Notes under the pieces: generated by a model
Database searches by the model: none
Told to the model about the DNA's origin: nothing
What the model saw: only the letters and a program-made list of their open reading frames with translations
Made by a program: the position numbers and the translations under genes
Shown: one piece after another, positions 1 through 64,000 of the stretch
Layout: the number at the start of each line of letters is the position of its first letter
How positions within the stretch are numbered: the first letter of the stretch is position 1
Source of the DNA: Mucilaginibacter tolerans
GTDB lineage: Bacteria > Bacteroidota > Bacteroidia > Sphingobacteriales > Sphingobacteriaceae
DNA: 64,000 bases
Direction of reading: 5' to 3'
NCBI RefSeq assembly: GCF_030519375.1
Contig: NZ_JAUMKB010000001.1
Coordinates: 186,001 to 250,000 of the forward strand

Positions 1-25
1 TTATGGGTAAGGTAACGCTGTTATC

Positions 26-421
26 TTACCCATTTTTCTTTTTACCCATAGCAATTACCTCATTCTCCTGCATACGCAGCAAAACGATCCTGGTGATCAT
101 ATCCACCGGAAGGGGTTCATCCAGCTTAAAATGTAAGGTCATGCCTGAAATTTTGTAGCCTTTCAATTCTTCCTTAATCTGTTTAACAAGTTTACTGCTC
201 ATTGTGTATAGGCTGCAAGACTCTTTTGTTGTGCCGATACCCACCAGCATGTAGATCAGCTTAAAACAATGCACCTGATAGCTAAACACTTCCTGGGCAC
301 CGGGCGCTATAGATTTGATGATGTTGCGCAGCTCAGTTAAGCAAAGCCTGAATTCAGGCTGCTGCGTTAAAAGATAATCGTTGAACTCGTATGGCTTTGT
401 TGTCTTTTCAGCCTTGCTCAT
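26..421 (-). CDS. DUF1801 (YdhG-like) family protein
   Basis: A 131-residue cytosolic protein that I place in the DUF1801/YdhG family. The second half is the most typical: a Cys-Ser-Leu-Tyr strand, then 'MSSKLVKQIKEELKGYK' and 'LDEPLPVDMITRIVLLRMQEN', which follows the usual DUF1801 pattern of a helix, a conserved GYK and a C-terminal helix ending near REN. The usual central 'YGMPxFK' motif is altered to 'YQVHCFK'. Biochemical function of the family is not settled; iron-handling has been proposed for YdhG. It is divergent from the LacI gene with about 110 bases between. A second, more distant DUF1801 protein lies at 45417-45845. Confidence 0.75.
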   Translation of the reverse strand: MSKAEKTTKPYEFNDYLLTQQPEFRLCLTELRNIIKSIAPGAQEVFSYQVHCFKLIYMLVGIGTTKESCSLYTMSSKLVKQIKEELKGYKISGMTLHFKLDEPLPVDMITRIVLLRMQENEVIAMGKKKNG

Positions 422-532
422 ATTAAGTTGGTTTAAACTAAAATAATCAAAATTTACTGACCTATTGGTATTATTTTACAGGGAGTTGTATAGTTTATCT
501 CAATAAACATTTATTTTTAGGGCCTGCAGCCT

Positions 533-1615
533 ATGAAAAAAGCCAGTGTAAGAATAAAAGATATTGCCCTAAAGGCGGGTGTATCTACCGGTACGGTGGA
601 CCGTGTGCTGCATAATCGCGGTCGCGTGGCTCCTGATGTGGAGAAGCGCGTATTGGACATATTAGCTGAAGTAAACTATCAGCCAAATCTTATTGCCCGG
701 GCGTTGGGATCAAAAAAAGTATACCGTATTGCAGCACTTGTCCCCGACCCTGCATGTGATTTCTATTGGCGCCAACCACAACAAGGAATCGAAAAGGCTG
801 AAGCCGGCCTAAAACAATATGGGGTACATGTAAACCAATACATCTTTAATCCATATGATGTATCGTCGTTTATTGAACAAGCCAAAAAAATAACTGAAGC
901 CGGCCCTGACGGTATATTCCTTTCGCCTATTTTTTATCATGACACCCTGCCATTCTTTATAGAGTGGAAGAATAAGGATATTCCATTCGTACTGTTCAAT
1001 ACCCATATTGCTGAATCGGGGGCATTAAGTTATGTGGGACAGGATTCATACCAGAGCGGTTTATTGGCTGGTAAACTTATTCATTACGGGCAACCGCAGC
1101 CATGCTCCATATTGATACTTCATATTGATGAGGAAATAAAGAATGCCGCCCACCTGGCAAAAAAAGAGGAAGGCATACGCGACTATTATAAAGAAAACGA
1201 TCCTGAGCAAGCTTATAAGATAATCACAGCAGAGTTAAGTCACCCTGATCAGCCAGGATTTGCTGAACATCTGTACCGGATTATTGACAGTGAGCCGTAT
1301 CTGCGGGGTATTTATGTCACTACATCTAAATCTTATGAAATAGCGGCTTGTCTTGCTCAGAGAAAAATAAATCGTATCAAACTGGTTGGTTATGATCTGC
1401 TTCCAGAAAACATAAATCATCTGAACAGCGGCGGCATCAGTTTCCTGATTAACCAAAACCCCAAAGGGCAGGGTTATTGGGGTATCCAACAATTAGTGAA
1501 CCACCTTGTGTTTAAAAAAGAAGTCTCTGCGCTGAAATATCTTCCGCTCGATATAGTGACTAAAGAAAATGCATCCTACTATATCAGCGATGAACTAATT
1601 CATAACGATCATTAA
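533..1615 (+). CDS. LacI family transcriptional regulator
   Basis: A 360-residue DNA-binding regulator. Residues about 6-30 form the LacI helix-turn-helix ('IKDIALKAGVSTGTVDRVL'), followed by the hinge region ('YQPNLIARAL') near residues 50-58. The remainder is a periplasmic-binding-protein-type sensor domain of the kind that binds sugars. The variant 'TVDRVLHNRG' recognition helix is common in Bacteroidota LacI proteins. No sugar-use gene lies directly beside it in this window, so its targets are probably elsewhere. It is a single gene, convergent with the Rieske operon. The ligand cannot be told from sequence. Confidence 0.9.
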   Translation: MKKASVRIKDIALKAGVSTGTVDRVLHNRGRVAPDVEKRVLDILAEVNYQPNLIARALGSKKVYRIAALVPDPACDFYWRQPQQGIEKAEAGLKQYGVHVNQYIFNPYDVSSFIEQAKKITEAGPDGIFLSPIFYHDTLPFFIEWKNKDIPFVLFNTHIAESGALSYVGQDSYQSGLLAGKLIHYGQPQPCSILILHIDEEIKNAAHLAKKEEGIRDYYKENDPEQAYKIITAELSHPDQPGFAEHLYRIIDSEPYLRGIYVTTSKSYEIAACLAQRKINRIKLVGYDLLPENINHLNSGGISFLINQNPKGQGYWGIQQLVNHLVFKKEVSALKYLPLDIVTKENASYYISDELIHNDH

Positions 1616-1625
1616 CAGAGCGCAT

Positions 1626-1655
1626 AAAAAAAACCGGATGCTCAAGAGCACCCGG
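1626..1655 (-). terminator. Intrinsic terminator of the sigma/Rieske operon
   Basis: Read on the minus strand, a 10-bp stem (CCGGGTGCTC with GAGCATCCGG, one G-U pair) is followed directly by eight T. It lies 31 bases beyond the Rieske stop and closes the minus-strand operon that starts with the ECF sigma gene. Confidence 0.8.
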
Positions 1656-1685
1656 CCATTCCACAAATCAATCCAAACAAAAATA

Positions 1686-2135
1686 TTATGCTGAAACGGT
1701 TAATGTACTTCCGCTGATCGTTACGGTATATTTTTGCAAAGGCAAAGCTGCGGGGCCTTGCACTACTGCACCTGTTTTACTAAACTCGCTGCCATGGGCC
1801 GGACAAATAAATATACCCTGACCAGCATTATATCCTATGCTATTACCCTGATGGGTGCAGGCTACCTGTACAGCCGTGAATGCTGCAGCGGTATTCCCGT
1901 CTGCGATTCGCACTAAAATAACCCCATCCTGCGTAGTTGAGTCTCCTATATTCGGCAGCTGGCTACTCAAATCAACGTTGAATAAGTTTCCAGTACCCTT
2001 AGCAGGTGGTGGAGTGTTTCCACCCGTTGAAGGACCGGGATTACTTGATTTACCCCCACAAGATACTAATGAACAGCCGGTACATACAGCTACCAGCCCA
2101 ATTCCAAGTTTTGATAAAAATTCCTGACGCTCCAT
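1686..2135 (-). CDS. Rieske [2Fe-2S] lipoprotein
   Basis: A 149-residue protein with a lipoprotein-like signal (hydrophobic residues 8-25, Cys 21 or 26 as possible lipidation sites), a Gly/Pro/Asn-rich linker (27-50) and a Rieske domain. The cluster ligands are all present: C93-T-H95 and C111-P-A-H114. It would be held in the cell envelope and pass single electrons. It is short, and no cytochrome b or oxygenase partner lies nearby, so it is not a bc1 or dioxygenase subunit by context. It is the last gene of the five-gene minus operon, 3 bases after the DUF5777 gene. The partner is unknown. Confidence 0.85.
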   Translation of the reverse strand: MERQEFLSKLGIGLVAVCTGCSLVSCGGKSSNPGPSTGGNTPPPAKGTGNLFNVDLSSQLPNIGDSTTQDGVILVRIADGNTAAAFTAVQVACTHQGNSIGYNAGQGIFICPAHGSEFSKTGAVVQGPAALPLQKYTVTISGSTLTVSA

Positions 2136-2138
2136 AAA

Positions 2139-3080
2139 TTATTTATTATCCTTCCATTTTTCATGGTGATTAAAATCGAACATTCTTGATATAGTAAAGC
2201 CAATGCGGAATTGCCCTCTTCCATAATCTGACTGCGTATTACTTAGAGAATTGATCTCTGAAACTGCCCTTGAATTAGTGATGTTTAAAGTAAACACATG
2301 CCCTCCGGTTTCTACCTCAATACCAAAGCCTAATGGGTCGGGGAATCCATTGTTAGTTCTAAAGCTGGAGAATGGATGTTCATAATCAACCAACAGGCTC
2401 ATATGTTTGGTTACTTTGTAGCGTAATGCTCCGGATAAAGCAAAAAACCCTTTATCATTTCCTAATATATCCGGTATAGCGGTATTACTATATACATATA
2501 CCGGCGATACCTGCAACGATAATGCAGATGTAAATTTACGTGAAATTATGGCTTGCCCTAAGTAAGAATTCCGTGCGCCATAGCTGGTAAAGCTCCCATA
2601 AGGCCTTACACCATACTCACCCAAAAAGGTGATGGCAATTGGCGAGCTATCATCCATTTTTTGATGCAATACGGCATACTTCATTCCGAATTCTATCAGC
2701 CCCCCTATGGTATTCCGCCCAAAATCAATATTCAAATTGTCCGACAGGCCATATTCAAAACCTATATAAACGTCGCTCACAGCGTCAAGACCGATTAAAG
2801 TTCTTCCTCCGCCGGCCGGGGTACCAATATCGCCAAAACGGTGTATAACCAGGAAGTTTAAGTTGTTCCTTTTCACCGTAGTGGTTGTGGGCGATAAGAT
2901 GAGACGGGTTGCCTTAAATGCGCCGATAACGTTCTGATGCTTATCATCCTGGCTCATGGAATTCAGTAATGAATCAGTTGAGGAGGGATTCCCACCCGAT
3001 TTTTTGGTGGTATCGGTTTGCTGCGCTTTCAGTCCGGCGGCGAGGGTTATAAATGTCAATGCAATCATTATTTTTTTCAT
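2139..3080 (-). CDS. DUF5777 family outer-membrane beta-barrel protein
   Basis: 313 residues with a cleavable signal peptide (about 1-20, ending GLKAQ). The body alternates aromatic and polar residues as in an outer-membrane barrel. The segment 'HRFGDIGTPAGGG' and the following 'GLDAVSDVYIGFEYGLSDN' are what I recognise as DUF5777. Family function is unknown; members often sit next to YceI and cytochrome or Rieske genes. Here it lies 11 bases after YceI and 3 bases before the Rieske gene, so the three products probably act together in the envelope. Confidence 0.8.
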   Translation of the reverse strand: MKKIMIALTFITLAAGLKAQQTDTTKKSGGNPSSTDSLLNSMSQDDKHQNVIGAFKATRLILSPTTTTVKRNNLNFLVIHRFGDIGTPAGGGRTLIGLDAVSDVYIGFEYGLSDNLNIDFGRNTIGGLIEFGMKYAVLHQKMDDSSPIAITFLGEYGVRPYGSFTSYGARNSYLGQAIISRKFTSALSLQVSPVYVYSNTAIPDILGNDKGFFALSGALRYKVTKHMSLLVDYEHPFSSFRTNNGFPDPLGFGIEVETGGHVFTLNITNSRAVSEINSLSNTQSDYGRGQFRIGFTISRMFDFNHHEKWKDNK

Positions 3081-3091
3081 GACAAGAGTGG

Positions 3092-3652
3092 TTATTTTGA
3101 GGGATTATTGTTCTTTAATGTTGTATAGGTTGCGGACACTCTGATCCGTATACTCTCCGCTATGTGATGAAACACAATCTGTGGAATATCAATATGGTGA
3201 TCGGCACACTTAACCATAAATTCTGAAGTCATAGTAACTACGCCGCCACTTACCTTAAGGTTGCCTGTAATGGTGCGCGGTTGTGTAACTCCGTGAACCT
3301 GAAAATCGCCTGTAACGGTTACCGGATAAGTGCCATCTTTAGATACATCGATACGTTCCTGTATCTTGCCTTTAAAGGTGGCTTTCGGAAACTTATCACT
3401 TTCGATATAGTTCTCGTTAAAGTGCTCTTCCATTAATGCTTTCGGAAAATGGAAGCTGCGAATTGGGATGCTGAATTCGAGCTCACCTGTGCCGGGGTTA
3501 TAAACCGATACTCCCGTGGTTGTATTAGCCTCGATATCTTCTATCGGTGCGCTTGAGAATAGGTTAACTTTAACATTTTTACAGACATAGATATCCTGTC
3601 CCGCCTGGTGTACCGTCACCCAGGCGAGTAAAATAATTAAGATATGTTTCAT
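3092..3652 (-). CDS. YceI family periplasmic protein
   Basis: 186 residues with a signal peptide (about 1-17). The YceI lipocalin-like fold is visible from the pattern 'FSSAPIEDIEANTT', 'SIPIRSFHFPKALMEEHFNENYIES', 'FPKATFKGKI' and 'VTGDFQVHGVTQPRTI'; these are the conserved strands and loop of the family, quoted here as separate pieces. YceI proteins bind long hydrophobic, isoprenoid-type molecules. It is translated 1 base after the membrane-anchored barrel gene and precedes DUF5777. It is a distant paralogue of the YceI at 59177-59746. Confidence 0.88.
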   Translation of the reverse strand: MKHILIILLAWVTVHQAGQDIYVCKNVKVNLFSSAPIEDIEANTTTGVSVYNPGTGELEFSIPIRSFHFPKALMEEHFNENYIESDKFPKATFKGKIQERIDVSKDGTYPVTVTGDFQVHGVTQPRTITGNLKVSGGVVTMTSEFMVKCADHHIDIPQIVFHHIAESIRIRVSATYTTLKNNNPSK

Positions 3653-3653
3653 T

Positions 3654-5123
3654 TTATTTTGGTTTTGAAGGCGTATTGATGTTCCAGTTTATACCCACTG
3701 CCACTCCCGTTGATTGAAGTCTCACCTGACTTGCTCCTACATCTGATAATGGCACTTTGGTGTACGGTTGTACCGTTATACCAAATTTCGAGTTGATTTG
3801 ATGGGTATACGTTGCATCAATATTTAGTACACTTAAGATATTTTTGTTTTTGTTAATCACGGTATAATGCAAAGGCCCGGCATTGTTGCTACTGCCATAG
3901 CCATAGTTGTCCGTAGTACTACTACCATAATTAAACTGGTAATCTTCGCGTAGCATAAAGTATGACGACAGACCAGTACCGATGGTAATAGAATTGGCCC
4001 TTTGATGGTATACCTGGTAATTAACATTGAGCGGTATATCCAGCATACGGCAATTGGCGTTTACACTGCTTGGATTTGTCGTGAACTTATACGAGGTGTG
4101 ATAGTTATTAAAGTTTGTCAAGTAGGGTTTAATGTCATACTGAGCACCGGTACTGATGGTCCACTTTTTGAAAGTGGCGGAGAACATGGCACCGAAGTTA
4201 CCGCCAACTTTTGTTTGCTGGAACGATGAGTTTACACCATTCAAATCAGAGGAAGCCAGGACGCTAAAAGCGAATACCGGTCTGCTGCCTAAGGTTTGGC
4301 GTTTAATAGTTTTAGTGGTTGTATTGGCAGCTATCGCTTTCTGACCTGCATCAGCTTTAGCATCGGCGTTACCTAATGCTGTTTTGTCGTCTGCTTTGGC
4401 AGCATTGTTCCCATTGTTCGCTAAAGCGTCAACCTTTTGATTTGATTGATCATCAGCCGTACCTAATGCTGTTTTATCACCCTTGTCTGCTGGTTTGCCC
4501 TTATTTGCTAAAACATCAGCCTTTTGACCAGTTTTACCATCGGCCGCACTTGATGGTGTTTTATTATCGGGAATGTCTGATGATATCTTTTTATCGGCTT
4601 TGTTATTTGCAATATTCTCAGCTAAAACAGGTTGTTGGTTATTGGTATTCAGGCTTTGATTACCAGTACTACGGCGACCCTTCCCCGAAGATAAGGGAAA
4701 GAACGTTTTGCCACTTTCCGCGCGACTCTTCTTAGCAGACGTGGTGGTGGCATATTGGGCAGATTGTGTTTGCTGTTTGCCGCTATCTGCCGCTTGCCGG
4801 GTAAGTTCGCCGCTAGTACCGGTATTACCTTTTGCCTTATCAATAGCTTCGCGTTTAACTGGGTGCTTAACGGCTATCTGATCTTTCTTTTCCGGCTTTG
4901 TCTCATTGGTCTTGAAAAACAGGTACCCTAAAAATATCAATAACATTGCTGCAATGCTGCCTGCAATAGGCAGCCAAAAAACAATAGCAGAGCGTTTGTT
5001 GCTTTTATCAAGCATTTGCTCCATAGCATCCCAATCGGCATCGCGGAATGCTGCTTCGTTGACCGGATCTTCCAGCCCCTTTTTAAATAAACCGTCTAAT
5101 TTGTCTTCCTTTTCGGTGTTCAT
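3654..5123 (-). CDS. Membrane-anchored protein with C-terminal beta-barrel domain, probable anti-sigma partner
   Basis: 489 residues in three parts. Residues 1-45 are cytosolic and acidic, beginning 'MNTEKEDKLDGLFKKGLEDP', the usual start of Bacteroidota proteins encoded after ECF sigma genes. Residues 46-70 form one membrane helix. Residues 71-275 are a low-complexity Lys/Asp/Ala/Asn linker with a duplicated block (199-224 and 228-253, both ending DKTALGxAD). Residues about 280-489 look like an outer-membrane-type beta-barrel. It lies 6 bases after the sigma gene. The anti-sigma role is inferred from position and topology; no known anti-sigma motif is obvious. Confidence 0.7.
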   Translation of the reverse strand: MNTEKEDKLDGLFKKGLEDPVNEAAFRDADWDAMEQMLDKSNKRSAIVFWLPIAGSIAAMLLIFLGYLFFKTNETKPEKKDQIAVKHPVKREAIDKAKGNTGTSGELTRQAADSGKQQTQSAQYATTTSAKKSRAESGKTFFPLSSGKGRRSTGNQSLNTNNQQPVLAENIANNKADKKISSDIPDNKTPSSAADGKTGQKADVLANKGKPADKGDKTALGTADDQSNQKVDALANNGNNAAKADDKTALGNADAKADAGQKAIAANTTTKTIKRQTLGSRPVFAFSVLASSDLNGVNSSFQQTKVGGNFGAMFSATFKKWTISTGAQYDIKPYLTNFNNYHTSYKFTTNPSSVNANCRMLDIPLNVNYQVYHQRANSITIGTGLSSYFMLREDYQFNYGSSTTDNYGYGSSNNAGPLHYTVINKNKNILSVLNIDATYTHQINSKFGITVQPYTKVPLSDVGASQVRLQSTGVAVGINWNINTPSKPK

Positions 5124-5129
5124 CCCGTT

Positions 5130-5765
5130 TTAAATATTTTTCCTGATAAACAGATTATGTAAGTCGACCTTATTAATGGCTACACTTGGTGAATAATCCA
5201 TTCCTTTATTATAATTGGTATTGTTGGCTTTGCTATCAGCCTCCAATATCATTTGTTTTAATTTTTGCCTGGCTTTATGCAGATTTGACTTGGATGTGCC
5301 GGATGATATTTCCAGCATTTTGCCAATCTCTTCGTGCGTATAGCCTTCTATAGCATAAAGGTTAAATACCGTGCGATACGCATTCGGCAATCGTTGTACC
5401 ATTGCTAAAAGGTCTTCATAGTTCAGCTTACGATCGGGCAGTTCACCATCCGTCATATTTTCGGCCTTATCCAGATCATCGGCATAAGCCATTTTCAGAT
5501 TGGCACGATAATAATCGATGGAAACATTTGTCATGATTTTACCCAGCCATGCCTTGAACGGGCGCGTAGTATCGTAAGTATCAATACGGGTGAAGACTTT
5601 GAAGAACCCCTGATTCATTACCTCGGCAGCTTCATCGCGGTTGTTGGCGTAGCGCAGGCATATCCCCATAGAAAAGCCGTAAAATGCCTTATACAGCATT
5701 TTCTGACTTCCCCTATCCTTCCTAATACAGCCCCCGATTAGTTGATGTAACTCTTCTTCGCCCAT
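5130..5765 (-). CDS. ECF RNA polymerase sigma factor
   Basis: 211 residues. Region 2 is at about 22-95 ('YANNRDEAAEVMNQGFFKVF', 'PFKAWLGKIMTNVSIDYYR') and region 4 at about 120-170 ('LPNAYRTVFNLYAIEGYTHE', then EIGKMLEISSGTSKSNLHKAR), so both promoter-binding domains are present. A tail of about 35 residues after region 4 is unusual. It is the first gene of the minus operon, and 256 AT-rich bases separate it from the divergent polysaccharide cluster. By analogy with other ECF factors it probably controls its own operon. Confidence 0.93.
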   Translation of the reverse strand: MGEEELHQLIGGCIRKDRGSQKMLYKAFYGFSMGICLRYANNRDEAAEVMNQGFFKVFTRIDTYDTTRPFKAWLGKIMTNVSIDYYRANLKMAYADDLDKAENMTDGELPDRKLNYEDLLAMVQRLPNAYRTVFNLYAIEGYTHEEIGKMLEISSGTSKSNLHKARQKLKQMILEADSKANNTNYNKGMDYSPSVAINKVDLHNLFIRKNI

Positions 5766-5931
5766 CCGGTAACCCTTTAGTTTTATTAATTTTTAACCTT
5801 ATCTGACTCTAAACACGTTGTTCAGTCAAGAAAGGTTGCCTCCGTTTATTATTAAATTGTATTTAAAATTACAAATAATTGAAAATCAATATATTGTTTT
5901 AAATATTAAAAGATACTTTTTTAATATTTAC

Positions 5932-5947
5932 TGGCAGCAGCGCTGCA
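5932..5947 (+). promoter_or_regulatory. Sigma-54-like -24/-12 motif before the polysaccharide cluster
   Basis: TGGCAGCAGCGCTGCA has GG and GC separated by exactly 10 bases, as sigma-54 promoters require, with TGGCA at -24 and TGCA at -12. It lies 75 bases before the first glycosyltransferase start. The core is also a GC palindrome, so the match could be chance. No sigma-54 activator gene is in the window. Confidence 0.35.
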
Positions 5948-6021
5948 GCCGCATAAATTTAAGCAATCAGGCAACCATTCATTCCATTTAGCCGTGATAT
6001 TATTACCAAGCGTATCAATCT

Positions 6022-6822
6022 ATGGTTCCTGTTTCTGTTGTTATTATTACTAAAAACGAGGCTGAGATGATTGCCTCCTGCATCAGTGCGGCCCAATTAA
6101 TTACCGATGATATCATTATTGCCGATAACGGCAGTACAGACGATACCGCTGCCATAGCATTAAAATATGGCTGCCGGGTTTACCATGACCATTGGGATAA
6201 TTATGGCATTAACAAAAACAAAGGCATTGCCCGGGCAAAATATAACTGGATATTAAGCATTGATGCCGATGAGATAGTGGACAAAGAACTAGCAACCGCA
6301 ATACATCAGTTATCCTTAAATGATCCTTGCACTGTTTACGATATAAAATTCAGGTCATACTATGGCAAAAAACTGATACGCTTTGGCAGCTGGGGCCGCG
6401 ACCACCATATCCGCTTGTTTAACCGAACCAAAGTAAAATGGTCGGCATCTCCGGTACATGAAACGCTGCTACTGCCAAAAAACGTCATCATAAAAAGACT
6501 GGAGGGCCATTTGCACCATTACTCTGCAAAAGATTCAGCGGAGTTTATGAGCAAGGCTGATCAATATGCCAGGTTAAGTGCCGCCAAATATTTGATGAGC
6601 AATAAAAAACCGACCTTCATTAAGCTGCATATTGCACCGTTGTTCCATTTCGTTAAAAACTATATTGTATTTTTAGGCATACTGGACGGTAAAGACGGAT
6701 GGAACATTGCCTGGATGATATCGAAACATACCCGTCGTAAATATCAGTTGCTGAAAGACCAGCCAGGGCATATGTATGATGAAGAAACAAAAAGGAAAGA
6801 TGATCTGGTGGTGGAGTATTAA
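6022..6822 (+). CDS. Glycosyltransferase family 2 (WaaE/KdtX-like)
   Basis: 266-residue GT-A enzyme that would transfer a sugar from a nucleotide donor at the inner membrane. The nucleotide-binding strand is residues 3-12 (PVSVVIITKN), followed by 'ADNGSTDDT' (34-42) and the metal-binding DAD at 81-83 in 'SIDADE'. The pattern 'RDHHIRLFNR' and a late His-rich 'HLHHYS' are typical of the small lipopolysaccharide-core-type GT2 group. It is the first gene of the plus-strand polysaccharide cluster. Donor and acceptor are not predictable. Confidence 0.88.
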   Translation: MVPVSVVIITKNEAEMIASCISAAQLITDDIIIADNGSTDDTAAIALKYGCRVYHDHWDNYGINKNKGIARAKYNWILSIDADEIVDKELATAIHQLSLNDPCTVYDIKFRSYYGKKLIRFGSWGRDHHIRLFNRTKVKWSASPVHETLLLPKNVIIKRLEGHLHHYSAKDSAEFMSKADQYARLSAAKYLMSNKKPTFIKLHIAPLFHFVKNYIVFLGILDGKDGWNIAWMISKHTRRKYQLLKDQPGHMYDEETKRKDDLVVEY

Positions 6823-6849
6823 GCCCTAAGTCGAAAGTCTTACGTCATA

Positions 6850-8259
6850 ATGAGAAGAGCTCTTATAAAAAATCTTTCGGCCAATACCTTACAGCTTATC
6901 ATTAACCAGTTAGCGGGGCTCATTATCTTTTACATTATTTCCAAAGGACTGGACAAAGACAGTTTTGGTGAGATCAACCTGGCATTGGCACTGATGCTGG
7001 CTGGATTCAACATCCTCTCATTTGGTATTGATCAGATCGCAGTTCGAAAACTGGCATCCGGTGAAAATCCCCAAAATATCCTTCCGGTTTATTTATGCCA
7101 TGTATTGATTACAGGCTTTGCTTTTTACCTGTTGCTATTTTTGGGGCGGTTCATGTTCACTTCATTAAGCGCTTATGATGTGATCTTATTCATCGGTGCA
7201 GGCAAACTGATGATCTATTTTTCGACGCCATTTAAACAATCGGCTATTGGTTTGGAGCGGTTTAAACTATTGGCAGGCATTTCGATAGTTTCGAATTTGG
7301 TACGGGCGATTGGTTTAATAACGCTGGCTTGTCTGCATCAGATTACATTAATCAATGTGATCATCATATTTATTGGAGGGGACATACTGGAACTGACCGT
7401 CGGGACTTGTCTTTTCGCATTAAACACAACTTTCCCTATCAGTATCCAATGGAATAAAAACCGATATACAGCTTTAATAAAAGAATCGTTGCCGCAATTC
7501 GGGGTAACCATCATCACCTCTGCATTAGCGCGGTTCGACTGGATATTTATTGGTTTGGCATTATCGGCAGCGAAATTGGCTGAATATAGTTTTGCCTACA
7601 AAGTTTTTGAATTATCTACCATGCCGCTGCTGGCAATAGCTCCGCTACTGATTCCCTGGTTTACGCGTTTATTTAAGGACGGTAATCAGCCTGACACAGA
7701 GCGCCTGAAGTTTCTTGTGAGGATAGAAATGGTGATTGCTGCCTTTACTATTGTATTGATCAATGTTTGCTGGGCGCCGGTGATAGATCATATTACCGAT
7801 GGAAAATATGGCGGTGTGAACGTGCTCACCATATTTATGCTGACGTTATGTATCCCCTTACAATACCTCACCAACTTTTTATGGACCATCAACTTTGCAA
7901 AGGGACGGTTAAAGATGATCTTTCATGCGTTTGTAATTACATTGATCGTCAATGTGATTGGCGATCTAATATTAATCCCCATCTTCAAAAATGAAGGCGC
8001 TGCCTTTGCTTACCTGGCCGGGTATATTGCGCAAACTGCGTTTTATATTTATAAGAATGATTTGAAAGAGCTAAGCAGGGCCCTTTACACTTGTATTATT
8101 TGTACCGCTTGTGCGTGTGTTAGCTTTTGGGGTGCGAAGTACTTGTTCACTACTAACTGGATTGCGGTAGCTGGAAGTGTTTTAATTTATGCTGTATTGC
8201 TATTAGCGACCAGACAAGTGAGGTTAACAGACAAGGATAAGATACTTGGAATGACGTAG
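6850..8259 (+). CDS. Wzx-type oligosaccharide flippase
   Basis: 469 residues with about 12-14 hydrophobic helices throughout and short polar loops, the layout of the MATE/MOP flippases that move lipid-linked repeat units across the inner membrane. The start 'MRRALIKNLSANTLQLIINQ' (basic N-terminus before the first helix) and 'GLDKDSFGEINLALAL' match polysaccharide export flippases. It lies 27 bases after the GT2 gene and is followed by the polymerase candidate, the usual Wzx-Wzy order. Confidence 0.9.
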   Translation: MRRALIKNLSANTLQLIINQLAGLIIFYIISKGLDKDSFGEINLALALMLAGFNILSFGIDQIAVRKLASGENPQNILPVYLCHVLITGFAFYLLLFLGRFMFTSLSAYDVILFIGAGKLMIYFSTPFKQSAIGLERFKLLAGISIVSNLVRAIGLITLACLHQITLINVIIIFIGGDILELTVGTCLFALNTTFPISIQWNKNRYTALIKESLPQFGVTIITSALARFDWIFIGLALSAAKLAEYSFAYKVFELSTMPLLAIAPLLIPWFTRLFKDGNQPDTERLKFLVRIEMVIAAFTIVLINVCWAPVIDHITDGKYGGVNVLTIFMLTLCIPLQYLTNFLWTINFAKGRLKMIFHAFVITLIVNVIGDLILIPIFKNEGAAFAYLAGYIAQTAFYIYKNDLKELSRALYTCIICTACACVSFWGAKYLFTTNWIAVAGSVLIYAVLLLATRQVRLTDKDKILGMT

Positions 8260-8443
8260 TTTACGTGTTTCATATGCTAGCCTCACCCCACCGGCGCTAC
8301 GCTAACTCGCTGTTCAAAGTCCCTGACTTCGGACAGCAATTCAAAGCAACAATTCACAACGGAATAAATATTCTGTTTTCCTTCCCTCATCAGGCAACCG
8401 TTACACTTAACAGGGCGTAATTCTTTTAAAAAGGAACCACCCG

Positions 8444-10153
8444 ATGACCGCCAGTACCGTTGTTTCATTTTTCAGGAAGTTGCGTAAGCTGGCCGATTGG
8501 AGGCTGTTGCTTTTCCTGGTACTGTTCCTGAATGTAAAGATGGCAATCAAGGTGCCGGCCATCGCACTCATCTACCTGCTGCAGTTCAATTTTAAATTCG
8601 GTTTTAGCTTTAAAAATCCCCGCCTGCCGCTTTTTTACCTGATGGCAATCGGTATAGCACTGTTTAATTGGCTCATCCGTCGCCATTATTTTAACATCAA
8701 TTATAATGTCGTTTTGTTAACAGGTATAGGTTTTTGGGTACTGTGTATACTGGCTATGCACCAAATAAAGCTGTTTGTCGATAACAACGATACAGAAACC
8801 ATTCACCGTACCATAGTCGCCTTTTTTATTATCAATGCGGCGCTGTCGTTTCTAAATATCGCTGCCATCATATGGGAAACCGGCTACCTCAACCCCTACA
8901 CCTACCAGGGACAATTTCAGAAATATTTTATCAGCACTGGCGACTACATCCGTGGGTTAACCTTTGATACTTCGACAACGAATGCAGTATTAAATGCCTT
9001 TGGATGCATCTATTTTTTGACTAAAAAGAATGTGAGCATGCTTCTGCTGTGCATGGCTGTGATGCTGCTTACGGCAAGCAATTTCACCAATATGATATTA
9101 CTGCTTTGCTTTGCAATACTATTCATTTTCAAAAGCACACGCGATCAGAAGAGCCTGATTGCGATCTGCGTTATGTTCCTGGTGGTTTTTATGGTGAAGC
9201 TATCGCCACAAAACTACATCTATGCCCATGAGGTGGTAAAAAACACGCTGCATCTCAATGCAATACGCAAATCTGCGCCACCTAAACCAAATATCCCCAT
9301 TACGCTAATGCCGGATAGTACATTGAACGCAAATCAACGCAAACAAAAAACTGCCCAGAAATATATCGACAGTAATTATGCAGTACATCATCAGGCGGCC
9401 GTACCCCAAAAGCCGAGTATCCAAAAACCAGTGATTGTTGGCAAGGCGGCTCAGACTGTTAAATACAGCCAACCTGCTCCGATAAAGACACAGGGTGGCC
9501 GTATCATACTACCCAAACCCGACATTAATACCCGGCCATATCAGCACGTTGACGATACCAATGATTATCAGCGCCGCTTACTCTCGTTCATTGATACTCA
9601 TAAAAGCAACCTGCCTATATCTTCCCAGGTAAATTACCGATCCAATCTGCCGGGGAAAGCTACATGCACAATGCAAACCCTTCATTTTTTGCTGATTCAT
9701 CCGCTTAAATTAATTGTGGGCGATGGCATGGGTAACTTTTCATCAAAACTGGCATTCCGGGTAAGCGGTTTGGGTTTTGCTGGTGGATACCCTCAGAAAT
9801 ACGTTTATCTCGATCCTGATTTTTTATCAAACCACCTCGATGTCTATCTCAATTATTTCAGCAAAAACACCAGTCAGCATTCGCTCAGCAATAGCCCTGA
9901 TTCGGTTTACGATCAACTGCTTGGCGAATACGGCTTGTTGGGTGTCGTTGCCTTTTTCATTTGGTATATCTGGTATTTTCTGAAGCATTATAAAATTCTG
10001 ACCTATGGACTTCCCATCCTGCTGATGGTGATGTCCCTGTTTTTTATAGCCTACTGGTTTGAGCAATTATCCATCCTCATCTTTTTTGAGCTGCTGCTAT
10101 TGCTCGATATCAAAGAGAATACACCTAAAACACTACTAAGAAATGCGTACTGA
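8444..10153 (+). CDS. Wzy-like polysaccharide polymerase with a large Pro/Lys-rich loop
   Basis: 569-residue integral membrane protein, about ten helices. The N-terminal half (to about 262) and the last 80 residues are membrane helices; between them lies a long extracytoplasmic region (about 262-490). Its first 120 residues (about 265-390) are rich in Pro, Lys, Gln and Ala and look disordered. Such a large loop before the last helices is the topology of O-antigen polymerases and ligases, but the low-complexity insert is unusual. Position between the flippase and glycosyltransferases supports a polymerase. It overlaps the next gene by 11 bases. Confidence 0.72.
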   Translation: MTASTVVSFFRKLRKLADWRLLLFLVLFLNVKMAIKVPAIALIYLLQFNFKFGFSFKNPRLPLFYLMAIGIALFNWLIRRHYFNINYNVVLLTGIGFWVLCILAMHQIKLFVDNNDTETIHRTIVAFFIINAALSFLNIAAIIWETGYLNPYTYQGQFQKYFISTGDYIRGLTFDTSTTNAVLNAFGCIYFLTKKNVSMLLLCMAVMLLTASNFTNMILLLCFAILFIFKSTRDQKSLIAICVMFLVVFMVKLSPQNYIYAHEVVKNTLHLNAIRKSAPPKPNIPITLMPDSTLNANQRKQKTAQKYIDSNYAVHHQAAVPQKPSIQKPVIVGKAAQTVKYSQPAPIKTQGGRIILPKPDINTRPYQHVDDTNDYQRRLLSFIDTHKSNLPISSQVNYRSNLPGKATCTMQTLHFLLIHPLKLIVGDGMGNFSSKLAFRVSGLGFAGGYPQKYVYLDPDFLSNHLDVYLNYFSKNTSQHSLSNSPDSVYDQLLGEYGLLGVVAFFIWYIWYFLKHYKILTYGLPILLMVMSLFFIAYWFEQLSILIFFELLLLLDIKENTPKTLLRNAY

Positions 10154-11105
10154 TCGTCGGAAAATAACTGTGCTGATGCCTGCCTATAACGCGGGTAAGT
10201 ATATCCGTGAGGCGATTGAATCGGTATTGCAGCAAACCCACAGCGATTTTGAGTTACTTATTGTTAATGACGGATCGACGGATGATACCGTAAGTGTGAT
10301 TCTCTCTTTTAGCGATCCCCGGATTGTGTTGGTGAATAAAGAGCATGAGGGCATAGCGCAAGCGCTTAATACTGGGTTACGGCTGGCTTATACCCATTAT
10401 GTTACCCGCTTTGATGCCGACGATGTTTGCATGCCCGACCGGCTGGAGAAACAATTCAACTTTTTGGAGGACCACCCTGATTATGTACTGGTAGGCAGCG
10501 ATGCAGAGTACATTTTGGAACATGGCGAATACCTGTTCAGTTTTAAATGCATTGCCCATTCTAATGAGGAAATTCAGAATAACATGTATGTGTATTGCCC
10601 ATTCATCCACTCTTCGGTAATGTATAAAAAGCACGAGGTGATTAAGGCCGGCGGTTACAATGCTAATGCGCACAATTTTGAGGATTACCTGCTTTGGACC
10701 TCACTTGCCAAAATGGGTAAAATGCAAAACCTACGAGAGCCCTTAATCAAAGTACGTTTCAACCCGGCATCGGTAACTATTGACGAAAAATGGCGGGGCG
10801 AGCGTTTCCGGAAATTAAAACGGGCGGCTACAACACGCGGCTCAATTACCAAAGAAGAAGGAGACGAACTACTGGCAATCATCAAAAAACAGGATATCAG
10901 TAAAATAAAAGAAAGTGCTTATCATGCATTGTGCTGCAAAAAATTCCTGGCTGATAATTATCATCCGCTCGAAGCCCGCCGGCATGTGCGCAAAGCCATC
11001 AGTATTCAACCACTAAGGTTTGACAACTATCTGCTGTACGCAGTGAGTTATATGCCTGAATCATTTATCGCATGGCTGCATAAGCAAAGTCCCAACAGAT
11101 TATAA
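10143..11105 (+). CDS. Glycosyltransferase family 2
   Basis: 320 residues. The GT-A motifs are clear: 'ITVLMPAYNAGKYIREAIES' (8-27), 'NDGSTDDT' (42-49) and DADD at 91-94, the metal/nucleotide site. The C-terminal part after about 240 is helical and probably membrane-associated. The start overlaps the polymerase end by 11 bases, suggesting coupled translation. It builds part of the repeat unit; the linkage is unknown. Confidence 0.9.
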   Translation: MRTDRRKITVLMPAYNAGKYIREAIESVLQQTHSDFELLIVNDGSTDDTVSVILSFSDPRIVLVNKEHEGIAQALNTGLRLAYTHYVTRFDADDVCMPDRLEKQFNFLEDHPDYVLVGSDAEYILEHGEYLFSFKCIAHSNEEIQNNMYVYCPFIHSSVMYKKHEVIKAGGYNANAHNFEDYLLWTSLAKMGKMQNLREPLIKVRFNPASVTIDEKWRGERFRKLKRAATTRGSITKEEGDELLAIIKKQDISKIKESAYHALCCKKFLADNYHPLEARRHVRKAISIQPLRFDNYLLYAVSYMPESFIAWLHKQSPNRL

Positions 11106-11113
11106 CCAACGAT

Positions 11114-12250
11114 ATGAAAGTAGCATTTATAACACGATCGACCCTGTTTGATGTACCCGGCGGTGACACGGTGCAGGTGGTACAAACTGCTCGTCACCTC
11201 GAGCAGTTAGGCATTATGACAGAGATTAAGTTATCAAAGGATGAAATTAACTATGAGGATTATGACCTGCTGCATTTCTTCAACCTGACACGACCGGCTG
11301 ATATACTTTATCACAGTAAAAAATCAGGGAAGCCATTCGTGGTATCTACCATCCTGTGCAATTACACTGAATACGATAAACATCACCGCAAAGGCGTTGG
11401 TGTCATATTCGGCTTTCTGCCGGCAAACAGTATCGAATACCTGAAAACCATTGCTCGTTGGGTATTGGGCAAGGACCACCTGGCCAGCAAGGAATATCTG
11501 TGGAAAGGGCAGCACCGAAGCATAACCGAAGTTTTGCAGCGTGCCTCGATGGTATTGCCCAACTCCGAATCGGAGTATTGTCGTATCATCAAATCGTATC
11601 CATGTAAGATCAACCATTCCATTATTCCCAATGGTGTTGATCAGCATTTATTTAAGCGTAATCCGGCGGCCGAAAAAGACCCTAACCTGGTATTGTGCGT
11701 GGCACGGATTGAGGGTATCAAGAATCAATTGAACCTGATCAAAGCGCTCAACAATACCCGTTTTAAATTGGTTTTGGTCGGCTCGCACGCACCGAATCAA
11801 AAGCCTTATTATGACGAATGCCGGAACATAGCTGCATCCAACGTCACTTTCATCAACCATATTCCGCAAAAGGAATTACTGACTTATTACGAGCAAGCCA
11901 AAGTGCACATCCTTCCAAGCTGGTTTGAGACTACCGGGCTAAGCTCTGTTGAAGGTGCGGTAATGGGCTGTAACATTGTAATAACCGATCGTGGAGATGC
12001 GAAGGAATATTTTGGGAACCATGCTTTTTACTGCAACCCGGGAAAGCCAGAAAGCATTTTTGAAGCAGTGAAGAAAGCCAGCGAGAGTCCGTATGACGAA
12101 AATTTATACACCCTGATATTAAGAAAATATACTTGGCAGCAAGCCGCAACCGAAACTTTAAAAGCATATAAACAAATAACAAACTATGAAGAACTTGAAG
12201 ATTGCTATACTGGGAACGCGGGGAATCCCCAACTATTACGGGGGGTTTGA
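11114..12250 (+). CDS. Glycosyltransferase family 4
   Basis: 378-residue GT-B enzyme. The C-terminal donor domain starts at about 190 ('LVLCVARIEGIKNQLNLIKA') and has the retaining EX7E motif at about 271-279 ('WFETTGLSSVEGAVMG'). Normal GT4 homology appears to end at about residue 357; the last 21 or so residues are encoded inside the start of the next gene in another frame (65-base overlap) and look non-homologous. The true protein may therefore carry an unneeded tail, or a stop codon was lost. It lies 8 bases after the GT2 gene. Confidence 0.88.
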   Translation: MKVAFITRSTLFDVPGGDTVQVVQTARHLEQLGIMTEIKLSKDEINYEDYDLLHFFNLTRPADILYHSKKSGKPFVVSTILCNYTEYDKHHRKGVGVIFGFLPANSIEYLKTIARWVLGKDHLASKEYLWKGQHRSITEVLQRASMVLPNSESEYCRIIKSYPCKINHSIIPNGVDQHLFKRNPAAEKDPNLVLCVARIEGIKNQLNLIKALNNTRFKLVLVGSHAPNQKPYYDECRNIAASNVTFINHIPQKELLTYYEQAKVHILPSWFETTGLSSVEGAVMGCNIVITDRGDAKEYFGNHAFYCNPGKPESIFEAVKKASESPYDENLYTLILRKYTWQQAATETLKAYKQITNYEELEDCYTGNAGNPQLLRGV

Positions 12251-13322
12251 GCATATATCGGAGTATGTGTCGGCGGGGTTGGTAAAAAAAGGCCATTCGG
12301 TAACAGTTTACAACTCGCACAATCATCCCTATAAAGCCAATACCTGGAATGGGGTGAACATTCAGCATTGTTATGACCCTGAATACCTGATAGGCACCGC
12401 AGGTCAGTTTGTTTATGATCTGAACTGCCTGATGGATGCGCGCCGCAAAAAATTCGACGTAGTATTACTAATGGGCTATACCAGCAGTTCGGTGTGGGGC
12501 ACGCTTTATCCAAAAAAAAGCGCCATCATTACCAATATGGACGGGCTGGAATGGAAGCGGTCGAAATACTCCAAACCAGTGCAGCAGTTTTTGAAATACG
12601 CCGAAAAACTGGCCGTAAAACATAGTCATTTTTATATTTCCGACTCAAGGGTGATCAAAGATTACCTGGAGAAGAAATATAACATCGTCAGCGAATATAT
12701 CCCGTATGGAGCCGATCTGATCAGTGAGATAGAGCGTGAGCAGTTAGATACCGTATCAGCAAAAAAAGAAGATTACTTTTTATTAATGGCCCGTATGGAG
12801 CCTGAAAACAATATCGAAACCATACTGGAAGGCTTTAATACCAGCAACTCGCACCGTACTTTCAAGGTGCTTGGGGATACCAGCAACCGTTTCGGGCAAT
12901 ATATCCGTGAGCGATTTAAAAACGATGAACGGATCCAGTTCAAAGGGGCTATTTTTGATACTGCCAAAGTGCGGATGATGCAAAATAGCTCGTATCTGTA
13001 CTTTCACGGGCACAGCGTTGGCGGCACCAACCCGTCGTTGCTTGAAGCTATGGCCAGCGAAGCATTGATCGCAGCGCATGATAATCCATTCAACAAATCG
13101 GTATTGCATTCGGATGCCTTTTATTTTTCCGATGCTGATGGTGTGAGGCACCTGGTTGAAAATGTTCAGCGTAACGGTACCGAAAAGGCGATGGTAAAAA
13201 ACAACGTGCATAAAATTGCCTTTCAGTTCAATTGGCAAAAGATCATAAATGAATATGAGGCATTCATTGTGGAATGTCATGAACGACTAAACCATGAAAG
13301 AGTTATTTCTTATCAAAGATAA
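12186..13322 (+). CDS. DUF1972 glycosyltransferase (rhamnosyltransferase-like)
   Basis: 378 residues. The start is fixed by the highly conserved DUF1972 N-terminus 'KIAILGTRGIPNYYGGFE' (residues 4-21). The rest is GT-B; 'IPYGADL' in the linker and 'SVGGTNPSLLEAMAS' in the donor site are typical. DUF1972 enzymes characterised in capsule clusters add the second sugar, often rhamnose, to a lipid-linked first sugar. The gene overlaps the preceding GT4 by 65 bases and the following ligase-like gene by 29 bases. Confidence 0.88.
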   Translation: MKNLKIAILGTRGIPNYYGGFEHISEYVSAGLVKKGHSVTVYNSHNHPYKANTWNGVNIQHCYDPEYLIGTAGQFVYDLNCLMDARRKKFDVVLLMGYTSSSVWGTLYPKKSAIITNMDGLEWKRSKYSKPVQQFLKYAEKLAVKHSHFYISDSRVIKDYLEKKYNIVSEYIPYGADLISEIEREQLDTVSAKKEDYFLLMARMEPENNIETILEGFNTSNSHRTFKVLGDTSNRFGQYIRERFKNDERIQFKGAIFDTAKVRMMQNSSYLYFHGHSVGGTNPSLLEAMASEALIAAHDNPFNKSVLHSDAFYFSDADGVRHLVENVQRNGTEKAMVKNNVHKIAFQFNWQKIINEYEAFIVECHERLNHERVISYQR

Positions 13323-14613
13323 TCTGGCCAATAAGGTCAGCTATTACCATGTAATGCTGCTTTTGTTAAGCCTGCCTTTCGACCGGTTTTATAGCCATTT
13401 GATCCTGGCGAGCCTGGCCATTCATACCATTATCCAGTTCAAAAAGGAATCAGTAAAACCACTTTTCACCTTACGGACAGCGGTGTTGCAATCAGTATTC
13501 TGGCTAACGCTCATAGGTACTATTTATACCATCAACTTTCCGCAATCGCTATTAGAATGGGAGCTTGATCTGCCTATTCTGCTGACACCTTTAATATTTT
13601 GCTTTAATCCGCTCGATCTGAAAAAATACCGGCAAAATCTACTATTGCTTTTCTCTTTAGGATGCACTGCAACAATAGGCTACCTGTATTTTGACGCATT
13701 GACTACTATCAGGCATTATCAATTGCCTTTGTCGTCGATTTTATCACCGGCATTTACCAATCATAATTTTTCTGAGCCGATAGATATGCATGCCACGTTT
13801 TTATCGCTGCAAATTGCAGTCGCACTTATCTATATACTATCACGATTAGTGGACGAACGGCTCAGCACTTCAACTACCCTGCTCTACCTTTTCTGTTCTT
13901 TAGTCCTCACCGCGGGAATTATTCAGCTCAGTTCTAAGTCCATTTTTGCAGCATTATTCCTGGTGATCAATTTTGCTATTCCATGGCTTTTATTACAAGG
14001 AAAAAGACGGGGATGGTATTTGCTGGTATCGGGCGGGTTGTCGTGTATCATATTGATCGGGATACTTAACTCAAATGCCTTACGTACCCGTTACCTGAAT
14101 GAGTTAAAAGAAGATCTTTCACCAAAATTTGCCGGGCAAACTGTTGAGCCCCGCCTGGAGCGATGGAAAATTGCTACAAACCTGATCCGTAAATCCCCGG
14201 TAATCGGTTATGGCACCGGTTCTGAAATTCAGTTATTGCAGGAGCAATATTTCGCAAAGAAGTTTTACAGCTCGTACCTGAACAGACTGAATTCACACAA
14301 TCAATATTTAAGTTTCCTGATCAAAACGGGGATATGGGGACTAGGCATTTATAGCATTACTCTTGTTTACGGCTTTAGGTGTGCCATTAAAAAAAGGGAC
14401 ATTGTCTTCTTCTCTTTTATGATCCTGATCGCTATAGTCTCGCTATCCGAAAATGTGTTAGATGCAGATAAGGGTGTGATGTTTTACAGCATCTTACTGA
14501 GCTATTTTGTTTTTGTTTCGGAACAACCGGAGAACATCAATATACATATAAGAGGACATAAATTTTTAAGAAAAGCGGCAACCAATCAGACGATTGAGTC
14601 GTCATTACTATAA
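13294..14613 (+). CDS. O-antigen ligase-like membrane protein (Wzy_C family)
   Basis: 439 residues, about 11-12 membrane helices with a large loop at about 270-335. The loop ends in 'NSHNQYLSFLIKTGIWGL', the His-Asn-x-Tyr-Leu signature of the WaaL/Wzy_C superfamily, which transfers finished glycan to a lipid or protein acceptor. A second protein of this superfamily type lies at 8444, so one is probably polymerase and the other ligase; which is which is inferred from this motif. It overlaps the upstream gene by 29 bases. Confidence 0.82.
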   Translation: MKELFLIKDNLANKVSYYHVMLLLLSLPFDRFYSHLILASLAIHTIIQFKKESVKPLFTLRTAVLQSVFWLTLIGTIYTINFPQSLLEWELDLPILLTPLIFCFNPLDLKKYRQNLLLLFSLGCTATIGYLYFDALTTIRHYQLPLSSILSPAFTNHNFSEPIDMHATFLSLQIAVALIYILSRLVDERLSTSTTLLYLFCSLVLTAGIIQLSSKSIFAALFLVINFAIPWLLLQGKRRGWYLLVSGGLSCIILIGILNSNALRTRYLNELKEDLSPKFAGQTVEPRLERWKIATNLIRKSPVIGYGTGSEIQLLQEQYFAKKFYSSYLNRLNSHNQYLSFLIKTGIWGLGIYSITLVYGFRCAIKKRDIVFFSFMILIAIVSLSENVLDADKGVMFYSILLSYFVFVSEQPENINIHIRGHKFLRKAATNQTIESSLL

Positions 14614-14642
14614 ATACAAATTGACCCATTAGATAGATTACC

Positions 14643-15563
14643 TTGCACGACCTCAGGAAACAAATATTATCCACCATCGCATATTTCGATCTGTTTCACT
14701 ATCCGCTTACAGCGGAGGAGATATATCTATCTCTGCCTGTGAAGTGCGATACGGCCGATTTTGAATACGGGCTGAAATACCTGGTCATCGACAGGATGAT
14801 ATACCATTTCGATAAATTCTATGCGCTCAAAAACGAATACTTTTTAGTAGAACGCCGGTTGGAGGGGAACGCCAGGGCGGCAAAGCTAACTGACACGGCA
14901 AAAAAGGTAAGCAACTTGCTGGTCCGCTTTCCTTTTGTGCGGGGAATAGCTATTTCGGGGTCGCTTTCAAAGAATTTTGCCGATGAGGATTCTGATATCG
15001 ATCTGTTTATCATCACCGCAAAAAACAGGCTTTGGATTGCACGCACGCTGATGCACTGCTTCAAAAAGCTGACTTTCCTGGTTAAGCGTGAGCACTATTT
15101 CTGCATGAACTATTACATTGACGAAGAAGAACTGCAGATACGCGAAAAAAACATATATACTGCAATTGAAATTGCTACCCTGATACCCTTACATGGGGAC
15201 AGCACATTTGAACACTTTTATGCAGCCAACAACTGGACACGGAATTATTTACCGAACAAATATATGCGATTAAGTACGGCAAAAACGCTAAAACCCTCAT
15301 GGTTGAAGAAGGCTTTTGAATGGCTGTTTAGTAACCGCCTGGGAAATGCATCGGATAGTTTGCTGATGAGAATAACTGCTGAAAGGTGGGACAAAAAACG
15401 TCAGCAAAAGAAATTAAACATAAAAGGGCTGATCATGGGCATGGATACCGGTAAACATTATGCAAAACCCGATCCGAAAAACTTCCAGGAAAAACTGATC
15501 CTTAAATACCAGCTAAAACTTTCACAGATACTGGAGCAATGGGAAGGCAGTGCGGTGAATTAA
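14643..15563 (+). CDS. Nucleotidyltransferase-domain protein
   Basis: 306 residues with a TTG start (the next in-frame ATG would remove the winged-helix-like first 50 residues). The catalytic motif is 'SGSLSKNFADEDSDIDLFI', with GS at 106-107 and metal Asp 118 and 120, as in the MNT/Pol-beta nucleotidyltransferases. Similar proteins of about 300 residues occur in polysaccharide and radical SAM clusters; their substrate is unknown. It lies 29 bases after the ligase-like gene and its end overlaps the convergent methyltransferase by 4 bases. Confidence 0.75.
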   Translation: MHDLRKQILSTIAYFDLFHYPLTAEEIYLSLPVKCDTADFEYGLKYLVIDRMIYHFDKFYALKNEYFLVERRLEGNARAAKLTDTAKKVSNLLVRFPFVRGIAISGSLSKNFADEDSDIDLFIITAKNRLWIARTLMHCFKKLTFLVKREHYFCMNYYIDEEELQIREKNIYTAIEIATLIPLHGDSTFEHFYAANNWTRNYLPNKYMRLSTAKTLKPSWLKKAFEWLFSNRLGNASDSLLMRITAERWDKKRQQKKLNIKGLIMGMDTGKHYAKPDPKNFQEKLILKYQLKLSQILEQWEGSAVN

Positions 15564-16384
15564 TATTTCTTCCTCAGGGAAATAATATAATAGTCCCCGA
15601 TATACTTCCATGTCCATTGGGATTTTAGGCGGTCTTCGCACTTTTTAAGAAAAGAATAAGCTGATGGATGTTTTTTTGCAAAGCCTTCCACGTATGATGG
15701 TGGGACTATAGTACATAATCCTTCAATATTTAGTACCTCAAATTCAGGCTTCAATTTTTTGGTAATGTATGACGGATTATAGTACCAGCATTTAAAATAA
15801 TGCCCCTCTACGTGAGCTGTCCGGCCATTTGAACTAAAGAATCGCCTGAATGCCGTTCTAAATTTTCCTTTGAATAACAAAAGCGTTTCCCATAAACAGA
15901 ATTTTGGCATTATCACCAATGTCACCATACCTTTAGGTTTGAGAAGAGCAGGTAACGATGCTAACACCTTGTCCATCTCATTGGTACAATTTAACCCGGC
16001 GAAATTGGAAAAGATCAAATCATAAGGGCCTTTATTTTTAAGCTGGTGCAAAGCTGTGTAGGAACATAGCTCGTTGGTTATCCGGTCATTCAGCCCTTTT
16101 TCCCTAACCTTCTGCCGCAATTGTTCCTGCATGCCCGATGATATGTCTGTTGCATGAATACAATGTCCCTTACCAGCAAAGAAAATAGCGTCGTCGCCTG
16201 TACCGCTATTCAATTCCAGGATATTGCTGTTTTCCGGTAAATATTGCAGCACATGGTTCCTTACCCGATCGCGCTTGTATTGAATGATGGTATCGTTGCC
16301 GTATAAACCATCAAATACAACTGACTGCTCCGAAAAAGCTTCCGCAGCGTTAGTTTCGTTGATAGGCGATATAACCTGCTCCAT
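15560..16384 (-). CDS. Class I SAM-dependent methyltransferase
   Basis: 274 residues. Motif I is at 55-64 (ILELNSGTGD), with the acidic residue of motif II in 'IHATDIS' at about 77-83; both bind S-adenosylmethionine. The C-terminal part (about 170-274) is specific and basic. The start codon overlaps the stop of the upstream radical SAM gene (TAATG-type coupling), so the two enzymes probably act on the same molecule. The methyl acceptor is unknown. Confidence 0.85.
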   Translation of the reverse strand: MEQVISPINETNAAEAFSEQSVVFDGLYGNDTIIQYKRDRVRNHVLQYLPENSNILELNSGTGDDAIFFAGKGHCIHATDISSGMQEQLRQKVREKGLNDRITNELCSYTALHQLKNKGPYDLIFSNFAGLNCTNEMDKVLASLPALLKPKGMVTLVIMPKFCLWETLLLFKGKFRTAFRRFFSSNGRTAHVEGHYFKCWYYNPSYITKKLKPEFEVLNIEGLCTIVPPSYVEGFAKKHPSAYSFLKKCEDRLKSQWTWKYIGDYYIISLRKKY

Positions 16385-17853
16385 TACAATACCCTCTCCA
16401 GTCTTTTCAGTTTCAACTTCTCGATCATCGCAGCGGGGGTATAATAGAATACCGACAATGCTTTTCTGACGATTTTCGCATTAGCTTTCAGTGGCTTTTT
16501 GATCAGCTCAGCCAAACTGTTTTGCGCCAAATGCTGATGATAGTTCTGATGCACATACCGGTGCAACTGCTTGTAATAAGTTGGCGGAAAAGTGTTATGA
16601 AACATCAGCGCCATTTCGTCGGAATCGGTCCAATTGGTTTTGGTTTTCAGGTCGGCTTTTACACGATCATAAAAAACTGTTCCAGGCAGAGGGTAGGATA
16701 CTGAAATTCCAATCTCAAAGGGCAGCAATTCATTGATCATCCGTATCGTATTTTCAATATCTTCCTTTTGTTCGCCCGGGTAACCAAACTGGATAAAGAA
16801 CGACGGCTTGATGCCGTATTTTTTCATCAATAAGGTCGATTGGTGTATCTGCGCAATGGTGGTGCCTTTGTCCATCGCATCCAATATTTTCTGTGAGCCA
16901 CTCTCTGCCCCTATCCATACATTTTCGCACCCGGCGGCTGCAAGGGCCTTTACCAAATCTTCGTCAACCAATAAATCGGCACGTGATTGTATTTTGAAGC
17001 GTATTGTGAAATCTTCCTGTTGTATCAGTCTGCTAAACTCCTCTACCCAACCCGGCTTTAGACCGAATATGTCATCACAAAACCAGAGGTGATCCATGCC
17101 AAATTTCTCCTTCAGCATCCTGATCTCACAAACTACATTTTCAGGACTTCTCGAATTATAACGGTTACCATAGATCGGTTTAGCGCACCAGTTACATTTA
17201 AACGGACAGCCGCGCGTGGTACCAATATTGAGCGAAAAATAACCGACGTTTTTTAGCCAACGCTCTTTATAGGGCTTTATGTCGACCAAATCCCATGCAG
17301 GCAATGGCAAGCTATCCAGATCTTTCATCACCTGCCGGCCTACTGTTTTTACCGCTTTACCATCTTTCAAATAGGCCAGGCCTTGTATTGCCGAATAATC
17401 TGTTTCTCCGTCTTTAACCGCATTGACCAATTCCATCAATGTCATTTCTCCCTCGCCGATAATCACAAAATCAGCGCCTTCCAACAGGTATTTTTCAAAA
17501 CGGTCAGTTGAGTCTGAGCTGCAAACGATCACTTTACAGCCGCGTGCTTTTGCCTGTTTACTCATACTGAAAGCCGCTTGGCGCATATTGGTGAGGCACA
17601 TTTTGGTGAGATAGTTAAACCCATCATCGTAGATCACAAAAAAATCAGGAATGTGCTTTTCTAATTCCGGTTCAACCTCTTGCGGACTCGTGGCAAACAT
17701 GGTATCGAACAAGGCAACATCATATCCATTTTGCCTCATCTTAGCAGCGGCCAGCAAAGTCCCTAATGGTGGATAGGGTAAGCCTAACCCCCATTGTTTG
17801 GGATCGAACCGGAGAAAATAAGAATGGGTAAACAGGATGGTACTTTGCTGCAT
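16384..17853 (-). CDS. B12-binding-domain radical SAM protein
   Basis: 489 residues in the order cobalamin-binding-type Rossmann domain (about 1-150) then radical SAM barrel (about 205-410). The [4Fe-4S] motif C216-x3-C220-x2-C223 lies in 'RGCPFKCNWCAKP'. The classical DxHxxG of base-off cobalamin binding is not visible; BchE/HpnJ-like members also often lack it. 'GEGEMTLMEL' (133-142) is typical of this class. Such enzymes do methylations or ring rearrangements at unreactive carbons. It is followed with 1-base overlap by a methyltransferase. Confidence 0.88.
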   Translation of the reverse strand: MQQSTILFTHSYFLRFDPKQWGLGLPYPPLGTLLAAAKMRQNGYDVALFDTMFATSPQEVEPELEKHIPDFFVIYDDGFNYLTKMCLTNMRQAAFSMSKQAKARGCKVIVCSSDSTDRFEKYLLEGADFVIIGEGEMTLMELVNAVKDGETDYSAIQGLAYLKDGKAVKTVGRQVMKDLDSLPLPAWDLVDIKPYKERWLKNVGYFSLNIGTTRGCPFKCNWCAKPIYGNRYNSRSPENVVCEIRMLKEKFGMDHLWFCDDIFGLKPGWVEEFSRLIQQEDFTIRFKIQSRADLLVDEDLVKALAAAGCENVWIGAESGSQKILDAMDKGTTIAQIHQSTLLMKKYGIKPSFFIQFGYPGEQKEDIENTIRMINELLPFEIGISVSYPLPGTVFYDRVKADLKTKTNWTDSDEMALMFHNTFPPTYYKQLHRYVHQNYHQHLAQNSLAELIKKPLKANAKIVRKALSVFYYTPAAMIEKLKLKRLERVL

Positions 17854-17923
17854 CTTATATCAACTACGTTTGTAAAAGTTATTGGGTTGCCATGATGTTT
17901 AAAATATCAAAACGCATAGTCGG

Positions 17924-17990
17924 CTCACCCGGTCTTTGCTTCGCTTGACCACCCTCTTCACCGCAAGCGGTAAAAAGGGGCCAGGGTGAG
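17924..17990. repeat. Intergenic inverted-repeat element
   Basis: Outer arms CTCACCC (17924-17930) and GGGTGAG (17984-17990) enclose an inner hairpin ACCGC-AA-GCGGT (17960-17971). It lies in the 155-base gap between the radical SAM and GT39 genes, both on the minus strand. The composition resembles a common short intergenic palindrome of this bacterial group. Confidence 0.6.
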
Positions 17991-18008
17991 TCAACTCACC
18001 GCCCTGTT

Positions 18009-19484
18009 TCATTTCTTTATCCGGTAGACATTATAATTATACATACATCTGTCCAGGTAATACTCTTTCGCGACCAATTCATCAACAAACTGCCGCATAT
18101 CCTGGCTCACAAAATTGTGGTATTCAGCAAACAGAGGGACCAGTATCATTGCAGGTTTGTTCTTTTGCATATCACTATAAAACCGATCCTTGGCAAGTTG
18201 CGTCTGCGTTACGTTGAAATAAATGGTTGGTGATATTCTTTCAGAATATGCCTGCACCTGCGCGCCAAAACCAGCCACATAGACCATGTCTTGCGGAGAT
18301 GTATTGTCCCTTATCCACCATCCCAGTTTTTTACGTGATCCTTCATCAGGCTTATCATAAGGTTCGTGACAAGCGGTGTCCGGTTGACTTTTATCCCCTG
18401 AAAAGATTTTCTGTATGTTGAGCAAAGGCTCCAGCAGTTTGGGAAAGAATACCAGCCAGATAATAATTATCAACGGTTTGGCCGGAAGGCTAAATTGGTT
18501 TATCAAATAGGTTACACAGAGGGCACTCATAACAGACATTGCCGGCAATAATTCGCGCATGTGCAATGTTCCATAGATACCAACTATATTGATTCCGACG
18601 AATTCAAGAATAAGCCATAAACTGAACAGGTCAATCTTCTTTTTTATAAAGAAATACCCAAGCACGAAGGGGTAAAACAGGATGAGTTCTGAATAAAAAA
18701 ACTTATCCGAAAAATTCACCATTTTCCAAATCAGGCTGCGGTCGGTAGCGCTGCCTGATCCAAAATTGTCCACCAGGCCGTTGGTGATGATGCTATGGAT
18801 ATCGATCCCGGCCAAAAAACTGATGGCTAAAAACAGAGCAATACTGGCGGCTATTCCGGCAAAAAAAACAGGGATACTCATTCTGTTTCTTCGCAGTAAC
18901 GCGCAGGATATTGCGATGATACCCCAGACAGCAGATAACCGGAATGCCAATCCTAATCCTGCCATTAAACCACTGATAAAAAAATCCTTTTTATTTTGCG
19001 CGGTAACGAATTTAAAAGCGGCTATGATGATGAACACCATATCGTAGGTTTCGGTGAATGAAACATACCTGCCACCGGTGCCGTGCCAAAGCAACGATAA
19101 ACCGTAAAACGAAATAGCTAAAATGCCGGCCTGCTCACCCGCGATATGTTTGGCTAACTTGAATATATAATATATGCCAACGGATTGTACCAGTGTGCCC
19201 AGCACTCTTCCAAACCAATAGTTAACGCCGAAAAGTTTATCTGATAAACCGAAAACAGCAAATATCACGGGTGATTTATTGTCTACCCCACCGTTATAGG
19301 GAACCAGGCCATTCCTAAACCAGTTGCGCCCGATATATTGCCACATGGCTTCATCAAATGACAAGGCAAAGCCGTCCGTCAGCAGTGTGACCAGCAACTG
19401 CAGAATGGTAAGTAATACAATAAGGTGCAGAAACCCGGGTTTCCAGTTTTTGAGCATTTCTTCAATGTGAAGCCATGAATGCAA
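18009..19484 (-). CDS. GT39-type membrane glycosyltransferase (ArnT/PMT-like)
   Basis: 491 residues, about 11 membrane helices and a soluble C-terminal domain from about 375. The first external loop carries the acidic pair in 'SFDEAMWQYIGR' (about 43-54), the catalytic Asp-Glu of lipid-linked-sugar transferases of the PMT/ArnT clan. These enzymes use polyprenyl-phosphate sugars and act on the outer face of the inner membrane. It lies 6 bases after the radical SAM gene upstream in the same operon, so a lipid or glycan modified by the radical SAM set may be glycosylated here. Confidence 0.83.
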   Translation of the reverse strand: MHSWLHIEEMLKNWKPGFLHLIVLLTILQLLVTLLTDGFALSFDEAMWQYIGRNWFRNGLVPYNGGVDNKSPVIFAVFGLSDKLFGVNYWFGRVLGTLVQSVGIYYIFKLAKHIAGEQAGILAISFYGLSLLWHGTGGRYVSFTETYDMVFIIIAAFKFVTAQNKKDFFISGLMAGLGLAFRLSAVWGIIAISCALLRRNRMSIPVFFAGIAASIALFLAISFLAGIDIHSIITNGLVDNFGSGSATDRSLIWKMVNFSDKFFYSELILFYPFVLGYFFIKKKIDLFSLWLILEFVGINIVGIYGTLHMRELLPAMSVMSALCVTYLINQFSLPAKPLIIIIWLVFFPKLLEPLLNIQKIFSGDKSQPDTACHEPYDKPDEGSRKKLGWWIRDNTSPQDMVYVAGFGAQVQAYSERISPTIYFNVTQTQLAKDRFYSDMQKNKPAMILVPLFAEYHNFVSQDMRQFVDELVAKEYYLDRCMYNYNVYRIKK

Positions 19485-19490
19485 AACCTC

Positions 19491-20534
19491 TTACGGATTG
19501 ATCCGTGGCGACAGGTTTAAGGAACAAACACATTTTACACAGATACTGTTGGTAGCCATGTCCAATGTTTTTCTCCAGTTAATGGCATCATCACTGTTTA
19601 ATATGGTTGCAAGGGACGCATCCCTGATATTACCTATTGTGTCGTGAAAAAAGCAGGGCCTTACACTTCCATCTGCCTCGATCACAGTGGATACCCACGG
19701 CGCATTACATTTTTTATACGGGAAGGGGATCATTCCGTAAAATGCAGCATAGTAATGGTAAATATCCATCAGTTTTTGCTCCGATTCGGCGATAAAGCCA
19801 CCGTCGATATCATCTGCATAGTCGGTGATTATATTTTGGATAACGGCCTTCAGTTCGGGCAGTTCACTTTTTGATAGTAATATCTCATCCTGTCGCGGCT
19901 TTTCCCATGCAATTTGCCGGTTAAAGGCATGGCTGCTTACATCCGCAGGCAAAAAACTGATTTGATCCAGCTTCATCTGTTTAGCCTGTTCGATGATGGC
20001 TGTCCAATTCCAGAAATTAAGCCGGTGAATTACGGTACGGGCTGTGATGCGGTAATTCGGATCCAATGACCGGATATATTGTACCCCCTCCTTCAATTTA
20101 TGAAATGCCCCTGGTATATTGCGGATAGCATCGTGCAACTGCTGATCGCCATCCAAAGAAACGATGATATCATTTACCCATTCTACTAACTGCGGGGCAT
20201 GATTTTTAAGTGTTAACCCTGTCGTAAGCAGCGATACTTTGATATGTGCGTTTTTCAGAATCCGGCACAGGGCAAAGAAATTAGGATTGAGCAAAGCTTC
20301 ACCGCCTGACATGACCACCTGTTTTGTCCCGAATTGCTTTAGGGACGATAATAATCCGGAGATATCTTCTTCGGTAAGCTGTTTCAAATTCTTGTTATCT
20401 TTCCATATATCGCACATCACGCAACGGCAATTGCAAGCGCTATGCGGCATCAGCATCACAATAGGCAATGCCGATATGCGGTGCGTTTGCAGCGTACGGT
20501 AACGTTTATAAGTATGGGTAAGCGCCTGTAGCAT
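19491..20534 (-). CDS. Radical SAM protein with SPASM-like C-terminus
   Basis: 347 residues from the chosen ATG at 20534, which starts 2 bases after the upstream stop; an ATG 24 bases earlier would overlap that gene by 22 bases. The radical SAM cluster motif is C34-x3-C38-x2-C41 in 'SACNCRCVMCDIW'. The C-terminal part has 'CNAPWVS', 'DGSVRPCFFHD' and a final Cys cluster 'CVKCVCS', the layout of a SPASM/twitch domain holding extra Fe-S clusters. It lies between a methyltransferase and the GT39 gene. Substrate unknown. Confidence 0.87.
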   Translation of the reverse strand: MLQALTHTYKRYRTLQTHRISALPIVMLMPHSACNCRCVMCDIWKDNKNLKQLTEEDISGLLSSLKQFGTKQVVMSGGEALLNPNFFALCRILKNAHIKVSLLTTGLTLKNHAPQLVEWVNDIIVSLDGDQQLHDAIRNIPGAFHKLKEGVQYIRSLDPNYRITARTVIHRLNFWNWTAIIEQAKQMKLDQISFLPADVSSHAFNRQIAWEKPRQDEILLSKSELPELKAVIQNIITDYADDIDGGFIAESEQKLMDIYHYYAAFYGMIPFPYKKCNAPWVSTVIEADGSVRPCFFHDTIGNIRDASLATILNSDDAINWRKTLDMATNSICVKCVCSLNLSPRINP

Positions 20535-20536
20535 TG

Positions 20537-21274
20537 TTATTTCCTTATACAGACCCAATAAAATGGGTCCTTTTTAAAGATCAGGTTAAAGATGGTTGTC
20601 GGATCGAACAATATCTCGTATTTAAATCCCCAGAACTCGCTGATAGAATGATGGAAATAATGTTCGGCCATTTCGGGAATGCCCAAAGAAGCATAATATC
20701 TCAGACTCCGTTCGTTGGCTTTTTCCGTTTCGTCAGGCGTGTAAAACGGTGTATCAATCACATGCACTTCACCACCTTTTTTCAGCATAGCCAATGCCTG
20801 TTTCATCACATTAATAACCGACGGGAAGTATTGCAGCGACGCCGCAAAAACAATCACATCAAATTGTTCGCTCTCAAAAGTGCCGTCCGTAAAGCTGTCA
20901 TAAATGAACGCCAGGTTATCCTTTTTGAAAACCCGGTTTGCCTGGTCTATCTCCACCTGATTAATATCCAACCCTGTAACATGCGAATTGGGTATATTGG
21001 CCAATTTAGCCGACAGCCATCCATTGCCACAACCTACTTCGAGTATTTTCAGAGATTTGTGTTTCTTTATCAGATATTCAGTTAACCTTTCACTTGATCT
21101 TTTCCTGATCTTCCATTCATCGAAATAGATATGATCAATATCAGGCAAAAGCTGTAATTGTTCGTCGGTATAAATCCTCATCTCCTGCTGGCGCACAGCA
21201 ATATAAAGCTCTTCAAAATCAATCCTGGGCTCTTGAGAACGATTTTTTGCGGTATGCTTCACAGTCAGGTTCAA
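20537..21274 (-). CDS. Class I SAM-dependent methyltransferase
   Basis: 245 residues. SAM motif I is 'KILEVGCGNGWLSAKL' at 76-91, and motif II acidic residue is in 'VTGLDINQ' near 102. The pattern 'FDVIVFAASLQYFPS' matches the post-I/motif III region of Methyltransf_11-type enzymes. It sits 11 bases after a B12-type radical SAM gene and 2 bases before the SPASM-type radical SAM gene, in one minus-strand operon. The acceptor is unknown. Confidence 0.86.
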   Translation of the reverse strand: MNLTVKHTAKNRSQEPRIDFEELYIAVRQQEMRIYTDEQLQLLPDIDHIYFDEWKIRKRSSERLTEYLIKKHKSLKILEVGCGNGWLSAKLANIPNSHVTGLDINQVEIDQANRVFKKDNLAFIYDSFTDGTFESEQFDVIVFAASLQYFPSVINVMKQALAMLKKGGEVHVIDTPFYTPDETEKANERSLRYYASLGIPEMAEHYFHHSISEFWGFKYEILFDPTTIFNLIFKKDPFYWVCIRK

Positions 21275-21285
21275 TTTTATATTCG

Positions 21286-22788
21286 TTAAAATCCTTGTAT
21301 TTCAGGTTGGCGATAACGCCATACCTTATGCAGCAGCTTTATTTCGTATGGATAGTTATATATGCTGGTTCGGTAACGCAACCCGGCTACCGCCTTTATC
21401 AGTCTGCGTTTAAGGCTATTCAGCCTGATATCAGTGACAGTCGGGTAGGCTCCATTCAAAACGGTTTCAAAATTTCTTATTTTATCAATCATATCCGGGG
21501 TGAGCCATGGTGTAAGCGGGTTTTTGCGCATATCAAAATTCTCCCAGGCAGGGCTTATCCAGTCTTCCAGTACCTGCGGATATTTGAAACCACTGGCCAA
21601 TACCTGTTTATATAATTCCGAACCCTCGGTCGGCACAGGGCTATAAGTGTATATCACAATTTCAGCGTTGGGATTTACAGCTTTTACCTTTTTTATAAAG
21701 TCGATCTCAAAATCTATTTGCGCCTGGACCTGCTCCGTTGTTGGTGCAGGTGTACCCAGAACAAATGAGTATTCAGGGATAATGTCAAACTTCTTTAATC
21801 GTTCAGCAAAAGTGAGTATCTGCTCACCGGTCTGGGTACCGCCTTTGTCTAATTGCTCCAGGATATGGTCGTTACCACTTTCGGCGCCAAAGAAGATGCA
21901 TTTACATCCAGATTCGCGTATCGCAGCCAAAGATGAATCTTTAAACTTATCCATCGTGTCAATACGCGCCATGCCCCACCAGCTCATTTTTTCCGGTTTG
22001 ATCAGGTTGGCAAACTCAACGGTACGTTTTTCAGAAACAAAAAAATTATTGTCATGAAACTCAACGGCTGTTGCTCCCCATTTGTCCTTAATGTATTTTA
22101 TATCATTATAAACCGCTTGTGCCGATTTTGCTTTCCACCGGGCCTCAAAAATTGGCACAACAGCGCAAAACGAACAAGTAAAAGGACATCCGATGCTGGA
22201 ATGATAGGCCATTGTTTTTTCGCCCAGGTAAGTTTTGCCCAGCAGTCTGCTGATAGGGTAAAATTCATTCAGCTTATCGTATGGCAAAGGCGGTAAAGTA
22301 TCCTGCTCCATCAGATCTTCTTTTGGCGTTTTGATGATCTTTCCGTCAGTGGCCTGGTAGATCAAATTTTTGATAAACTCGAAAGGCTTGTCGTTCTCCA
22401 ATGCATCTATCAATGCCGGGAAAGCATGATCACCAGGTCCATTAATGACAAAATCGACATAGTGTGAGTATAAAACTGTTTCCGATTGGGTCGACGGAAA
22501 GTATCCTCCCCAAATCATTTTGGTATGAGGGTAACGCTCCTTAATAGACTTTGCAATCGGAATAGCCTGCCTTAACTGCGGACCGGGCATCACTGTAAAA
22601 CCCAGGTATCTGAAATTACCGGTATCCAGGTAGCTTTCGATTTTCCTCAGCGGGTCGGCTTCGCAATTACCATCAACTATTACCCAATCGTGCTTACCTT
22701 CAATGGAGGCTGCAATACTTAATATGGAGTTCGGGATGCGATGTTTCGCATCGGCGCTTTTGGGATTAAATAACAGTATTTTGCTCAT
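21286..22788 (-). CDS. B12-binding-domain radical SAM protein
   Basis: 500 residues. An N-terminal cobalamin-type domain (about 1-155) is followed by the radical SAM barrel; the cluster motif is C201-x3-C205-x2-C208 in 'GCPFTCSFCAVVP'. 'INGPGDHAFPALIDAL' and 'GAESGNDHILEQLDKG' are typical of the BchE/HpnJ-like class. It is the first gene of the minus operon; upstream it faces a divergent methyltransferase across a 212-base gap with a nested inverted repeat. It is a distant relative, not a close copy, of the protein at 16384-17853. Confidence 0.88.
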   Translation of the reverse strand: MSKILLFNPKSADAKHRIPNSILSIAASIEGKHDWVIVDGNCEADPLRKIESYLDTGNFRYLGFTVMPGPQLRQAIPIAKSIKERYPHTKMIWGGYFPSTQSETVLYSHYVDFVINGPGDHAFPALIDALENDKPFEFIKNLIYQATDGKIIKTPKEDLMEQDTLPPLPYDKLNEFYPISRLLGKTYLGEKTMAYHSSIGCPFTCSFCAVVPIFEARWKAKSAQAVYNDIKYIKDKWGATAVEFHDNNFFVSEKRTVEFANLIKPEKMSWWGMARIDTMDKFKDSSLAAIRESGCKCIFFGAESGNDHILEQLDKGGTQTGEQILTFAERLKKFDIIPEYSFVLGTPAPTTEQVQAQIDFEIDFIKKVKAVNPNAEIVIYTYSPVPTEGSELYKQVLASGFKYPQVLEDWISPAWENFDMRKNPLTPWLTPDMIDKIRNFETVLNGAYPTVTDIRLNSLKRRLIKAVAGLRYRTSIYNYPYEIKLLHKVWRYRQPEIQGF

Positions 22789-22815
22789 TATAACAGGTTC
22801 CGAAACATTATAAAA

Positions 22816-22888
22816 CAGATGGATAAACAGCAGCAGATCAGCGACCTGCTGCCAATCTATTAACCCCTATCAACTTAGTATCCATCTG
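22816..22888. promoter_or_regulatory. Nested perfect inverted repeats in a divergent promoter region
   Basis: CAGATGGATA (22816-22825) and TATCCATCTG (22879-22888) are a perfect 10-bp inverted repeat. Inside it GCAGCAG (22830-22836) pairs with CTGCTGC (22846-22852). It lies 28 bases upstream of the minus-strand radical SAM start and could be an operator or a folded leader. Confidence 0.45.
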
Positions 22889-23000
22889 AATTACGAAATC
22901 GAAACTAATGCAGTTGCCTGAACAGCGAAATAAAAATTTAGTTGGGCAACCAATAGTTATTAAGTAGCGTAAATGCTATCAAAACCCTTATATAAACGAA

Positions 23001-23750
23001 GTGATATCGACCCTCAGAAATATCAGGAAACGACTGTTCAAGCCTGGTGTTATTGAAAAAAACTCATCAGACGCATATGACCTATGGTCGGAAAATTATG
23101 ATGCACAACCAGGCAACCTGATGCTCGATCTTGATGAGGTGCTATTCTCTCAATTGCTCGATAAAAAGATCATCCACAATAAATCTGTTGCTGACATAGG
23201 CTGCGGAACAGGGAGGCACTGGCCAAAGGTTTTAAAATTAGCGCCTGCACAACTCACCGGTTTTGATGTATCTGAGGGGATGTTAAACAAACTGCAGGAA
23301 AAGTTTTCGAGTGCAAATACTTATAAAATAAATGACAACTTATTATCAAACCTGCGGGATGCTGCATTTGATACTATTATATCAACTCTTACGGTTGCTC
23401 ATATAGAAAATATTGAACAGGCTTTACTGGCATGGTGCCGTATCCTTAAACCATCAGCGGATATTATTATCACGGACTTTCATCCAACATTGCTTGCTTT
23501 TGGCGGTAAGCGAACATTTAAACACCACAATGAACGATTAGCCATAACGAACTACGTTCATGCTGTTGGCACCATAAAAGATTTGCTTTACCAAGATGGT
23601 TTCCGGCTGATCTGGGAGGAAGAGATCAGCATAGACGAAACGGTAAAACATTATTATGCTGATCAGAATGCTTTGAGCGTGTATGAACAGTTTAAGGGTT
23701 TCCCGGTGATATATGGTATTCATTTAAGGCGCGGCAATGATCCTGAGTAA
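23001..23750 (+). CDS. Class I SAM-dependent methyltransferase
   Basis: 249 residues from a GTG start. Motif I is 'SVADIGCGTGRHWPKV' at 62-77, motif II in 'LTGFDVSEGML', and 'FDTIISTLTVAHIENI' is the usual Methyltransf_11 post-motif. The N-terminal 'YDLWSENYDAQPGN' is typical of UbiE/COQ5-like small-molecule methyltransferases. It is the first gene of the plus-strand run and overlaps the amidohydrolase by 14 bases. Confidence 0.85.
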   Translation: MISTLRNIRKRLFKPGVIEKNSSDAYDLWSENYDAQPGNLMLDLDEVLFSQLLDKKIIHNKSVADIGCGTGRHWPKVLKLAPAQLTGFDVSEGMLNKLQEKFSSANTYKINDNLLSNLRDAAFDTIISTLTVAHIENIEQALLAWCRILKPSADIIITDFHPTLLAFGGKRTFKHHNERLAITNYVHAVGTIKDLLYQDGFRLIWEEEISIDETVKHYYADQNALSVYEQFKGFPVIYGIHLRRGNDPE

Positions 23751-24864
23751 TGTTAGGGTGGCCTCAACGGGTCAGAAGGTTAGTATCAGGGTAAAGGGCA
23801 GTAAAATCGCACAAGTTTTGCCCGGCCATTTTCATGACAAAACGGATGAATTGAACCTGGCTTTGGACGACACCATTGTTTTCCCCGGATTGATCAACTC
23901 TCACGATCACCTTGAGTTCAATTTATTCCCTCCGCTTGCGGGAAGGACATTCAAAAACTATACAGAATGGGGTGTATATATACACCTGAAGCATAAAGAC
24001 GTGATCGACCGGGTACTGCAGATACCTGAGAAATTGCGTATTCAATGGGGCATTTATAAAAATCTGCTCTGTGGAGTGACAACCGTGGTGAATCATGGAA
24101 AAAAGATCAATGTATCAAATGATCTGATCACCGTTTACCAGGAATGCCAATCTATCCATTCTGTGCATTTTGAAAAAAGATGGCGGTTTGCATTGAATAA
24201 CCCGCTTAAAAAGAGCTTACTGGCTGTGGTTCATAGTGGCGAAGGCACGGATGCAGCAGCCTCCAGCGAGATCGATCTGCTAATTAAAAACAACTTATTT
24301 AAACGGTCCATAGTTGCAGTACACGGTGTCGCCATGAATGAAAAGCAGGCAAAGCAATTTAAAGCATTGGCCTGGTGCCCGGAATCGAACTATTTTTTGC
24401 TCGGCAAAACGGCACCTGTAGACTGCCTGAAGGACCATCTGCCTATACTTTTCGGAACAGATTCAACACTTACCGGTGATTGGAATATCTGGAACCATAT
24501 CCGCAAGGCTAAGCAAACGGAACTACTATCCGGACAAGAGCTTTATGAAAGCCTGACGATCAACCCTGCCTCCACTTGGAGACTAAGAGCAGGAGACATT
24601 GAAGAAGATAGGGATGCCGACCTGGTATTGTCAAAAGCGGAATCATTTTTTACAACCGATCCGCAGAATATACTATTGGTGATACATAAAGGTAATATCA
24701 GTTTGTTTGACGAAGCTTTACTTCCACAACTCACAGCCATAAATACCACCGAGTATAGTTTGATCAGTGTGGGCAACAGCAACAAATATGTGAAAGGCGA
24801 TTTACCCGCGCAAATGACCAGGATCAAACAATATTACCCTGAAGCGGTTTTCCCCATTAATTAA
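23737..24864 (+). CDS. Amidohydrolase family protein
   Basis: 375 residues of the metal-dependent amidohydrolase superfamily (AtzA/TrzN/chlorohydrolase-like). H56-D-H58 in 'INSHDHLEF' is the first metal pair, a further His lies in 'VAVHGVAM' (about 195), and the metal Asp is in 'FGTDSTLTG' (about 242). The composite beta-sandwich wraps both ends ('LSNVRV' start, 'GDIEEDRDADLVL' near 290). These enzymes usually deaminate or hydrolyse ring C-N bonds, an unusual activity in a glycan-type cluster. The start overlaps the methyltransferase by 14 bases. Confidence 0.83.
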   Translation: MILSNVRVASTGQKVSIRVKGSKIAQVLPGHFHDKTDELNLALDDTIVFPGLINSHDHLEFNLFPPLAGRTFKNYTEWGVYIHLKHKDVIDRVLQIPEKLRIQWGIYKNLLCGVTTVVNHGKKINVSNDLITVYQECQSIHSVHFEKRWRFALNNPLKKSLLAVVHSGEGTDAAASSEIDLLIKNNLFKRSIVAVHGVAMNEKQAKQFKALAWCPESNYFLLGKTAPVDCLKDHLPILFGTDSTLTGDWNIWNHIRKAKQTELLSGQELYESLTINPASTWRLRAGDIEEDRDADLVLSKAESFFTTDPQNILLVIHKGNISLFDEALLPQLTAINTTEYSLISVGNSNKYVKGDLPAQMTRIKQYYPEAVFPIN

Positions 24865-24875
24865 TTACCCTGGTT

Positions 24876-25886
24876 ATGATGCCGGCCCAAAGAATAGGAA
24901 CAAAACTATATAGGGAAGCCAAATATTTTGGCAGAGACATCAGCCATTTGCTGGGCTTTGATGAAGGCTTTTTCCGCAATGCCAGGGGAAGCCGTATTGT
25001 GATCTATCATGGTGTGTGCCTCACCGACCACACCCGCTTTAATCCCATTTTTATAAAACTGAAAACGCTTGAAAAGCACTTTCAATTTTATAAAAAATAC
25101 TTCAATGTGGTTTCTCTAAACGATTATTACGAGCAGAAATTCAGTGAGGATAAGTTCAACATTTGCATCACCTTTGATGATGGTTATGCAAATAATCATA
25201 AGTATGTATTATATTTATTAGCGAAATATCAATTACCCGCTACATTTTTTATCACCGCGATAAGAAATGAGGGATTTGATATTTTGTGGAACGACTTTTT
25301 GGGCATGGTTCAGGTGTATGGGCCTAAACAGTTGTATTACAATGATCAATGGTTTGAAAAAAATCGTTTTAATCAGTATTTTTCCGAACAAAACGGTGAA
25401 AAATTCGTAGAAATGCTTCGTTCGGGTGGCTTTGATGTTAAGCAAGAGATGATGAATCTATTATACCCGCTGGCACCTTACCGGGACAGCAAACCTGACA
25501 ATGAAGACTACTGGCTGCAAATGACCCCACAGCAGATCAGGGAGTTATCGTTATCACCGTTTACAACAATAGGTTCTCATGGTTATTATCACAACGACCT
25601 GGCACGAATAAATATTAATGATGCTTCGCAAGAAATGGTCCGCTCCAAGCAATACCTCGAAAATATAATAGATCAGCCCGTAAACAGCCTGGCGTTCCCA
25701 TATGGTTCGTATAATAGGGGTGTGATCCGTGCGTCTAAAAATGCAGGATACAGCCAATTGCTTTGTACGGACTTCAACTCGAGCGAAGATCTTACAGATA
25801 CTACCATGAGGGAACGGTTTACGGTAAACCCGTTCATCAATACCCTTAATCAGATGCGTGCAACAGTAACCCGGAGATATGAGTGA
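24876..25886 (+). CDS. Polysaccharide deacetylase (NodB domain)
   Basis: 336 residues. The NodB motif 1 is 'ITFDDGYANNH' with D101 and D102 (base and metal ligand), and motif 2 is H-x3-H in 'GSHGYYHNDL' (about 234-238). The final motifs are in 'LAFPYGSYN'. It would remove N-acetyl groups from a hexosamine of a lipid-linked or polymeric glycan. No signal peptide is seen, which suggests a cytosolic substrate. It follows the amidohydrolase by 11 bases and overlaps the GNAT gene by 8. Confidence 0.87.
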   Translation: MMPAQRIGTKLYREAKYFGRDISHLLGFDEGFFRNARGSRIVIYHGVCLTDHTRFNPIFIKLKTLEKHFQFYKKYFNVVSLNDYYEQKFSEDKFNICITFDDGYANNHKYVLYLLAKYQLPATFFITAIRNEGFDILWNDFLGMVQVYGPKQLYYNDQWFEKNRFNQYFSEQNGEKFVEMLRSGGFDVKQEMMNLLYPLAPYRDSKPDNEDYWLQMTPQQIRELSLSPFTTIGSHGYYHNDLARININDASQEMVRSKQYLENIIDQPVNSLAFPYGSYNRGVIRASKNAGYSQLLCTDFNSSEDLTDTTMRERFTVNPFINTLNQMRATVTRRYE

Positions 25887-26829
25887 GATAATCCAGATGA
25901 AGGGGTACCATATTGAAAGGTTGAGCAAGGCAAATATAAATGCCCTGGAAAAGTTATATCACGAGGTATACGGCCGCTTTAATCCTCCCGGTTACTATAG
26001 AAAAAAATACGACACTTCTTATACAGGTGTCGAGCATGTGGGCTACATTGCTTTTAATGAGCGGCATAACCCGATAGCCTACTATGGCGTTATCCCTTGT
26101 TTTATCCGGTATGGCGATCAACTGTACCTGGCTGCCCAATCGGCTGATACCATGACACATCCCAAGTATCAATTTAAAGGGCTGTTCGTGCAACTGGCCA
26201 ATCTCACTTTCGACTTGTGTATAGAAGAAGGGATAAGTCTGGTATTTGGGTTCCCGAATCAAAACTCGCTGCATGGCTTCCTGGTAAGGTTGAAATGGCA
26301 AATGACCGAAACACTGGCTTATTATAATATACCTACCGGTATAGTTTCGTTGGAAGGCATTACAAGAAGAATCCCGTTTCTGAAGAAAGTGTATGAGCAT
26401 TATCAGGAATATGTTCTGAGAGACTACATATTGCCCAGAAAGGGTATTGAAAACGCGGTATTTAAAGAGGGTTTTGCCGGGGTGAACAGGAACGCGCTTT
26501 ACCTGAATTATAAAATGTACAGTGACACGCGTGTAATAAGAATAGGTGATGCCATTTTATGGATAAAAATAAAAAACGGGCTGATTGTAGGTGATGTAAG
26601 TTGCCCGTCGGGTGAGTTTGACAGCATGCTGATCGACCTGAAAAAACTGGCCATGAAGCTTGGGTTGAAGAATATACAATTTCACACCAGTCACCAGACA
26701 AGACTATCATGGCTGCTTTCGTCCAGGTATCCGGCTGAGCCTTCATTTTATGTACTTTTTAAAGATCTGGGTTCACGTATCCCGTTGGATAAGATTAAAT
26801 TCACCTACGCAGACGTAGACACCTTCTGA
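25879..26829 (+). CDS. GNAT family N-acyltransferase
   Basis: 316 residues. The first half has a GNAT fold: 'GYIAFNERHNPIAYYGVIPC' strands, then 'ADTMTHPKYQFKGLFVQLAN' where the acetyl-CoA pyrophosphate loop lies, then 'GFPNQNSLHGFLVRLKWQ'. This long type is common in polysaccharide clusters. Directly after the deacetylase, it could re-acylate the amine freed by that enzyme; that pairing is inference. Overlap with the deacetylase is 8 bases. Confidence 0.78.
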   Translation: MSEIIQMKGYHIERLSKANINALEKLYHEVYGRFNPPGYYRKKYDTSYTGVEHVGYIAFNERHNPIAYYGVIPCFIRYGDQLYLAAQSADTMTHPKYQFKGLFVQLANLTFDLCIEEGISLVFGFPNQNSLHGFLVRLKWQMTETLAYYNIPTGIVSLEGITRRIPFLKKVYEHYQEYVLRDYILPRKGIENAVFKEGFAGVNRNALYLNYKMYSDTRVIRIGDAILWIKIKNGLIVGDVSCPSGEFDSMLIDLKKLAMKLGLKNIQFHTSHQTRLSWLLSSRYPAEPSFYVLFKDLGSRIPLDKIKFTYADVDTF

Positions 26830-26854
26830 TGCTTGTTGCCTTTAAATTCACATT

Positions 26855-27949
26855 ATGAAATATGTTTTTGCCGGATATGTTTATACGGGCGATTATAACT
26901 TACCCCAGGCCTGGCTCGAACGAATAAAGGCATATACCGGCATACTGGAAGCATTGGCCAAACAAAACATCGTAATAAGCATCCAGCAAATAGATTACGA
27001 AGGTCAATATGATAAGAACGGCGTTAAATATTATTTTAAAAGGTTCGGATCTCCTGCCTATTTCCCTTCTCCGTTACATGGTTTTATTAAAAGTTTGAAA
27101 CCTGATGTAGTGATCGTACAAAGCTTTAACCATCCGTTTCAGGTAATACAGTTGCGCTTTTTACTTGGAAAAGGCACAAAGGTTATCGTTCACAATCATG
27201 CTGAACTGCCATTTACCGGGATTAAAAAGTATCTGCAAAGATTGGCCGACAAATATGTAAATGCTTATTTATTTGCCTCGCATAATATGGGTCTCGGATG
27301 GGTGCAGAAAGGGAATATTGGTTCAGCCAATAAAATACACGAGGTGATGGAGGTATCATCAGCATTTGCGCCAATGGATAAGGAGGTTGGCAGGCAAAAA
27401 ACTGGCGTGACTGAAGGGTTAATCTTTCTTTGGGTTGGACGGCTTAATGCCAATAAAGACCCGCTGACAGTATCAAAAGCATTTCTTGAATTTGCTGCGG
27501 CGAAACCATCGGCAAGACTATACATGATCTATCACACTGAGGAATTGCTAAACGATGTAAAAGAGATGATAAATAAATCTCCGCAAAAAAACGCAATAAC
27601 CTTGATAGGCAGAGTTCCACATGATGAACTGCAATATTGGTTCAATAGCGCTGATATTATTTTATCCGGCTCGCATTATGAAGGCAGCGGAACAGCGGTT
27701 TGTGAGGCAATGTCGTGTGGATGTATGCCTATAGTTACGGATATTGACTCATTCAGAATGATAACCAATAATGGCAAATGCGGTCTGTTATATGAGGCGG
27801 GAAATGCAGCAAAATTATTGGAAGCGCTAAATCAAACCAGCAAAATAAGCATCGCTCAAAAGCAAAAAGCTTCACTGGAATATTTCAGATCAAATCTCTC
27901 GTTTGAGGCCATTGCTTCACGAATTCAGGAGATAGCGGGATCGCTGTAA
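26855..27949 (+). CDS. Glycosyltransferase family 4
   Basis: 364-residue GT-B enzyme. The donor domain starts at about 190 ('LIFLWVGRLNANKDPLTVSK') and the EX7E motif is in 'GSHYEGSGTAVCEAMSCG' at about 273-287. An N-terminal acceptor domain (about 1-180) with 'NHAELPFTGIKKYLQR' is less conserved. It is the last gene of the plus-strand run and its 3' end overlaps the convergent GT4 by 25 bases. Linkage unknown. Confidence 0.9.
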   Translation: MKYVFAGYVYTGDYNLPQAWLERIKAYTGILEALAKQNIVISIQQIDYEGQYDKNGVKYYFKRFGSPAYFPSPLHGFIKSLKPDVVIVQSFNHPFQVIQLRFLLGKGTKVIVHNHAELPFTGIKKYLQRLADKYVNAYLFASHNMGLGWVQKGNIGSANKIHEVMEVSSAFAPMDKEVGRQKTGVTEGLIFLWVGRLNANKDPLTVSKAFLEFAAAKPSARLYMIYHTEELLNDVKEMINKSPQKNAITLIGRVPHDELQYWFNSADIILSGSHYEGSGTAVCEAMSCGCMPIVTDIDSFRMITNNGKCGLLYEAGNAAKLLEALNQTSKISIAQKQKASLEYFRSNLSFEAIASRIQEIAGSL

Positions 27950-29001
27950 TCAAATAGCTTCATGATTTTACTGCAAGTATCTTCAATTACATAGGGGGCG
28001 ATGTTCCCATGATTGCAAAACGGGCCTTCCAGTATTTTTTTTATCATATTCACCATATCATCGGGCGTTTTGGCAAAATGCCAATTCTTTATGGGCAGGT
28101 CCATCGGTTTTACAAAACTTACCACCTGTGCACCCGCATACAAGGCTTCCAGGCAAACCACGCCCAGGCCCTCATACGATGAAGGATGCACAAACATTTT
28201 TGCCCGCTGCATCAAAGCCAAAACAGCAGTATGGGGCAACTCGCCTGTCAGTTCTATATTTTTTTCCAAACGATAGTCTTTTATCAGCATATCCAATAAA
28301 TGCCGCTCCGGTCCGTCACCACAAATAACTGCGCGGATATCGGGAAAGTAAATGTGAAGTGTGCCGATCATATTAATCAGCAGAGAATAAAGCTTTAATG
28401 GTATGAACGATCCAACACCCAATATGTCTATATCCCGTTTCTTAGCAGGTTCGCCGAACAGTGCCGGATCGATCCCCACCGGGATAACATGAGCCGGCAT
28501 TATAGCGTAATTATTTTTAACCTCGTTCGCTATAAAATCCGACAAAGCAATAAGGTTTTCAGCCCTGGGTTTTACCCACCTGAAATATTTATTACCTGGT
28601 TTGGCATCCTGTCCTAATATCCAGCAGAAATGTTTCAGATTTTTTTTTTCCGCAAACTTATCTGCAATCAAGGCACAATCGCCCATCCAAAAACTTAGCA
28701 GACCAACAATTTGAAATTGCTTATTTAATCTTCGTAATGTTAGCCATACCCGCAGCCAGTTGTTTAAGCGTATCAGCCCTCCCCTGTTTGCCCCGCCAAA
28801 AGAAATAACTGATACATTGTTCCATTGATAGGATACAGAATGAAAAGGGTACTCGAATGTTAATACTATAATATTTAAGGCTGGATATAACGCCTTCAGG
28901 TTCCTTACAAAAACTTGCTGCGGAGGAATACAGGTGCTATCGGCTTCGTTTTTGGGGAAACCGGGGCTCAGTATGACCAGTGTTTTTTTCAGTTCAATCA
29001 T
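27925..29001 (-). CDS. Glycosyltransferase family 4
   Basis: 358-residue GT-B enzyme. The donor site motif is 'PSSYEGLGVVCLEALYAG' (about 276-293) with the two Glu of EX7E; 'ILGVGSFIPLKLYSLLI' begins the second domain. 'ILSPGFPKNEADSTCIPPQQ' at the N-terminus is typical of Bacteroidota GT4 enzymes. It overlaps the upstream ABC exporter gene by 8 bases and, tail to tail, the plus-strand GT4 by 25 bases. Confidence 0.9.
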   Translation of the reverse strand: MIELKKTLVILSPGFPKNEADSTCIPPQQVFVRNLKALYPALNIIVLTFEYPFHSVSYQWNNVSVISFGGANRGGLIRLNNWLRVWLTLRRLNKQFQIVGLLSFWMGDCALIADKFAEKKNLKHFCWILGQDAKPGNKYFRWVKPRAENLIALSDFIANEVKNNYAIMPAHVIPVGIDPALFGEPAKKRDIDILGVGSFIPLKLYSLLINMIGTLHIYFPDIRAVICGDGPERHLLDMLIKDYRLEKNIELTGELPHTAVLALMQRAKMFVHPSSYEGLGVVCLEALYAGAQVVSFVKPMDLPIKNWHFAKTPDDMVNMIKKILEGPFCNHGNIAPYVIEDTCSKIMKLFDYSDPAIS

Positions 29002-30658
29002 CCAGCGAAACTATTTTATTGCAGAAAGACAATCCTGTTTTGTTATGAGTTATGAACAAGATCATTTTGCCATTTTGTGTAAGTTGTTTTAATTTTCCGA
29101 GTATCTCATTTTCACTCTGCTGGTCCATTTCGCCAAAAGGTTCATCCATTATCAGCAGGTCAAAGTCATGATACAAGGCCCTCGCCAGCATAATCCGCTG
29201 ACGTTGTCCGCCGCTCAGATTTTTACCGTTTTCGGTAATTATTCTTTCAATGCCCTCCGGATACTGGCTGATCAGGTTATCCAATCCACTTGTTATGATT
29301 ACTTCATCCAATCGGTTATCATCATAGTCGTTTTCCTGGAGAGTAATGTTACTTTTTATAGAATCATGCAGCAAAAAAGGTTGTTGTTTGATGTAGGATA
29401 TCCGGTTGTGCCAGCCAAATCTGTCTTTTGCATTGGTGGTCTGATTATTAACGTAAACTACTCCGTCTTCCTGTTCAATAAAGCCAAGTAGAATATGAAT
29501 CAGCGTTGTTTTACCGCGACCCGAACCGGCTGACAAACCAATAAAATCGCCGGCGATTATTTCAAGGCTCATCCCGTTTAAAATGAAGCGATCATGATAT
29601 CTGTAGTGTATTTTTTCAAGACGAATTGACCGGAGATGTTCTGTGTGCTGGAGGGTTACATTGTTTGTTACCTGGTGGTCTTTCAACAGGTCATCCAAAA
29701 CAAACTCATAGGTTTTCATCTGTCCGGCACTATTGATAATCTTTACAATACCGGGTATAATTTTATAAGCGGCGGCCAAAAATATGCTGATGGTAAGCAG
29801 ATCGATAGCCGGAGTATCAGCCGACCAATTATTGATCAGTATAAGGATAAAAAAACCGAGAATAGCGAAGACTTCAATCAATCGCGAAGGCAGATATTGT
29901 AATGATTGCTGTGTGCAGATATAGTGGTTTAACTGTTGCTGCTGATGATAATAGCGCCCTACGAAGAAATCGCCTTTATCATAGATGTTACTTTCGATAT
30001 AGCCTGATAAAGCCTCTTTCAAATTTTTTAGTGTATCGGCGTTCGTCTGTTTGATATGCTGACGGACACTATTATATCGTTTTTTTAAAATCCAGCCTAA
30101 TGAAACGACTGCAGGCATCAGCAGAATAAATAATAACAGGAATAGTGTGGCGTGGTACAATAAGATAGCCGCTAGCGCAAAGATCACCAATACGCTTTGA
30201 GAAATAATCTGCTGAAAATTGGTCAGGATATAATGGCTGAATTCGATGGGTTGATTGCTGATCTTTCGGATGTAAACTGCCGAGTCAATATTAACAAAGC
30301 TTAGATAGTCCTTTTTTAAAAATTGCCTAATACCTTTTTCAGACAATCGCGTTGCAGTATTATAAATAAAACTATAACGGGCTGACGCGATCCAATAAGC
30401 AACCATGTTTTTTATACCAAACAGTATAAAAAACAAAGTAATGAATAACACTGATTGCTGATCTCTTAGCGAAGGCGGCAGCCAGGAAGTATAATGGGGC
30501 ACCGAACTTTTAACATAAAAATTGATAACCAGGACGGTTAAACCAAGAAATGCAATATCAAGCGCGCTGATTAGTATATCAAAAAAGATGAGCAGGAACA
30601 GTTTTGCCCGCTCTTTCTGATCCAGAACATTTAATATGCCTGATAAAAATCGCACCAA
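28994..30658 (-). CDS. ABC exporter, fused permease and ATPase (MsbA/PglK-like)
   Basis: 554 residues: six membrane helices (about 15-310), then the ATPase. Walker A is 'SAGSGRGKTTL' near 373-381, signature 'LSGGQRQRIMLARAL' near 482, Walker B 'LLIMDEPFGE' near 503. Half-transporters of this size next to glycosyltransferases flip lipid-linked oligosaccharides (PglK) or lipid A (MsbA). Since the first cluster already has a Wzx flippase, this one probably serves the radical SAM cluster. It overlaps the GT4 by 8 bases. Confidence 0.88.
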   Translation of the reverse strand: MVRFLSGILNVLDQKERAKLFLLIFFDILISALDIAFLGLTVLVINFYVKSSVPHYTSWLPPSLRDQQSVLFITLFFILFGIKNMVAYWIASARYSFIYNTATRLSEKGIRQFLKKDYLSFVNIDSAVYIRKISNQPIEFSHYILTNFQQIISQSVLVIFALAAILLYHATLFLLLFILLMPAVVSLGWILKKRYNSVRQHIKQTNADTLKNLKEALSGYIESNIYDKGDFFVGRYYHQQQQLNHYICTQQSLQYLPSRLIEVFAILGFFILILINNWSADTPAIDLLTISIFLAAAYKIIPGIVKIINSAGQMKTYEFVLDDLLKDHQVTNNVTLQHTEHLRSIRLEKIHYRYHDRFILNGMSLEIIAGDFIGLSAGSGRGKTTLIHILLGFIEQEDGVVYVNNQTTNAKDRFGWHNRISYIKQQPFLLHDSIKSNITLQENDYDDNRLDEVIITSGLDNLISQYPEGIERIITENGKNLSGGQRQRIMLARALYHDFDLLIMDEPFGEMDQQSENEILGKLKQLTQNGKMILFITHNKTGLSFCNKIVSLDD

Positions 30659-30822
30659 TAATAATTAAAATAGAGTGACAGCTTGCAAACAGCTTTAATT
30701 GGGTTACGGACAGATTCCAGGTATGGTTGCCTAAGACACGAGTTCAAGATTTGTGGGAATCCAACAGGATCATATTCAAGGTTATCAAATCAAGTCAATC
30801 TATAAAACCCTATAATCGTGTT

Positions 30823-31590
30823 TTAATAGGGCGATGGGCTTGTAGCTGTCCAGCCGCCGTCTACTACCAAGCTCTGTCCAGTGATGTGGCGCGACTCGGG
30901 CAGCACGAAAAAGAGCACTGCATTGGCTATATCTTCTACTATAGCCGCACGTCCCATAGGAGTAATACGCTTCCAGGTTTGCTCGTAGGAATTATCCTGT
31001 AAAGTGCGCTCGGTTAAAGTGGCGCCGGGTGCGACGGTATTGATCGAAATATTTAATGGTGATAGCTCCAGCACCAAACTTTTAGCCAGCATTTCGAGTC
31101 CGGCTTTAGTCATGCCGTAAGCCGCCAGGTTTTTATGCGCCTGGTGACCGGTAACCGACGACATCAGCAAGATACTACCGCCGCTACCCTGTTTCTTCAT
31201 TTGTATAGCCGATTTCTGCGCCAGAAAGAAACTACCGAACAGGTTCAGGTTGATCACACTTTGTAAAGCCTCGGGCTGATATTCCAGGAATTCGCCATAT
31301 GAAGTAATTCCCGCGTTGGCAATAGTGACAGTAAGAAACCCATACTTGCGAACAGCCTCATCCACCATCTGCCGGATAAAATTAATATCGGCAGCATCAC
31401 CCGGAAAAGGATGGCATTTACCCCCCATTGCCGAAATAACCGCTGCTGCCCGATTGGCTAAAGCCGCATCTATATCGTTTAGTATTACTGCCGCACCGCT
31501 CATGGCCATTTGCCGGGCAATTTCGAAGCCAATGCCCTGTCCTGCTCCGGTTATAATGGCTACCTGGTTGGTGAATCTGTCGTCTGTCAT
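30823..31590 (-). CDS. Short-chain dehydrogenase/reductase
   Basis: 255-residue classical SDR. The NAD(P) site is 'TGAGQGIG' (14-21) and the catalytic set S145, Y158, K162 is complete ('YGMTK'). 'NDIDAALANR' after the second strand puts Asp at the cofactor-choosing position, suggesting NAD. It lies downstream of the IlvD/Edd dehydratase on the minus strand with an inverted-repeat element between, so it may serve a sugar-acid pathway. It ends in a short Ser/Pro tail. Confidence 0.88.
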   Translation of the reverse strand: MTDDRFTNQVAIITGAGQGIGFEIARQMAMSGAAVILNDIDAALANRAAAVISAMGGKCHPFPGDAADINFIRQMVDEAVRKYGFLTVTIANAGITSYGEFLEYQPEALQSVINLNLFGSFFLAQKSAIQMKKQGSGGSILLMSSVTGHQAHKNLAAYGMTKAGLEMLAKSLVLELSPLNISINTVAPGATLTERTLQDNSYEQTWKRITPMGRAAIVEDIANAVLFFVLPESRHITGQSLVVDGGWTATSPSPY

Positions 31591-31613
31591 AGATTTGGTA
31601 TTTTAAACAACTT

Positions 31614-31746
31614 GTCATTTCGACGAACTGAAAAGAAGGTGCGTTGGGGTGAGGAGAAATCTTCTGCAACTGCATAGTTCGCATCGTAAATTGTAGAAGA
31701 TTTCTCTCCGCCGCTGCCCTCCGTCCCGGCCGCTCATCGAAATGAC
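31614..31746. repeat. Intergenic palindromic repeat (TTTCGA family)
   Basis: Outer arms GTCATTTCGA (31614-31623) and TCGAAATGAC (31737-31746) are a perfect inverted repeat. An inner pair, GAGAAATCTTCT (31654-31665) and AGAAGATTTCTC (31695-31706), is also perfect. It fills most of the gap between the SDR and the dehydratase. Confidence 0.75.
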
Positions 31747-31766
31747 ATTTTTATTTACAACTCTCT

Positions 31767-33482
31767 TCAATGCGAATCCTTATGTATTTCACTGCCACTG
31801 CTACCTTTTAAAAAATCCATATCGGCACCTAAGTGCGATTGCTCCACATGGCTTTGATAAAGATATACATAGCCACGGGTGGCTAAATCGGTATTCAGTA
31901 TTAGATGTTGCTTTCGTTTGGAAATCTCTTCCGTAGAAAGCTGCACATTCAGCGATCGGTTCTTAAAATCAAGTTCGATGATATCCCCGCTTTGAATGAT
32001 AGCAAAGGTTCCGCCTAAAGCTGCCTCTGGCGATACATGTAGCGCCACCGTTCCGAAACCCGTTCCGCTCATGCGGCCATCAGAGATGCGCACCATATCG
32101 GTTACGCCTTTATCTAATAGCTTTTTAGGGATTGACATATTGCCAACCTCAGGCATACCTGGATAACCTTTTGGCCCCACATTTTTGAGCACCATTACGC
32201 TATTTTCATCAATATCGAGATCAGGATCGTCCACCCGCGATTTATAATCGTCAATATTTTCAAAAACCACTGCTTTTCCGGTATGCTGGAGTAATGCCGG
32301 AGTTGCGGCCGATGGCTTCATTACGGCGCCATGTTCGCATATATTTCCCTTTAAAACAGTAATGCCAGCCAATGGATTGAAAGGTGCACCCATAGTGGCG
32401 ATCACGTCCCGATTATAGCAAGTACTGTTTTGATAATGATTGGAGATCGGCTTTCCCGTAACCGTCAAAGCATCACGATTAAGCTTAGCATCCAATTCCT
32501 TCATCACAGCCGGGATGCCACCTGCATAATACAGGTCTTCCATAAAATACTTACCTGATGGCTGTAAATTGGCCAGCAAAGGAATACCCTTTGCACTGGT
32601 GTCAAAATCATCAATAGTAAGATCAACACCGATGCGCCCCGCTATAGCCAGCAAATGAATAATAAAATTGGTTGAACCGCCTATTGCAGCATTAGTGATA
32701 ACGGCATTTTCAAAAGCCTCCCGTGTCAAAACATCGGATAATTTCAGGTCTTCGCGCACCATATCGACAATTCTAATTCCGGACATATGCGCCAAAACTT
32801 TCCTGCGCGAATCAGCCGCGGGAATAGCGGCATTCTCGGGTAAAGTCAGTCCTAACGCCTCGGCCATTACAGCCATGGTAGATGCTGTACCCATCACCGC
32901 ACAATGCCCCCTGCTACGCGACATGCAGGCCTCGGCGATATTCATTTCTTCTTCCGTCATGCGGCCCGAGCGCTGGGCTTCGGAGAAACGCCAAACATCG
33001 GATGTGGCAATATCGTGCCCCTGGTATTTGCCGGTCAGCATTGCACCGCCGGATACAACTATTGTGGGTATATTTACACTGCAGGCTCCCATAATAAGCG
33101 CCGGAGTGGTTTTATCGCAGCCGCAAAGTAATACCACGCCATCTAATGGGTTAGCGCGGATAGATTCTTCTACATCCATGCTCACCAGGTTGCGGTAAAG
33201 CATCGCTGTTGGTTTTATCAGTGTTTCCCCCAGAGACATTACGGGGAATTCCACCGGGAAACCACCGGCCTCATAGATGCCATGTTTCACTGATTCGGCC
33301 AGTTCGCGAAAATGGGCATTACAGGGTGTAAGCTCCGACCATGTATTGCATATACCGATAACAGGCTTACCTTTAAACTCATGCGCAGGTATGCCCTGGT
33401 TTTTCATCCACGAACGGTAGATAAACCCATCCTTTCCGGTACGTCCAAACCATTCGCTGCTGCGCAGCTTTTTATCCTTCAT
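31767..33482 (-). CDS. IlvD/Edd family dehydratase, probably for a sugar acid
   Basis: 571 residues, full length for the family. Likely [2Fe-2S] ligands are C54 ('SELTPCN'), C122 ('CGCDKTTPA') and C194 ('GHCAVMGTAST'). The family dehydrates either dihydroxy acids (IlvD) or aldonic acids such as arabinonate, xylonate or fuconate. No ilvB/N/C genes are near, while fucose-catabolic genes start 1.6 kb away, so a sugar-acid dehydratase is the better guess. It is the first gene of a minus pair with the SDR at 30823. Substrate not proven. Confidence 0.85.
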   Translation of the reverse strand: MKDKKLRSSEWFGRTGKDGFIYRSWMKNQGIPAHEFKGKPVIGICNTWSELTPCNAHFRELAESVKHGIYEAGGFPVEFPVMSLGETLIKPTAMLYRNLVSMDVEESIRANPLDGVVLLCGCDKTTPALIMGACSVNIPTIVVSGGAMLTGKYQGHDIATSDVWRFSEAQRSGRMTEEEMNIAEACMSRSRGHCAVMGTASTMAVMAEALGLTLPENAAIPAADSRRKVLAHMSGIRIVDMVREDLKLSDVLTREAFENAVITNAAIGGSTNFIIHLLAIAGRIGVDLTIDDFDTSAKGIPLLANLQPSGKYFMEDLYYAGGIPAVMKELDAKLNRDALTVTGKPISNHYQNSTCYNRDVIATMGAPFNPLAGITVLKGNICEHGAVMKPSAATPALLQHTGKAVVFENIDDYKSRVDDPDLDIDENSVMVLKNVGPKGYPGMPEVGNMSIPKKLLDKGVTDMVRISDGRMSGTGFGTVALHVSPEAALGGTFAIIQSGDIIELDFKNRSLNVQLSTEEISKRKQHLILNTDLATRGYVYLYQSHVEQSHLGADMDFLKGSSGSEIHKDSH

Positions 33483-33614
33483 TATTCAGATCGTATAATA
33501 CGGTAAAGTTAAAACATTGTAGTTCGGTTTATCTTACTCTACCCATTTTTTTAAGTCTGCTGCAACTTTTCTGTTTAAATTCACATCTTGTAAATGGAAA
33601 CATAATCGTCCTTT

Positions 33615-34991
33615 ATGAAAAGAACCTTTAGCGTCTTAGCCTTATTCATTTTTGCCACGTCAAACACTTTTAGCCAATCGCTTTCTGAAAGAAAATTTTC
33701 GCAACAACAATTAAAAGAGGATCTCGCTTATTTAAGACAACAACTCTTTAATGTCCATATTAATCCCTATACCGAGCTGAATAAAGAACAGTACGAACAG
33801 TTATTTGCCTCAATCAATACAAAATTAAAAGACTCGCTTTCCGCAACTGATTTTCTGAAACTGGTAAAGCCCACCATCGCCTATTTATCCGATGAGCACG
33901 CCGGTATATCGTTGCAAACGAAAATGTTAACTAAAAGCTACCAGAATGAACCTGTGTTTTGCCCGCTTTCTTTAACTAAAGACGGAAACAATTATAAGAT
34001 AACTAAGGTGCTGTCAGGTCAGGCGGATTTATTGGGGAAAAGAGTGGCAAAAATTGATGGAGTAGCAATCGAAGGAGTTCTAAACAAATGCGCACTGTAC
34101 GCCGCAGGATACCCCGATCAGCGTAAAGAAAAGGCTTTGACGCAATTTGGAAGTTTATACACGCTGTCCCTGACCGGTGTTCAACATCGGTTTATTATCA
34201 AAACATCTGAAGGCAAGAACATTACTATCCAGGGTGTTACTCTGCAAACCTGGCTGGACGAACTGAGCAAACAAACCGGCTGGAATGACGCTTGTAATGA
34301 AGCAATATCTTATCAAAAAATTGATGACGCGGGTTACATTTATGCCTGCTCGTTCGGCGTCAGCGATACAAAGATGGACTCGCTGAAAAACAAGCTCAAT
34401 ACAATCTTTGAGCAGGTTCAAAAGGACAATGTTAAATATTTATTTATCGATGTAAGCAAAAATGGCGGGGGTAATTCAATGGTAGGAAATGTGCTGATCG
34501 ATTATTTTTATGATAAATCATACGGAACATACCGTTGCGACTGGAAGAAGAGTGAAGAGTATTTAAAGCTGCTTAAATCATGGGGAGGTAATCCCGGGGA
34601 TCAATATAATAATGCAGCCGATGGTGACGTATTACATTTTTTGCCGGATACGGTTGATGCTGCCCCAAATCCCTATCGTTTTAAGGGAAAAGTATTTGTA
34701 GTTGTGGGTAATGGCACGTTTTCGAGCGCGATTATGTTTGCCACGATGATAAAGGATAATCATATTGCCACCCTGGCAGGACAAATTCCTGCTAACGGCC
34801 ATCCGAACCACTTTGGTGAAATGTACAATACCAAGCTACCGAATACGAGAATTGACCTGCGTTTTGGTGTAAAGGAATGGATACGGCCGAGCGGCGAAAA
34901 AGTCGACAATAACCTACATCCTGACATTTTGGTTGATCCTTCTGAAAGCAGGGAGGAGTTGGTAAAAGAGGTGATTGAGAGGGCGAAGTAA
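33615..34991 (+). CDS. S41 family peptidase (C-terminal-processing-like)
   Basis: 458 residues with a signal peptide (about 1-21, ending TFSQS). The S41 domain in the second half includes 'YLFIDVSKNGGGNS' (about 276-289) and the nucleophile segment 'VGNGTFSSAIMFATMIK' (about 364-380), where a Ser after TF is the expected nucleophile. A PDZ domain is not obvious. It is exported and probably acts in the periplasm or as an outer-membrane-associated enzyme. It is a lone plus-strand gene between minus-strand sugar genes. Confidence 0.82.
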   Translation: MKRTFSVLALFIFATSNTFSQSLSERKFSQQQLKEDLAYLRQQLFNVHINPYTELNKEQYEQLFASINTKLKDSLSATDFLKLVKPTIAYLSDEHAGISLQTKMLTKSYQNEPVFCPLSLTKDGNNYKITKVLSGQADLLGKRVAKIDGVAIEGVLNKCALYAAGYPDQRKEKALTQFGSLYTLSLTGVQHRFIIKTSEGKNITIQGVTLQTWLDELSKQTGWNDACNEAISYQKIDDAGYIYACSFGVSDTKMDSLKNKLNTIFEQVQKDNVKYLFIDVSKNGGGNSMVGNVLIDYFYDKSYGTYRCDWKKSEEYLKLLKSWGGNPGDQYNNAADGDVLHFLPDTVDAAPNPYRFKGKVFVVVGNGTFSSAIMFATMIKDNHIATLAGQIPANGHPNHFGEMYNTKLPNTRIDLRFGVKEWIRPSGEKVDNNLHPDILVDPSESREELVKEVIERAK

Positions 34992-35011
34992 AAGAATATC
35001 AAAGCGCGGGC

Positions 35012-35083
35012 GTCATGCTGAGCTCGTCGAAGTATGGTGGGCAAGCCTTTACTCGCTATCCTTCGGCAGGCTCCGCACGACAT
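35012..35083. repeat. REP-like intergenic palindrome, copy 1
   Basis: It starts GTCATGCTGAGC and ends GCTCCGCACGAC, with TCGAAG and CTTCGG inner arms. It is about 72 bases long and closely matches 50731-50802. It lies between the convergent S41 and SDR genes, where it may act as a bidirectional transcription end. Confidence 0.75.
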
Positions 35084-35093
35084 CCAATATTAC

Positions 35094-35867
35094 TTAGCTT
35101 ATTGCCCTGTCCAAATGCGTATAGCCTCCATCAACATGAATCAACTGACCAGTAGTATGGCTTGATTTTTCGGACAACAGGAAAGCTACCATATTGGCTA
35201 TCTCTTCGCAGGTGGTCATTCGCTGCTCCAAAGGAATTTTGGAAACAATGGATTTAAGCTTTTCATCCGGATCAGGCAAAGTCTTTATCCAATTTGCATA
35301 CAATGGCGTCCAGCATTCGGCTACAATAACCGCATTTACACGGATACCATAAGGCAACAGCTCTACGGCCCATTCGCGTGTCAAAGCGTTACGGCCACCA
35401 TTTGATGCAGCATAAGCCGATGTATTCCCCTGACCGGTTTCTGCTGTTTTTGAACCGATATTAACTATTGCGCCTTTGCTTTTTTTCAGTTCGGGAAGTG
35501 CGTGATGTGCCAGCAGATAATAATGCACCAGGTTTTTATGCAGCGATGCCATAAACTGCTCATAGTTGCCTTTTTCTAACCCCACCCCATCGTTTACCCC
35601 AGCATTATTTACGAGGCCATCTATATGTCCATATTTTTCGATGATGGATTTAACGGCATTTTCGCATTGGGTAGGATCGGTCAGCTCGGCCACAATCTGA
35701 GAAGCCTTTCCGTTAAGCTCATCAACTACTTTCATGTTATCCTGTTCGCTGCGACCAATAATAACTGGGAAGGCCCCTTCTGCTGCCAGCACTTTTACAA
35801 TACCCTCGCCAATACCTTTGGCACCGCCGCTTACAATTATGATTTTATCCTTGAGTTGAAGATCCAT
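35094..35867 (-). CDS. SDR, probable L-fucose dehydrogenase, with atypical YxxxN motif
   Basis: 257-residue classical SDR. The cofactor loop is 'SGGAKGIG' (13-20). S139 and Y152 are in the expected places, but the catalytic Lys is Asn: 'YAASNGGRNALTREW' (152-166). 'TREWAVELLPYGIRVNAV' and the operon (lactonase, dehydratase, FAH hydrolase, fucosidase, FucP) point to oxidation of L-fucose to the lactone. It is the last gene of the fucose operon. The Lys-to-Asn change is read directly from the codon AAT; activity with Asn needs biochemical proof. Confidence 0.8.
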   Translation of the reverse strand: MDLQLKDKIIIVSGGAKGIGEGIVKVLAAEGAFPVIIGRSEQDNMKVVDELNGKASQIVAELTDPTQCENAVKSIIEKYGHIDGLVNNAGVNDGVGLEKGNYEQFMASLHKNLVHYYLLAHHALPELKKSKGAIVNIGSKTAETGQGNTSAYAASNGGRNALTREWAVELLPYGIRVNAVIVAECWTPLYANWIKTLPDPDEKLKSIVSKIPLEQRMTTCEEIANMVAFLLSEKSSHTTGQLIHVDGGYTHLDRAIS

Positions 35868-35954
35868 TCTATTTTAGGTTTCGTACCTACGGCACGCAAT
35901 TGGTTTTGTTATTTATCTACCAAGCTTTAGCCCCTGCAGGGCCGTCTCCTGGAA

Positions 35955-36794
35955 TTATTCTGTTAGGTTATAAAATTCGATGGCGTTACCGCCGTAAAAC
36001 TGCGCCTGCTCCCTTTCGGAGAAGCGCGAAGTATAAATTTGCAATATCTCCAACGCCCGGTTGTAGCCGCCTGCCAGTTTGCAAACCGGCCAGTCTGAGC
36101 CATATATCACCCTGTTAATGCTAAAGGCATTGAAAACTGTATCCAGGTATGGCATAAAATCTTCCGTTTTCCATGAATACCAATCAGCCTCCGTAAGCAT
36201 CCCTGATACTTTGCAATACACGTTCAAGTGTTTTGATAACGCTTCAATATCACGTTTCCAGCTATCAATTTCTTTTGTTTTAATATGTGGTTTGGCCAAG
36301 TGGTCCACCACAAACTTCTGGTCGGGAAACTCAGCGGCCAATTGTGCAGCATACTTCAGATGCTTTGGATAAATCAGGATATCGTAGGTGAAATTGTATT
36401 TGTTCAACAACGAAATACCATTTGTAAAACTATCCCTGAGCATCAGCTGATCATCCGGATCAGATTGCAGTACATGCCGAAAACCTTTCATTTTTGGGTA
36501 TCGTTCATGATAATACTTCAGCTTATCTTCTACTTTTATCGACTGCAAATTCACCCACCCCACTACGCCTTTTATAAAACTATACTGATCGGCTAATTCG
36601 AGCATGAAATGGTTGTCCTCGTCCATATGGCAGGTTTGCACCACAACCGTTCCGTCGATATTGTTACGCTCTAATAAAGGCAACAGATCGTTAGGCAAAA
36701 AATCCCGCGCTATGACAGACATGTCACTGTTGATCCAGTTGTCTCTTACCGGGTCGAATTTCCAGAAATGCTGATGTGCATCAATCCTTTGCAT
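35955..36794 (-). CDS. Amidohydrolase-2 family, probable L-fuconolactonase
   Basis: 279 residues, the usual size for COG3618 sugar lactonases. It begins 'RIDAHQHFWKFDP' with the metal pair H7 and H9, and has 'VIYGSDWPVCKLAG' near the end with the metal Asp. It would hydrolyse L-fucono-lactone to L-fuconate in the cytosol. Its start overlaps the end of the FAH-family gene by 14 bases, showing tight coupling in the operon. Confidence 0.85.
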   Translation of the reverse strand: MQRIDAHQHFWKFDPVRDNWINSDMSVIARDFLPNDLLPLLERNNIDGTVVVQTCHMDEDNHFMLELADQYSFIKGVVGWVNLQSIKVEDKLKYYHERYPKMKGFRHVLQSDPDDQLMLRDSFTNGISLLNKYNFTYDILIYPKHLKYAAQLAAEFPDQKFVVDHLAKPHIKTKEIDSWKRDIEALSKHLNVYCKVSGMLTEADWYSWKTEDFMPYLDTVFNAFSINRVIYGSDWPVCKLAGGYNRALEILQIYTSRFSEREQAQFYGGNAIEFYNLTE

Positions 36795-37632
36795 ATGCTA
36801 CCAGTTTTTGCGTTGCCGAGCCCAAACCGTCAATTCCTAATTCCACAACGTCGCCTGGTTTTAGGTATATGTTTGGTTTCATTCCCAAACCTACACCGGC
36901 TGGTGTACCTGTCGATATAATATCACCAGGCAAAAGAGTCATGAACTGGCTGGTATAGCTGATCAGGTGCGGAATGTTAAATATAAAGTTTGCTGTCGTA
37001 CCGTCCTGCATGATTTGGCCATTCAGTTTGAGCCAAAGACGAAGCTTATGCGGATCACTTATCTCATCAGGTGTTGCCATAAATGGACCAATCGGCGCGA
37101 AAGTATCGCAGCCTTTTCCTTTGTCCCATGTGCCGCTGCGCTCCAATTGAAATTCGCGCTCCGAAACATCATTATGCAATACATAACCGGCTACGTAATC
37201 CATTGCATCACCTTCATCTACATAACTTGCTTTTTTGCCGATCACAACTGCCAGCTCTACTTCCCAGTCTGTTTTTATAGAATTCTTAGGGATCACGATA
37301 TTATCATTCGGGCCAACAATCGCAGTAGTGGACTTGATAAATATCACCGGCTCAGATGGTGGCGTAGCGTTAGTTTCCCTGGCGTGATCAACATAATTTA
37401 AACCAATACATACGATCTTAGACGGACGACCCAGGGGGCATCCCAGACGTACATCATCACCCACTTCAGGCAAATCGTTGCTTTTTATAAAAGCAGCAAG
37501 CTTGTTCAGGCCATCGGTCTCAAAAAATTTCTCATCATAGTCCCCGCCAAATGCCGAGGTATCATATCGTCTATCGTTAATCAGGACGCCTGTTTTCTCT
37601 TTACCGGCTTCGCCGAATCGGATTAATTTCAT
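36781..37632 (-). CDS. FAH family hydrolase, probable 2,4-diketo-3-deoxy-L-fuconate hydrolase
   Basis: 283 residues of the fumarylacetoacetate hydrolase family. Metal ligands are seen in 'DWEVELAVVIGKKASY' (E-x-E) and in 'LHNDVSEREFQ'; 'GLNYVDHARETN' and 'GTPAGVGLGMKPNIYLKPGD' are family landmarks. In the non-phosphorylative fucose route this enzyme makes pyruvate and L-lactate. It overlaps the lactonase by 14 bases and follows the SDR gene by 67 bases. Confidence 0.86.
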   Translation of the reverse strand: MKLIRFGEAGKEKTGVLINDRRYDTSAFGGDYDEKFFETDGLNKLAAFIKSNDLPEVGDDVRLGCPLGRPSKIVCIGLNYVDHARETNATPPSEPVIFIKSTTAIVGPNDNIVIPKNSIKTDWEVELAVVIGKKASYVDEGDAMDYVAGYVLHNDVSEREFQLERSGTWDKGKGCDTFAPIGPFMATPDEISDPHKLRLWLKLNGQIMQDGTTANFIFNIPHLISYTSQFMTLLPGDIISTGTPAGVGLGMKPNIYLKPGDVVELGIDGLGSATQKLVAYAKD

Positions 37633-37699
37633 AAATAAAAATAGTTATTTTATTATCATTCTGGATAGAGGCGATATGCATCGCGTCTCTATATTCATT

Positions 37700-38464
37700 T
37701 TAGGTATTGATCTTTATAAAGCCACCGTCGATGGGGTAATCGCAGCCGGTGATAAAACCCGCTTCATCGGAGCACAAGTACAATGCTAGTGCTGCTATTT
37801 CCTCAGGTTTACCCATACGGCCTATAGGCTGGCTTTTTGATAGTTTCTCGAATATTTCCTGCTGGTTGTCAGGATAATTTTTGGCAATAAATCCATCAAC
37901 AAACGGGGTATGCACGCGCGCAGGCGAAATGCTATTGCAACGGATATTATCGTGCAGGTAATCGCGGGCTACAGACAGGGTCATCGCAAAAATTGCACCC
38001 TTGCTGGTTGAGTATGCAAATCTATCTACCAAACCAACGCTTGCTGCAATGGATGCGGTATTCAAAATCACACCGCCCCCTTTAGCTTTCATCAAGGGAA
38101 TTGCCGCAAACAGACAGTTGTACGCGCCCTTCACGTTCACATTCATCACCCGGTCGAAATCTGCCTCACTGGTAGTGGCCGCTGCACCAACATGTGCAAT
38201 ACCGGCATTATTTACCAGGATTTCTACCTGACCAATTGCTTTAAAAGTATCTACAACCTGCGGCTGCTGACTCACATTACAAATATGATAGGAGGCCAGG
38301 CCGCCGTTGTTTTGTATCTCGCTCACAGTAGCAGATGCTGACGGCTCATCAAGATCGATAATATGTACCGCGGCACCCTGCTTTGCAAAAAGCTCGGCGA
38401 TAGCCCTGCCTATCCCACTTCCGCCACCTGTTATAACTGCTGATTTATTTTGTAATGAAAACAT
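37700..38464 (-). CDS. SDR, probable 2-keto-3-deoxy-L-fuconate dehydrogenase
   Basis: 254 residues. Cofactor loop 'TGGGSGIG' (12-19); catalytic S138, Y151 and K155 ('YSTSK') are complete. D37 after the second strand ('HIIDLDEP') favours NAD. In the pathway it would oxidise C4 of 2-keto-3-deoxy-L-fuconate, the step before the FAH hydrolase that lies next to it. The assignment between this SDR and the one at 35094 is by position and by similarity to BDH-like SDRs. Confidence 0.85.
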   Translation of the reverse strand: MFSLQNKSAVITGGGSGIGRAIAELFAKQGAAVHIIDLDEPSASATVSEIQNNGGLASYHICNVSQQPQVVDTFKAIGQVEILVNNAGIAHVGAAATTSEADFDRVMNVNVKGAYNCLFAAIPLMKAKGGGVILNTASIAASVGLVDRFAYSTSKGAIFAMTLSVARDYLHDNIRCNSISPARVHTPFVDGFIAKNYPDNQQEIFEKLSKSQPIGRMGKPEEIAALALYLCSDEAGFITGCDYPIDGGFIKINT

Positions 38465-38474
38465 ATTTGTTATA

Positions 38475-38567
38475 TCGAATTTCGAATGGTCGATTTCGAA
38501 TTTTGCTCTAACGGTTAATTATTTTTTTTGTATTTCAATTTCGAAATTGCAAATCCGGAATTCGAAA
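38475..38567. repeat. TTCGAA-rich intergenic repeat
   Basis: Four TTCGAA palindromes (38481, 38495, 38540, 38561) lie within 90 bases in the gap between the SDR and the UxaA-type gene. The arms around them are complementary (AATTTCGAAATT). It looks like another member of the short intergenic palindromes of this genome. Confidence 0.55.
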
Positions 38568-40223
38568 TCATAAAGAGACGCCTCTTTTCCATGGAATAAA
38601 ATCATCCTGTTCTAATTGAACTGATTTAGGCTGTTCTTCGCCGTTTGCAACTTTTATTACATACTCCAAAATGCGCTCGCCTGCCTGTTTGATTGTTTCC
38701 GAACCTTCTATAATGGTGCCACAGTTAATGTCGATGATGTCCGGCATCCGGTTATAAGTAGCTGTGTTGGTTGATAACTTTATCACGGGCGCAACCGGAT
38801 TCCCGGTTGGCGTGCCTAATCCTGTTGTGAACAATACAATGTTAGCGCCTGAGCCAACCTCGGCGGTAGTACTTTCTACATCGCTACCGGGGGTGCACAA
38901 AAGATTGAGGCCACTTTTGGTTACTTTTTCCGGATAATCCAGCACGGCTATGACCGGTGACGTCCCGCCTTTTTTAGCCGCTCCTGCCGATTTAATCGCA
39001 TCTGTAATCAAACCATCTCTAATATTTCCGGGCGATGGATTGGCATAAAAGCCTGAACCGTCCTGCTCAGCCCTGTTATTATAGGAGATCATCAGGTCCA
39101 TAAAACGTTTGGCTGTGCTTTCATCCACACAACGATCACTCAACTCCTGCTCCACTCCACAAAGCTCAGGAAACTCAGATAAAATCACCGAACCACCCAA
39201 AGAAACCAAAGTATCCGATACATAGCCCAAAGCCGGGTTTGCTGATATACCCGAAAAACCGTCAGAGCCACCACATTCCAGACCAATACATAATTTTGAT
39301 AAAGGAGCCGGTGTGCGCTCGGTCTCGTTGGCTTCAATCAGGGCAGCAAAGGTTTGTTTGAGTGCGTGTTGCAATAAATTGCGTTCGGTACCCATTTTTT
39401 GCTGTTCCAATATCACCAGGGGCTTTTTAAAGTTGGGGTCGCGCTTAGCTATCTCGGTCTGTAAGATAGACGCCTGTGCATGCTGACAACCCAGGCTCAA
39501 TACCGTCGCACCTGCAACATTTGGGTGGGTAATATATCCGGCCAAAAGTCCGCATAAAGCCTCAGAATCCTGTTGTATGCCACCACAACCCATATCATGT
39601 GTCAGGAATTTAATGCCGTCGATATTTTTGAACAAACGTTTATTGCCTGCTAATTCATTACCAGCCTGCATATCAGCAGCCAATATTTCCTGAGTCGATT
39701 TTCCGGCCTGGTAAAGGTCCATTAATTGGTCTACTTCGTTCTCGTAATTCTTAGCTTTTTTGTAGCCTAGTTTATCCACCAGGGCTTCGCGCATTACCTG
39801 TATATTGCGGTTCTCACAAAACACCAGCGGAATAACGATCCAGTAATTTGCTGTACCTACTGAACCATCGGCACGATGGTAACCATTAAAAGTACGCCCT
39901 TCGAATTTAGCAGTATCCGGCTTGTGCCATTCCAATTTTCGTTTTCCTAAATGAAACTCGCTTGAAGCATGATGAATGTTTTCGGTAGATAGCAATCCCC
40001 CCTGCGGGATAGGTTTTGTTGCCTTGCCTACCAACACACCATACATAAAAATGGAATCGTCGGGTTGCAAAGCATTCAGGGTAAATTTGTGTTTGGCAGC
40101 AACCTTGTCTGCCAGGCTAAAACTCAGACCTTCAAACTCTATCGGAGTTCCCGGGTCCAGGTCACGCAATGCAACCAGTACATTATCCTTTGGGTGTATG
40201 CGTAAGTAACTATGTTGTGCCAT
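38568..40223 (-). CDS. UxaA family altronate dehydratase-like protein, candidate L-fuconate dehydratase
   Basis: 551 residues, the full two-domain form: an N-terminal SAF domain (about 1-80) and the galactarate/altronate dehydratase domain. 'LTHDMGCGGIQQDSE', 'LGCQHAQASI', 'GLECGGSDGFSGISANPALG' and 'TGLGTPTGNPVAPVIK' are family landmarks. UxaA enzymes dehydrate altronate, but all neighbours belong to fucose use and no other dehydratase lies inside this operon, so fuconate is the likely substrate here. This is inference from context. Confidence 0.85.
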   Translation of the reverse strand: MAQHSYLRIHPKDNVLVALRDLDPGTPIEFEGLSFSLADKVAAKHKFTLNALQPDDSIFMYGVLVGKATKPIPQGGLLSTENIHHASSEFHLGKRKLEWHKPDTAKFEGRTFNGYHRADGSVGTANYWIVIPLVFCENRNIQVMREALVDKLGYKKAKNYENEVDQLMDLYQAGKSTQEILAADMQAGNELAGNKRLFKNIDGIKFLTHDMGCGGIQQDSEALCGLLAGYITHPNVAGATVLSLGCQHAQASILQTEIAKRDPNFKKPLVILEQQKMGTERNLLQHALKQTFAALIEANETERTPAPLSKLCIGLECGGSDGFSGISANPALGYVSDTLVSLGGSVILSEFPELCGVEQELSDRCVDESTAKRFMDLMISYNNRAEQDGSGFYANPSPGNIRDGLITDAIKSAGAAKKGGTSPVIAVLDYPEKVTKSGLNLLCTPGSDVESTTAEVGSGANIVLFTTGLGTPTGNPVAPVIKLSTNTATYNRMPDIIDINCGTIIEGSETIKQAGERILEYVIKVANGEEQPKSVQLEQDDFIPWKRGVSL

Positions 40224-40305
40224 TATATTTTTCTTTGTACCGTTGATTCGACTGATTAAATAATTCCGCTGATTTAATAATCAACTTAATCAACCATTCA
40301 ACTAA
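40224..40305. repeat. Short GATTAA-type inverted repeat
   Basis: GTTGATT (40242-40248) and AATCAAC (40279-40285) are perfect arms; further ACTGATTAA and TTAATCAAC copies lie around them. It occupies the gap between the mutarotase and the UxaA-type gene. Confidence 0.4.
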
Positions 40306-40635
40306 TCATAATTTAAAAATCCTGTCCATTAATACCCACTTCTCTCCCTGTTTAGCATTTTTCAGAGGCTGCTGAAATTTCCACATCAGGGTTTCCCATT
40401 CGTGAACCTTAGGGTTGCCATTATCCATTGCGGCCTTACACTCAAAGCTGAAGTCATCCTCTGTTTCCATTATCATAAACAAATGATTGTCGAAACGGTA
40501 TATTTCCATATCGGTGATCCCGGAATCTGTAATACTTTTTTTTATTTCAGGCCATATCGACCGGTGGTATTCTTCATATTCAGCAATCAAGGCCGCATCA
40601 TCCTTCAGATCGAGCGTCAGGGCATATTTTTTCAT
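40306..40635 (-). CDS. L-rhamnose/L-fucose mutarotase (RhaM family)
   Basis: 109 residues, the normal size of the RhaM/DUF718 family. Y20 and H24 in 'AEYEEYHRSIWPEI' match the catalytic Tyr/His pair of RhaM, and 'MWKFQQPL' closes the domain. It interconverts the sugar anomers so that the dehydrogenase gets its preferred form. In this operon the sugar is probably L-fucose. Its start overlaps the fucosidase stop by 1 base. Confidence 0.87.
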   Translation of the reverse strand: MKKYALTLDLKDDAALIAEYEEYHRSIWPEIKKSITDSGITDMEIYRFDNHLFMIMETEDDFSFECKAAMDNGNPKVHEWETLMWKFQQPLKNAKQGEKWVLMDRIFKL

Positions 40636-41990
40636 TATTGTAATGTTAGCTCAACCACCGGAATTTCGTAAGGTGGTTTGTTTTTTGGCAGCGTTAACTC
40701 CAAATCATTTCCACTTGAAGCAGCATATTTTACTTCCGAATAATCATTCAAAAACTGAGCGTACTTCACTTTTCCTTTATAATCTGACAGCACCAGTTTA
40801 CCATCTGTTGGGTAATTATACAAATGGATATACAACCGTTTAGTTTTAGGGTTGTAAGTCAGTTTGTCGCCATCTGGTGTTTTATACTGTGCTGGCGCCA
40901 GGGTGCAGTCGTAAATAGACTTATCATTTGCATGCATCCAATGAGACAAGCTATCCAGTGCATGAGTTGCACGGTAATCAAATTCTCCGCGGGCCGTAGG
41001 TCCGACATTCAATATCAGGTTGCCCCCATTGCTTACCGAGGTGATCAACAGATCTAACAACTGACGATGAGTTTTCCAGGTATTTTCATCACGGTAATAG
41101 CCCCATGATCCTGAAAAAGTCTGGCAGGTTTCAAATGTCTTGCCATGATATTTTTCCAACTCTTTAGTGCTCACCTGCTCTGGGGTCTCAAAATCGCCGC
41201 CATCGCTATAGTCATAAAGCCCGAGCCTGTTGTTTACAATAATACCCGGCTGTAATGTTCTTACGGTTTTCAGCAGATCTTTCGCACCCCAGTCGTCACC
41301 CCATTTACCGTGTTTGTCACCTTTTTCCCACGACCAATCCATCCACAATATGTCTATCTTACCATATTTGGTCATCAGCTCGGTTACCTGGTTTTTCAGA
41401 TACTCGCGGTATTTGTTCATATCACGACCTTTATTCAGGCGATCATAATTGGCTTTGCTGGTATCCACCTGAACCAGCGGGTGGGCACTATCCATGGTAT
41501 AGTCGGGATGATGCCAATCAAGCAAGGAATAGTAAAATCCTACTTTCAATCCTTCGGCCCTGAAGGCATCTACAAATTCCTTAACTAAATCGCGTTTCGC
41601 TTTGGTATTCGTGGCTTTGTAGTTGGTATACTTTGAGTCGAACAGGCAGAAACCTTCATGATGTTTGGTGGTCAATACTGCATATTTCATACCAGCAGCT
41701 TTTGCCTCCCTGGCCCATTTTTTTGGTTCGAAATGATCGGGATCAAATTGGTCAAAGTATTTCTGATATTCCTCGTTGGTTAAGTGCTCATTATGCTTTA
41801 CCCATTCGTGACGGGCCGCTTGTGAGTACAATCCCCAATGGATGAACATTCCGAATCGGGCATCTGTCCACCATTTCATTCGTTGTTTCTTTTGTGTTTC
41901 GGTTTCGCTACCGAGTTTTTTCTGCTGAGCAGATGTGAATGATAGCGTGAAAGCTACCATGAAGAATACGAGTACAATTTTCTTTATCAT
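40635..41990 (-). CDS. GH29 alpha-L-fucosidase
   Basis: 451 residues with a signal peptide (about 1-21, ending TSAQQ). GH29 landmarks: 'ARFGMFIHWGLYS' (44-56), the His pair in 'TTKHHEGFCLFDS' (110-111) and the nucleophile Asp at D218 in 'IDILWMDWSWEKGD'. It removes terminal L-fucose from glycans in the periplasm. It shares the operon with FucP (10 bases after it) and the fucose-catabolic enzymes. Linkage preference is not clear from sequence. Confidence 0.93.
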   Translation of the reverse strand: MIKKIVLVFFMVAFTLSFTSAQQKKLGSETETQKKQRMKWWTDARFGMFIHWGLYSQAARHEWVKHNEHLTNEEYQKYFDQFDPDHFEPKKWAREAKAAGMKYAVLTTKHHEGFCLFDSKYTNYKATNTKAKRDLVKEFVDAFRAEGLKVGFYYSLLDWHHPDYTMDSAHPLVQVDTSKANYDRLNKGRDMNKYREYLKNQVTELMTKYGKIDILWMDWSWEKGDKHGKWGDDWGAKDLLKTVRTLQPGIIVNNRLGLYDYSDGGDFETPEQVSTKELEKYHGKTFETCQTFSGSWGYYRDENTWKTHRQLLDLLITSVSNGGNLILNVGPTARGEFDYRATHALDSLSHWMHANDKSIYDCTLAPAQYKTPDGDKLTYNPKTKRLYIHLYNYPTDGKLVLSDYKGKVKYAQFLNDYSEVKYAASSGNDLELTLPKNKPPYEIPVVELTLQ

Positions 41991-42000
41991 AGTGATGTTA

Positions 42001-43257
42001 TTAATGAGCTAAGACCTGTTCAACATTTTTAACCTTGATGTTTTTGAATGCAAAGAAGAAGATATAAGCAAAGCAGATAAGCGGAATCAGATAAGCAATG
42101 CGAATGCTAGTCATATCAGAAACCAGTCCCAATGACAAGGGAATTACTGCGCCGCCGACAATGCCCATAATCAGCAAGGATGATCCTGTCTTTGTTTTTT
42201 CGCCCAATCCCTGAATACTTAACGAGAAAATTGTAGGGAACATGATCGACATAAAGAATGGCACAGCCATAATAGCATAAACTGATAATTTGCCATCAAC
42301 AGTGAATGCAAGGATAAGTAGCCCACAGTTAATTACGCTATAGATGATTAATAGTTTGACAGGGGCAATATATTTCATCAAAGCCGTTCCCAGGAAACGC
42401 CCCGCCATGAAACCTAAAAAAGCGCCTGATAACAATTGTGATGCATACTTTTCATCAATAGATGCTACGTATTTTGAGTACCTTATAAAAAAACTTTGAA
42501 TAGATGCCTGCGCACCAACATAAAAAAATATGCCTACTACCCCCAGCATCAGGTTCTTTTCCTTAAAGATAGACCTTCCTGACTTGGTATCGTCAGCAGT
42601 AGTATGTTCATGAATATCCGGTAACGTGGTGCGCCAAATCAGAATAGCAACTACCAGAACAGTAACAGCTATGATGATGTATGGGATTTTTACTGCGTCA
42701 GATTCGGTTTGCAAATAGGTATTCAACTGCTGGGATGACATTGCTCCTTTTTGAGTTGCTGTCAATGTCTTGCCGGAAAGGATAAACATCCCTCCGAGCA
42801 ATGGTGCTAATGTTGCGGCCAGCCCATTGAACGATTGTGCAAAATTGATACGGAATGTAGCGTCTTTAGGGTCACCTAAGTTGTTGATATAAGGATTCGC
42901 TGCAGTCTCTAAAAATCCACAGCCGCTGGCTATGATAAATAATGCAAACAGGAAAAATCCATATAGTCGCGTTGTAGCAGCCGGGTAAAAAAGAAAAGCG
43001 CCAATGGCGAACATGACCAGTCCAAAAATAATACCCGCCTTGTATCCATACTTATGCATAAACATCCCTGCGGGGAAGGCAACAACAAAATAGGCAATGT
43101 AAAAGGCTGAATCGACAAAAGCAGATTGCAGATCAGTCAGCTGACAAGCTTTTTTCAAGTGTGGTACCAGGATGGAGTTAAGGTTGAGTGCAAATCCCCA
43201 TAAAAAGAATAAAGAGGTGATAAGGGCCACCGCAAAAAAGCCGTTCTTCTTCGTCAT
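42001..43257 (-). CDS. fucP: L-fucose:H+ symporter family permease
   Basis: 418 residues, 12 membrane helices, MFS. The FucP family is recognised from 'FFLWGFALNLNSILVPHL', 'CGFLETAANPYINNLG' and 'FPTIFSLSIQGLGEKTKTGS'. Of the two acidic residues known to be essential in E. coli FucP (Asp46 and Glu135), the second is present (E117), but the first aligns with Ser (S28 in NLNSIL versus NLNDIL). It is the first gene of the fucose operon, divergent from an AraC regulator. Confidence 0.9.
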   Translation of the reverse strand: MTKKNGFFAVALITSLFFLWGFALNLNSILVPHLKKACQLTDLQSAFVDSAFYIAYFVVAFPAGMFMHKYGYKAGIIFGLVMFAIGAFLFYPAATTRLYGFFLFALFIIASGCGFLETAANPYINNLGDPKDATFRINFAQSFNGLAATLAPLLGGMFILSGKTLTATQKGAMSSQQLNTYLQTESDAVKIPYIIIAVTVLVVAILIWRTTLPDIHEHTTADDTKSGRSIFKEKNLMLGVVGIFFYVGAQASIQSFFIRYSKYVASIDEKYASQLLSGAFLGFMAGRFLGTALMKYIAPVKLLIIYSVINCGLLILAFTVDGKLSVYAIMAVPFFMSIMFPTIFSLSIQGLGEKTKTGSSLLIMGIVGGAVIPLSLGLVSDMTSIRIAYLIPLICFAYIFFFAFKNIKVKNVEQVLAH

Positions 43258-43465
43258 AAATTAAGTTAAATTGGGTTATGGTTTATAGCATTCACTATTA
43301 TTTGCAAAAAACAGGTTTATATAGATTATTTGGCTTTTACAAAGGAATAAAGATATCAGATATAAATTTTTATTTTATTATCTATATATTAAGTTATTTT
43401 GGCATAATTTTTCTATTTCAAATAATTTTCATGTATTTTGTCATTAATTATAAACCAACGCTGTA
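43258..43465. promoter_or_regulatory. AT-rich divergent promoter region, fucP and AraC regulator
   Basis: 208 bases, strongly AT-rich, between the divergent fucP and AraC starts. It must hold both promoters and probably the AraC operator. I could not fix a -33/-7 pair. A TTGGCATAATTTTTCT motif (43399-43414) resembles sigma-54 but lacks the -12 GC. Confidence 0.5.
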
Positions 43466-44347
43466 ATGAAACCTCAGTTGCTGAAGATACCACGGCAACC
43501 ATTATCCTCCTTTAGTATAAGGCAGGACACGGTGCCCTATATCAATAATAAATGGCATTATCATATTGAGGCCGAACTGATCTATTTTAAAAAGGGGAAC
43601 GGCACCCAGTTTGTTGGCGATCATATCCAAAACTTTAACGATGGCGATCTTGTACTGATCGGTCCGAACCTGCCTCATTACTGGCGTTTTGATACCATGT
43701 TTTTTAAAAATGACAGCGAAGTACATGCAGATGTGACCGTTGCCCATTTCAGAGAGGATTTTTGGGGTGATGAATTTTTGAATCTACCTGAAAACAAAGT
43801 TATACGGTCTGTTTTTGAGAAAGCGAAAAGAGGCATAAGCATTCAGGGTGATACAAGGGAGGTGATTGCCGGACTTCTCGGAAAAATGCTGCATGCCGAA
43901 GGCAGCCGGAGGTTAATATTGCTGATAGAAGCACTGACCTTAATTTCGGAGAGCCCGATGATACCACTGGCATCCATCGGTTTTGACCATGACTATAAGG
44001 AAGCGGAAAACGACCGCATCAACGCTATATACGAGTATACAATGGCTAATTTCAGGCGGCATATCCCTACTGAAGAAATTGCTGCTATTGCCAATATCAG
44101 TCCGCATTCATTTTGCCGTTATTTCAAGTCGCGCACCCGTAAAACTTATTCACAGTTTATTAATGAAATAAAAGTAGGGCACATTTGCAAGTTGTTGATT
44201 GAAGATAAGATCAGCATCAAACAGATTTGTTTCGAAAGCGGCTTCAGAAATTTTGCCAGCTTCCATAAGTATTTTAAACAGGTAACAGGCAAAACACCGC
44301 TTCAATATCAAAAGAAGTTCTTGGAGAAGAAAGAAAAAGCTGCTTGA
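43466..44347 (+). CDS. AraC family regulator of the fucose operon
   Basis: 293 residues. The N-terminal cupin-type domain (about 15-120; 'WHYHIEAELIYFKKGNGTQF', 'DGDLVLIGPNLPHYWR') would sense the sugar; the C-terminal double helix-turn-helix is at about 195-290 ('EEIAAIANISPHSFCRYFKS', 'KQICFESGFRNFASFHKYFK'). It is divergent from fucP over 208 bases, the classical place for its own regulator. That the ligand is fucose or a breakdown product is inference. Confidence 0.9.
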   Translation: MKPQLLKIPRQPLSSFSIRQDTVPYINNKWHYHIEAELIYFKKGNGTQFVGDHIQNFNDGDLVLIGPNLPHYWRFDTMFFKNDSEVHADVTVAHFREDFWGDEFLNLPENKVIRSVFEKAKRGISIQGDTREVIAGLLGKMLHAEGSRRLILLIEALTLISESPMIPLASIGFDHDYKEAENDRINAIYEYTMANFRRHIPTEEIAAIANISPHSFCRYFKSRTRKTYSQFINEIKVGHICKLLIEDKISIKQICFESGFRNFASFHKYFKQVTGKTPLQYQKKFLEKKEKAA

Positions 44348-44351
44348 TCTT

Positions 44352-44377
44352 TTACTTTTGGCTTGACCCAAAAGTAA
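44352..44377. terminator. Hairpin between convergent AraC genes
   Basis: TTACTTTTGG (44352-44361) and CCAAAAGTAA (44368-44377) form a perfect 10-bp stem with a 6-base loop just after the AraC stop. No clear T-run follows, so it may be a repeat element that ends transcription or protects RNA. Confidence 0.6.
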
Positions 44378-44439
44378 CAGCCCCAGCGGCAATTGAACTG
44401 AAGGGAATATTAATTGAACCTTAAATTTGCATTTGTGAC

Positions 44440-45357
44440 CTAATTAATCGGCTCTACCTTATTCATATAACTATCCAAATATCCCCTCGGCGAATTACCC
44501 ATTACACTTTTAAATACACGGTTGAAATTAGTGATGCTGGTAAAACCACATTTATAAGCCACTACCGAAATACTTTCATGTTTATTCTCCATCAATTTTT
44601 TGCAGGCCTCATTAACCCGCATACTGTTCAGAAATGAAACGAAAGTGTGTCCTGTATGCTTTTTAAAATACCGGCAAAATGCCTGCGGTGTCATACAGGC
44701 TTCGCGGGCGACATCATCCAGGGTGACCGCCTCGCTGTAATGCTGAAGAATATAATTATAAATATTACTGATCCTGATGCCTTCGCTCTCAGTAATCCCA
44801 TGCGAAATAGCGGAAGGTGATAAAGCTTCTGGAAGTGGGTTGATATTTTGCAATATCCCAAGCAACTGCAAAAAACAGATGAGCTGATCTGATCCGCTGC
44901 TTTTACGGATTTCGGTCATTGTACGCGATATCTTATCGACATATTCAACCGGAATCCGGAAACCTTGCTCCGTTTGCTGAACAAAATCTCTCAGCGATTT
45001 CATTTCGGGCAAGTTGAACAGCGAAGCCAGTCTACCATTGGGATCAAAAAAAATGGTGAGTGTCCTGATCATTTTTTTATTATCCGGATGGAAATATTCA
45101 GGATTACTTTTAAACAAATGCGGCTGATCGGCACCCAGCAAATAGATTTCGCCTGACCTGAACGTATGCATGTTGTTCCCGGCGATCAAGGTCCCCTCTC
45201 CTGCCTGTACCCAGGTTATCTGTGCCTCTTTATGCCGGTGCAAATGCGGATAAAAGTGCGGCAGCTCGTCCTGTTGAACAATTACACTTTTATCATGAGC
45301 TACGGGGATAGTGAACTGGAGTACTTTCATCGCCAATGAATGTACAAATATTACCAT
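44440..45357 (-). CDS. AraC family transcriptional regulator
   Basis: 305 residues. Cupin-type domain at about 20-120 ('HLHRHKEAQITWVQAGEGTL', 'SGEIYLLGADQPHLF') and AraC DNA-binding domain at about 200-300 ('DDVAREACMTPQAFCRYFKK', 'VAYKCGFTSITNFNRVFKS'). Its general plan matches the AraC protein at 43466, with which it is convergent, so they may be old duplicates with related ligands. The second start Met at residue 11 is an alternative start. Confidence 0.88.
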   Translation of the reverse strand: MVIFVHSLAMKVLQFTIPVAHDKSVIVQQDELPHFYPHLHRHKEAQITWVQAGEGTLIAGNNMHTFRSGEIYLLGADQPHLFKSNPEYFHPDNKKMIRTLTIFFDPNGRLASLFNLPEMKSLRDFVQQTEQGFRIPVEYVDKISRTMTEIRKSSGSDQLICFLQLLGILQNINPLPEALSPSAISHGITESEGIRISNIYNYILQHYSEAVTLDDVAREACMTPQAFCRYFKKHTGHTFVSFLNSMRVNEACKKLMENKHESISVVAYKCGFTSITNFNRVFKSVMGNSPRGYLDSYMNKVEPIN

Positions 45358-45416
45358 TCATCTCAATACTTTACATTAAACAGGGCTAAAATATAATAAG
45401 TACTGGTTTAAACTAA

Positions 45417-45845
45417 TTACTTATCCAGCACCCTCAACCATTCTTTTATTACCTTTTGAATAGTGTCCTTTTTAGCCTGTACATCGTCCATACTACGAAA
45501 CATAGCAAGACGGCGGCCATCGGCATAAGTTCCTTCTAACAGACCCGAAGTGTCGTTCACTCTGGCACCACTGGGGAATACCAGTCGCAAACAGTCTTTT
45601 TGAAACAGGTTAAATACGATCAGGTAACGCTTATATTCTTTGGGATTAAAGGGTCGCATCTCACCGGTGTAGAAAAAAGTGGGCGCATTCCATTTCACTT
45701 CTTCGCCGATCTCTGGGTCAACACTCAAAATGAGTTCGCGAACAGCCTGAACAAGACTTTTTAAAGGATGATCCAGCTTTGCCATATAGGCATCTACCTT
45801 ATCCGGCTCTGATGGTTTTGTGGTGAGATCGGTTGCGTTTGCCAT
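45417..45845 (-). CDS. DUF1801 family protein
   Basis: 142 residues. 'VDAYMAKLDHPLKSLVQAVR', 'PEIGEEVKWNAPTFF' and a C-terminal 'KDTIQKVIKEWLRVLD' show the DUF1801 fold, in the subgroup with the longer hydrophobic core ('RYLIVFNLFQKDCLRLVF'). Cytosolic, function unknown. It is only distantly similar to the DUF1801 protein at 26-421. It stands alone, 59 bases downstream of the second AraC start region. Confidence 0.82.
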   Translation of the reverse strand: MANATDLTTKPSEPDKVDAYMAKLDHPLKSLVQAVRELILSVDPEIGEEVKWNAPTFFYTGEMRPFNPKEYKRYLIVFNLFQKDCLRLVFPSGARVNDTSGLLEGTYADGRRLAMFRSMDDVQAKKDTIQKVIKEWLRVLDK

Positions 45846-45913
45846 CCAAAAAAGACTATATTATAAAGATAATTAATCTTTTACGCACACATCTTCACAA
45901 CCGGTTGGGTATT

Positions 45914-46108
45914 TTATTCCGCATCCGGGAACCTTATTCTTATTTCCTTTTGGACTTTCACCAATTGCTCACGAAGGGTGGTAATAGTGGCAATTACGGT
46001 CAATTTATCAGCGATACCCTCGTCAAAGCTGTTTTTTCCGAGCAACAACTTCCTGATTTGTAACTGCATTTCAGCGGCTTCTTTTTTTAATTCAGCCAAT
46101 GATCTCAT
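45914..46108 (-). CDS. Small coiled-coil-like protein
   Basis: 64 residues from the ATG at 46108. The sequence is highly charged and helical ('MRSLAELKKEAAEMQLQIRK', then a second helix 'ITTLREQLVKVQKEIRIRF'), as in a short two-helix coiled coil. An in-frame ATG at 46228 would add 40 mostly hydrophobic residues, but these look untypical. No family recognised. It is divergent from the sigma-54-like promoter region that follows. Confidence 0.5.
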   Translation of the reverse strand: MRSLAELKKEAAEMQLQIRKLLLGKNSFDEGIADKLTVIATITTLREQLVKVQKEIRIRFPDAE

Positions 46109-46291
46109 AATCTGGTAAGGGTTTGTCAAAAATGACAATATTAAAACGGAGAGAAAATTGATAGTTTTCAACACAGTGTTAACTAACAGATAATCATTAA
46201 AATAGCCAAGATCATTTAAAGCCTGCACCGCCGGGTTTTCAACAAGGTTTTATAACTTAAGTTGAAGTTATAAAGCTGTCGATCAATGATT

Positions 46292-46307
46292 TGGCACAGA
46301 ATATGCA
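46292..46307 (+). promoter_or_regulatory. Sigma-54-like -24/-12 promoter
   Basis: TGGCACAGAATATGCA has GG (46293-46294) and GC (46305-46306) exactly 10 bases apart, with TGGCAC at -24. The predicted RNA would start near 46318, about 95 bases before the 52-codon frame at 46413. Confidence 0.6.
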
Positions 46308-46318
46308 TGTTATTTTAT

Positions 46319-46373
46319 GATGCCCCAAGTAGATAAAGGGGGCAAGGAGTGGCCTCCTTAAATAGGATGCCCC
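46319..46373 (+). promoter_or_regulatory. Leader with two mutually exclusive hairpins
   Basis: GATGCCCC occurs twice (46319-46326 and 46366-46373) around a single GGGGGCA (46338-46344), so either copy can pair with it but not both. A separate perfect hairpin AAGGAG-TGGC-CTCCTT lies at 46344-46359. The arrangement resembles a switching leader; the signal is unknown. Confidence 0.45.
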
Positions 46374-46412
46374 GATTAATAATATCATTCAATAACAAGA
46401 TTTATTAACCAA

Positions 46413-46571
46413 ATGGGTACTACAATGAAACGAACGTTTACACAACAGCCAATCATCCCACAAGGATACACCGGTCGCGATTTTAACAACTGGCAAAAAT
46501 ATTTGCATGCGCAGCTTGATAAGCTTACCAGGCCTTATGTTTTCAAGAAATTTTTCCAGCGGGAAAATTAA
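46413..46571 (+). CDS. 52-residue basic protein behind a sigma-54-like promoter
   Basis: A short frame starting MGTTMKRTFTQQPIIPQGYT and ending FKKFFQREN. It is basic and aromatic (Trp 27, several Phe and Tyr), with no signal peptide or membrane helix. A second in-frame ATG at codon 5 is an alternative start. I recognise no family. Support is its own promoter motif and folded leader, and amino-acid use that looks like protein rather than random sequence. The next gene is convergent and ends 29 bases later. Confidence 0.55.
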   Translation: MGTTMKRTFTQQPIIPQGYTGRDFNNWQKYLHAQLDKLTRPYVFKKFFQREN

Positions 46572-46599
46572 TAGTTGATTGCCAAAACCTTAATGCGCG

Positions 46600-47313
46600 C
46601 TATAAATTTTCATTCAGAACTTTCCATACATTATTTGCTACAATCTTAGCGCCTTCAGCGGTAGGGTGAATACCGTCGGCCTGGTTTAGTTTGGGATTGC
46701 CACCTACACCGGCCAACAGGAAAGGCACCAGTGCAATCTTATTTTTTTCGGCCAGCGCCGGGAACATATTTTTAAATGAGGTGATATAATTGCTACCCAT
46801 ACTTGGAGGCACCTGCATACCGGTCAATACAATTTTGGCGTCGGGATACCTGGCTTTTACCTTGTCTATTATCGATTGCAGGTTTTTTGTCGTTTCTGTC
46901 ACGGGTATTCCGCGCAGGCCGTCGTTGGCGCCAAGCTCTAGGACAAACACGTCAACCTTCTGCTTTAATACCCAGTCGATACGGGCAAGGCCACCTGCCG
47001 TTGTTTCGCCGCTAACGCCTGCATTTATAACTGCATATGGCAATTTGAGTGAATCGATCTTTCGTTGGATCACACCCGGAAATGCATTTGAAGGATCGTC
47101 TAATCCATAACCTGCGGTCAAGCTATCGCCAAAAAACACGATGGTCTTTTTATTAGAAGCAGTGGCAGTCGTGTCTTTGGTTTCAGTTTGTTGCTGGCTA
47201 TCCGGCGGAGTATTTTTGCCACCACAGGCAGATAGAAACAAAATAATACAAACAGACAACCACACTTTAAAAAGCACGCTGTCACCCTTATATCTTTTAT
47301 AATACAATTTCAT
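46600..47313 (-). CDS. SGNH/GDSL hydrolase, TesA-like lipoprotein
   Basis: 237 residues. The hydrophobic segment ends in a lipobox with C30 ('LFLSACGG'). The SGNH catalytic residues are all seen: S64 in 'FFGDSLTAG', Gly in 'NAGVSGETT', N130 in 'LGANDG' and D213/H216 in 'DGIHP'. It is an arylesterase or lysophospholipase of the TesA type, anchored in the envelope. It follows YbbP- and YbbA-like genes in the same operon; in E. coli tesA also neighbours ybbA-ybbP. Confidence 0.9.
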   Translation of the reverse strand: MKLYYKRYKGDSVLFKVWLSVCIILFLSACGGKNTPPDSQQQTETKDTTATASNKKTIVFFGDSLTAGYGLDDPSNAFPGVIQRKIDSLKLPYAVINAGVSGETTAGGLARIDWVLKQKVDVFVLELGANDGLRGIPVTETTKNLQSIIDKVKARYPDAKIVLTGMQVPPSMGSNYITSFKNMFPALAEKNKIALVPFLLAGVGGNPKLNQADGIHPTAEGAKIVANNVWKVLNENL

Positions 47314-47322
47314 AGGTTAAAC

Positions 47323-49881
47323 TTACACATCCCTTCTCAATATCTCCAGCGGAGGTTTATTCAGTATCCCCCTGCTATTAAACAGGCCGATCAGGATGGT
47401 TAGTATGCCGATTCCTAAAAATAACAATAAAGCAGGCAGCATGTTGGCATTAAACGGAATATCGAAACTATATTTTGCCAGCAGCCAGCTACCCGCAAAT
47501 GCAATCAGTATACCCGTTGCTGCAGATAATGCTCCTAAAAAGAAATATTCGATACCCGTAATGGCCAGAATCTGTTTCCGGCTGGCGCCCATTGTACGCA
47601 GCAATACGCTTTCCTGTATGCGCTGATACTTACTGATGCGCACTGAAGCAATAAGTACCACTACCCCGGTAATAATGCTGAACATCGCCATAAAGCTGAT
47701 GATGTCGCCCAATTTATTCATCAGGTCATCCAACACACTCAATATAAAGCCCAGGTCGATCATAGAAATATTGGGGAACTTCTTTACAACATCCTGCTGG
47801 AACTTTGCAGATGCTGCCTTGGTGGGCACATGAGTAAGCAGCACGTGGAACTGCGGGGCATCATCTATTACACCTTTAGGGAAAACGACCAGGAAGTTGG
47901 TTTGCATCTTGTTCCAGTTCACCACACGGATGCTGTTTATTTTTGTAGCCACCTGCATTCCCTGTACATTAAATGTCAGATGATCGCCAACTTTCAAATG
48001 ATTATGTTTTGCCCAGCGCTCTTCAACGGATATTGGTACTTCACCTTTTTTAGTCGCATGCCCCACCCAGTCGCCATCAGTTAATTTTTCTGTTACAGTC
48101 AGGGTATCGCGATAAGTAACGCGGTACTCATTAGCAAAAACGTATTTGTTGAACTTAAGACTGGTATCTTTCTGCAAATCAGCCTCGGTTTTACCGTTAA
48201 TCTTATCCAGCCTAATGGTTACCACAGGCACCTGCTGAATCACAGGCAAATGGTGTGTACGGGTTATATCGGCAACATCTTTTTCCTGCTTGTTCTGTAT
48301 ATCGAACAAAATCATGTTAGCCTGGTTGGCACTGGCAGAGAGCGCCACCTGTTTCACCAGCATGCTCTGAATAAAAAACAAGGTGCATATAAACGCAGTA
48401 CTCAAACCGATGGATACAATTAATATGACGGTCTGATTGTTTGGCCGGTACAGATTGGCGAAACCCTGCCGCCACAAATAACTCCAGCTACTTTTGATGA
48501 AGATCTTTACCAAATACATTAATAGCTTAGCTATTAGCGTCAGTACCAAAAACGCGATGAAAATGCCGATGGTGAAGAACACACTTGCCAACCAGTTGTC
48601 CAACTGAAAGTAAGTGAATGTAATGATAAACGCGACGATCAACAGATATACAAACCAGCGCAACGGGTCGCGTAGCAGGTTGAGGTTTTCATAAGAAATC
48701 CTTAAAGTATTGAGCGGCGATATATTGCGGATGGCAATAAGCGGCAGCAAGGCAAACAATATCGAAATGATAACGCCTAAAAGTACACCCTGTGCGATAG
48801 CCATCCACGAAGTATCGGTTGAGATGGATATGGGCAGAAAGTCTTTAAAAATCAATGGCATCAGGTGTTGCACTACACTGCCCAATACAGCCCCTATTAC
48901 CGAACCGAGTAAACCTATACCGGTAATCTGTATAAGGTAGATCAGAAACGCCTCATAGGCTTTTACCCCCAGACAGCGCATAATAGCAATGGATGCAATC
49001 TTCTCGCGAACATAAATATGAATAGCGCTGGCTACACCCACGCACCCCAATAGCAAGGCAATAAAACCAACCAATGATAAAAACCGTGTCAGATCGCCAA
49101 AGGCGCGACCTGTATTTTCTTTTTTGGTGTCGATGGTGTCGTAGTTCAATCCGGCCTTGTCTAAACGTGGCTCCAGTTTCTTGGTGAGCTTGTTTATATC
49201 AACCTTGTGGTCATACTTATAATAGAAATTATAATTGATGCGACTACCTTTTTCCAGCAAGTTGGTCTGGTCCAGGTATTGCATTGGGATGTAAACAATC
49301 GGTGCTATGTTCGATGCAACATTCGTTTGTCCGGGGGCTTTATTTAGTGTTCCGGCTATCAGAAAAGTAACATTACCTACTTTGATGGAGTCGTTCACTT
49401 TTACATTAAATTGCAGCATCAGGGTCTGATCAACCAGCGCCATTTTCCCCTTCTTAAATGCGGTACCTGCGCTAACAGGCGTAGTCTCCAGGCTGCCGTA
49501 GTAGGGAAATTCACCTTGTAATGCCCGTATCTGTACCAGTCTTGTCCCTCCGCTCTTGGGGAACAGGATCATTGAGGCAAAGCTTTTCTCCTGCGAACGC
49601 CTGTCGCCTAACGAGTCAATCAGGTGTTGCATGGGTGGATTGACCGGCTTGTTGCTATAAATTGCCAGATCAGACCCTATAAGTGTTGCCGCCTGGTTGT
49701 CGACATCCTTTTTCAGGTTAAAACCGAATGAATAAATGGCCACAAGGGCTGCGATACCAAAGATGATGGATGAAATAAACAGGAACAACCGCGACCTGTT
49801 GCGGCGGCTGTCGCGCCAGGCCATTTCAAACAGCCATGGGATATTAAGCTTGCGCTTGTAATTTCCGGGGGTATTATCCAT
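47323..49881 (-). CDS. ABC transporter permease, YbbP-like (FtsX repeats)
   Basis: 852 residues. One helix at about 28-50, then a periplasmic MacB-type domain, an FtsX block of membrane helices (about 265-470), a further pair at about 485-510, a second periplasmic domain and a final FtsX block (about 725-840). The double FtsX layout with this size matches the YbbP family. Such systems do mechanical or lipid-extraction work rather than classic import. 6 bases after the ATPase gene and 9 bases before the TesA-like gene. Confidence 0.88.
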   Translation of the reverse strand: MDNTPGNYKRKLNIPWLFEMAWRDSRRNRSRLFLFISSIIFGIAALVAIYSFGFNLKKDVDNQAATLIGSDLAIYSNKPVNPPMQHLIDSLGDRRSQEKSFASMILFPKSGGTRLVQIRALQGEFPYYGSLETTPVSAGTAFKKGKMALVDQTLMLQFNVKVNDSIKVGNVTFLIAGTLNKAPGQTNVASNIAPIVYIPMQYLDQTNLLEKGSRINYNFYYKYDHKVDINKLTKKLEPRLDKAGLNYDTIDTKKENTGRAFGDLTRFLSLVGFIALLLGCVGVASAIHIYVREKIASIAIMRCLGVKAYEAFLIYLIQITGIGLLGSVIGAVLGSVVQHLMPLIFKDFLPISISTDTSWMAIAQGVLLGVIISILFALLPLIAIRNISPLNTLRISYENLNLLRDPLRWFVYLLIVAFIITFTYFQLDNWLASVFFTIGIFIAFLVLTLIAKLLMYLVKIFIKSSWSYLWRQGFANLYRPNNQTVILIVSIGLSTAFICTLFFIQSMLVKQVALSASANQANMILFDIQNKQEKDVADITRTHHLPVIQQVPVVTIRLDKINGKTEADLQKDTSLKFNKYVFANEYRVTYRDTLTVTEKLTDGDWVGHATKKGEVPISVEERWAKHNHLKVGDHLTFNVQGMQVATKINSIRVVNWNKMQTNFLVVFPKGVIDDAPQFHVLLTHVPTKAASAKFQQDVVKKFPNISMIDLGFILSVLDDLMNKLGDIISFMAMFSIITGVVVLIASVRISKYQRIQESVLLRTMGASRKQILAITGIEYFFLGALSAATGILIAFAGSWLLAKYSFDIPFNANMLPALLLFLGIGILTILIGLFNSRGILNKPPLEILRRDV

Positions 49882-49887
49882 AGCCTT

Positions 49888-50613
49888 TTAAGCGTTTAAA
49901 ATAGTTTTATCATCAGAGACAACTTTGCCCCCTTTGATGCGGATAATACGTTGTGTTTTTGCAGCTAAATCAAGGTCGTGGGTAACCAGCACGAGGGTGG
50001 TACCGGCTTCGCGATTGAGATCGAATATCAGTTTGACAACCTTTTCGCTGGTTTCGGCATCCAGGTTGCCGGTCGGCTCATCGGCGAATAAGATTTTAGG
50101 CTGATTGCTGAATGCTCTGGCCAATGACACCCTTTGCTGCTCTCCACCTGAAAGCTGTGCAGGGTAATGGTGACCTCGATCGGCCAGACCTACTTTATCC
50201 AGCAGATCCAACGAGCGTGTCTTGATATTCTTTTCTCCCCGCAGTTCCAGCGGCACCATCACATTTTCGAGTGCAGTTAAGGTTGGCAGCAGCTGGAAAT
50301 TCTGAAATATAAAGCCCACATGCTGGTTGCGCACCTGTGCGCGCTGGTCCTCACTTAATTCACCCAGTTTAATACCGTTTAGTTCTACAATACCGGTTGA
50401 CGAGCGGTCGAGTCCCGCACAAAGGCCAAGCAGGGTTGTTTTACCGCTACCTGAAGGGCCAACAATAGCGTTGGTCGAGCCGGCAATTACCGAGAAATTA
50501 ATATTATCGAGCACGGCAAGTGTTTTGCCCGCGCTATTATAGGTTTTACCCAGGTTGGTAATATTCAGAATAGTTTCCACTGGTATTAAATTTTTTAGTT
50601 GGATAAACGACAA
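49888..50613 (-). CDS. ABC transporter ATP-binding protein, YbbA/LolD-like
   Basis: 241 residues. Walker A 'GPSGSGKTTL' (about 52-61), Q-loop 'FIFQNFQLLP', signature 'LSGGEQQRVSLARAF' and Walker B 'ILFADEPTGNLDAET'. 'DEPTGNLD' is the mark of the MacB/LolD/FtsE group that works with FtsX-type permeases such as the one following. It is the first gene of the three-gene operon. A possible internal start near codon 12 would give a more usual N-terminus. Confidence 0.92.
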   Translation of the reverse strand: MSFIQLKNLIPVETILNITNLGKTYNSAGKTLAVLDNINFSVIAGSTNAIVGPSGSGKTTLLGLCAGLDRSSTGIVELNGIKLGELSEDQRAQVRNQHVGFIFQNFQLLPTLTALENVMVPLELRGEKNIKTRSLDLLDKVGLADRGHHYPAQLSGGEQQRVSLARAFSNQPKILFADEPTGNLDAETSEKVVKLIFDLNREAGTTLVLVTHDLDLAAKTQRIIRIKGGKVVSDDKTILNA

Positions 50614-50635
50614 TAGTAAATGTTACCGGTGCGGT

Positions 50636-50680
50636 AATAAAAATAGGGTATCCATAACATTATCGGCTATGAATACCCTA
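50636..50680 (-). terminator. Terminator of the TIM-barrel gene
   Basis: TAGGGTAT (50644-50651) and ATACCCTA (50673-50680) form a perfect stem extended by CATA/TATG inside. On the minus strand it is followed by a T-rich run (ATTTTTATT), ending transcription coming from 51721. Confidence 0.65.
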
Positions 50681-50730
50681 ATAAATGATTTTAAGATGAG
50701 AAAGTTTTGCTTACTAAACTATAAATGGGT

Positions 50731-50802
50731 GTCATGCTGAGCCCAGTCGAAGCATGGTGGGCATGGCCTTTACGCCATATCCTTCGACAAGCTCAGGATG
50801 AC
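50731..50802. repeat. REP-like intergenic palindrome, copy 2
   Basis: It starts GTCATGCTGAGC and ends GCTCAGGATGAC (11 of 12 positions complementary), with inner arms TCGAAG and CTTCGA. Same element as at 35012-35083. It lies just behind the TIM-barrel gene and before its terminator. Confidence 0.8.
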
Positions 50803-50809
50803 AACGCTC

Positions 50810-51721
50810 TTAAATCCCCATCGCCCTTAAATTCTTATAGCTCGTAGCTATGCTGGCAAATGCGTCCTTCGGCATATCGTGCTCTACAAAGTAGTGTTTA
50901 GCCCCTGCCTCTTTCACATGTTCAAAAATATGTTTGAATTTCACCACGCCTTCGCCAACCGGTTTAAGGGTTTGGAAATCGCTGCTGATATCCTTCACAT
51001 GCAACAATGGGAAACGACCGGGATGTGCCTTGAACAAGTCGACCGGATCAATACCTGCTTTTGTAGCCCAGGCCAGATCAAGTTCCATTTTTACCAGGTT
51101 GGCATCGCACTCCGATAATAATTCGTGATAAGGCACCTTACCTTCCACAGTTTTAAATTCCATATCGTGGTTGTGATAACACAACTGGATATTTACTTTT
51201 TTACAAGCCTCTCCGGTTTTGTTCAATATCTCTCCTGCTTGCTTTATTTCATCCAAAGTTCCTGTCGGGATATTGGCGCATACCAGGTATGGGATACCAC
51301 CTTCGGCAACCTGGTCAACCAATGTCTGCATGTCGTCCTTCAGGTTAAGCATGTGAGGCGGCAGGGTCATACCGGCAGGAAGCTTGGTTCCGGGAGGCAA
51401 TTTGAACGGCGCACCCAAAACGTGATGCGATTTCCATGAAAGACCCAGATCGCCGCACAATGCAGCGAATTCCTTTGGCTTCATACCATAATAACCGGGC
51501 GATTTGCTAAAAGCCGATTCTATCTCTTTAAAACCGATATCAGCAACTTTTTTCAGGTTACCTTTTACATCGGCATCAATGACATTAAACAAAGTAAAAA
51601 GTTGCAGCCCTAGCGGGTGCTCGCCCGCACCAGACAAAAATGCTGAAGCCGCCTTTGGCAGCACTAATGCACCAAGCGCAGCCGCACCAGTGCCCATAAG
51701 GAATTTTCTTCTGTTTAGCAT
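50810..51721 (-). CDS. Tat-exported sugar phosphate isomerase/epimerase-like TIM-barrel protein
   Basis: 303 residues. The N-terminus is a twin-arginine signal ('MLNRRKFLMGTGAAALGALV', then an Ala-rich cleavage site near 27). The body is an AP_endonuc_2/xylose isomerase-like TIM barrel: 'LQLFTLFNVIDADVKG', 'CYHNHDMEFKTVEG', 'MELDLAWATKAGIDPVDLFK' and 'HVKDISS' hold the usual Glu/His/Asp metal ligands. Such exported members are common in Bacteroidota and act on unknown sugars. Single gene. Confidence 0.88.
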   Translation of the reverse strand: MLNRRKFLMGTGAAALGALVLPKAASAFLSGAGEHPLGLQLFTLFNVIDADVKGNLKKVADIGFKEIESAFSKSPGYYGMKPKEFAALCGDLGLSWKSHHVLGAPFKLPPGTKLPAGMTLPPHMLNLKDDMQTLVDQVAEGGIPYLVCANIPTGTLDEIKQAGEILNKTGEACKKVNIQLCYHNHDMEFKTVEGKVPYHELLSECDANLVKMELDLAWATKAGIDPVDLFKAHPGRFPLLHVKDISSDFQTLKPVGEGVVKFKHIFEHVKEAGAKHYFVEHDMPKDAFASIATSYKNLRAMGI

Positions 51722-51749
51722 GATTCTTAGGTTCTTATAATTTAGTTTT

Positions 51750-51780
51750 GAAAGATAGAAAAATCATTGCGTCTTTTCAA
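51750..51780 (-). promoter_or_regulatory. Possible Bacteroidota-type promoter
   Basis: On the minus strand TTG (51780-51778), then 20 bases, then TATCTTTC (51757-51750), one base off the -7 consensus TAnnTTTG. It lies about 30 bases upstream of the TIM-barrel start. Confidence 0.35.
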
Positions 51781-51833
51781 CACAATAACATATATTTTTT
51801 GTCGATAGGGGCTGAATGCTGTTCAACCGAAGG

Positions 51834-52380
51834 TTACTGTCCCGCTGCCCCACTTTTTTGGGAACGAGACACCCGGGACAGACCGGGACAGCGGGACAGC
51901 TGTATTCTTTCATTGCGAACATACGAAGCAATGACATGATTGTTTTGATTTCGCTTGTCTTGTTGTGTCTGGCTTGTCCTGTTACTCCTGCAACAAGACA
52001 AACAGGACAGTACTACAGTTTATCAGTAATAAATAATAAAATACAAGAAGAGCATATATTATATACATTATTGATCATCAATATATTAATACTATAAAAC
52101 CACTATCTGATATACAATATTTACTGCTTTTTATTACTGATACAGATTACTGTCTCACCTGTCCCACTTTTTTAAGAATGAGACACCCGGGACAGTCCGG
52201 GACAATACTTATAATTCATCACTAGTAAATAATAGAATAGCGGTATACAATATTTATATTATTGATAATCAATGTACTGATATAATTATTCACTTGGTTT
52301 TTTATTACTGATATGGATTATTGTCCCGCTGTCTCACTTTTTTGGGAACGAGACACGCGAGACAGTGCGAAACAGTGGAG
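51834..52380. repeat. Alternating palindromic repeat array (TGTCCC and TATCAGTAATAA units)
   Basis: Three GC-rich units (51836-51899, 52149-52205, 52320-52376), each built as CTGTCCC...CCCACTTTTTT...GAGACAC...GGGACAG, alternate with two AT-rich units. The AT-rich units have TTATTACTGATA at the right edge (52131-52142), its mirror TATCAGTAATAA at the left (52021-52032), and a central ATTGATnATCAAT palindrome (52069-52081 and 52260-52272 region). Spacing between units 2 and 3 is about 171 bases. Unit 1 also carries a diverged GTCTTGTTG/CAACAAGAC pair. No protein-coding signal is credible here. Confidence 0.75.
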
Positions 52381-52430
52381 TGTGCTAATTCCCTCTTGAG
52401 GGTAATAATATAGCAGCTGGCACAATTATT

Positions 52431-52468
52431 AAAAAAAAATCCCTCTCACTCGCTGATTGGGATTTTTT
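52431..52468. terminator. Bidirectional terminator hairpin without a known gene
   Basis: AAAAAATCCC (ending 52443) and GGGATTTTTT (52459-52468) form a perfect stem with A- and T-runs on both sides, so it works on either strand. No gene ends near it. Confidence 0.75.
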
Positions 52469-52476
52469 ACCTAAAC

Positions 52477-52585
52477 CTTATCACATTGCGTCTTGTGAAC
52501 GCATAGTAAAGCGAAGATAGTAATACTTTTTATAGGTAAAACAGATTTATTAATTTATCTGTTAATTCATTGTAACTGTGATAAG
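52477..52585 (+). ncRNA. Candidate structured RNA between two orphan terminators
   Basis: A perfect 9-bp closing stem CTTATCACA (52477-52485) with TGTGATAAG (52577-52585) encloses two perfect hairpins: TGCGT/ACGCA (52487-52503) and AACAGAT/ATCTGTT (52540-52563). A terminator hairpin follows at 52641. I do not recognise a family; the strand is chosen from that terminator. No open frame of note lies inside. Confidence 0.4.
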
Positions 52586-52640
52586 CTAAATGGGAGCAAT
52601 GCTCAAGCTAAACTAACCTTCTAAAAATTCGTAATTGATA

Positions 52641-52680
52641 GCAAGCCCGGTCTCACGCATATGGCCGGGCTTTGCTGTTT
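52641..52680 (+). terminator. Intrinsic terminator, orphan
   Basis: GCAAGCCCGG (52641-52650) pairs with CCGGGCTTTGC (52665-52675) with one bulged T, followed by TGTTT. It would end an RNA coming from the structured region at 52477-52585. Confidence 0.65.
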
Positions 52681-52706
52681 AATAAAATAGGGTGCTCGCT
52701 CTGGCT

Positions 52707-52755
52707 CGGGTGTCTCGCCTTGTCTTAATCCCCACAAACCGGGACAGCGGGACAG
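52707..52755. repeat. Partial, rearranged copy of the TGTCCC repeat
   Basis: CGGGTGTCTCG (52707-52717) is the inverse of part of the array unit, and CCGGGACAGCGGGACAGT (52739-52755 region) is the direct right arm. It shows that the element family extends beyond the array and has rearranged. Confidence 0.55.
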
Positions 52756-52902
52756 TTGAGCAACACTTTGTGCCCTCATCGCTGTGGCAGGAAGCGTTCC
52801 TTGTCGCAAATCACGTAAAAACACGTATTAATTACCGTATTATCACGGCCTTTTTTGAGCCTCTAAGTTCCGAATTTTGATACGGTTTAAAGATTGAACG
52901 AA

Positions 52903-53001
52903 ATGATCATCATCACCGTGTTACTTATTCTGCACATCAGGCAGTGGCGTTATGCAAGCCACGCTACTGCCGAATTGTTTTACAGGCTAACCGGTGCCTG
53001 A
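52903..53001 (+). CDS. Possible 32-residue hydrophobic micro-ORF
   Basis: The frame starts MIIITVLLILHIRQWRY and ends FYRLTGA. A hydrophobic N-terminal helix followed by a basic tail would suit a small membrane peptide. There is no promoter or family support, so it may be chance. Confidence 0.2.
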   Translation: MIIITVLLILHIRQWRYASHATAELFYRLTGA

Positions 53002-53140
53002 TGATCTTTATTGAATCGGATTAAGATAAACAGCAGGAGAAATAGTTAGGGTCTAATCATCCTGTTTGTATTGGGTGGCGGCCGTTGCTCACGGCAACGG
53101 TCCGACTGCTCATTAAAATAACAAGACCCGTTAACATCTT

Positions 53141-53263
53141 ATGAAAAAAGTAGTTATGTCCTTACGTCAAAGCCTTTTTAAAATAAAACAGGCATATAAG
53201 TTATTCGGGAAGAAGCAGAGCCAGGAAGAGTGTATAGCTACTGACGAAGTACTTTTTGTTTAA
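53141..53263 (+). CDS. 40-residue micro-ORF ending in LFV
   Basis: The frame starts MKKVVMSLRQSLFKIKQAYK and ends TDEVLFV. It is basic in the first half and acidic toward the end. Its last residues and its layout (MKK start, basic helix, KKxxxQE, EV-LFV end) match the micro-ORF at 53623, which suggests a peptide family. A perfect 7-bp hairpin CCGTTGC/GCAACGG (53082-53100) lies 40 bases before the start, and a terminator follows at 53366. No sigma-54 motif was found for it. Confidence 0.45.
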   Translation: MKKVVMSLRQSLFKIKQAYKLFGKKQSQEECIATDEVLFV

Positions 53264-53274
53264 CCCCTTCATAG

Positions 53275-53337
53275 CTCATCAGTCCGCGCCCGCCCGGGTA
53301 AATCTGGTTTTTTGTTGGTTACCGGAGGATCGATGAG
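53275..53337 (+). ncRNA. Nested stem structure after the 40-residue micro-ORF
   Basis: CTCATC/GATGAG (53275-53280, 53332-53337), TCCG/CGGA (53283-53286, 53323-53326) and GGTAA/TTACC (53297-53301, 53319-53323) are almost fully nested (the last two share one base). This could be a structured 3' region or a separate RNA ending at the terminator at 53366. Confidence 0.3.
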
Positions 53338-53365
53338 ATTGGTTGATAGTTTAGTTTAGTGGAAT

Positions 53366-53399
53366 ACAGCCGTTACGCGAGGTGATGGCTGTTTTTTTT
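53366..53399 (+). terminator. Intrinsic terminator behind the 40-residue micro-ORF
   Basis: ACAGCC (53366-53371) pairs with GGCTGT (53387-53392), followed by eight T. It supports plus-strand transcription of the micro-ORF and structured region before it. Confidence 0.7.
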
Positions 53400-53458
53400 A
53401 TACGATTGAAGGATTAAAATGATTTTTCAGGACTTGACTATTGATTTTTCGCCTTAAT

Positions 53459-53563
53459 ATGCGTAAATTAACCGTGGAGAAAAATATGTCGCGATGGGAA
53501 AATTTGGGTAAAAATTTACTTAACATACTAAACCTTCGGACTCAAACACCTTCCAACCTATAG
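53459..53563 (+). CDS. Possible 34-residue micro-ORF
   Basis: The frame starts MRKLTVEKNMSRWENLGKNL and ends TPSNL. It is amphipathic and basic. It lies between the terminator at 53366 and the sigma-54-like promoter at 53575. No family or ribosome site supports it strongly. Confidence 0.25.
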   Translation: MRKLTVEKNMSRWENLGKNLLNILNLRTQTPSNL

Positions 53564-53574
53564 CAACTGCCTGA

Positions 53575-53591
53575 TTGGCAACGATTTTGCT
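53575..53591 (+). promoter_or_regulatory. Sigma-54-type promoter, near consensus
   Basis: TTGGCAACGATTTTGCT has TTGGCA at -24 and TTTGCT at -12, GG and GC exactly 10 bases apart. Transcription would start near 53602, about 20 bases before the micro-ORF at 53623. Confidence 0.65.
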
Positions 53592-53622
53592 GTTATAAAA
53601 GAGTAAACCTAAATAAAGTCAT

Positions 53623-53730
53623 ATGAAAAAGCTATTTACATACTTGAAAATGCTCGCTTTTGCGCTATTGGCATGGGTAAAAAAGATGTTTAAGAAAGAA
53701 GCTAATCAAGAAGTTACGCTTTTTGTTTGA
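53623..53730 (+). CDS. 35-residue micro-ORF ending in LFV, sigma-54-driven
   Basis: The frame starts MKKLFTYLKMLAFALLAWVK and ends QEVTLFV. Residues 3-19 are a hydrophobic or amphipathic helix flanked by Lys, so a small membrane-active peptide is possible. The C-terminus resembles that of the 40-residue frame at 53141. The start lies about 20 bases after the predicted sigma-54 start site. Function unknown; not matched to a family I know. Confidence 0.5.
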   Translation: MKKLFTYLKMLAFALLAWVKKMFKKEANQEVTLFV

Positions 53731-53809
53731 TCGGCTATCTGATTACTAAACTCTTTCGGACTTTCTGCTACGCGAATTCGTATAGCCTGTTGTTATTTTT
53801 TATTGCTTT

Positions 53810-54094
53810 TTACTTTTTAGTATTTGGCATTTTACGTTTTTCCGTATTTACTAACCAAAAACTATTAAATAATCCAACGTAGCTATAACGAGTGTATCCG
53901 ATTGGTGATGTTCGTTGGTCCAATATGAACTTTTCTGTACAAGAATATCGCGATAAGATTAAATAGTTAGCTTCTTTTTTTGTACTACCAAACTTCTGAC
54001 CGCTTTTAAGATACTTATTAAAATCTGCAGTAGCCGGATTTGTTACGATCAAACCCAATAAGATTAATATCATAACTCCGAAGAACCATTTCAT
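53810..54094 (-). CDS. Small secreted or anchored protein, DUF4359-like
   Basis: 94 residues with a hydrophobic N-terminal helix (about 2-18, 'WFFGVMILILLGLIVTNPAT'). The pattern 'TNPATADFNKYL' after the helix and 'SYVGLFNSFW' near the end remind me of DUF4359 proteins, whose function is unknown. The family call is tentative. It lies in front of the LytTR pair on the same strand, 79 bases beyond it, and probably has its own promoter. Confidence 0.6.
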   Translation of the reverse strand: MKWFFGVMILILLGLIVTNPATADFNKYLKSGQKFGSTKKEANYLILSRYSCTEKFILDQRTSPIGYTRYSYVGLFNSFWLVNTEKRKMPNTKK

Positions 54095-54173
54095 AAAGCG
54101 GATACAATATAAATAAAAGCCAGGTTTAAATTTTACAAACTAATCACTGATCTCTAATCTCTGATCACTAAAA

Positions 54174-54920
54174 TCAAATCCATTTCCCAACAAACTGGCT
54201 GAATGCCTCTTTGTACTGATCGCCTACAGCAATTATCATTTTGCCTATTTGTACCGAGTTTTTGGTCATGGATGTAACCTTGTCCAGTGATACGATGAAT
54301 GAGCGGTGCACGCGCATAAAACGCTTGGATGGCAGCTTTTCTTCCAGCGCCTTTAAACTGGTGAGCGAAAGTGTTGCTTTGTCTACCCCTTTTAAATGCA
54401 CTTTTACATAGTCCTTTAGCCCTTCTATGTATAAGATATCATCCAAAGCAATGCGTACCAATTGATATTCGACCTTCAAAAACAGGTAATCATCATCAGC
54501 ATGTTCGTCTGTAACCACAGGAGACGGTGCTGCAACATTTGACCGATTTAGTAATTCGTGATAATTGAGTGCTTTCTGTGCAGCCCGCAAAAACTCTTCA
54601 TAATTGAAAGGTTTCAGCAGGTAATCCAATGCGTCAACCTTGTATCCCTCGAGTGCAAACTGGTTATAGGCGGTAGTAAAAATAACCCGTGGCGTTTCCG
54701 CTCCTTTTCCTAATACCCGGGCCAGTTCAATACCATTCAGATCGGGCATTTGGATATCCAGGAATATCAAGTCGATCTTTTGCTGATGAATGGCCTTCAA
54801 GGCATCCACAGCACCCGAATACCGGCCAACCAAATTCAAAAAGGGCGTTTGTTCAATAAACTTGCAAACCAGGCCAAGCGCTAATGGCTCATCGTCAACT
54901 GCTATACAATTCAGGGTCAT
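54174..54920 (-). CDS. LytTR response regulator
   Basis: 248 residues. A receiver domain (1-120) has the acidic pair D9/D10, phospho-acceptor D55 ('LIFLDIQMPD') and K104-type Lys in 'LLKPFNYEEF'. A LytTR DNA-binding domain follows from about 145 ('EYQLVRIALDDILYIEGLKD', 'RVHRSFIVSLDKV'). It overlaps the sensor kinase gene by 4 bases. The likely target is the large outer-membrane protein gene that starts beyond the kinase; this is inference from position. Confidence 0.93.
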   Translation of the reverse strand: MTLNCIAVDDEPLALGLVCKFIEQTPFLNLVGRYSGAVDALKAIHQQKIDLIFLDIQMPDLNGIELARVLGKGAETPRVIFTTAYNQFALEGYKVDALDYLLKPFNYEEFLRAAQKALNYHELLNRSNVAAPSPVVTDEHADDDYLFLKVEYQLVRIALDDILYIEGLKDYVKVHLKGVDKATLSLTSLKALEEKLPSKRFMRVHRSFIVSLDKVTSMTKNSVQIGKMIIAVGDQYKEAFSQFVGKWI

Positions 54921-55990
54921 GACAGGTCGAGCATTAAGTGAACGGCATATTCGTTATTGGCATTCAATTCGTCTATCTCCAGTTTGTATTTACCGGGATA
55001 TAACAAATCCAGACGCCGGCGTGTGTTTACCAATCCTATACCACTGTTAGTATCCAGGCTCACACTATTATCATTAATAATTGAATTCTTTACTGTCAGA
55101 TCGAGCATCCCATCTTTTTGTAAAATTACGATATCGATATGGCTCGGTTGAGTTGCACTTACGCCATGCTTAAAAGCATTTTCAACGAAAGGCAAAAATA
55201 TCATCGGTGCCACGGGCTTATCGGTCAGTTTGGTCGGCTCATCAAAATTTATTTTAACCACGTCGGTCAACCGTAATTTCATCAGGCTGATATAATCCTT
55301 TACAAATGCCAGCTCCTGGCTCAGCATGGTGTGTCCCTGTTGGGTATCATACAGTAAATAACGCATCATGCGGGATAACTGGTGGATAGCTTTTCCGGCC
55401 ACATCAGCATCAACCTGAGTAAGCGCGTAGATGTTATTCAGTGTATTAAAAAAGAAATGCGGGTTGATCTGCGCCTTCAGGAATGACAATTCGGATGTTA
55501 CTTTATCTTTTTCCAACTCCTCCCGCTCCTGCTGATCTTTTTGCCATTTCTGTATGGCCGTTACGCTGGTACTCACACCTATAACCAATGCGATAATGGC
55601 GATCATGGCCAAATCCCAGCCGTGATCGCGTCCTTTATGGTGCTTAGGCGGACCGCTTCTGTGAAATGCGGCTTCCATCAATTGGCGGATGTTCAGCCAC
55701 TCGTCCACATAAATATTTGCCAGTACAATGAATGCAGCAATACAGATAATAAAAGTAAAATAGATACCCGTCTTGTTTTTTAATAAGAATTGAGGAACGA
55801 GAATAAATGCATTTGAATAATAAGCTATTACCAACAGACCCAAGATGGTGAATTGTTTTATCCATAGCTGATAAGGAACAACTATGTTAAATGTCAATGG
55901 CTGAAAAAAGTATATCATACCAAATATGCCCCATATCAGAACATGGGTTAATATGGTTATCAGCCTGCTTTTAGACTTAGGAATTATCAT
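54917..55990 (-). CDS. LytS-type sensor histidine kinase
   Basis: 357 residues: four membrane helices (about 12-30, 46-66, 76-96, 127-146), a short coiled coil, then the His_kinase domain with H178 in 'LKAQINPHFFFNTLNNIY' and the ATP site 'GIGLVNTRRRLDLLYPG'. There is no separate sensor domain, so the signal is probably felt in or near the membrane. It partners the LytTR regulator with a 4-base overlap and is divergent from the outer-membrane protein gene. Confidence 0.92.
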   Translation of the reverse strand: MIIPKSKSRLITILTHVLIWGIFGMIYFFQPLTFNIVVPYQLWIKQFTILGLLVIAYYSNAFILVPQFLLKNKTGIYFTFIICIAAFIVLANIYVDEWLNIRQLMEAAFHRSGPPKHHKGRDHGWDLAMIAIIALVIGVSTSVTAIQKWQKDQQEREELEKDKVTSELSFLKAQINPHFFFNTLNNIYALTQVDADVAGKAIHQLSRMMRYLLYDTQQGHTMLSQELAFVKDYISLMKLRLTDVVKINFDEPTKLTDKPVAPMIFLPFVENAFKHGVSATQPSHIDIVILQKDGMLDLTVKNSIINDNSVSLDTNSGIGLVNTRRRLDLLYPGKYKLEIDELNANNEYAVHLMLDLS

Positions 55991-56269
55991 TGACCAAGTT
56001 AATTTACAATCATTTATTTACAAAAACATCATTCGACGCTACAATATTACCGATCAGCATATTGCCTCACAATTTAAACCGCCGGGCAGGTACTTTTTGC
56101 CGACGAAAGGGAAAATACGCTCTTTAAATAGGCATTTTCAGGATTCGTCGGTCAAAAAAGGACTTTATAGGGAAAAAAACGGCATCCGTCTATATATAAA
56201 TACCACCCGTCTATTGCATTTTTTAGTATCCGGATTATGAGATTGTTTTGAGCATTCATAACGAAAAAC

Positions 56270-59125
56270 ATGAAGCTTAAACACTTACTAACTGTAATAA
56301 TTTTGATCATCACTGCGCAGGCTTATGCCCAAACGGGCAGGCCGGTGAGCGGCGTAGTGAGGGACTCGACAGGGACAACCATCCCCGGAGCTACGATAAA
56401 ACTTTTAACAGGCAAGGATAGTACGACCGTTGCCACCGACATGAACGGGAAGTTCAGTTTTCCGTCGGTTCCGGTTAATCAGTTTAGCCTGGTGGTATTT
56501 TCAGTAGGTTATCAGCCAATAAAACGGCGATTTGTTTTAAATAACGACAAGACAGCGGCTGAGCTTGCACCCATCGTTCTGAAAAGTGACGCTATTGCAC
56601 TGAAAGGAGTTGTCATTTCCGATGTTAATGCAGTTAAAATAAAAGAGGACACGGTAGAATATAATGCCGCACCCTATAAAGTACGCCAAGGTGCAGCGGT
56701 GGAAGATGTGATCAAAAAACTACCCGGTGTGGATGTGGATAAGGATGGCAATATTACCGCCCAGGGCAAGAGTGTAAGCAAAGTACGACTCAACGGTAAA
56801 GATTACATGGCCGGCGATGTGACCAGTTTGACCAAAAACCTGCCCGCCGACCTGGTACAGAATATACAGGTAGTAGACGATTATGGCGATCAGGCCAATA
56901 TTACGGGTATAAAAACAGGTGATCCGCAGAAGGTATTAAACATTAACATCAAACAGGATAAGAACTACGGTTATTTCGGGCAGGCAACTGTCGGCGGTGG
57001 CCGCGATGCAATTCCGCAAACACATGGATCGACAGATGATGACAGGTACATTGCATCGGCTAATGTTTTCAGCTTTAATGGCAACAGGCAAATAGCAGTA
57101 TCCGGCAACCTGAACAATACGAATACCAACCTGTTCAATTTCGGTGGAGGTGGTGGCCGTGGCGGTCCGGGCGGGCCTCCTCCGGGCTTCGGTGGTAGCA
57201 CAAATGGGATTACTACCGCACGCTCGTTCGGACTTAATTATCGCGATAGCTGGGGTAAACATGTTACCGCTTACGGCAGCTATAGCTTCTCGAATAATTC
57301 GGTGAATACAATCACTAATTCTATTCAGAATAATATATCACCGGATAATCCAACAACCAACAATACAAACACTAACGAGAATGATGGTAAATTGAACCAT
57401 CGTTTCAACTTCAACATCGAATGGAAGCCGGATACGGTTAACTACTTCAAAATTACGCCCTCATATTCATACGCAAGTGTATTAACAAATGAAACCCAGA
57501 CCAGCGACCTTTTTGCCAGCAACACAGGGATAACGCAATCGAAATATACGCTTGACCTGATAAGCCATTCGACAGCACCAAACTATGGGTTGAATGTACT
57601 ATACAATCACCGTTTCAGTACCCGTGGACGAAACTTCAGCGTTTTGTTAACGTCAGGTTCAACCAAAAATAACCAATATCAAAACCCCGTTTATGATTAC
57701 CTCCCAGGCAGTAAAATAACTGCCCCGGCTGACCAAAGGATCAATACCGATAGCCGTACAGACAGTGTTGGCGCAGCGCTCTCATACATGGAGCCCTTAA
57801 GTAAATTATCATTCCTTGAATTTAATTATGGTTATCACTATGCCAATACCACGGCGGATAAAACTACAGATACATTGGCCGACAATGGAAACATCAATCG
57901 CTATGATCTGTTGAGTAACGATTATAAATTCCAGTACATTACCAATCGCTTTGGTTTAAATTATCGTTTTATCGATAAACAGTACAATTATACTTTGGGC
58001 GTATCGGCTCAACCAACTTTGTTACAGGGATCATCTTTAGAAAGTGCGCCAACGCATATTACCACCTTCAACGTTTCACCAGTAGCACGATTCGTTTACA
58101 ACTTTTCACGAAGTCAGGCCCTGACGATCAACTATAACGGTTCAAGCAATTCGCCGACTTATTCAGAATTACAACCGGTCACCGATTACTCTACTGCTAG
58201 CTATCCTGTACAAGGTAATCCTGATTTAAAACCGGAGTATAACAATACGTTCAGTATCCGGTACAACAAATTTGACTTTGCCAGCGGCAACGTATTTTTC
58301 TCGAACATGAACTTTACTGCAACCAATGATAAAATAGTGGCCAAAACGGTTACGTATCCAAGGAACTACCCGGTTAAAAATTTAGCTGGCACCATACTAA
58401 CCCAATACCAAAATGCCGACGGCTATTATAGTGCATCAGCATTTTATCTGTATGCTAAACCTTGGCAAAAGAGAAAGTATACACTCTTTATTAATGGCAA
58501 TATCAGTTATACCAACAATATCAGCTATCTCGGCAGTGTAGATACGGTTAATTTTTTGGAGACCGATCAGAAAAACATGGCCAAAAACCTCGTACTGACG
58601 CAGGGTGCGCGCTTTAGAGTGGACATTACCGATGTGATAGATGCTACGGCCAATGCCAGCTATAGCATAAACCATTCGATAAATTCGGTACCGCAGGCTA
58701 ACGTAAATAATAATTACAGAACCATTAACCTGGGTGTTAGCGGCAAGAACTATTTATGGAAAGACTGGACCGTAAGTTACGACTATACCAAGACTCTATA
58801 CGAAGGCTATACCGGGGCTACCAATCCGAATATCCTCAATGCATATATAGAACGCCGTTTCCTAAAAGGGAATGTAGGAACCCTGCGCTTTGCCGTGAAC
58901 GACATCTTTAACGAGAATACTGCCTATACCTCTACTCAAAATGGCAGCTATATCAATCAAAGCAACGTGAACCGCTTGGGAAGATATTACATGCTGACGT
59001 TCACGTTGCGCCTGCAAAAATTTGCGGGTAAATCGCCAATGGGTCCCGGCCCTGGCGGACCGGGCTTCAGACCAGGCGGCGGGCCGGGCCCGGGTGGCCC
59101 TCCTCCAGGTGGTGGGATGGATTAA
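56270..59125 (+). CDS. Outer-membrane beta-barrel protein with carboxypeptidase-regulatory-like domain
   Basis: 951 residues. Signal peptide (1-20, ending AYAQT), a CarboxypepD_reg-like domain (about 25-110, 'GRPVSGVVRDSTGTTIPGAT'), a TonB-plug-like domain (about 130-215, 'AVEDVIKKLPGVDVD') and a long barrel of the OMP_b-brl_3 kind. A Gly/Pro-rich segment lies at about 291-305 and a second forms the C-terminal tail (about 923-951) beyond the last strand. No SusD gene follows, so it is not a SusC/D pair. Ligand unknown; divergent from the LytTR operon. Confidence 0.85.
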   Translation: MKLKHLLTVIILIITAQAYAQTGRPVSGVVRDSTGTTIPGATIKLLTGKDSTTVATDMNGKFSFPSVPVNQFSLVVFSVGYQPIKRRFVLNNDKTAAELAPIVLKSDAIALKGVVISDVNAVKIKEDTVEYNAAPYKVRQGAAVEDVIKKLPGVDVDKDGNITAQGKSVSKVRLNGKDYMAGDVTSLTKNLPADLVQNIQVVDDYGDQANITGIKTGDPQKVLNINIKQDKNYGYFGQATVGGGRDAIPQTHGSTDDDRYIASANVFSFNGNRQIAVSGNLNNTNTNLFNFGGGGGRGGPGGPPPGFGGSTNGITTARSFGLNYRDSWGKHVTAYGSYSFSNNSVNTITNSIQNNISPDNPTTNNTNTNENDGKLNHRFNFNIEWKPDTVNYFKITPSYSYASVLTNETQTSDLFASNTGITQSKYTLDLISHSTAPNYGLNVLYNHRFSTRGRNFSVLLTSGSTKNNQYQNPVYDYLPGSKITAPADQRINTDSRTDSVGAALSYMEPLSKLSFLEFNYGYHYANTTADKTTDTLADNGNINRYDLLSNDYKFQYITNRFGLNYRFIDKQYNYTLGVSAQPTLLQGSSLESAPTHITTFNVSPVARFVYNFSRSQALTINYNGSSNSPTYSELQPVTDYSTASYPVQGNPDLKPEYNNTFSIRYNKFDFASGNVFFSNMNFTATNDKIVAKTVTYPRNYPVKNLAGTILTQYQNADGYYSASAFYLYAKPWQKRKYTLFINGNISYTNNISYLGSVDTVNFLETDQKNMAKNLVLTQGARFRVDITDVIDATANASYSINHSINSVPQANVNNNYRTINLGVSGKNYLWKDWTVSYDYTKTLYEGYTGATNPNILNAYIERRFLKGNVGTLRFAVNDIFNENTAYTSTQNGSYINQSNVNRLGRYYMLTFTLRLQKFAGKSPMGPGPGGPGFRPGGGPGPGGPPPGGGMD

Positions 59126-59176
59126 TCCATGCGCTGACAGTTAGAAACAATTAATTAAACTATAAATAAGAAAACA

Positions 59177-59746
59177 ATGAAGAAGATCACATTATTAGCA
59201 GCAGCAATGGTATTGAGCACCGCTCTTTTTGCACAAACCAAATGGCAGGTGGATAAAGCGCACGCCAAAGTAGGATTTACAGTGACTCACCTATCACTTT
59301 CGGAAGTGGATGGCAGCTTTAAAAAGTTTGATGCAAGTATTACAGCGACAAAACCAGATTTCAGCGACGCAGTATTTGAATTGACTACTGATGTAAGTTC
59401 GGTTAGTACCGATAATGACATGCGCGACAACCACATTAAAGGCCCGGATTTTTTTGATGCGGCAAAATATCCGCAAATCAGCTTTAAAAGTAAAAGTATT
59501 ACCAAACTGGATGATAAGAAATATAAACTAACCGGCGACCTTACCATGCACGGCGTAACCAAACAGGTAAACCTTGACTTAACCCTGAACGGAGTAGGTA
59601 AAGACATGCGCAGCCAAAAACCAGTAGCCGGGTTTAAAGTAACCGGTACCATCAACCGTAATGATTTTGGAGTGGGACATATGCCGGCAGCCATGGTAAG
59701 CGAAGACATTGAGATACGTGCCAATGGCGAGTTTGGGCAAATTTAA
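59177..59746 (+). CDS. YceI family periplasmic protein
   Basis: 189 residues with a signal peptide (1-19, ending ALFAQ). A standard YceI domain: 'WQVDKAHAKVGFTVTHLSLS', 'MRDNHIKGPDFFDAAKYPQI', 'LTGDLTMHGVTKQVNLDL' and 'INRNDFGVGHMP'. It should bind a polyprenyl-type lipid. It lies 51 bases after the outer-membrane protein gene and is probably co-transcribed with it. More canonical than the YceI at 3092-3652. Confidence 0.92.
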   Translation: MKKITLLAAAMVLSTALFAQTKWQVDKAHAKVGFTVTHLSLSEVDGSFKKFDASITATKPDFSDAVFELTTDVSSVSTDNDMRDNHIKGPDFFDAAKYPQISFKSKSITKLDDKKYKLTGDLTMHGVTKQVNLDLTLNGVGKDMRSQKPVAGFKVTGTINRNDFGVGHMPAAMVSEDIEIRANGEFGQI

Positions 59747-59760
59747 TGTTGGCTGCAGAG

Positions 59761-59838
59761 GTTGTAGAGGTTATAAAAGTTGTAATAGGACAAATAACTT
59801 CATGTTGTTACTTTTTCAACCTTTCCAACTTTTACAAC
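59761..59838. repeat. GTTGTA-type imperfect inverted repeat
   Basis: The left arm starts GTTGTAGAGGTTATAAAAGT (59761-59780) and continues to 59785; the right arm (59815-59838) is its imperfect complement, with the GTT/AAC triplets kept in register. It lies just after the YceI stop. Confidence 0.6.
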
Positions 59839-59925
59839 CATTACTACATTAAAACACCTTCCATCCCTGAGAAAGATGGCAAGCTAGAGATCATAGACAT
59901 GAGGTTGATCTTGATTTAGTTGATT

Positions 59926-59961
59926 GCGTTCCGGCTGAGACCCGGAACGCCTTTTCTTTTT
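59926..59961 (+). terminator. Intrinsic terminator after the YceI gene
   Basis: GCGTTCCGG (59926-59934) pairs perfectly with CCGGAACGC (59942-59950), followed by CTTTTCTTTT. It is 180 bases beyond the YceI stop and probably ends that transcript. Confidence 0.8.
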
Positions 59962-60296
59962 AAATTTCCTTGTAAAAAAATTGTTACATAAATTCCAAAA
60001 CTATCATAATAATTAAATCACTCAGTAATTTCCCCAGCCTATAAACCTTTAAGAAATCTACCAGACTAAAAACCCCAAAAGTGGCTTTTCCTGCTCATTT
60101 TGACCTTTCGCAACTTTCAAAGACACCACAACAGTCTAATTGTCAATTAAAAAACTAAAAACGTAGTCGATATTTTTCGCTGCAAAATGTTAATAACCAC
60201 ACTAGGGAATGTGGAAAACTATACTTTTAAAACATCTAACTACCAATCCGGCTTACCGTATACATTATTACTTAATTGTTAAAGATAATTGTTCGT
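59962..60296. other. Intergenic region without a recognised element
   Basis: About 335 AT-rich bases before the lipoprotein gene. I see no credible frame, terminator or clear promoter. A short CCACA/TGTGG pair near 60197-60213 is the only symmetry. Confidence 0.5.
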
Positions 60297-60869
60297 ATGA
60301 GGAAAATTTTAATAATGTCGTTGGTTGGCGTTATGTTCCTTGGAGCATGCAAGAAGTCAGGCGAAGGTACTCCGACACCTGCTACCCCCAGTACACCCAC
60401 CATCCCCCCTGCCACACAACCTGTCGCTGCACAAGCCGATACCATCCCTGATGGAGCAATGGTAAGAATCAAGCTGCAATTAGATTCAGTACCCATTGAT
60501 GAAACGGTATTAACGTTTGAACATCGTGCCTCTGAAAATTTTTCAAGTTCCCAGGATGCTGTCTATTTTCCAGGTTTTGGTAAAGGAAGTTTATGCAGTG
60601 TCACACATGACGGAGTTGATTGTGCCATTCAAGTCGTACCGATTGCATCTGGAAAAGCTATTCCGCTGAAGGTTACAGCCCAACATGATGGGGTGTATAC
60701 TTTGAAAACCAGTTTTACAAAAATGTTACCCCGGGGCAAAGGTTTATGGTTGAAAGATGCTTACCGGAAAGACTCGCTAAACATAAGAATATGGAACTAT
60801 CGTTTCGACGTTATTAAGTCGGACACCAGTTCCTATAGCACCGGAAGGTTTAGCATGGTGGTACGTTAA
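60297..60869 (+). CDS. Lipoprotein of unknown function
   Basis: 190 residues from the ATG at 60297, chosen because it places a short basic start before a signal ending in a lipobox (C18 in 'MFLGACKKSG'). A Thr/Pro/Ala linker (about 21-45) is followed by a beta-rich domain with 'MVRIKLQLDSVPIDETVLTF' and 'SVTHDGVDCAIQVVPI'. I recognise no family, although it could be a small cell-surface or carbohydrate-contacting domain. It stands alone on the plus strand. Confidence 0.72.
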   Translation: MRKILIMSLVGVMFLGACKKSGEGTPTPATPSTPTIPPATQPVAAQADTIPDGAMVRIKLQLDSVPIDETVLTFEHRASENFSSSQDAVYFPGFGKGSLCSVTHDGVDCAIQVVPIASGKAIPLKVTAQHDGVYTLKTSFTKMLPRGKGLWLKDAYRKDSLNIRIWNYRFDVIKSDTSSYSTGRFSMVVR

Positions 60870-60910
60870 GAACCATAATTAGTTGATTGGTTGTCCCGAT
60901 TTGAAATGGA

Positions 60911-61099
60911 TTATACGTGCAGGCGTTCGGCAACCTGATCAATAGTGTATTCCACGTATTTTTTTGCACGGTCCATATAATCCGGAGCATCCTCCAGCAG
61001 TTCTTCCAGAATAGATTTGCCGTTTTCTTTTTCTTTTGTCAGGTAATAGATACCGTAACCTACAGCGGCGCCTATGGCCATAAATTTTAAAATACGCAT
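60911..61099 (-). CDS. Small YtxH-like membrane-tethered protein
   Basis: 62 residues. A glycine-containing helix at about 4-20 ('LKFMAIGAAVGYGIYYLT') inserts in the membrane, followed by a charged amphipathic tail ('DYMDRAKKYVEYTIDQVAER'). This layout is that of YtxH-type stress or general envelope proteins. Function unknown. Same strand as the two genes that follow upstream. Confidence 0.68.
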   Translation of the reverse strand: MRILKFMAIGAAVGYGIYYLTKEKENGKSILEELLEDAPDYMDRAKKYVEYTIDQVAERLHV

Positions 61100-61184
61100 G
61101 ATACTGCTGTTAAACTTTAAATAAAGTTACAAAAATGGAATAAGGAATTATTTGACATAAAACATTTTTGCCGTAAGGTAGAAT

Positions 61185-61688
61185 TTAATTGATATCCTCG
61201 TGTTCTAATTGCTGAAGCATCTGATTATCAAAATCAAAACGGAGGTCATTTTCTACCTTTTCTCGGCTAGGACGTAAAAAAATAAAATAAGCGGACATTA
61301 GTGCGGTGATGAGCAGAAAAAAAACATTACCGCTAAGAATATAAGCAACTATCGAAAACAATGAGGGCCCCTGAATAAGTGCGAAACGGGTAATTAGAAC
61401 CGATTGATAGCCTGAAAGTTTTTCCTGGAAGTTCTCTTTTTCGCGTAGAATATACTTTTGTTTCTTAAATATCAGGTACCCGCCAAAGAAGCCGCCCAAC
61501 GCAAGGACCGGGACAATAAAAACAAACTCATCGTCCATATTCATTACACCAAAATATATCCTGGTTGTTTGGGCGAAAGCCACTATGGCAAACAGCATCT
61601 GAAATGCGAGCAAAGCCACATGGGTAAACGCCAGCGTTTTTAGCATGCTGTCGGGCGTGATCGATTTTAAGCTTCTGTTGTAGTCCAT
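61185..61688 (-). CDS. Four-helix membrane protein of unknown function
   Basis: 167 residues with membrane helices at about 17-40, 54-74, 100-118 and 122-138, a basic loop after helix 2 ('FKKQKYILREKENFQEKL') and a charged C-terminal tail ('VENDLRFDFDNQMLQQLEHE'). No family recognised. It lies 56 bases after the secreted protein gene on the same strand and 85 bases before the YtxH-like gene, perhaps one transcript. Confidence 0.7.
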   Translation of the reverse strand: MDYNRSLKSITPDSMLKTLAFTHVALLAFQMLFAIVAFAQTTRIYFGVMNMDDEFVFIVPVLALGGFFGGYLIFKKQKYILREKENFQEKLSGYQSVLITRFALIQGPSLFSIVAYILSGNVFFLLITALMSAYFIFLRPSREKVENDLRFDFDNQMLQQLEHEDIN

Positions 61689-61744
61689 GGGTATGTGTTA
61701 TTAAAGACACAACCCATTTTTACGGAAAGTTCGTGGTAAAGTTT

Positions 61745-62221
61745 CTATTTTTCGTCCAGTTGCACAGTTCCGGATCTTTTATCGCGCCCAACATTGATAA
61801 CCGCCATGAAAAGTGAGTTATCAAACCGGAAAATATTCTGATAAGCATCCGAGCCCTGAAAAACCAGTGTCATGGTTGAACGTTTAGCCTGTGTAAGAAA
61901 TGAATTAAGGTCCTGCAGGCGCAGTGTGTGATAAATCACCTGCCGGGTAGTATTGCCACTCATCATCAGATTAGTTTGGCCCAGTAATATCGTCTCGGCT
62001 ATCGCCGGGTTTATCCTGTTACTCCTGTATTGCTCGTAACTCTTTCCATTAAGCACAGTTTTGCCTAGTGGCTTAAATCGTTTGGTTATTATTAAATAAT
62101 TGTGCATCTGGTCAGTAGTCATGGCCGTGAGGCTCTGCAATTCTTCCAGCGACAAGCTTTGGGCACGGCACATCATACCTGCGAAAAGCAAAATAATAAC
62201 AAACAGATATCTTTTTATCAT
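61745..62221 (-). CDS. Secreted protein of unknown function
   Basis: 158 residues with a signal peptide (about 1-20, ending CRAQS). The mature part starts 'LSLEELQSLTAMTTDQMHNY' and has a beta-rich C-terminal half ('TLVFQGSDAYQNIFRFDNSL'). I do not recognise the family; similar short exported proteins are frequent in this phylum. It lies 38 bases after the penicillin acylase family gene on the same strand. Confidence 0.65.
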   Translation of the reverse strand: MIKRYLFVIILLFAGMMCRAQSLSLEELQSLTAMTTDQMHNYLIITKRFKPLGKTVLNGKSYEQYRSNRINPAIAETILLGQTNLMMSGNTTRQVIYHTLRLQDLNSFLTQAKRSTMTLVFQGSDAYQNIFRFDNSLFMAVINVGRDKRSGTVQLDEK

Positions 62222-62259
62222 ATCAGTTACAAAAATGGCATGTCATCCCCCGAACTTCA

Positions 62260-64000
62260 TCAATCCCCGGGATGATAACTTTTTATGGCATGTTTTATTA
62301 CATCTGTTTTATAAAACCAAATGTCCTTAAAATGCCCGTTAATAAAACCTTCAGCCTGATCGCTAAAATGCGCAGATGAGGAATCAAATGACTCACCGCC
62401 TGTGATAATACTTTTGGCTTTCAGACGCGGACCAAACTCCACAGCAGCAATAAAACTATTGCCACTGTAGCCATACCGTTTTTGCGTGTTCGTGCTCTTG
62501 CTCTGGTAAGATGGCAGCTGTCCAAACTGCGACCCTACCAATGCTACGGGTAAGCTGGGTAATTTATCGTCAAATGTTATGCCATCTACGGGCCTTTGAT
62601 AACGATTTATTTCGCCCCATTCTATTTTCCACGTCCCGTAGCGGTTTTCGAGGGTTTTTAGCGACTCGCTAAATATCTCCAGTTGCTTCTGCGGGCTTAT
62701 TTTTTTTAGCATTTGTGCGAAACGCTCTGTCTGATAGGTAGATTCTTCCACAGTCTGCGCATGAGGCAACTCATCGATTAATCGTGTCCCCCATTCTACT
62801 GCAATGGTTGTGGCTACCGAATTGCTGGCTGATTGGCGGTCCCATTTTTTCATTAAATCAATTGGTTCGGCAAGGGCTTTTTTAATTGAATCATTGGCAG
62901 ATTCATAACTGCTGAATAATGAAGGCAACACATCATCAAACATAGCCAGGTAGTGATCATAGCCTTTAGCGATCAATTCATCGAGAGACACATTTTTAGC
63001 ATTGCTGAATAACCTGAGTGCGTTTATACCACGATAGTTTTGCCCATTTGTTGCCATATAGGCCGGGTAGTTATTTTTATTGGGGCTGCTGGCGCCAGAA
63101 CAGGTATATGGGGTAGAATTACAATTCTCTATCCATCCTGTCATCGGATCATAGATGTGCACAATCTCATTTAAGGGGTGCGTTCCCTGCCATTCTGTTG
63201 CAGGAATAGTACCATCTACAGGCAAAGCCCAGTCCAGGTTAGGATCACGCTTAGGCATAAAGTTGCCATTCCAGAAAGCGATATGCCCCTTGTCATCAGC
63301 ATAAACGGTATTATTACTACCGTTAGACACCAATTGCATAGCTTTTTTATATTCCTCAAAATTGTGGGCTTTCGTAATCAGCCACGATTCCAGCAGGGCT
63401 TTATAAGAACGATTATTCGATCGCAAGGCCAGCCATTTACCGCTACGGCTGCCTAACACCGGCCCATGATGTGTGTAATAACCGGTTATAACACGCTGAT
63501 CCTTTTTTCCCCCATTTTTAACTTCTATTACTAAATTCCTCGTGACAACTGGTTTCAGGCTTCCATTATATTCATAATACCATTTGCCATCTTTTTTGAA
63601 TACCTTTTCAGCGTATAAGTCGGCAACATCAGCATTACTGGTAGTATGCATCCATCCGCAATGCGGGTTAAAGCCCTGGTATACAAAAAAATTACCCCAG
63701 GTAGCCGCGCCATACACATTCAAACCTTCGTCGCTGACCATGTGTACCTCATCCCTGAAATAAAATGGCACATGCGGATTGATGTACAGCATAGCATGTC
63801 CGGACGCCGTTTTTGATGGTGCCAATGCAAAACCATTGGAGCCGGTTTCTCTATCGGTTATAATATTCTCTGTTGAATGTGCATTTGATATATTCCCCAG
63901 GCTTTCCGGTCCATTGCTATAAAAATGGGCGGTCTCATTTATATTAATGCCCCCTGTTTGCGTCGCCGATACGCTGCCATCTGTAAACATTAAGGCATAC
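62260..64000 (-). CDS. Penicillin acylase family protein, N-terminus outside the window
   Basis: The frame is open to the window edge, so at least 579 residues are seen and the signal peptide and small subunit are missing. The Ntn-hydrolase nucleophile is Ser 51 counted from the ATG at 63990 ('RETGSNGFALAPSKTASG'), the start of the mature large subunit. 'FVYQGFNPHCGWMHTTSNAD' and 'WLALRSNN' are family landmarks. Such enzymes cleave acyl-amides such as beta-lactam side chains or acyl-homoserine lactones; the substrate cannot be told. Confidence 0.88.
   Translation of the reverse strand, partial: YALMFTDGSVSATQTGGININETAHFYSNGPESLGNISNAHSTENIITDRETGSNGFALAPSKTASGHAMLYINPHVPFYFRDEVHMVSDEGLNVYGAATWGNFFVYQGFNPHCGWMHTTSNADVADLYAEKVFKKDGKWYYEYNGSLKPVVTRNLVIEVKNGGKKDQRVITGYYTHHGPVLGSRSGKWLALRSNNRSYKALLESWLITKAHNFEEYKKAMQLVSNGSNNTVYADDKGHIAFWNGNFMPKRDPNLDWALPVDGTIPATEWQGTHPLNEIVHIYDPMTGWIENCNSTPYTCSGASSPNKNNYPAYMATNGQNYRGINALRLFSNAKNVSLDELIAKGYDHYLAMFDDVLPSLFSSYESANDSIKKALAEPIDLMKKWDRQSASNSVATTIAVEWGTRLIDELPHAQTVEESTYQTERFAQMLKKISPQKQLEIFSESLKTLENRYGTWKIEWGEINRYQRPVDGITFDDKLPSLPVALVGSQFGQLPSYQSKSTNTQKRYGYSGNSFIAAVEFGPRLKAKSIITGGESFDSSSAHFSDQAEGFINGHFKDIWFYKTDVIKHAIKSYHPGD

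Follow-up and report, generated by a model that had tools for sequence, protein, structure and literature searches.

Gene content and setting of the locus

The window, the whole 64,000-nucleotide stretch of Mucilaginibacter tolerans DNA under analysis, carries at 14643-30658 three radical SAM genes (rSAM1, rSAM2 and a SPASM-type gene), three class I methyltransferase genes (MT1-MT3), a nucleotidyltransferase (NTase) and an amidohydrolase (AmH), accompanied by glycosyltransferase, deacetylase, acyltransferase and exporter genes (Table 1). Every gene listed in an earlier sequence-only reading is present and tightly packed within its strand block, all open reading frames are intact and open, and the Pfam labels agree with those first assigned. 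Intergenic gaps range from -25 to +25 nt, with the exceptions of 155 nt between rSAM1 and GT39 and 212 nt at 22789-23000. The earlier description has to be amended in two respects: the genes form four strand blocks (plus to 15563, minus 22788-15560, plus 23001-27949, minus 30658-27925) rather than one operon, and the locus reaches back to 6022. A search of 6000-31000 with Rfam at gathering score gave no match, and hence no cobalamin riboswitch was found.

Table 1. Features of the locus, with the number of loci holding each gene among the 95 unique loci of the module survey
Feature	Position	Strand	Evidence or remark	Loci of 95
GT2	6022-6822	+	Pfam Glycos_transf_2, 71.1 bits; upstream part of same locus	
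Wzx/MATE-type flippase	6850-8259	+	Polysacc_synt, 57.1 bits; upstream part, span 6022..8259	
Putative Wzy-like large protein	8444-10153	+	authors' reading	
GT2	10143-11105	+		
GT4	11114-12250	+		
DUF1972-GT4	12186-13322	+		
Wzy_C/O-antigen ligase, large protein read as Wzy-like	13294-14613	+	Wzy_C, 62.2 bits	
NTase, winged helix and Pol-beta nucleotidyltransferase	14643-15563	+	PF01909	70
MT1, class I methyltransferase	15560-16384	-		81
rSAM1, B12-type radical SAM	16384-17853	-		84
GT39/PMT_2-like membrane glycosyltransferase	18009-19484	-	PMT_2, 41.6 bits; optional	18
Radical SAM/SPASM protein	19491-20558	-	Pfam radical SAM and SPASM	80
MT2, class I methyltransferase	20537-21274	-		62
rSAM2, B12-binding radical SAM	21286-22788	-		
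Divergent intergenic region between the two main blocks	22789-23000	none	212 nt	
MT3, class I methyltransferase	23001-23750	+		81
AmH, amidohydrolase	23737-24864	+	375 aa	78
NodB-type polysaccharide deacetylase	24876-25886	+	PF01522, 84.8 bits; optional	28
GNAT acyltransferase	25879-26829	+	optional deacetylase partner	31
GT4 glycosyltransferase	26855-27949	+		63
GT4 glycosyltransferase	27925-29001	-		66
ABC exporter, PglK/MsbA-like	28994-30658	-	fused TMD-NBD	54

The window has the Polysacc_synt and Wzy_C matches of a Wzx/Wzy-dependent locus and holds six GT2/GT4 genes. The product of 13294-14613 may, by its sequence, be either a Wzy-type polymerase or an O-antigen ligase, and that of 8444-10153 has no match in Pfam or NCBIfam. 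Known Wzx/Wzy-dependent loci for O-antigen, capsule or exopolysaccharide share with the present one the flippase, the Wzy_C protein, the GT2/GT4 set and optional acyl or methyl decorations; they differ from it in the three radical SAM genes, the NTase and the adenosine-deaminase-type amidohydrolase. A further difference is that OPX genes and a Bac_transf priming transferase are not found in the window's locus on contig C11 by profile matching over the genome, the OPX genes being on contigs C1, C16, C22 and C27, and C22 also holding the single Bac_transf match.

Similar flanks recur in relatives. In a flank survey of 97 locus rows, which include the window and two duplicates and of which most flanks are cut at 10 kb, wzyB stands beside the module in 48 and DUF1972-GT4 in 49, and a Bac_transf-type sugar transferase family occurs near it in 17 of 96 relatives' rows. 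With a Wzx/Wzy-like locus next to it that extends upstream as far as 6022, the module most likely modifies a surface polysaccharide.

Inheritance of the module

The sequence-only reading had named independent scatter of the genes among relatives as the finding that would count against a functional unit. No such scatter was observed: rSAM1 and AmH occur together in 97 of 149 genomes of the genus, apart in 2 and neither in 50 (Fisher p about 2e-37, a value inflated by shared ancestry). Mucilaginibacter, Pedobacter, Pinibacter, other Chitinophagaceae and Dyadobacter show largely the same gene order, and rSAM1 and rSAM2 are present in several named Mucilaginibacter strains. Because the order recurs and the two genes co-occur, the locus goes beyond a chance assembly.

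The core consists of the NTase, MT1-rSAM1, SPASM-(MT2)-rSAM2 and MT3-AmH, as counted in 95 loci that were mostly picked by rSAM2 and are in some cases cut by contig ends. MT1 and rSAM1 are paired in 81 loci; MT1 never occurs without rSAM1, while rSAM1 lacks MT1 in three, and a 4-nt overlap is the commonest arrangement (39 of 79 same-strand pairs). MT3 and AmH stand together in 76 loci, with a 14-nt overlap in 30 of these pairs. No locus of the set has SPASM without rSAM2, though most of the loci were picked by rSAM2. Some eight genes, three radical enzymes and three methyltransferases among them, are co-inherited in soil bacteria next to surface-polysaccharide genes. GT39 and the deacetylase, which the earlier reading placed in the gene set, are present in the window and optional elsewhere, GT39 being found in 18 loci and the deacetylase, always accompanied by GNAT, in 28. 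The earlier proposal that an acetyl group is removed and the amine re-acylated is compatible with both genes, yet rests on this optional cassette.

All 92 rSAM2-bearing genomes among the 149 also carry rSAM1, and six have rSAM1 without rSAM2. In five of these six the region was read: SPASM is also missing in G089, G450, G498 and G525, and G517 has kept it at 46% identity. MT3 was not seen in G450, G498 and G517; the remaining core is kept in G089 and G525. More distant relatives (G152, G350, G291, G200, G402, G384 and L130) have rSAM2 without AmH, and G402 also lacks MT1 and rSAM1 at the cut-offs used, so the core is not strictly obligate.

In Dyadobacter frigoris, a member of another family, rSAM2 falls inside the Mucilaginibacter branch and is accompanied by the block from GT2 to the second GT4 gene, minus the optional GT39; an ABC gene was not seen beside this block. 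This strongly suggests that most of the block was transferred between families, the Dyadobacter copy apparently having been acquired in this manner.

Radical SAM proteins, nucleotidyltransferase and amidohydrolase

The CxxxCxxC motif is present in rSAM1, SPASM and rSAM2. In rSAM2, the radical SAM core and the N-terminal B12-binding domain (46.3 bits) both exceed the Pfam cut-off, and domains and motif together class it as a protein of the B12-dependent radical SAM type. The radical SAM core of rSAM1 is likewise over the cut-off, while its B12-binding match reaches 25.1 bits, below the cut-off of 32.1. Within the genus, whole copies are 64-90% identical for rSAM1 and 74-96% for rSAM2, and identity is 48-77% for AmH, making rSAM2 the slowest-changing and AmH a faster-changing member of the three proteins surveyed. 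In a tree of 33 sequences, including ten rSAM2 rows and two HpnJ, rSAM1 and rSAM2 each form a clade of their own (support 100/100 for both), and the sister of rSAM2 among the sampled sequences (98/96) is a B12 radical SAM protein encoded on Streptomyces pFRL6 and Calothrix plasmid 5.

A match of the radical SAM proteins to a known pathway, such as hopanoid synthesis, had been named as a second ground for doubt. Neither B12-type protein is HpnJ (TIGR03471; 145.5 bits for rSAM1 and 122.3 for rSAM2, cut-off 577.6) or BchE (TIGR02026; 157.4 and 86.1 bits, cut-off 481.35). HpnJ is nonetheless the best NCBIfam model for rSAM2 and the second for rSAM1, and hpnI, a glycosyltransferase gene, hpnJ and hpnK are adjacent in Mycetohabitans, much as a glycosyltransferase, a B12-type radical SAM protein and a deacetylase are here. 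A hopanoid-type or other lipid pathway, in which an HpnJ-like enzyme contracts the ring of a lipid-borne, GT-added and deacetylated glucosamine as in HpnI-HpnK-HpnJ, would fit that likeness; it is improbable, as identity to HpnJ by blastp is 24% for rSAM2 and 28-29% for rSAM1, both lie in other clades, and a joint clade of rSAM2 and HpnJ is 74.7 lnL worse and rejected (p-AU 0.0005). HpnK is a YdjC-type deacetylase, whereas the one here belongs to PF01522, is not found in 67 of the 95 loci, and shares the block with no recognised hopanoid gene. As homology, this reading is disfavoured. The deacetylase also scores below the cut-off for the NodB chitooligosaccharide deacetylase (TIGR04243; 36.4 bits, cut-off 240).

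Among solved structures, rSAM1 (81 bits) and rSAM2 (40 bits) both come closest to 6fd2 (AprD4), a radical SAM enzyme of apramycin synthesis with a sugar substrate. AprD4 is not known to need cobalamin. The AprD4 model of NCBIfam scores 91.6 bits against rSAM1, below its cut-off of 500, and no aminoglycoside pathway is recognised in the block. For SPASM, the nearest solved relative is the cytosylglucuronate decarboxylase 7vob (45.6 bits). With similarities of only 40-81 bits, these relatives hint weakly at sugar chemistry.

The NTase matches PF01909 at 26.2 bits (cut-off 21) and carries the GS...DxD motif. Its AF2 model (pLDDT 91.7) aligns with ANT(4') 1kny at Z 8.4 over 113 residues (rmsd 3.2), intermixed with winged-helix structures at similar Z, a level common for chance. 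Together with the AprD4 relationship, the deacetylase and GNAT, and the ABC exporter of 54 loci, this likeness could speak for a stand-alone small molecule, lipid-linked or secreted and for instance aminoglycoside-like or aminocyclitol, that is exported by the ABC protein while the polysaccharide neighbours are incidental. Such a product is unlikely: Wzy and glycosyltransferase genes recur beside the module, on either side, in many loci, two GT4 genes often lie within the block, and the ABC gene is not found in 41 of the 95 loci, though contig ends truncate some of these. The exporter is PglK-like and falls far short of the PglK model (NF050066), scoring 192.5 bits against a cut-off of 1000, though PglK is the best of 141 models; the earlier claim that the cluster has its own exporter holds as far as this PglK-like protein goes, and is qualified by that score and by the presence, some 20 kb off within the locus, of a Wzx-type flippase.

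RiPP clusters commonly combine several radical SAM proteins with methyltransferases and an ABC exporter, and B12 radical SAM RiPP models do match here, far below cut-off. That the enzymes modify a small ribosomal peptide for ABC export is very improbable, because no conserved precursor was found in the block: the 832 small ORFs of 20-119 aa that lie between genes in the loci examined yielded no family in more than two loci, in 6 of 76 loci the gap between rSAM2 and MT3 does not exceed 54 nt, and the exporter has no peptidase domain in Pfam.

AmH carries the HxH, HxxE and GTD motifs, and H56, H58, H166, E169, H196 and D242 are invariant in 37 sequences. Its model has the fold and mononuclear metal site of cytosine-deaminase-type amidohydrolases. 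Alignment by VIA gives Z 33.5-34.5 against MTA/SAH and adenosine deaminases including TM0936 (34.5 for 4f0s, rmsd 2.8, 340 aligned), 31.6 against aminofutalosine deaminase and 31.4 against TrzN, the atrazine chlorohydrolase and triazine hydrolase that Foldseek places first. In a profile search, TM0936 is top and MTA/SAH deaminase next. By profile and VIA, AmH thus ranks nearest to deaminases of 5'-substituted adenosines, while Foldseek prefers the triazine hydrolase. The same metal site is found in TrzN-type enzymes, and the TrzN rankings mean that the substrate class is not fixed. Compared with MTA/SAH, 5'-deoxyadenosine and aminofutalosine deaminases, AmH shares the fold (Z 31.4-34.5) and the metal and HxxE residues, and differs in its identity of 17-19% to the aligned structures and its 43.5 bits, below a cut-off of 320, for its best NCBIfam model, the aminofutalosine deaminase family PRK08418.

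Proposed function and relation to known systems

A co-inherited, apparently mobile tailoring module beside a Wzx/Wzy-type surface-polysaccharide locus, acting through the following steps, is put forward with moderate confidence; within this explanation the glycan-tailoring role is firm, the individual chemical steps and the task given to AmH being proposed. The GT2/GT4 enzymes would build a lipid-linked oligosaccharide, and rSAM1 and the SPASM-rSAM2 pair would carry out radical C-H chemistry at one sugar or cyclitol residue, whether C-methylation, deoxygenation or ring alteration. MT1-MT3 would supply O- or N-methyl groups, the optional deacetylase and GNAT would exchange N-acetyl for another acyl group, and GT39, where present, would attach a sugar at the periplasmic face. 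A nucleotide added by the NTase may activate or cap the residue; Wzx, the PglK-like ABC protein or both would flip the unit, which the Wzy-like proteins would polymerise or ligate. The module probably makes an unusual, chemically altered sugar, and no nucleotide-sugar synthesis genes were recognised in it. The sequence-only reading left small molecule and glycan side by side: that the genes are a biosynthetic unit, inherited together and set among glycan genes, is borne out, polymer and small lipid-linked molecule both stand, and the linked Wzy-like genes favour a polymer.

Most likely, AmH would deaminate either an adenosylated intermediate or the 5'-deoxyadenosine and S-adenosylhomocysteine that the six SAM-using enzymes release. 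There is a sizeable chance, a little short of even, that it instead hydrolyses or deaminates a glycan-linked residue: its family is broad, the scores of TrzN-type enzymes are close to or above those of the deaminases, it changes faster than the radical SAM proteins as if tracking a varying substrate, and several distant relatives have rSAM2 with no AmH found next to it. Against this stand the ranking of 5'-substituted adenosine deaminases by profile search and VIA and the identity of the best NCBIfam model. By-product removal by AmH is no general need, given that the genome encodes an SAH hydrolase and that neither rSAM1 nor AmH was found in 50 of the 149 genus genomes. An inosine/guanosine phosphorylase of the genome is over cut-off, and none of its four PNP_UDP_1 proteins exceeds the MTA/SAH nucleosidase cut-off. 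If AmH is a 5'-deoxyadenosine or SAH deaminase, it would be an enzyme that clears by-products and is linked to a radical SAM pathway beyond core metabolism. A bolder version is tentative and rather doubtful: a dedicated pathway of radical-SAM sugar remodelling for surface polysaccharides, in which two new B12-type subfamilies and SPASM form, on a lipid carrier, a sugar that is C-modified or altered in its ring, a built-in deaminase removes 5'-deoxyadenosine and S-adenosylhomocysteine so that six SAM-using steps complete, and the whole is passed between families as one cassette.

The statement that polysaccharide clusters rarely have such a radical SAM load was too strong, since glycan-type loci on plasmids are similar in this respect, with four annotated radical SAM genes in Solidesulfovibrio and two in Lawsonia. 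Both combine at least two radical SAM genes with glycosyltransferase or sugar-acid genes. The plasmid of deltaproteobacterium Smac51, likened by motif only, carries a series of unannotated ORFs close to a perosamine synthetase gene, with CxxxCxxC in five of six tested; class I methyltransferase genes occur in the Lawsonia and Smac51 loci. All three differ from the present locus in their gene sets, and their radical SAM proteins are 23-32% identical to rSAM1 or rSAM2. On Streptomyces pFRL6 and Calothrix plasmid 5, the sister of rSAM2 forms a two-gene unit with a moaA-like radical SAM protein; identity to rSAM2 is 26-27%, the partner is not detectably related to SPASM, and the neighbours are LD-carboxypeptidase, tRNA-ligase-like and SDR genes. 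No description of the Solidesulfovibrio, Lawsonia and Smac51 loci was seen, and literature searches on multi-radical-SAM glycan clusters or their glycans gave none of the present gene set. Glycan loci with several radical SAM genes already exist elsewhere; the gene set here differs.

According to a preprint, few B12-dependent radical SAM enzymes are known to do anything beyond methylation, and the role of cobalamin in these is speculative (PMC13142503). rSAM1 and rSAM2 form two distinct, uncharacterised clades whose partner set is fixed and whose setting is likely that of carbohydrates. The natural variants without rSAM2 and SPASM, G525 (locus L144) and G089, make the chemistry approachable by strain comparison before genetics.

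Gene content and surroundings of the module

All genes that the sequence-only reading had listed for this stretch were found, and all are intact in the window, which lies on contig C11 of a 5.2 Mb genome with an estimated completeness of 100%. Together with the genes upstream, the module forms four strand blocks. The 569-aa protein of the upstream block, for which the family search gave no match, is taken for a putative second polymerase or ligase. No cobalamin riboswitch reached the gathering score within window positions 6000-31000. The SDR and IlvD genes that follow the module were rejected as members because only three of 97 locus rows, the window included, have them; the stretch to which they belong looks like a neighbouring sugar-acid catabolic operon, as judged by domain scans for its two SDRs and by our own reading for its other genes.

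Coordinates of the module, its surroundings and loci of other genomes (rSAM1, rSAM2, B12-type radical SAM proteins; SPASM, radical SAM/SPASM protein; MT1-MT3, class I methyltransferases; AmH, amidohydrolase; NTase, Pol-beta-type nucleotidyltransferase; NodB, polysaccharide deacetylase; GNAT, acyltransferase; GT39, GT4a, GT4b, glycosyltransferases; ABC, PglK/MsbA-like exporter)
Feature	Coordinates	Strand	Content
Window, upstream of locus	533-5765		LacI-type regulator, Rieske protein, DUF5777, YceI, sigma-70-type factor, one protein without Pfam match
Window, block 1	from 6022	+	GT2, Wzx-type flippase, 569-aa protein, GT2, two GT4, Wzy_C protein; NTase as last gene
Window, block 2		-	MT1, rSAM1, GT39, SPASM, MT2, rSAM2
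Window, block 3, from a 212-nt divergent region		+	MT3, AmH, NodB, GNAT, GT4a
Window, block 4		-	GT4b, ABC
Window, after module	30823-36794		SDR (30823), IlvD/Edd-type dehydratase (31767), peptidase-like protein, second SDR, amidohydrolase-2-like gene
L118	7004-7963		Flavin-reductase-like protein (about 304-328 aa) near AmH/GT4a; also in 34 more rows (33 unique loci)
L059	13261-13470		Small ORF near NTase end; L058 is the one other locus with it
Lawsonia intracellularis plasmid (L159)	2455-15078		Two radical SAM genes, six class I methyltransferase annotations, GT2 genes
Streptomyces plasmid (L140)	10790-16471		moaA-like radical SAM, B12 radical SAM, LD-carboxypeptidase, tRNA-ligase-like protein, small protein, SDR
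Calothrix plasmid (L141)	7880-13372		Same set as L140
Smac51 plasmid (L139)	9619-17536		Row of hypothetical genes (CxxxCxxC in 5/6 tested), adjoining perosamine synthetase and asparagine synthase genes

Co-occurrence, sub-units and relatives

A search for the same gene set in other genomes bore out the view that the module genes are inherited together. Among 149 genomes of the genus, rSAM2 is present in 92, and rSAM1 and AmH in 98 each; the latter two occur together in 97 and apart in two (each alone in one), with neither in 50. A single scan of 84,980 species genomes gave 87 rSAM2 relatives, the best 80 of which were combined with 16 further loci and the window, less two duplicates (G116=L094, G014=L097; both still stand in the 97-row and 96-row counts), to give 95 unique loci. 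Orthologues had to reach 40% query coverage and 30% identity, or 45% identity in the case of the three radical SAM proteins, and since many loci break off where a contig ends or at a limit of 10 kb, the resulting counts are lower bounds: at least 93 loci for rSAM2 (the selecting gene for most), 84 for rSAM1, 81 each for MT1 and MT3, 80 for SPASM, 78 for AmH, 70 for NTase, 66 for GT4b, 63 for GT4a, 62 for MT2, 54 for ABC, 31 for GNAT, 28 for NodB and 18 for GT39. Because 80 of the 95 come from a scan keyed on rSAM2, this protein and its near neighbours are over-represented. MT1 and rSAM1 are co-present in 81 of the 95 loci and MT3 and AmH in 76, and of 76 MT3-AmH pairs encoded on one strand, 30 overlap by 14 nt; NodB and GNAT share 28, and NodB without GNAT does not occur.

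Partial sets indicate how the module is divided. Six genus genomes carry rSAM1 without rSAM2; SPASM is also absent from four (G089, G450, G498, G525) of the five regions read, all but that of G482, while the fifth, G517, retains a SPASM protein at 46% identity. MT3 is absent as well in G450, G498 and G517. Gene arrangement is looser in distant relatives. Some of these have rSAM2 without AmH (G152, G350, G291, G200, G402, G384, L130), and one of them, G350, holds rSAM2, NTase, rSAM1 and MT1 as one run. From these partial sets and the loosened order we read three sub-units, namely NTase/MT1/rSAM1, SPASM/rSAM2 with MT2, and MT3/AmH. GT39, the NodB-GNAT pair and a flavin-reductase-like protein are read as optional decorations. 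The last, a weak, sub-threshold domain match in 35 of 96 rows (one a duplicate), does not stand between AmH and GT4a of the window; it may supply electrons or catalyse an unrelated modification. The small ORF of L059 reads like an antitoxin-type small protein. The reading frame of rSAM2 is interrupted in L147 (same contig as L131; G534), and G025 (L036/L037) holds rSAM2 as fragments only; the module seems to decay in these genomes.

The nearest named relatives of rSAM2 belong to Mucilaginibacter (Sphingobacteriaceae, Bacteroidota). In the family survey of 121 genomes, AmH was found in six and full-length rSAM2, at 71-100% identity, in five. The phylum survey gave rSAM2 matches at E 1e-30 or better in 19 of 296 genomes. 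Eleven of these belong to other families, and their matches, one of which lies at the end of a contig, cover most of rSAM2 at 47-64% identity. The module appears to be mobile. Dyadobacter frigoris (Spirosomataceae) carries the block from GT2 and the Wzy-like neighbour gene wzyB through NTase to GT4b; GT39 is absent, and ABC was not recognised within the sequence stretch examined. Its rSAM2, 87-89% identical to several members of the Mucilaginibacter branch, is nested within that branch in a quickly built tree supported by SH-aLRT only, as is the rSAM2 of Pedobacter sp. L105, from the same family as Mucilaginibacter; the other Dyadobacter module proteins are closest to Mucilaginibacter-type loci (53-79%). 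Pairwise distances of the block proteins correlate (Spearman 0.46-0.89, 382-1843 pairs), least for rSAM2, the slowest-changing protein. This fits joint inheritance, and shared species history could give the same.

Enzymes of the module

Each of rSAM1 and rSAM2 forms its own clade with 100/100 support in a tree of 33 sequences. A hopanoid pathway, which the sequence-only reading had named as one example of a match that would refute it, is not matched by these B12-type proteins: HpnJ membership is rejected by score and tree (rSAM2 with HpnJ as one clade, p-AU 0.0005), and BchE membership by score. That the two are recent duplicates is rejected moderately, not firmly, since their union in one clade has a p-AU of 0.023. 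Among solved structures, the apramycin synthesis enzyme AprD4 (6fd2) comes closest to both proteins (81 bits for rSAM1, 40 bits for rSAM2), and cytosylglucuronate decarboxylase to SPASM (45.6 bits). These likenesses point only weakly to sugar chemistry. A RiPP reading was rejected, as the small ORFs in the gaps between genes of the compared loci gave no conserved precursor.

For AmH, the profile search placed TM0936 chains at ranks 1-2 and an MTA/SAH deaminase at rank 3. Its model (pLDDT 94.7) aligns with MTA/SAH/adenosine deaminases at Z 33.5-34.5 and with TrzN, the top Foldseek rank, at Z 31.4 (VIA). DadD of Methanocaldococcus acts on SAH as a deaminase, and a homologue from Thermotoga is an MTA/SAH deaminase (PMC10978960). 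Since the cluster holds six SAM-using enzymes, we propose that AmH clears a by-product or acts on an adenosylated intermediate. An SAH hydrolase is encoded in this genome; futalosine hydrolase, AMP nucleosidase and inosine/guanosine phosphorylase lie over the cut-off, and no MTA/SAH nucleosidase does among the four PNP_UDP_1 proteins. This set leaves room for a clearance role without proving it, and the 50 genus genomes with neither rSAM1 nor AmH count against a general need for AmH.

NTase combines a winged helix with a Pol-beta fold bearing a GS...DxD motif. Foldseek gave no PDB match at E 0.001 or better, the best profile matches to PDB sequences reached only E 0.5 and 0.75, and VIA rows above Z 8 intermix ANT(4') with unrelated winged-helix proteins. 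Because of the negative Foldseek search and the mixed VIA rows, the claim is limited to the two-domain make-up.

Proposed function and comparable loci

The module most likely tailors one residue of a lipid-linked oligosaccharide, whose parent glycan would be a Wzx/Wzy-type polysaccharide. Two points speak against taking this strictly: the OPX and Bac_transf priming genes of the genome lie on other contigs than the module, and no nucleotide-sugar genes were recognised within the block. A stand-alone small molecule is a less probable product. We class the locus among polysaccharide loci, to which it adds a new tailoring module based on radical SAM enzymes.

The sequence-only reading knew of no described system of this composition. 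No description of the gene set was found in the titles and abstract beginnings of open-access literature on such clusters and glycans, and the phrase radical SAM is absent from a paper on EPS genes of Mucilaginibacter pedocola (PMC6260751), but glycan loci with several radical SAM genes exist elsewhere. Plasmids of Solidesulfovibrio and Lawsonia each have a glycan-type locus in which at least two radical SAM genes are annotated; the principle thus extends further than the sequence-only reading supposed. The B12-type radical SAM protein of the Lawsonia locus is sister to HpnJ in the tree (100/99), and thus an HpnJ-like enzyme may act on a glycan there. A similar locus is probably present on the plasmid of the deltaproteobacterium Smac51. 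The partner protein in the unit shared by the Streptomyces and Calothrix plasmids has no similarity to SPASM and was rejected as its counterpart; that unit looks like a natural-product cluster.
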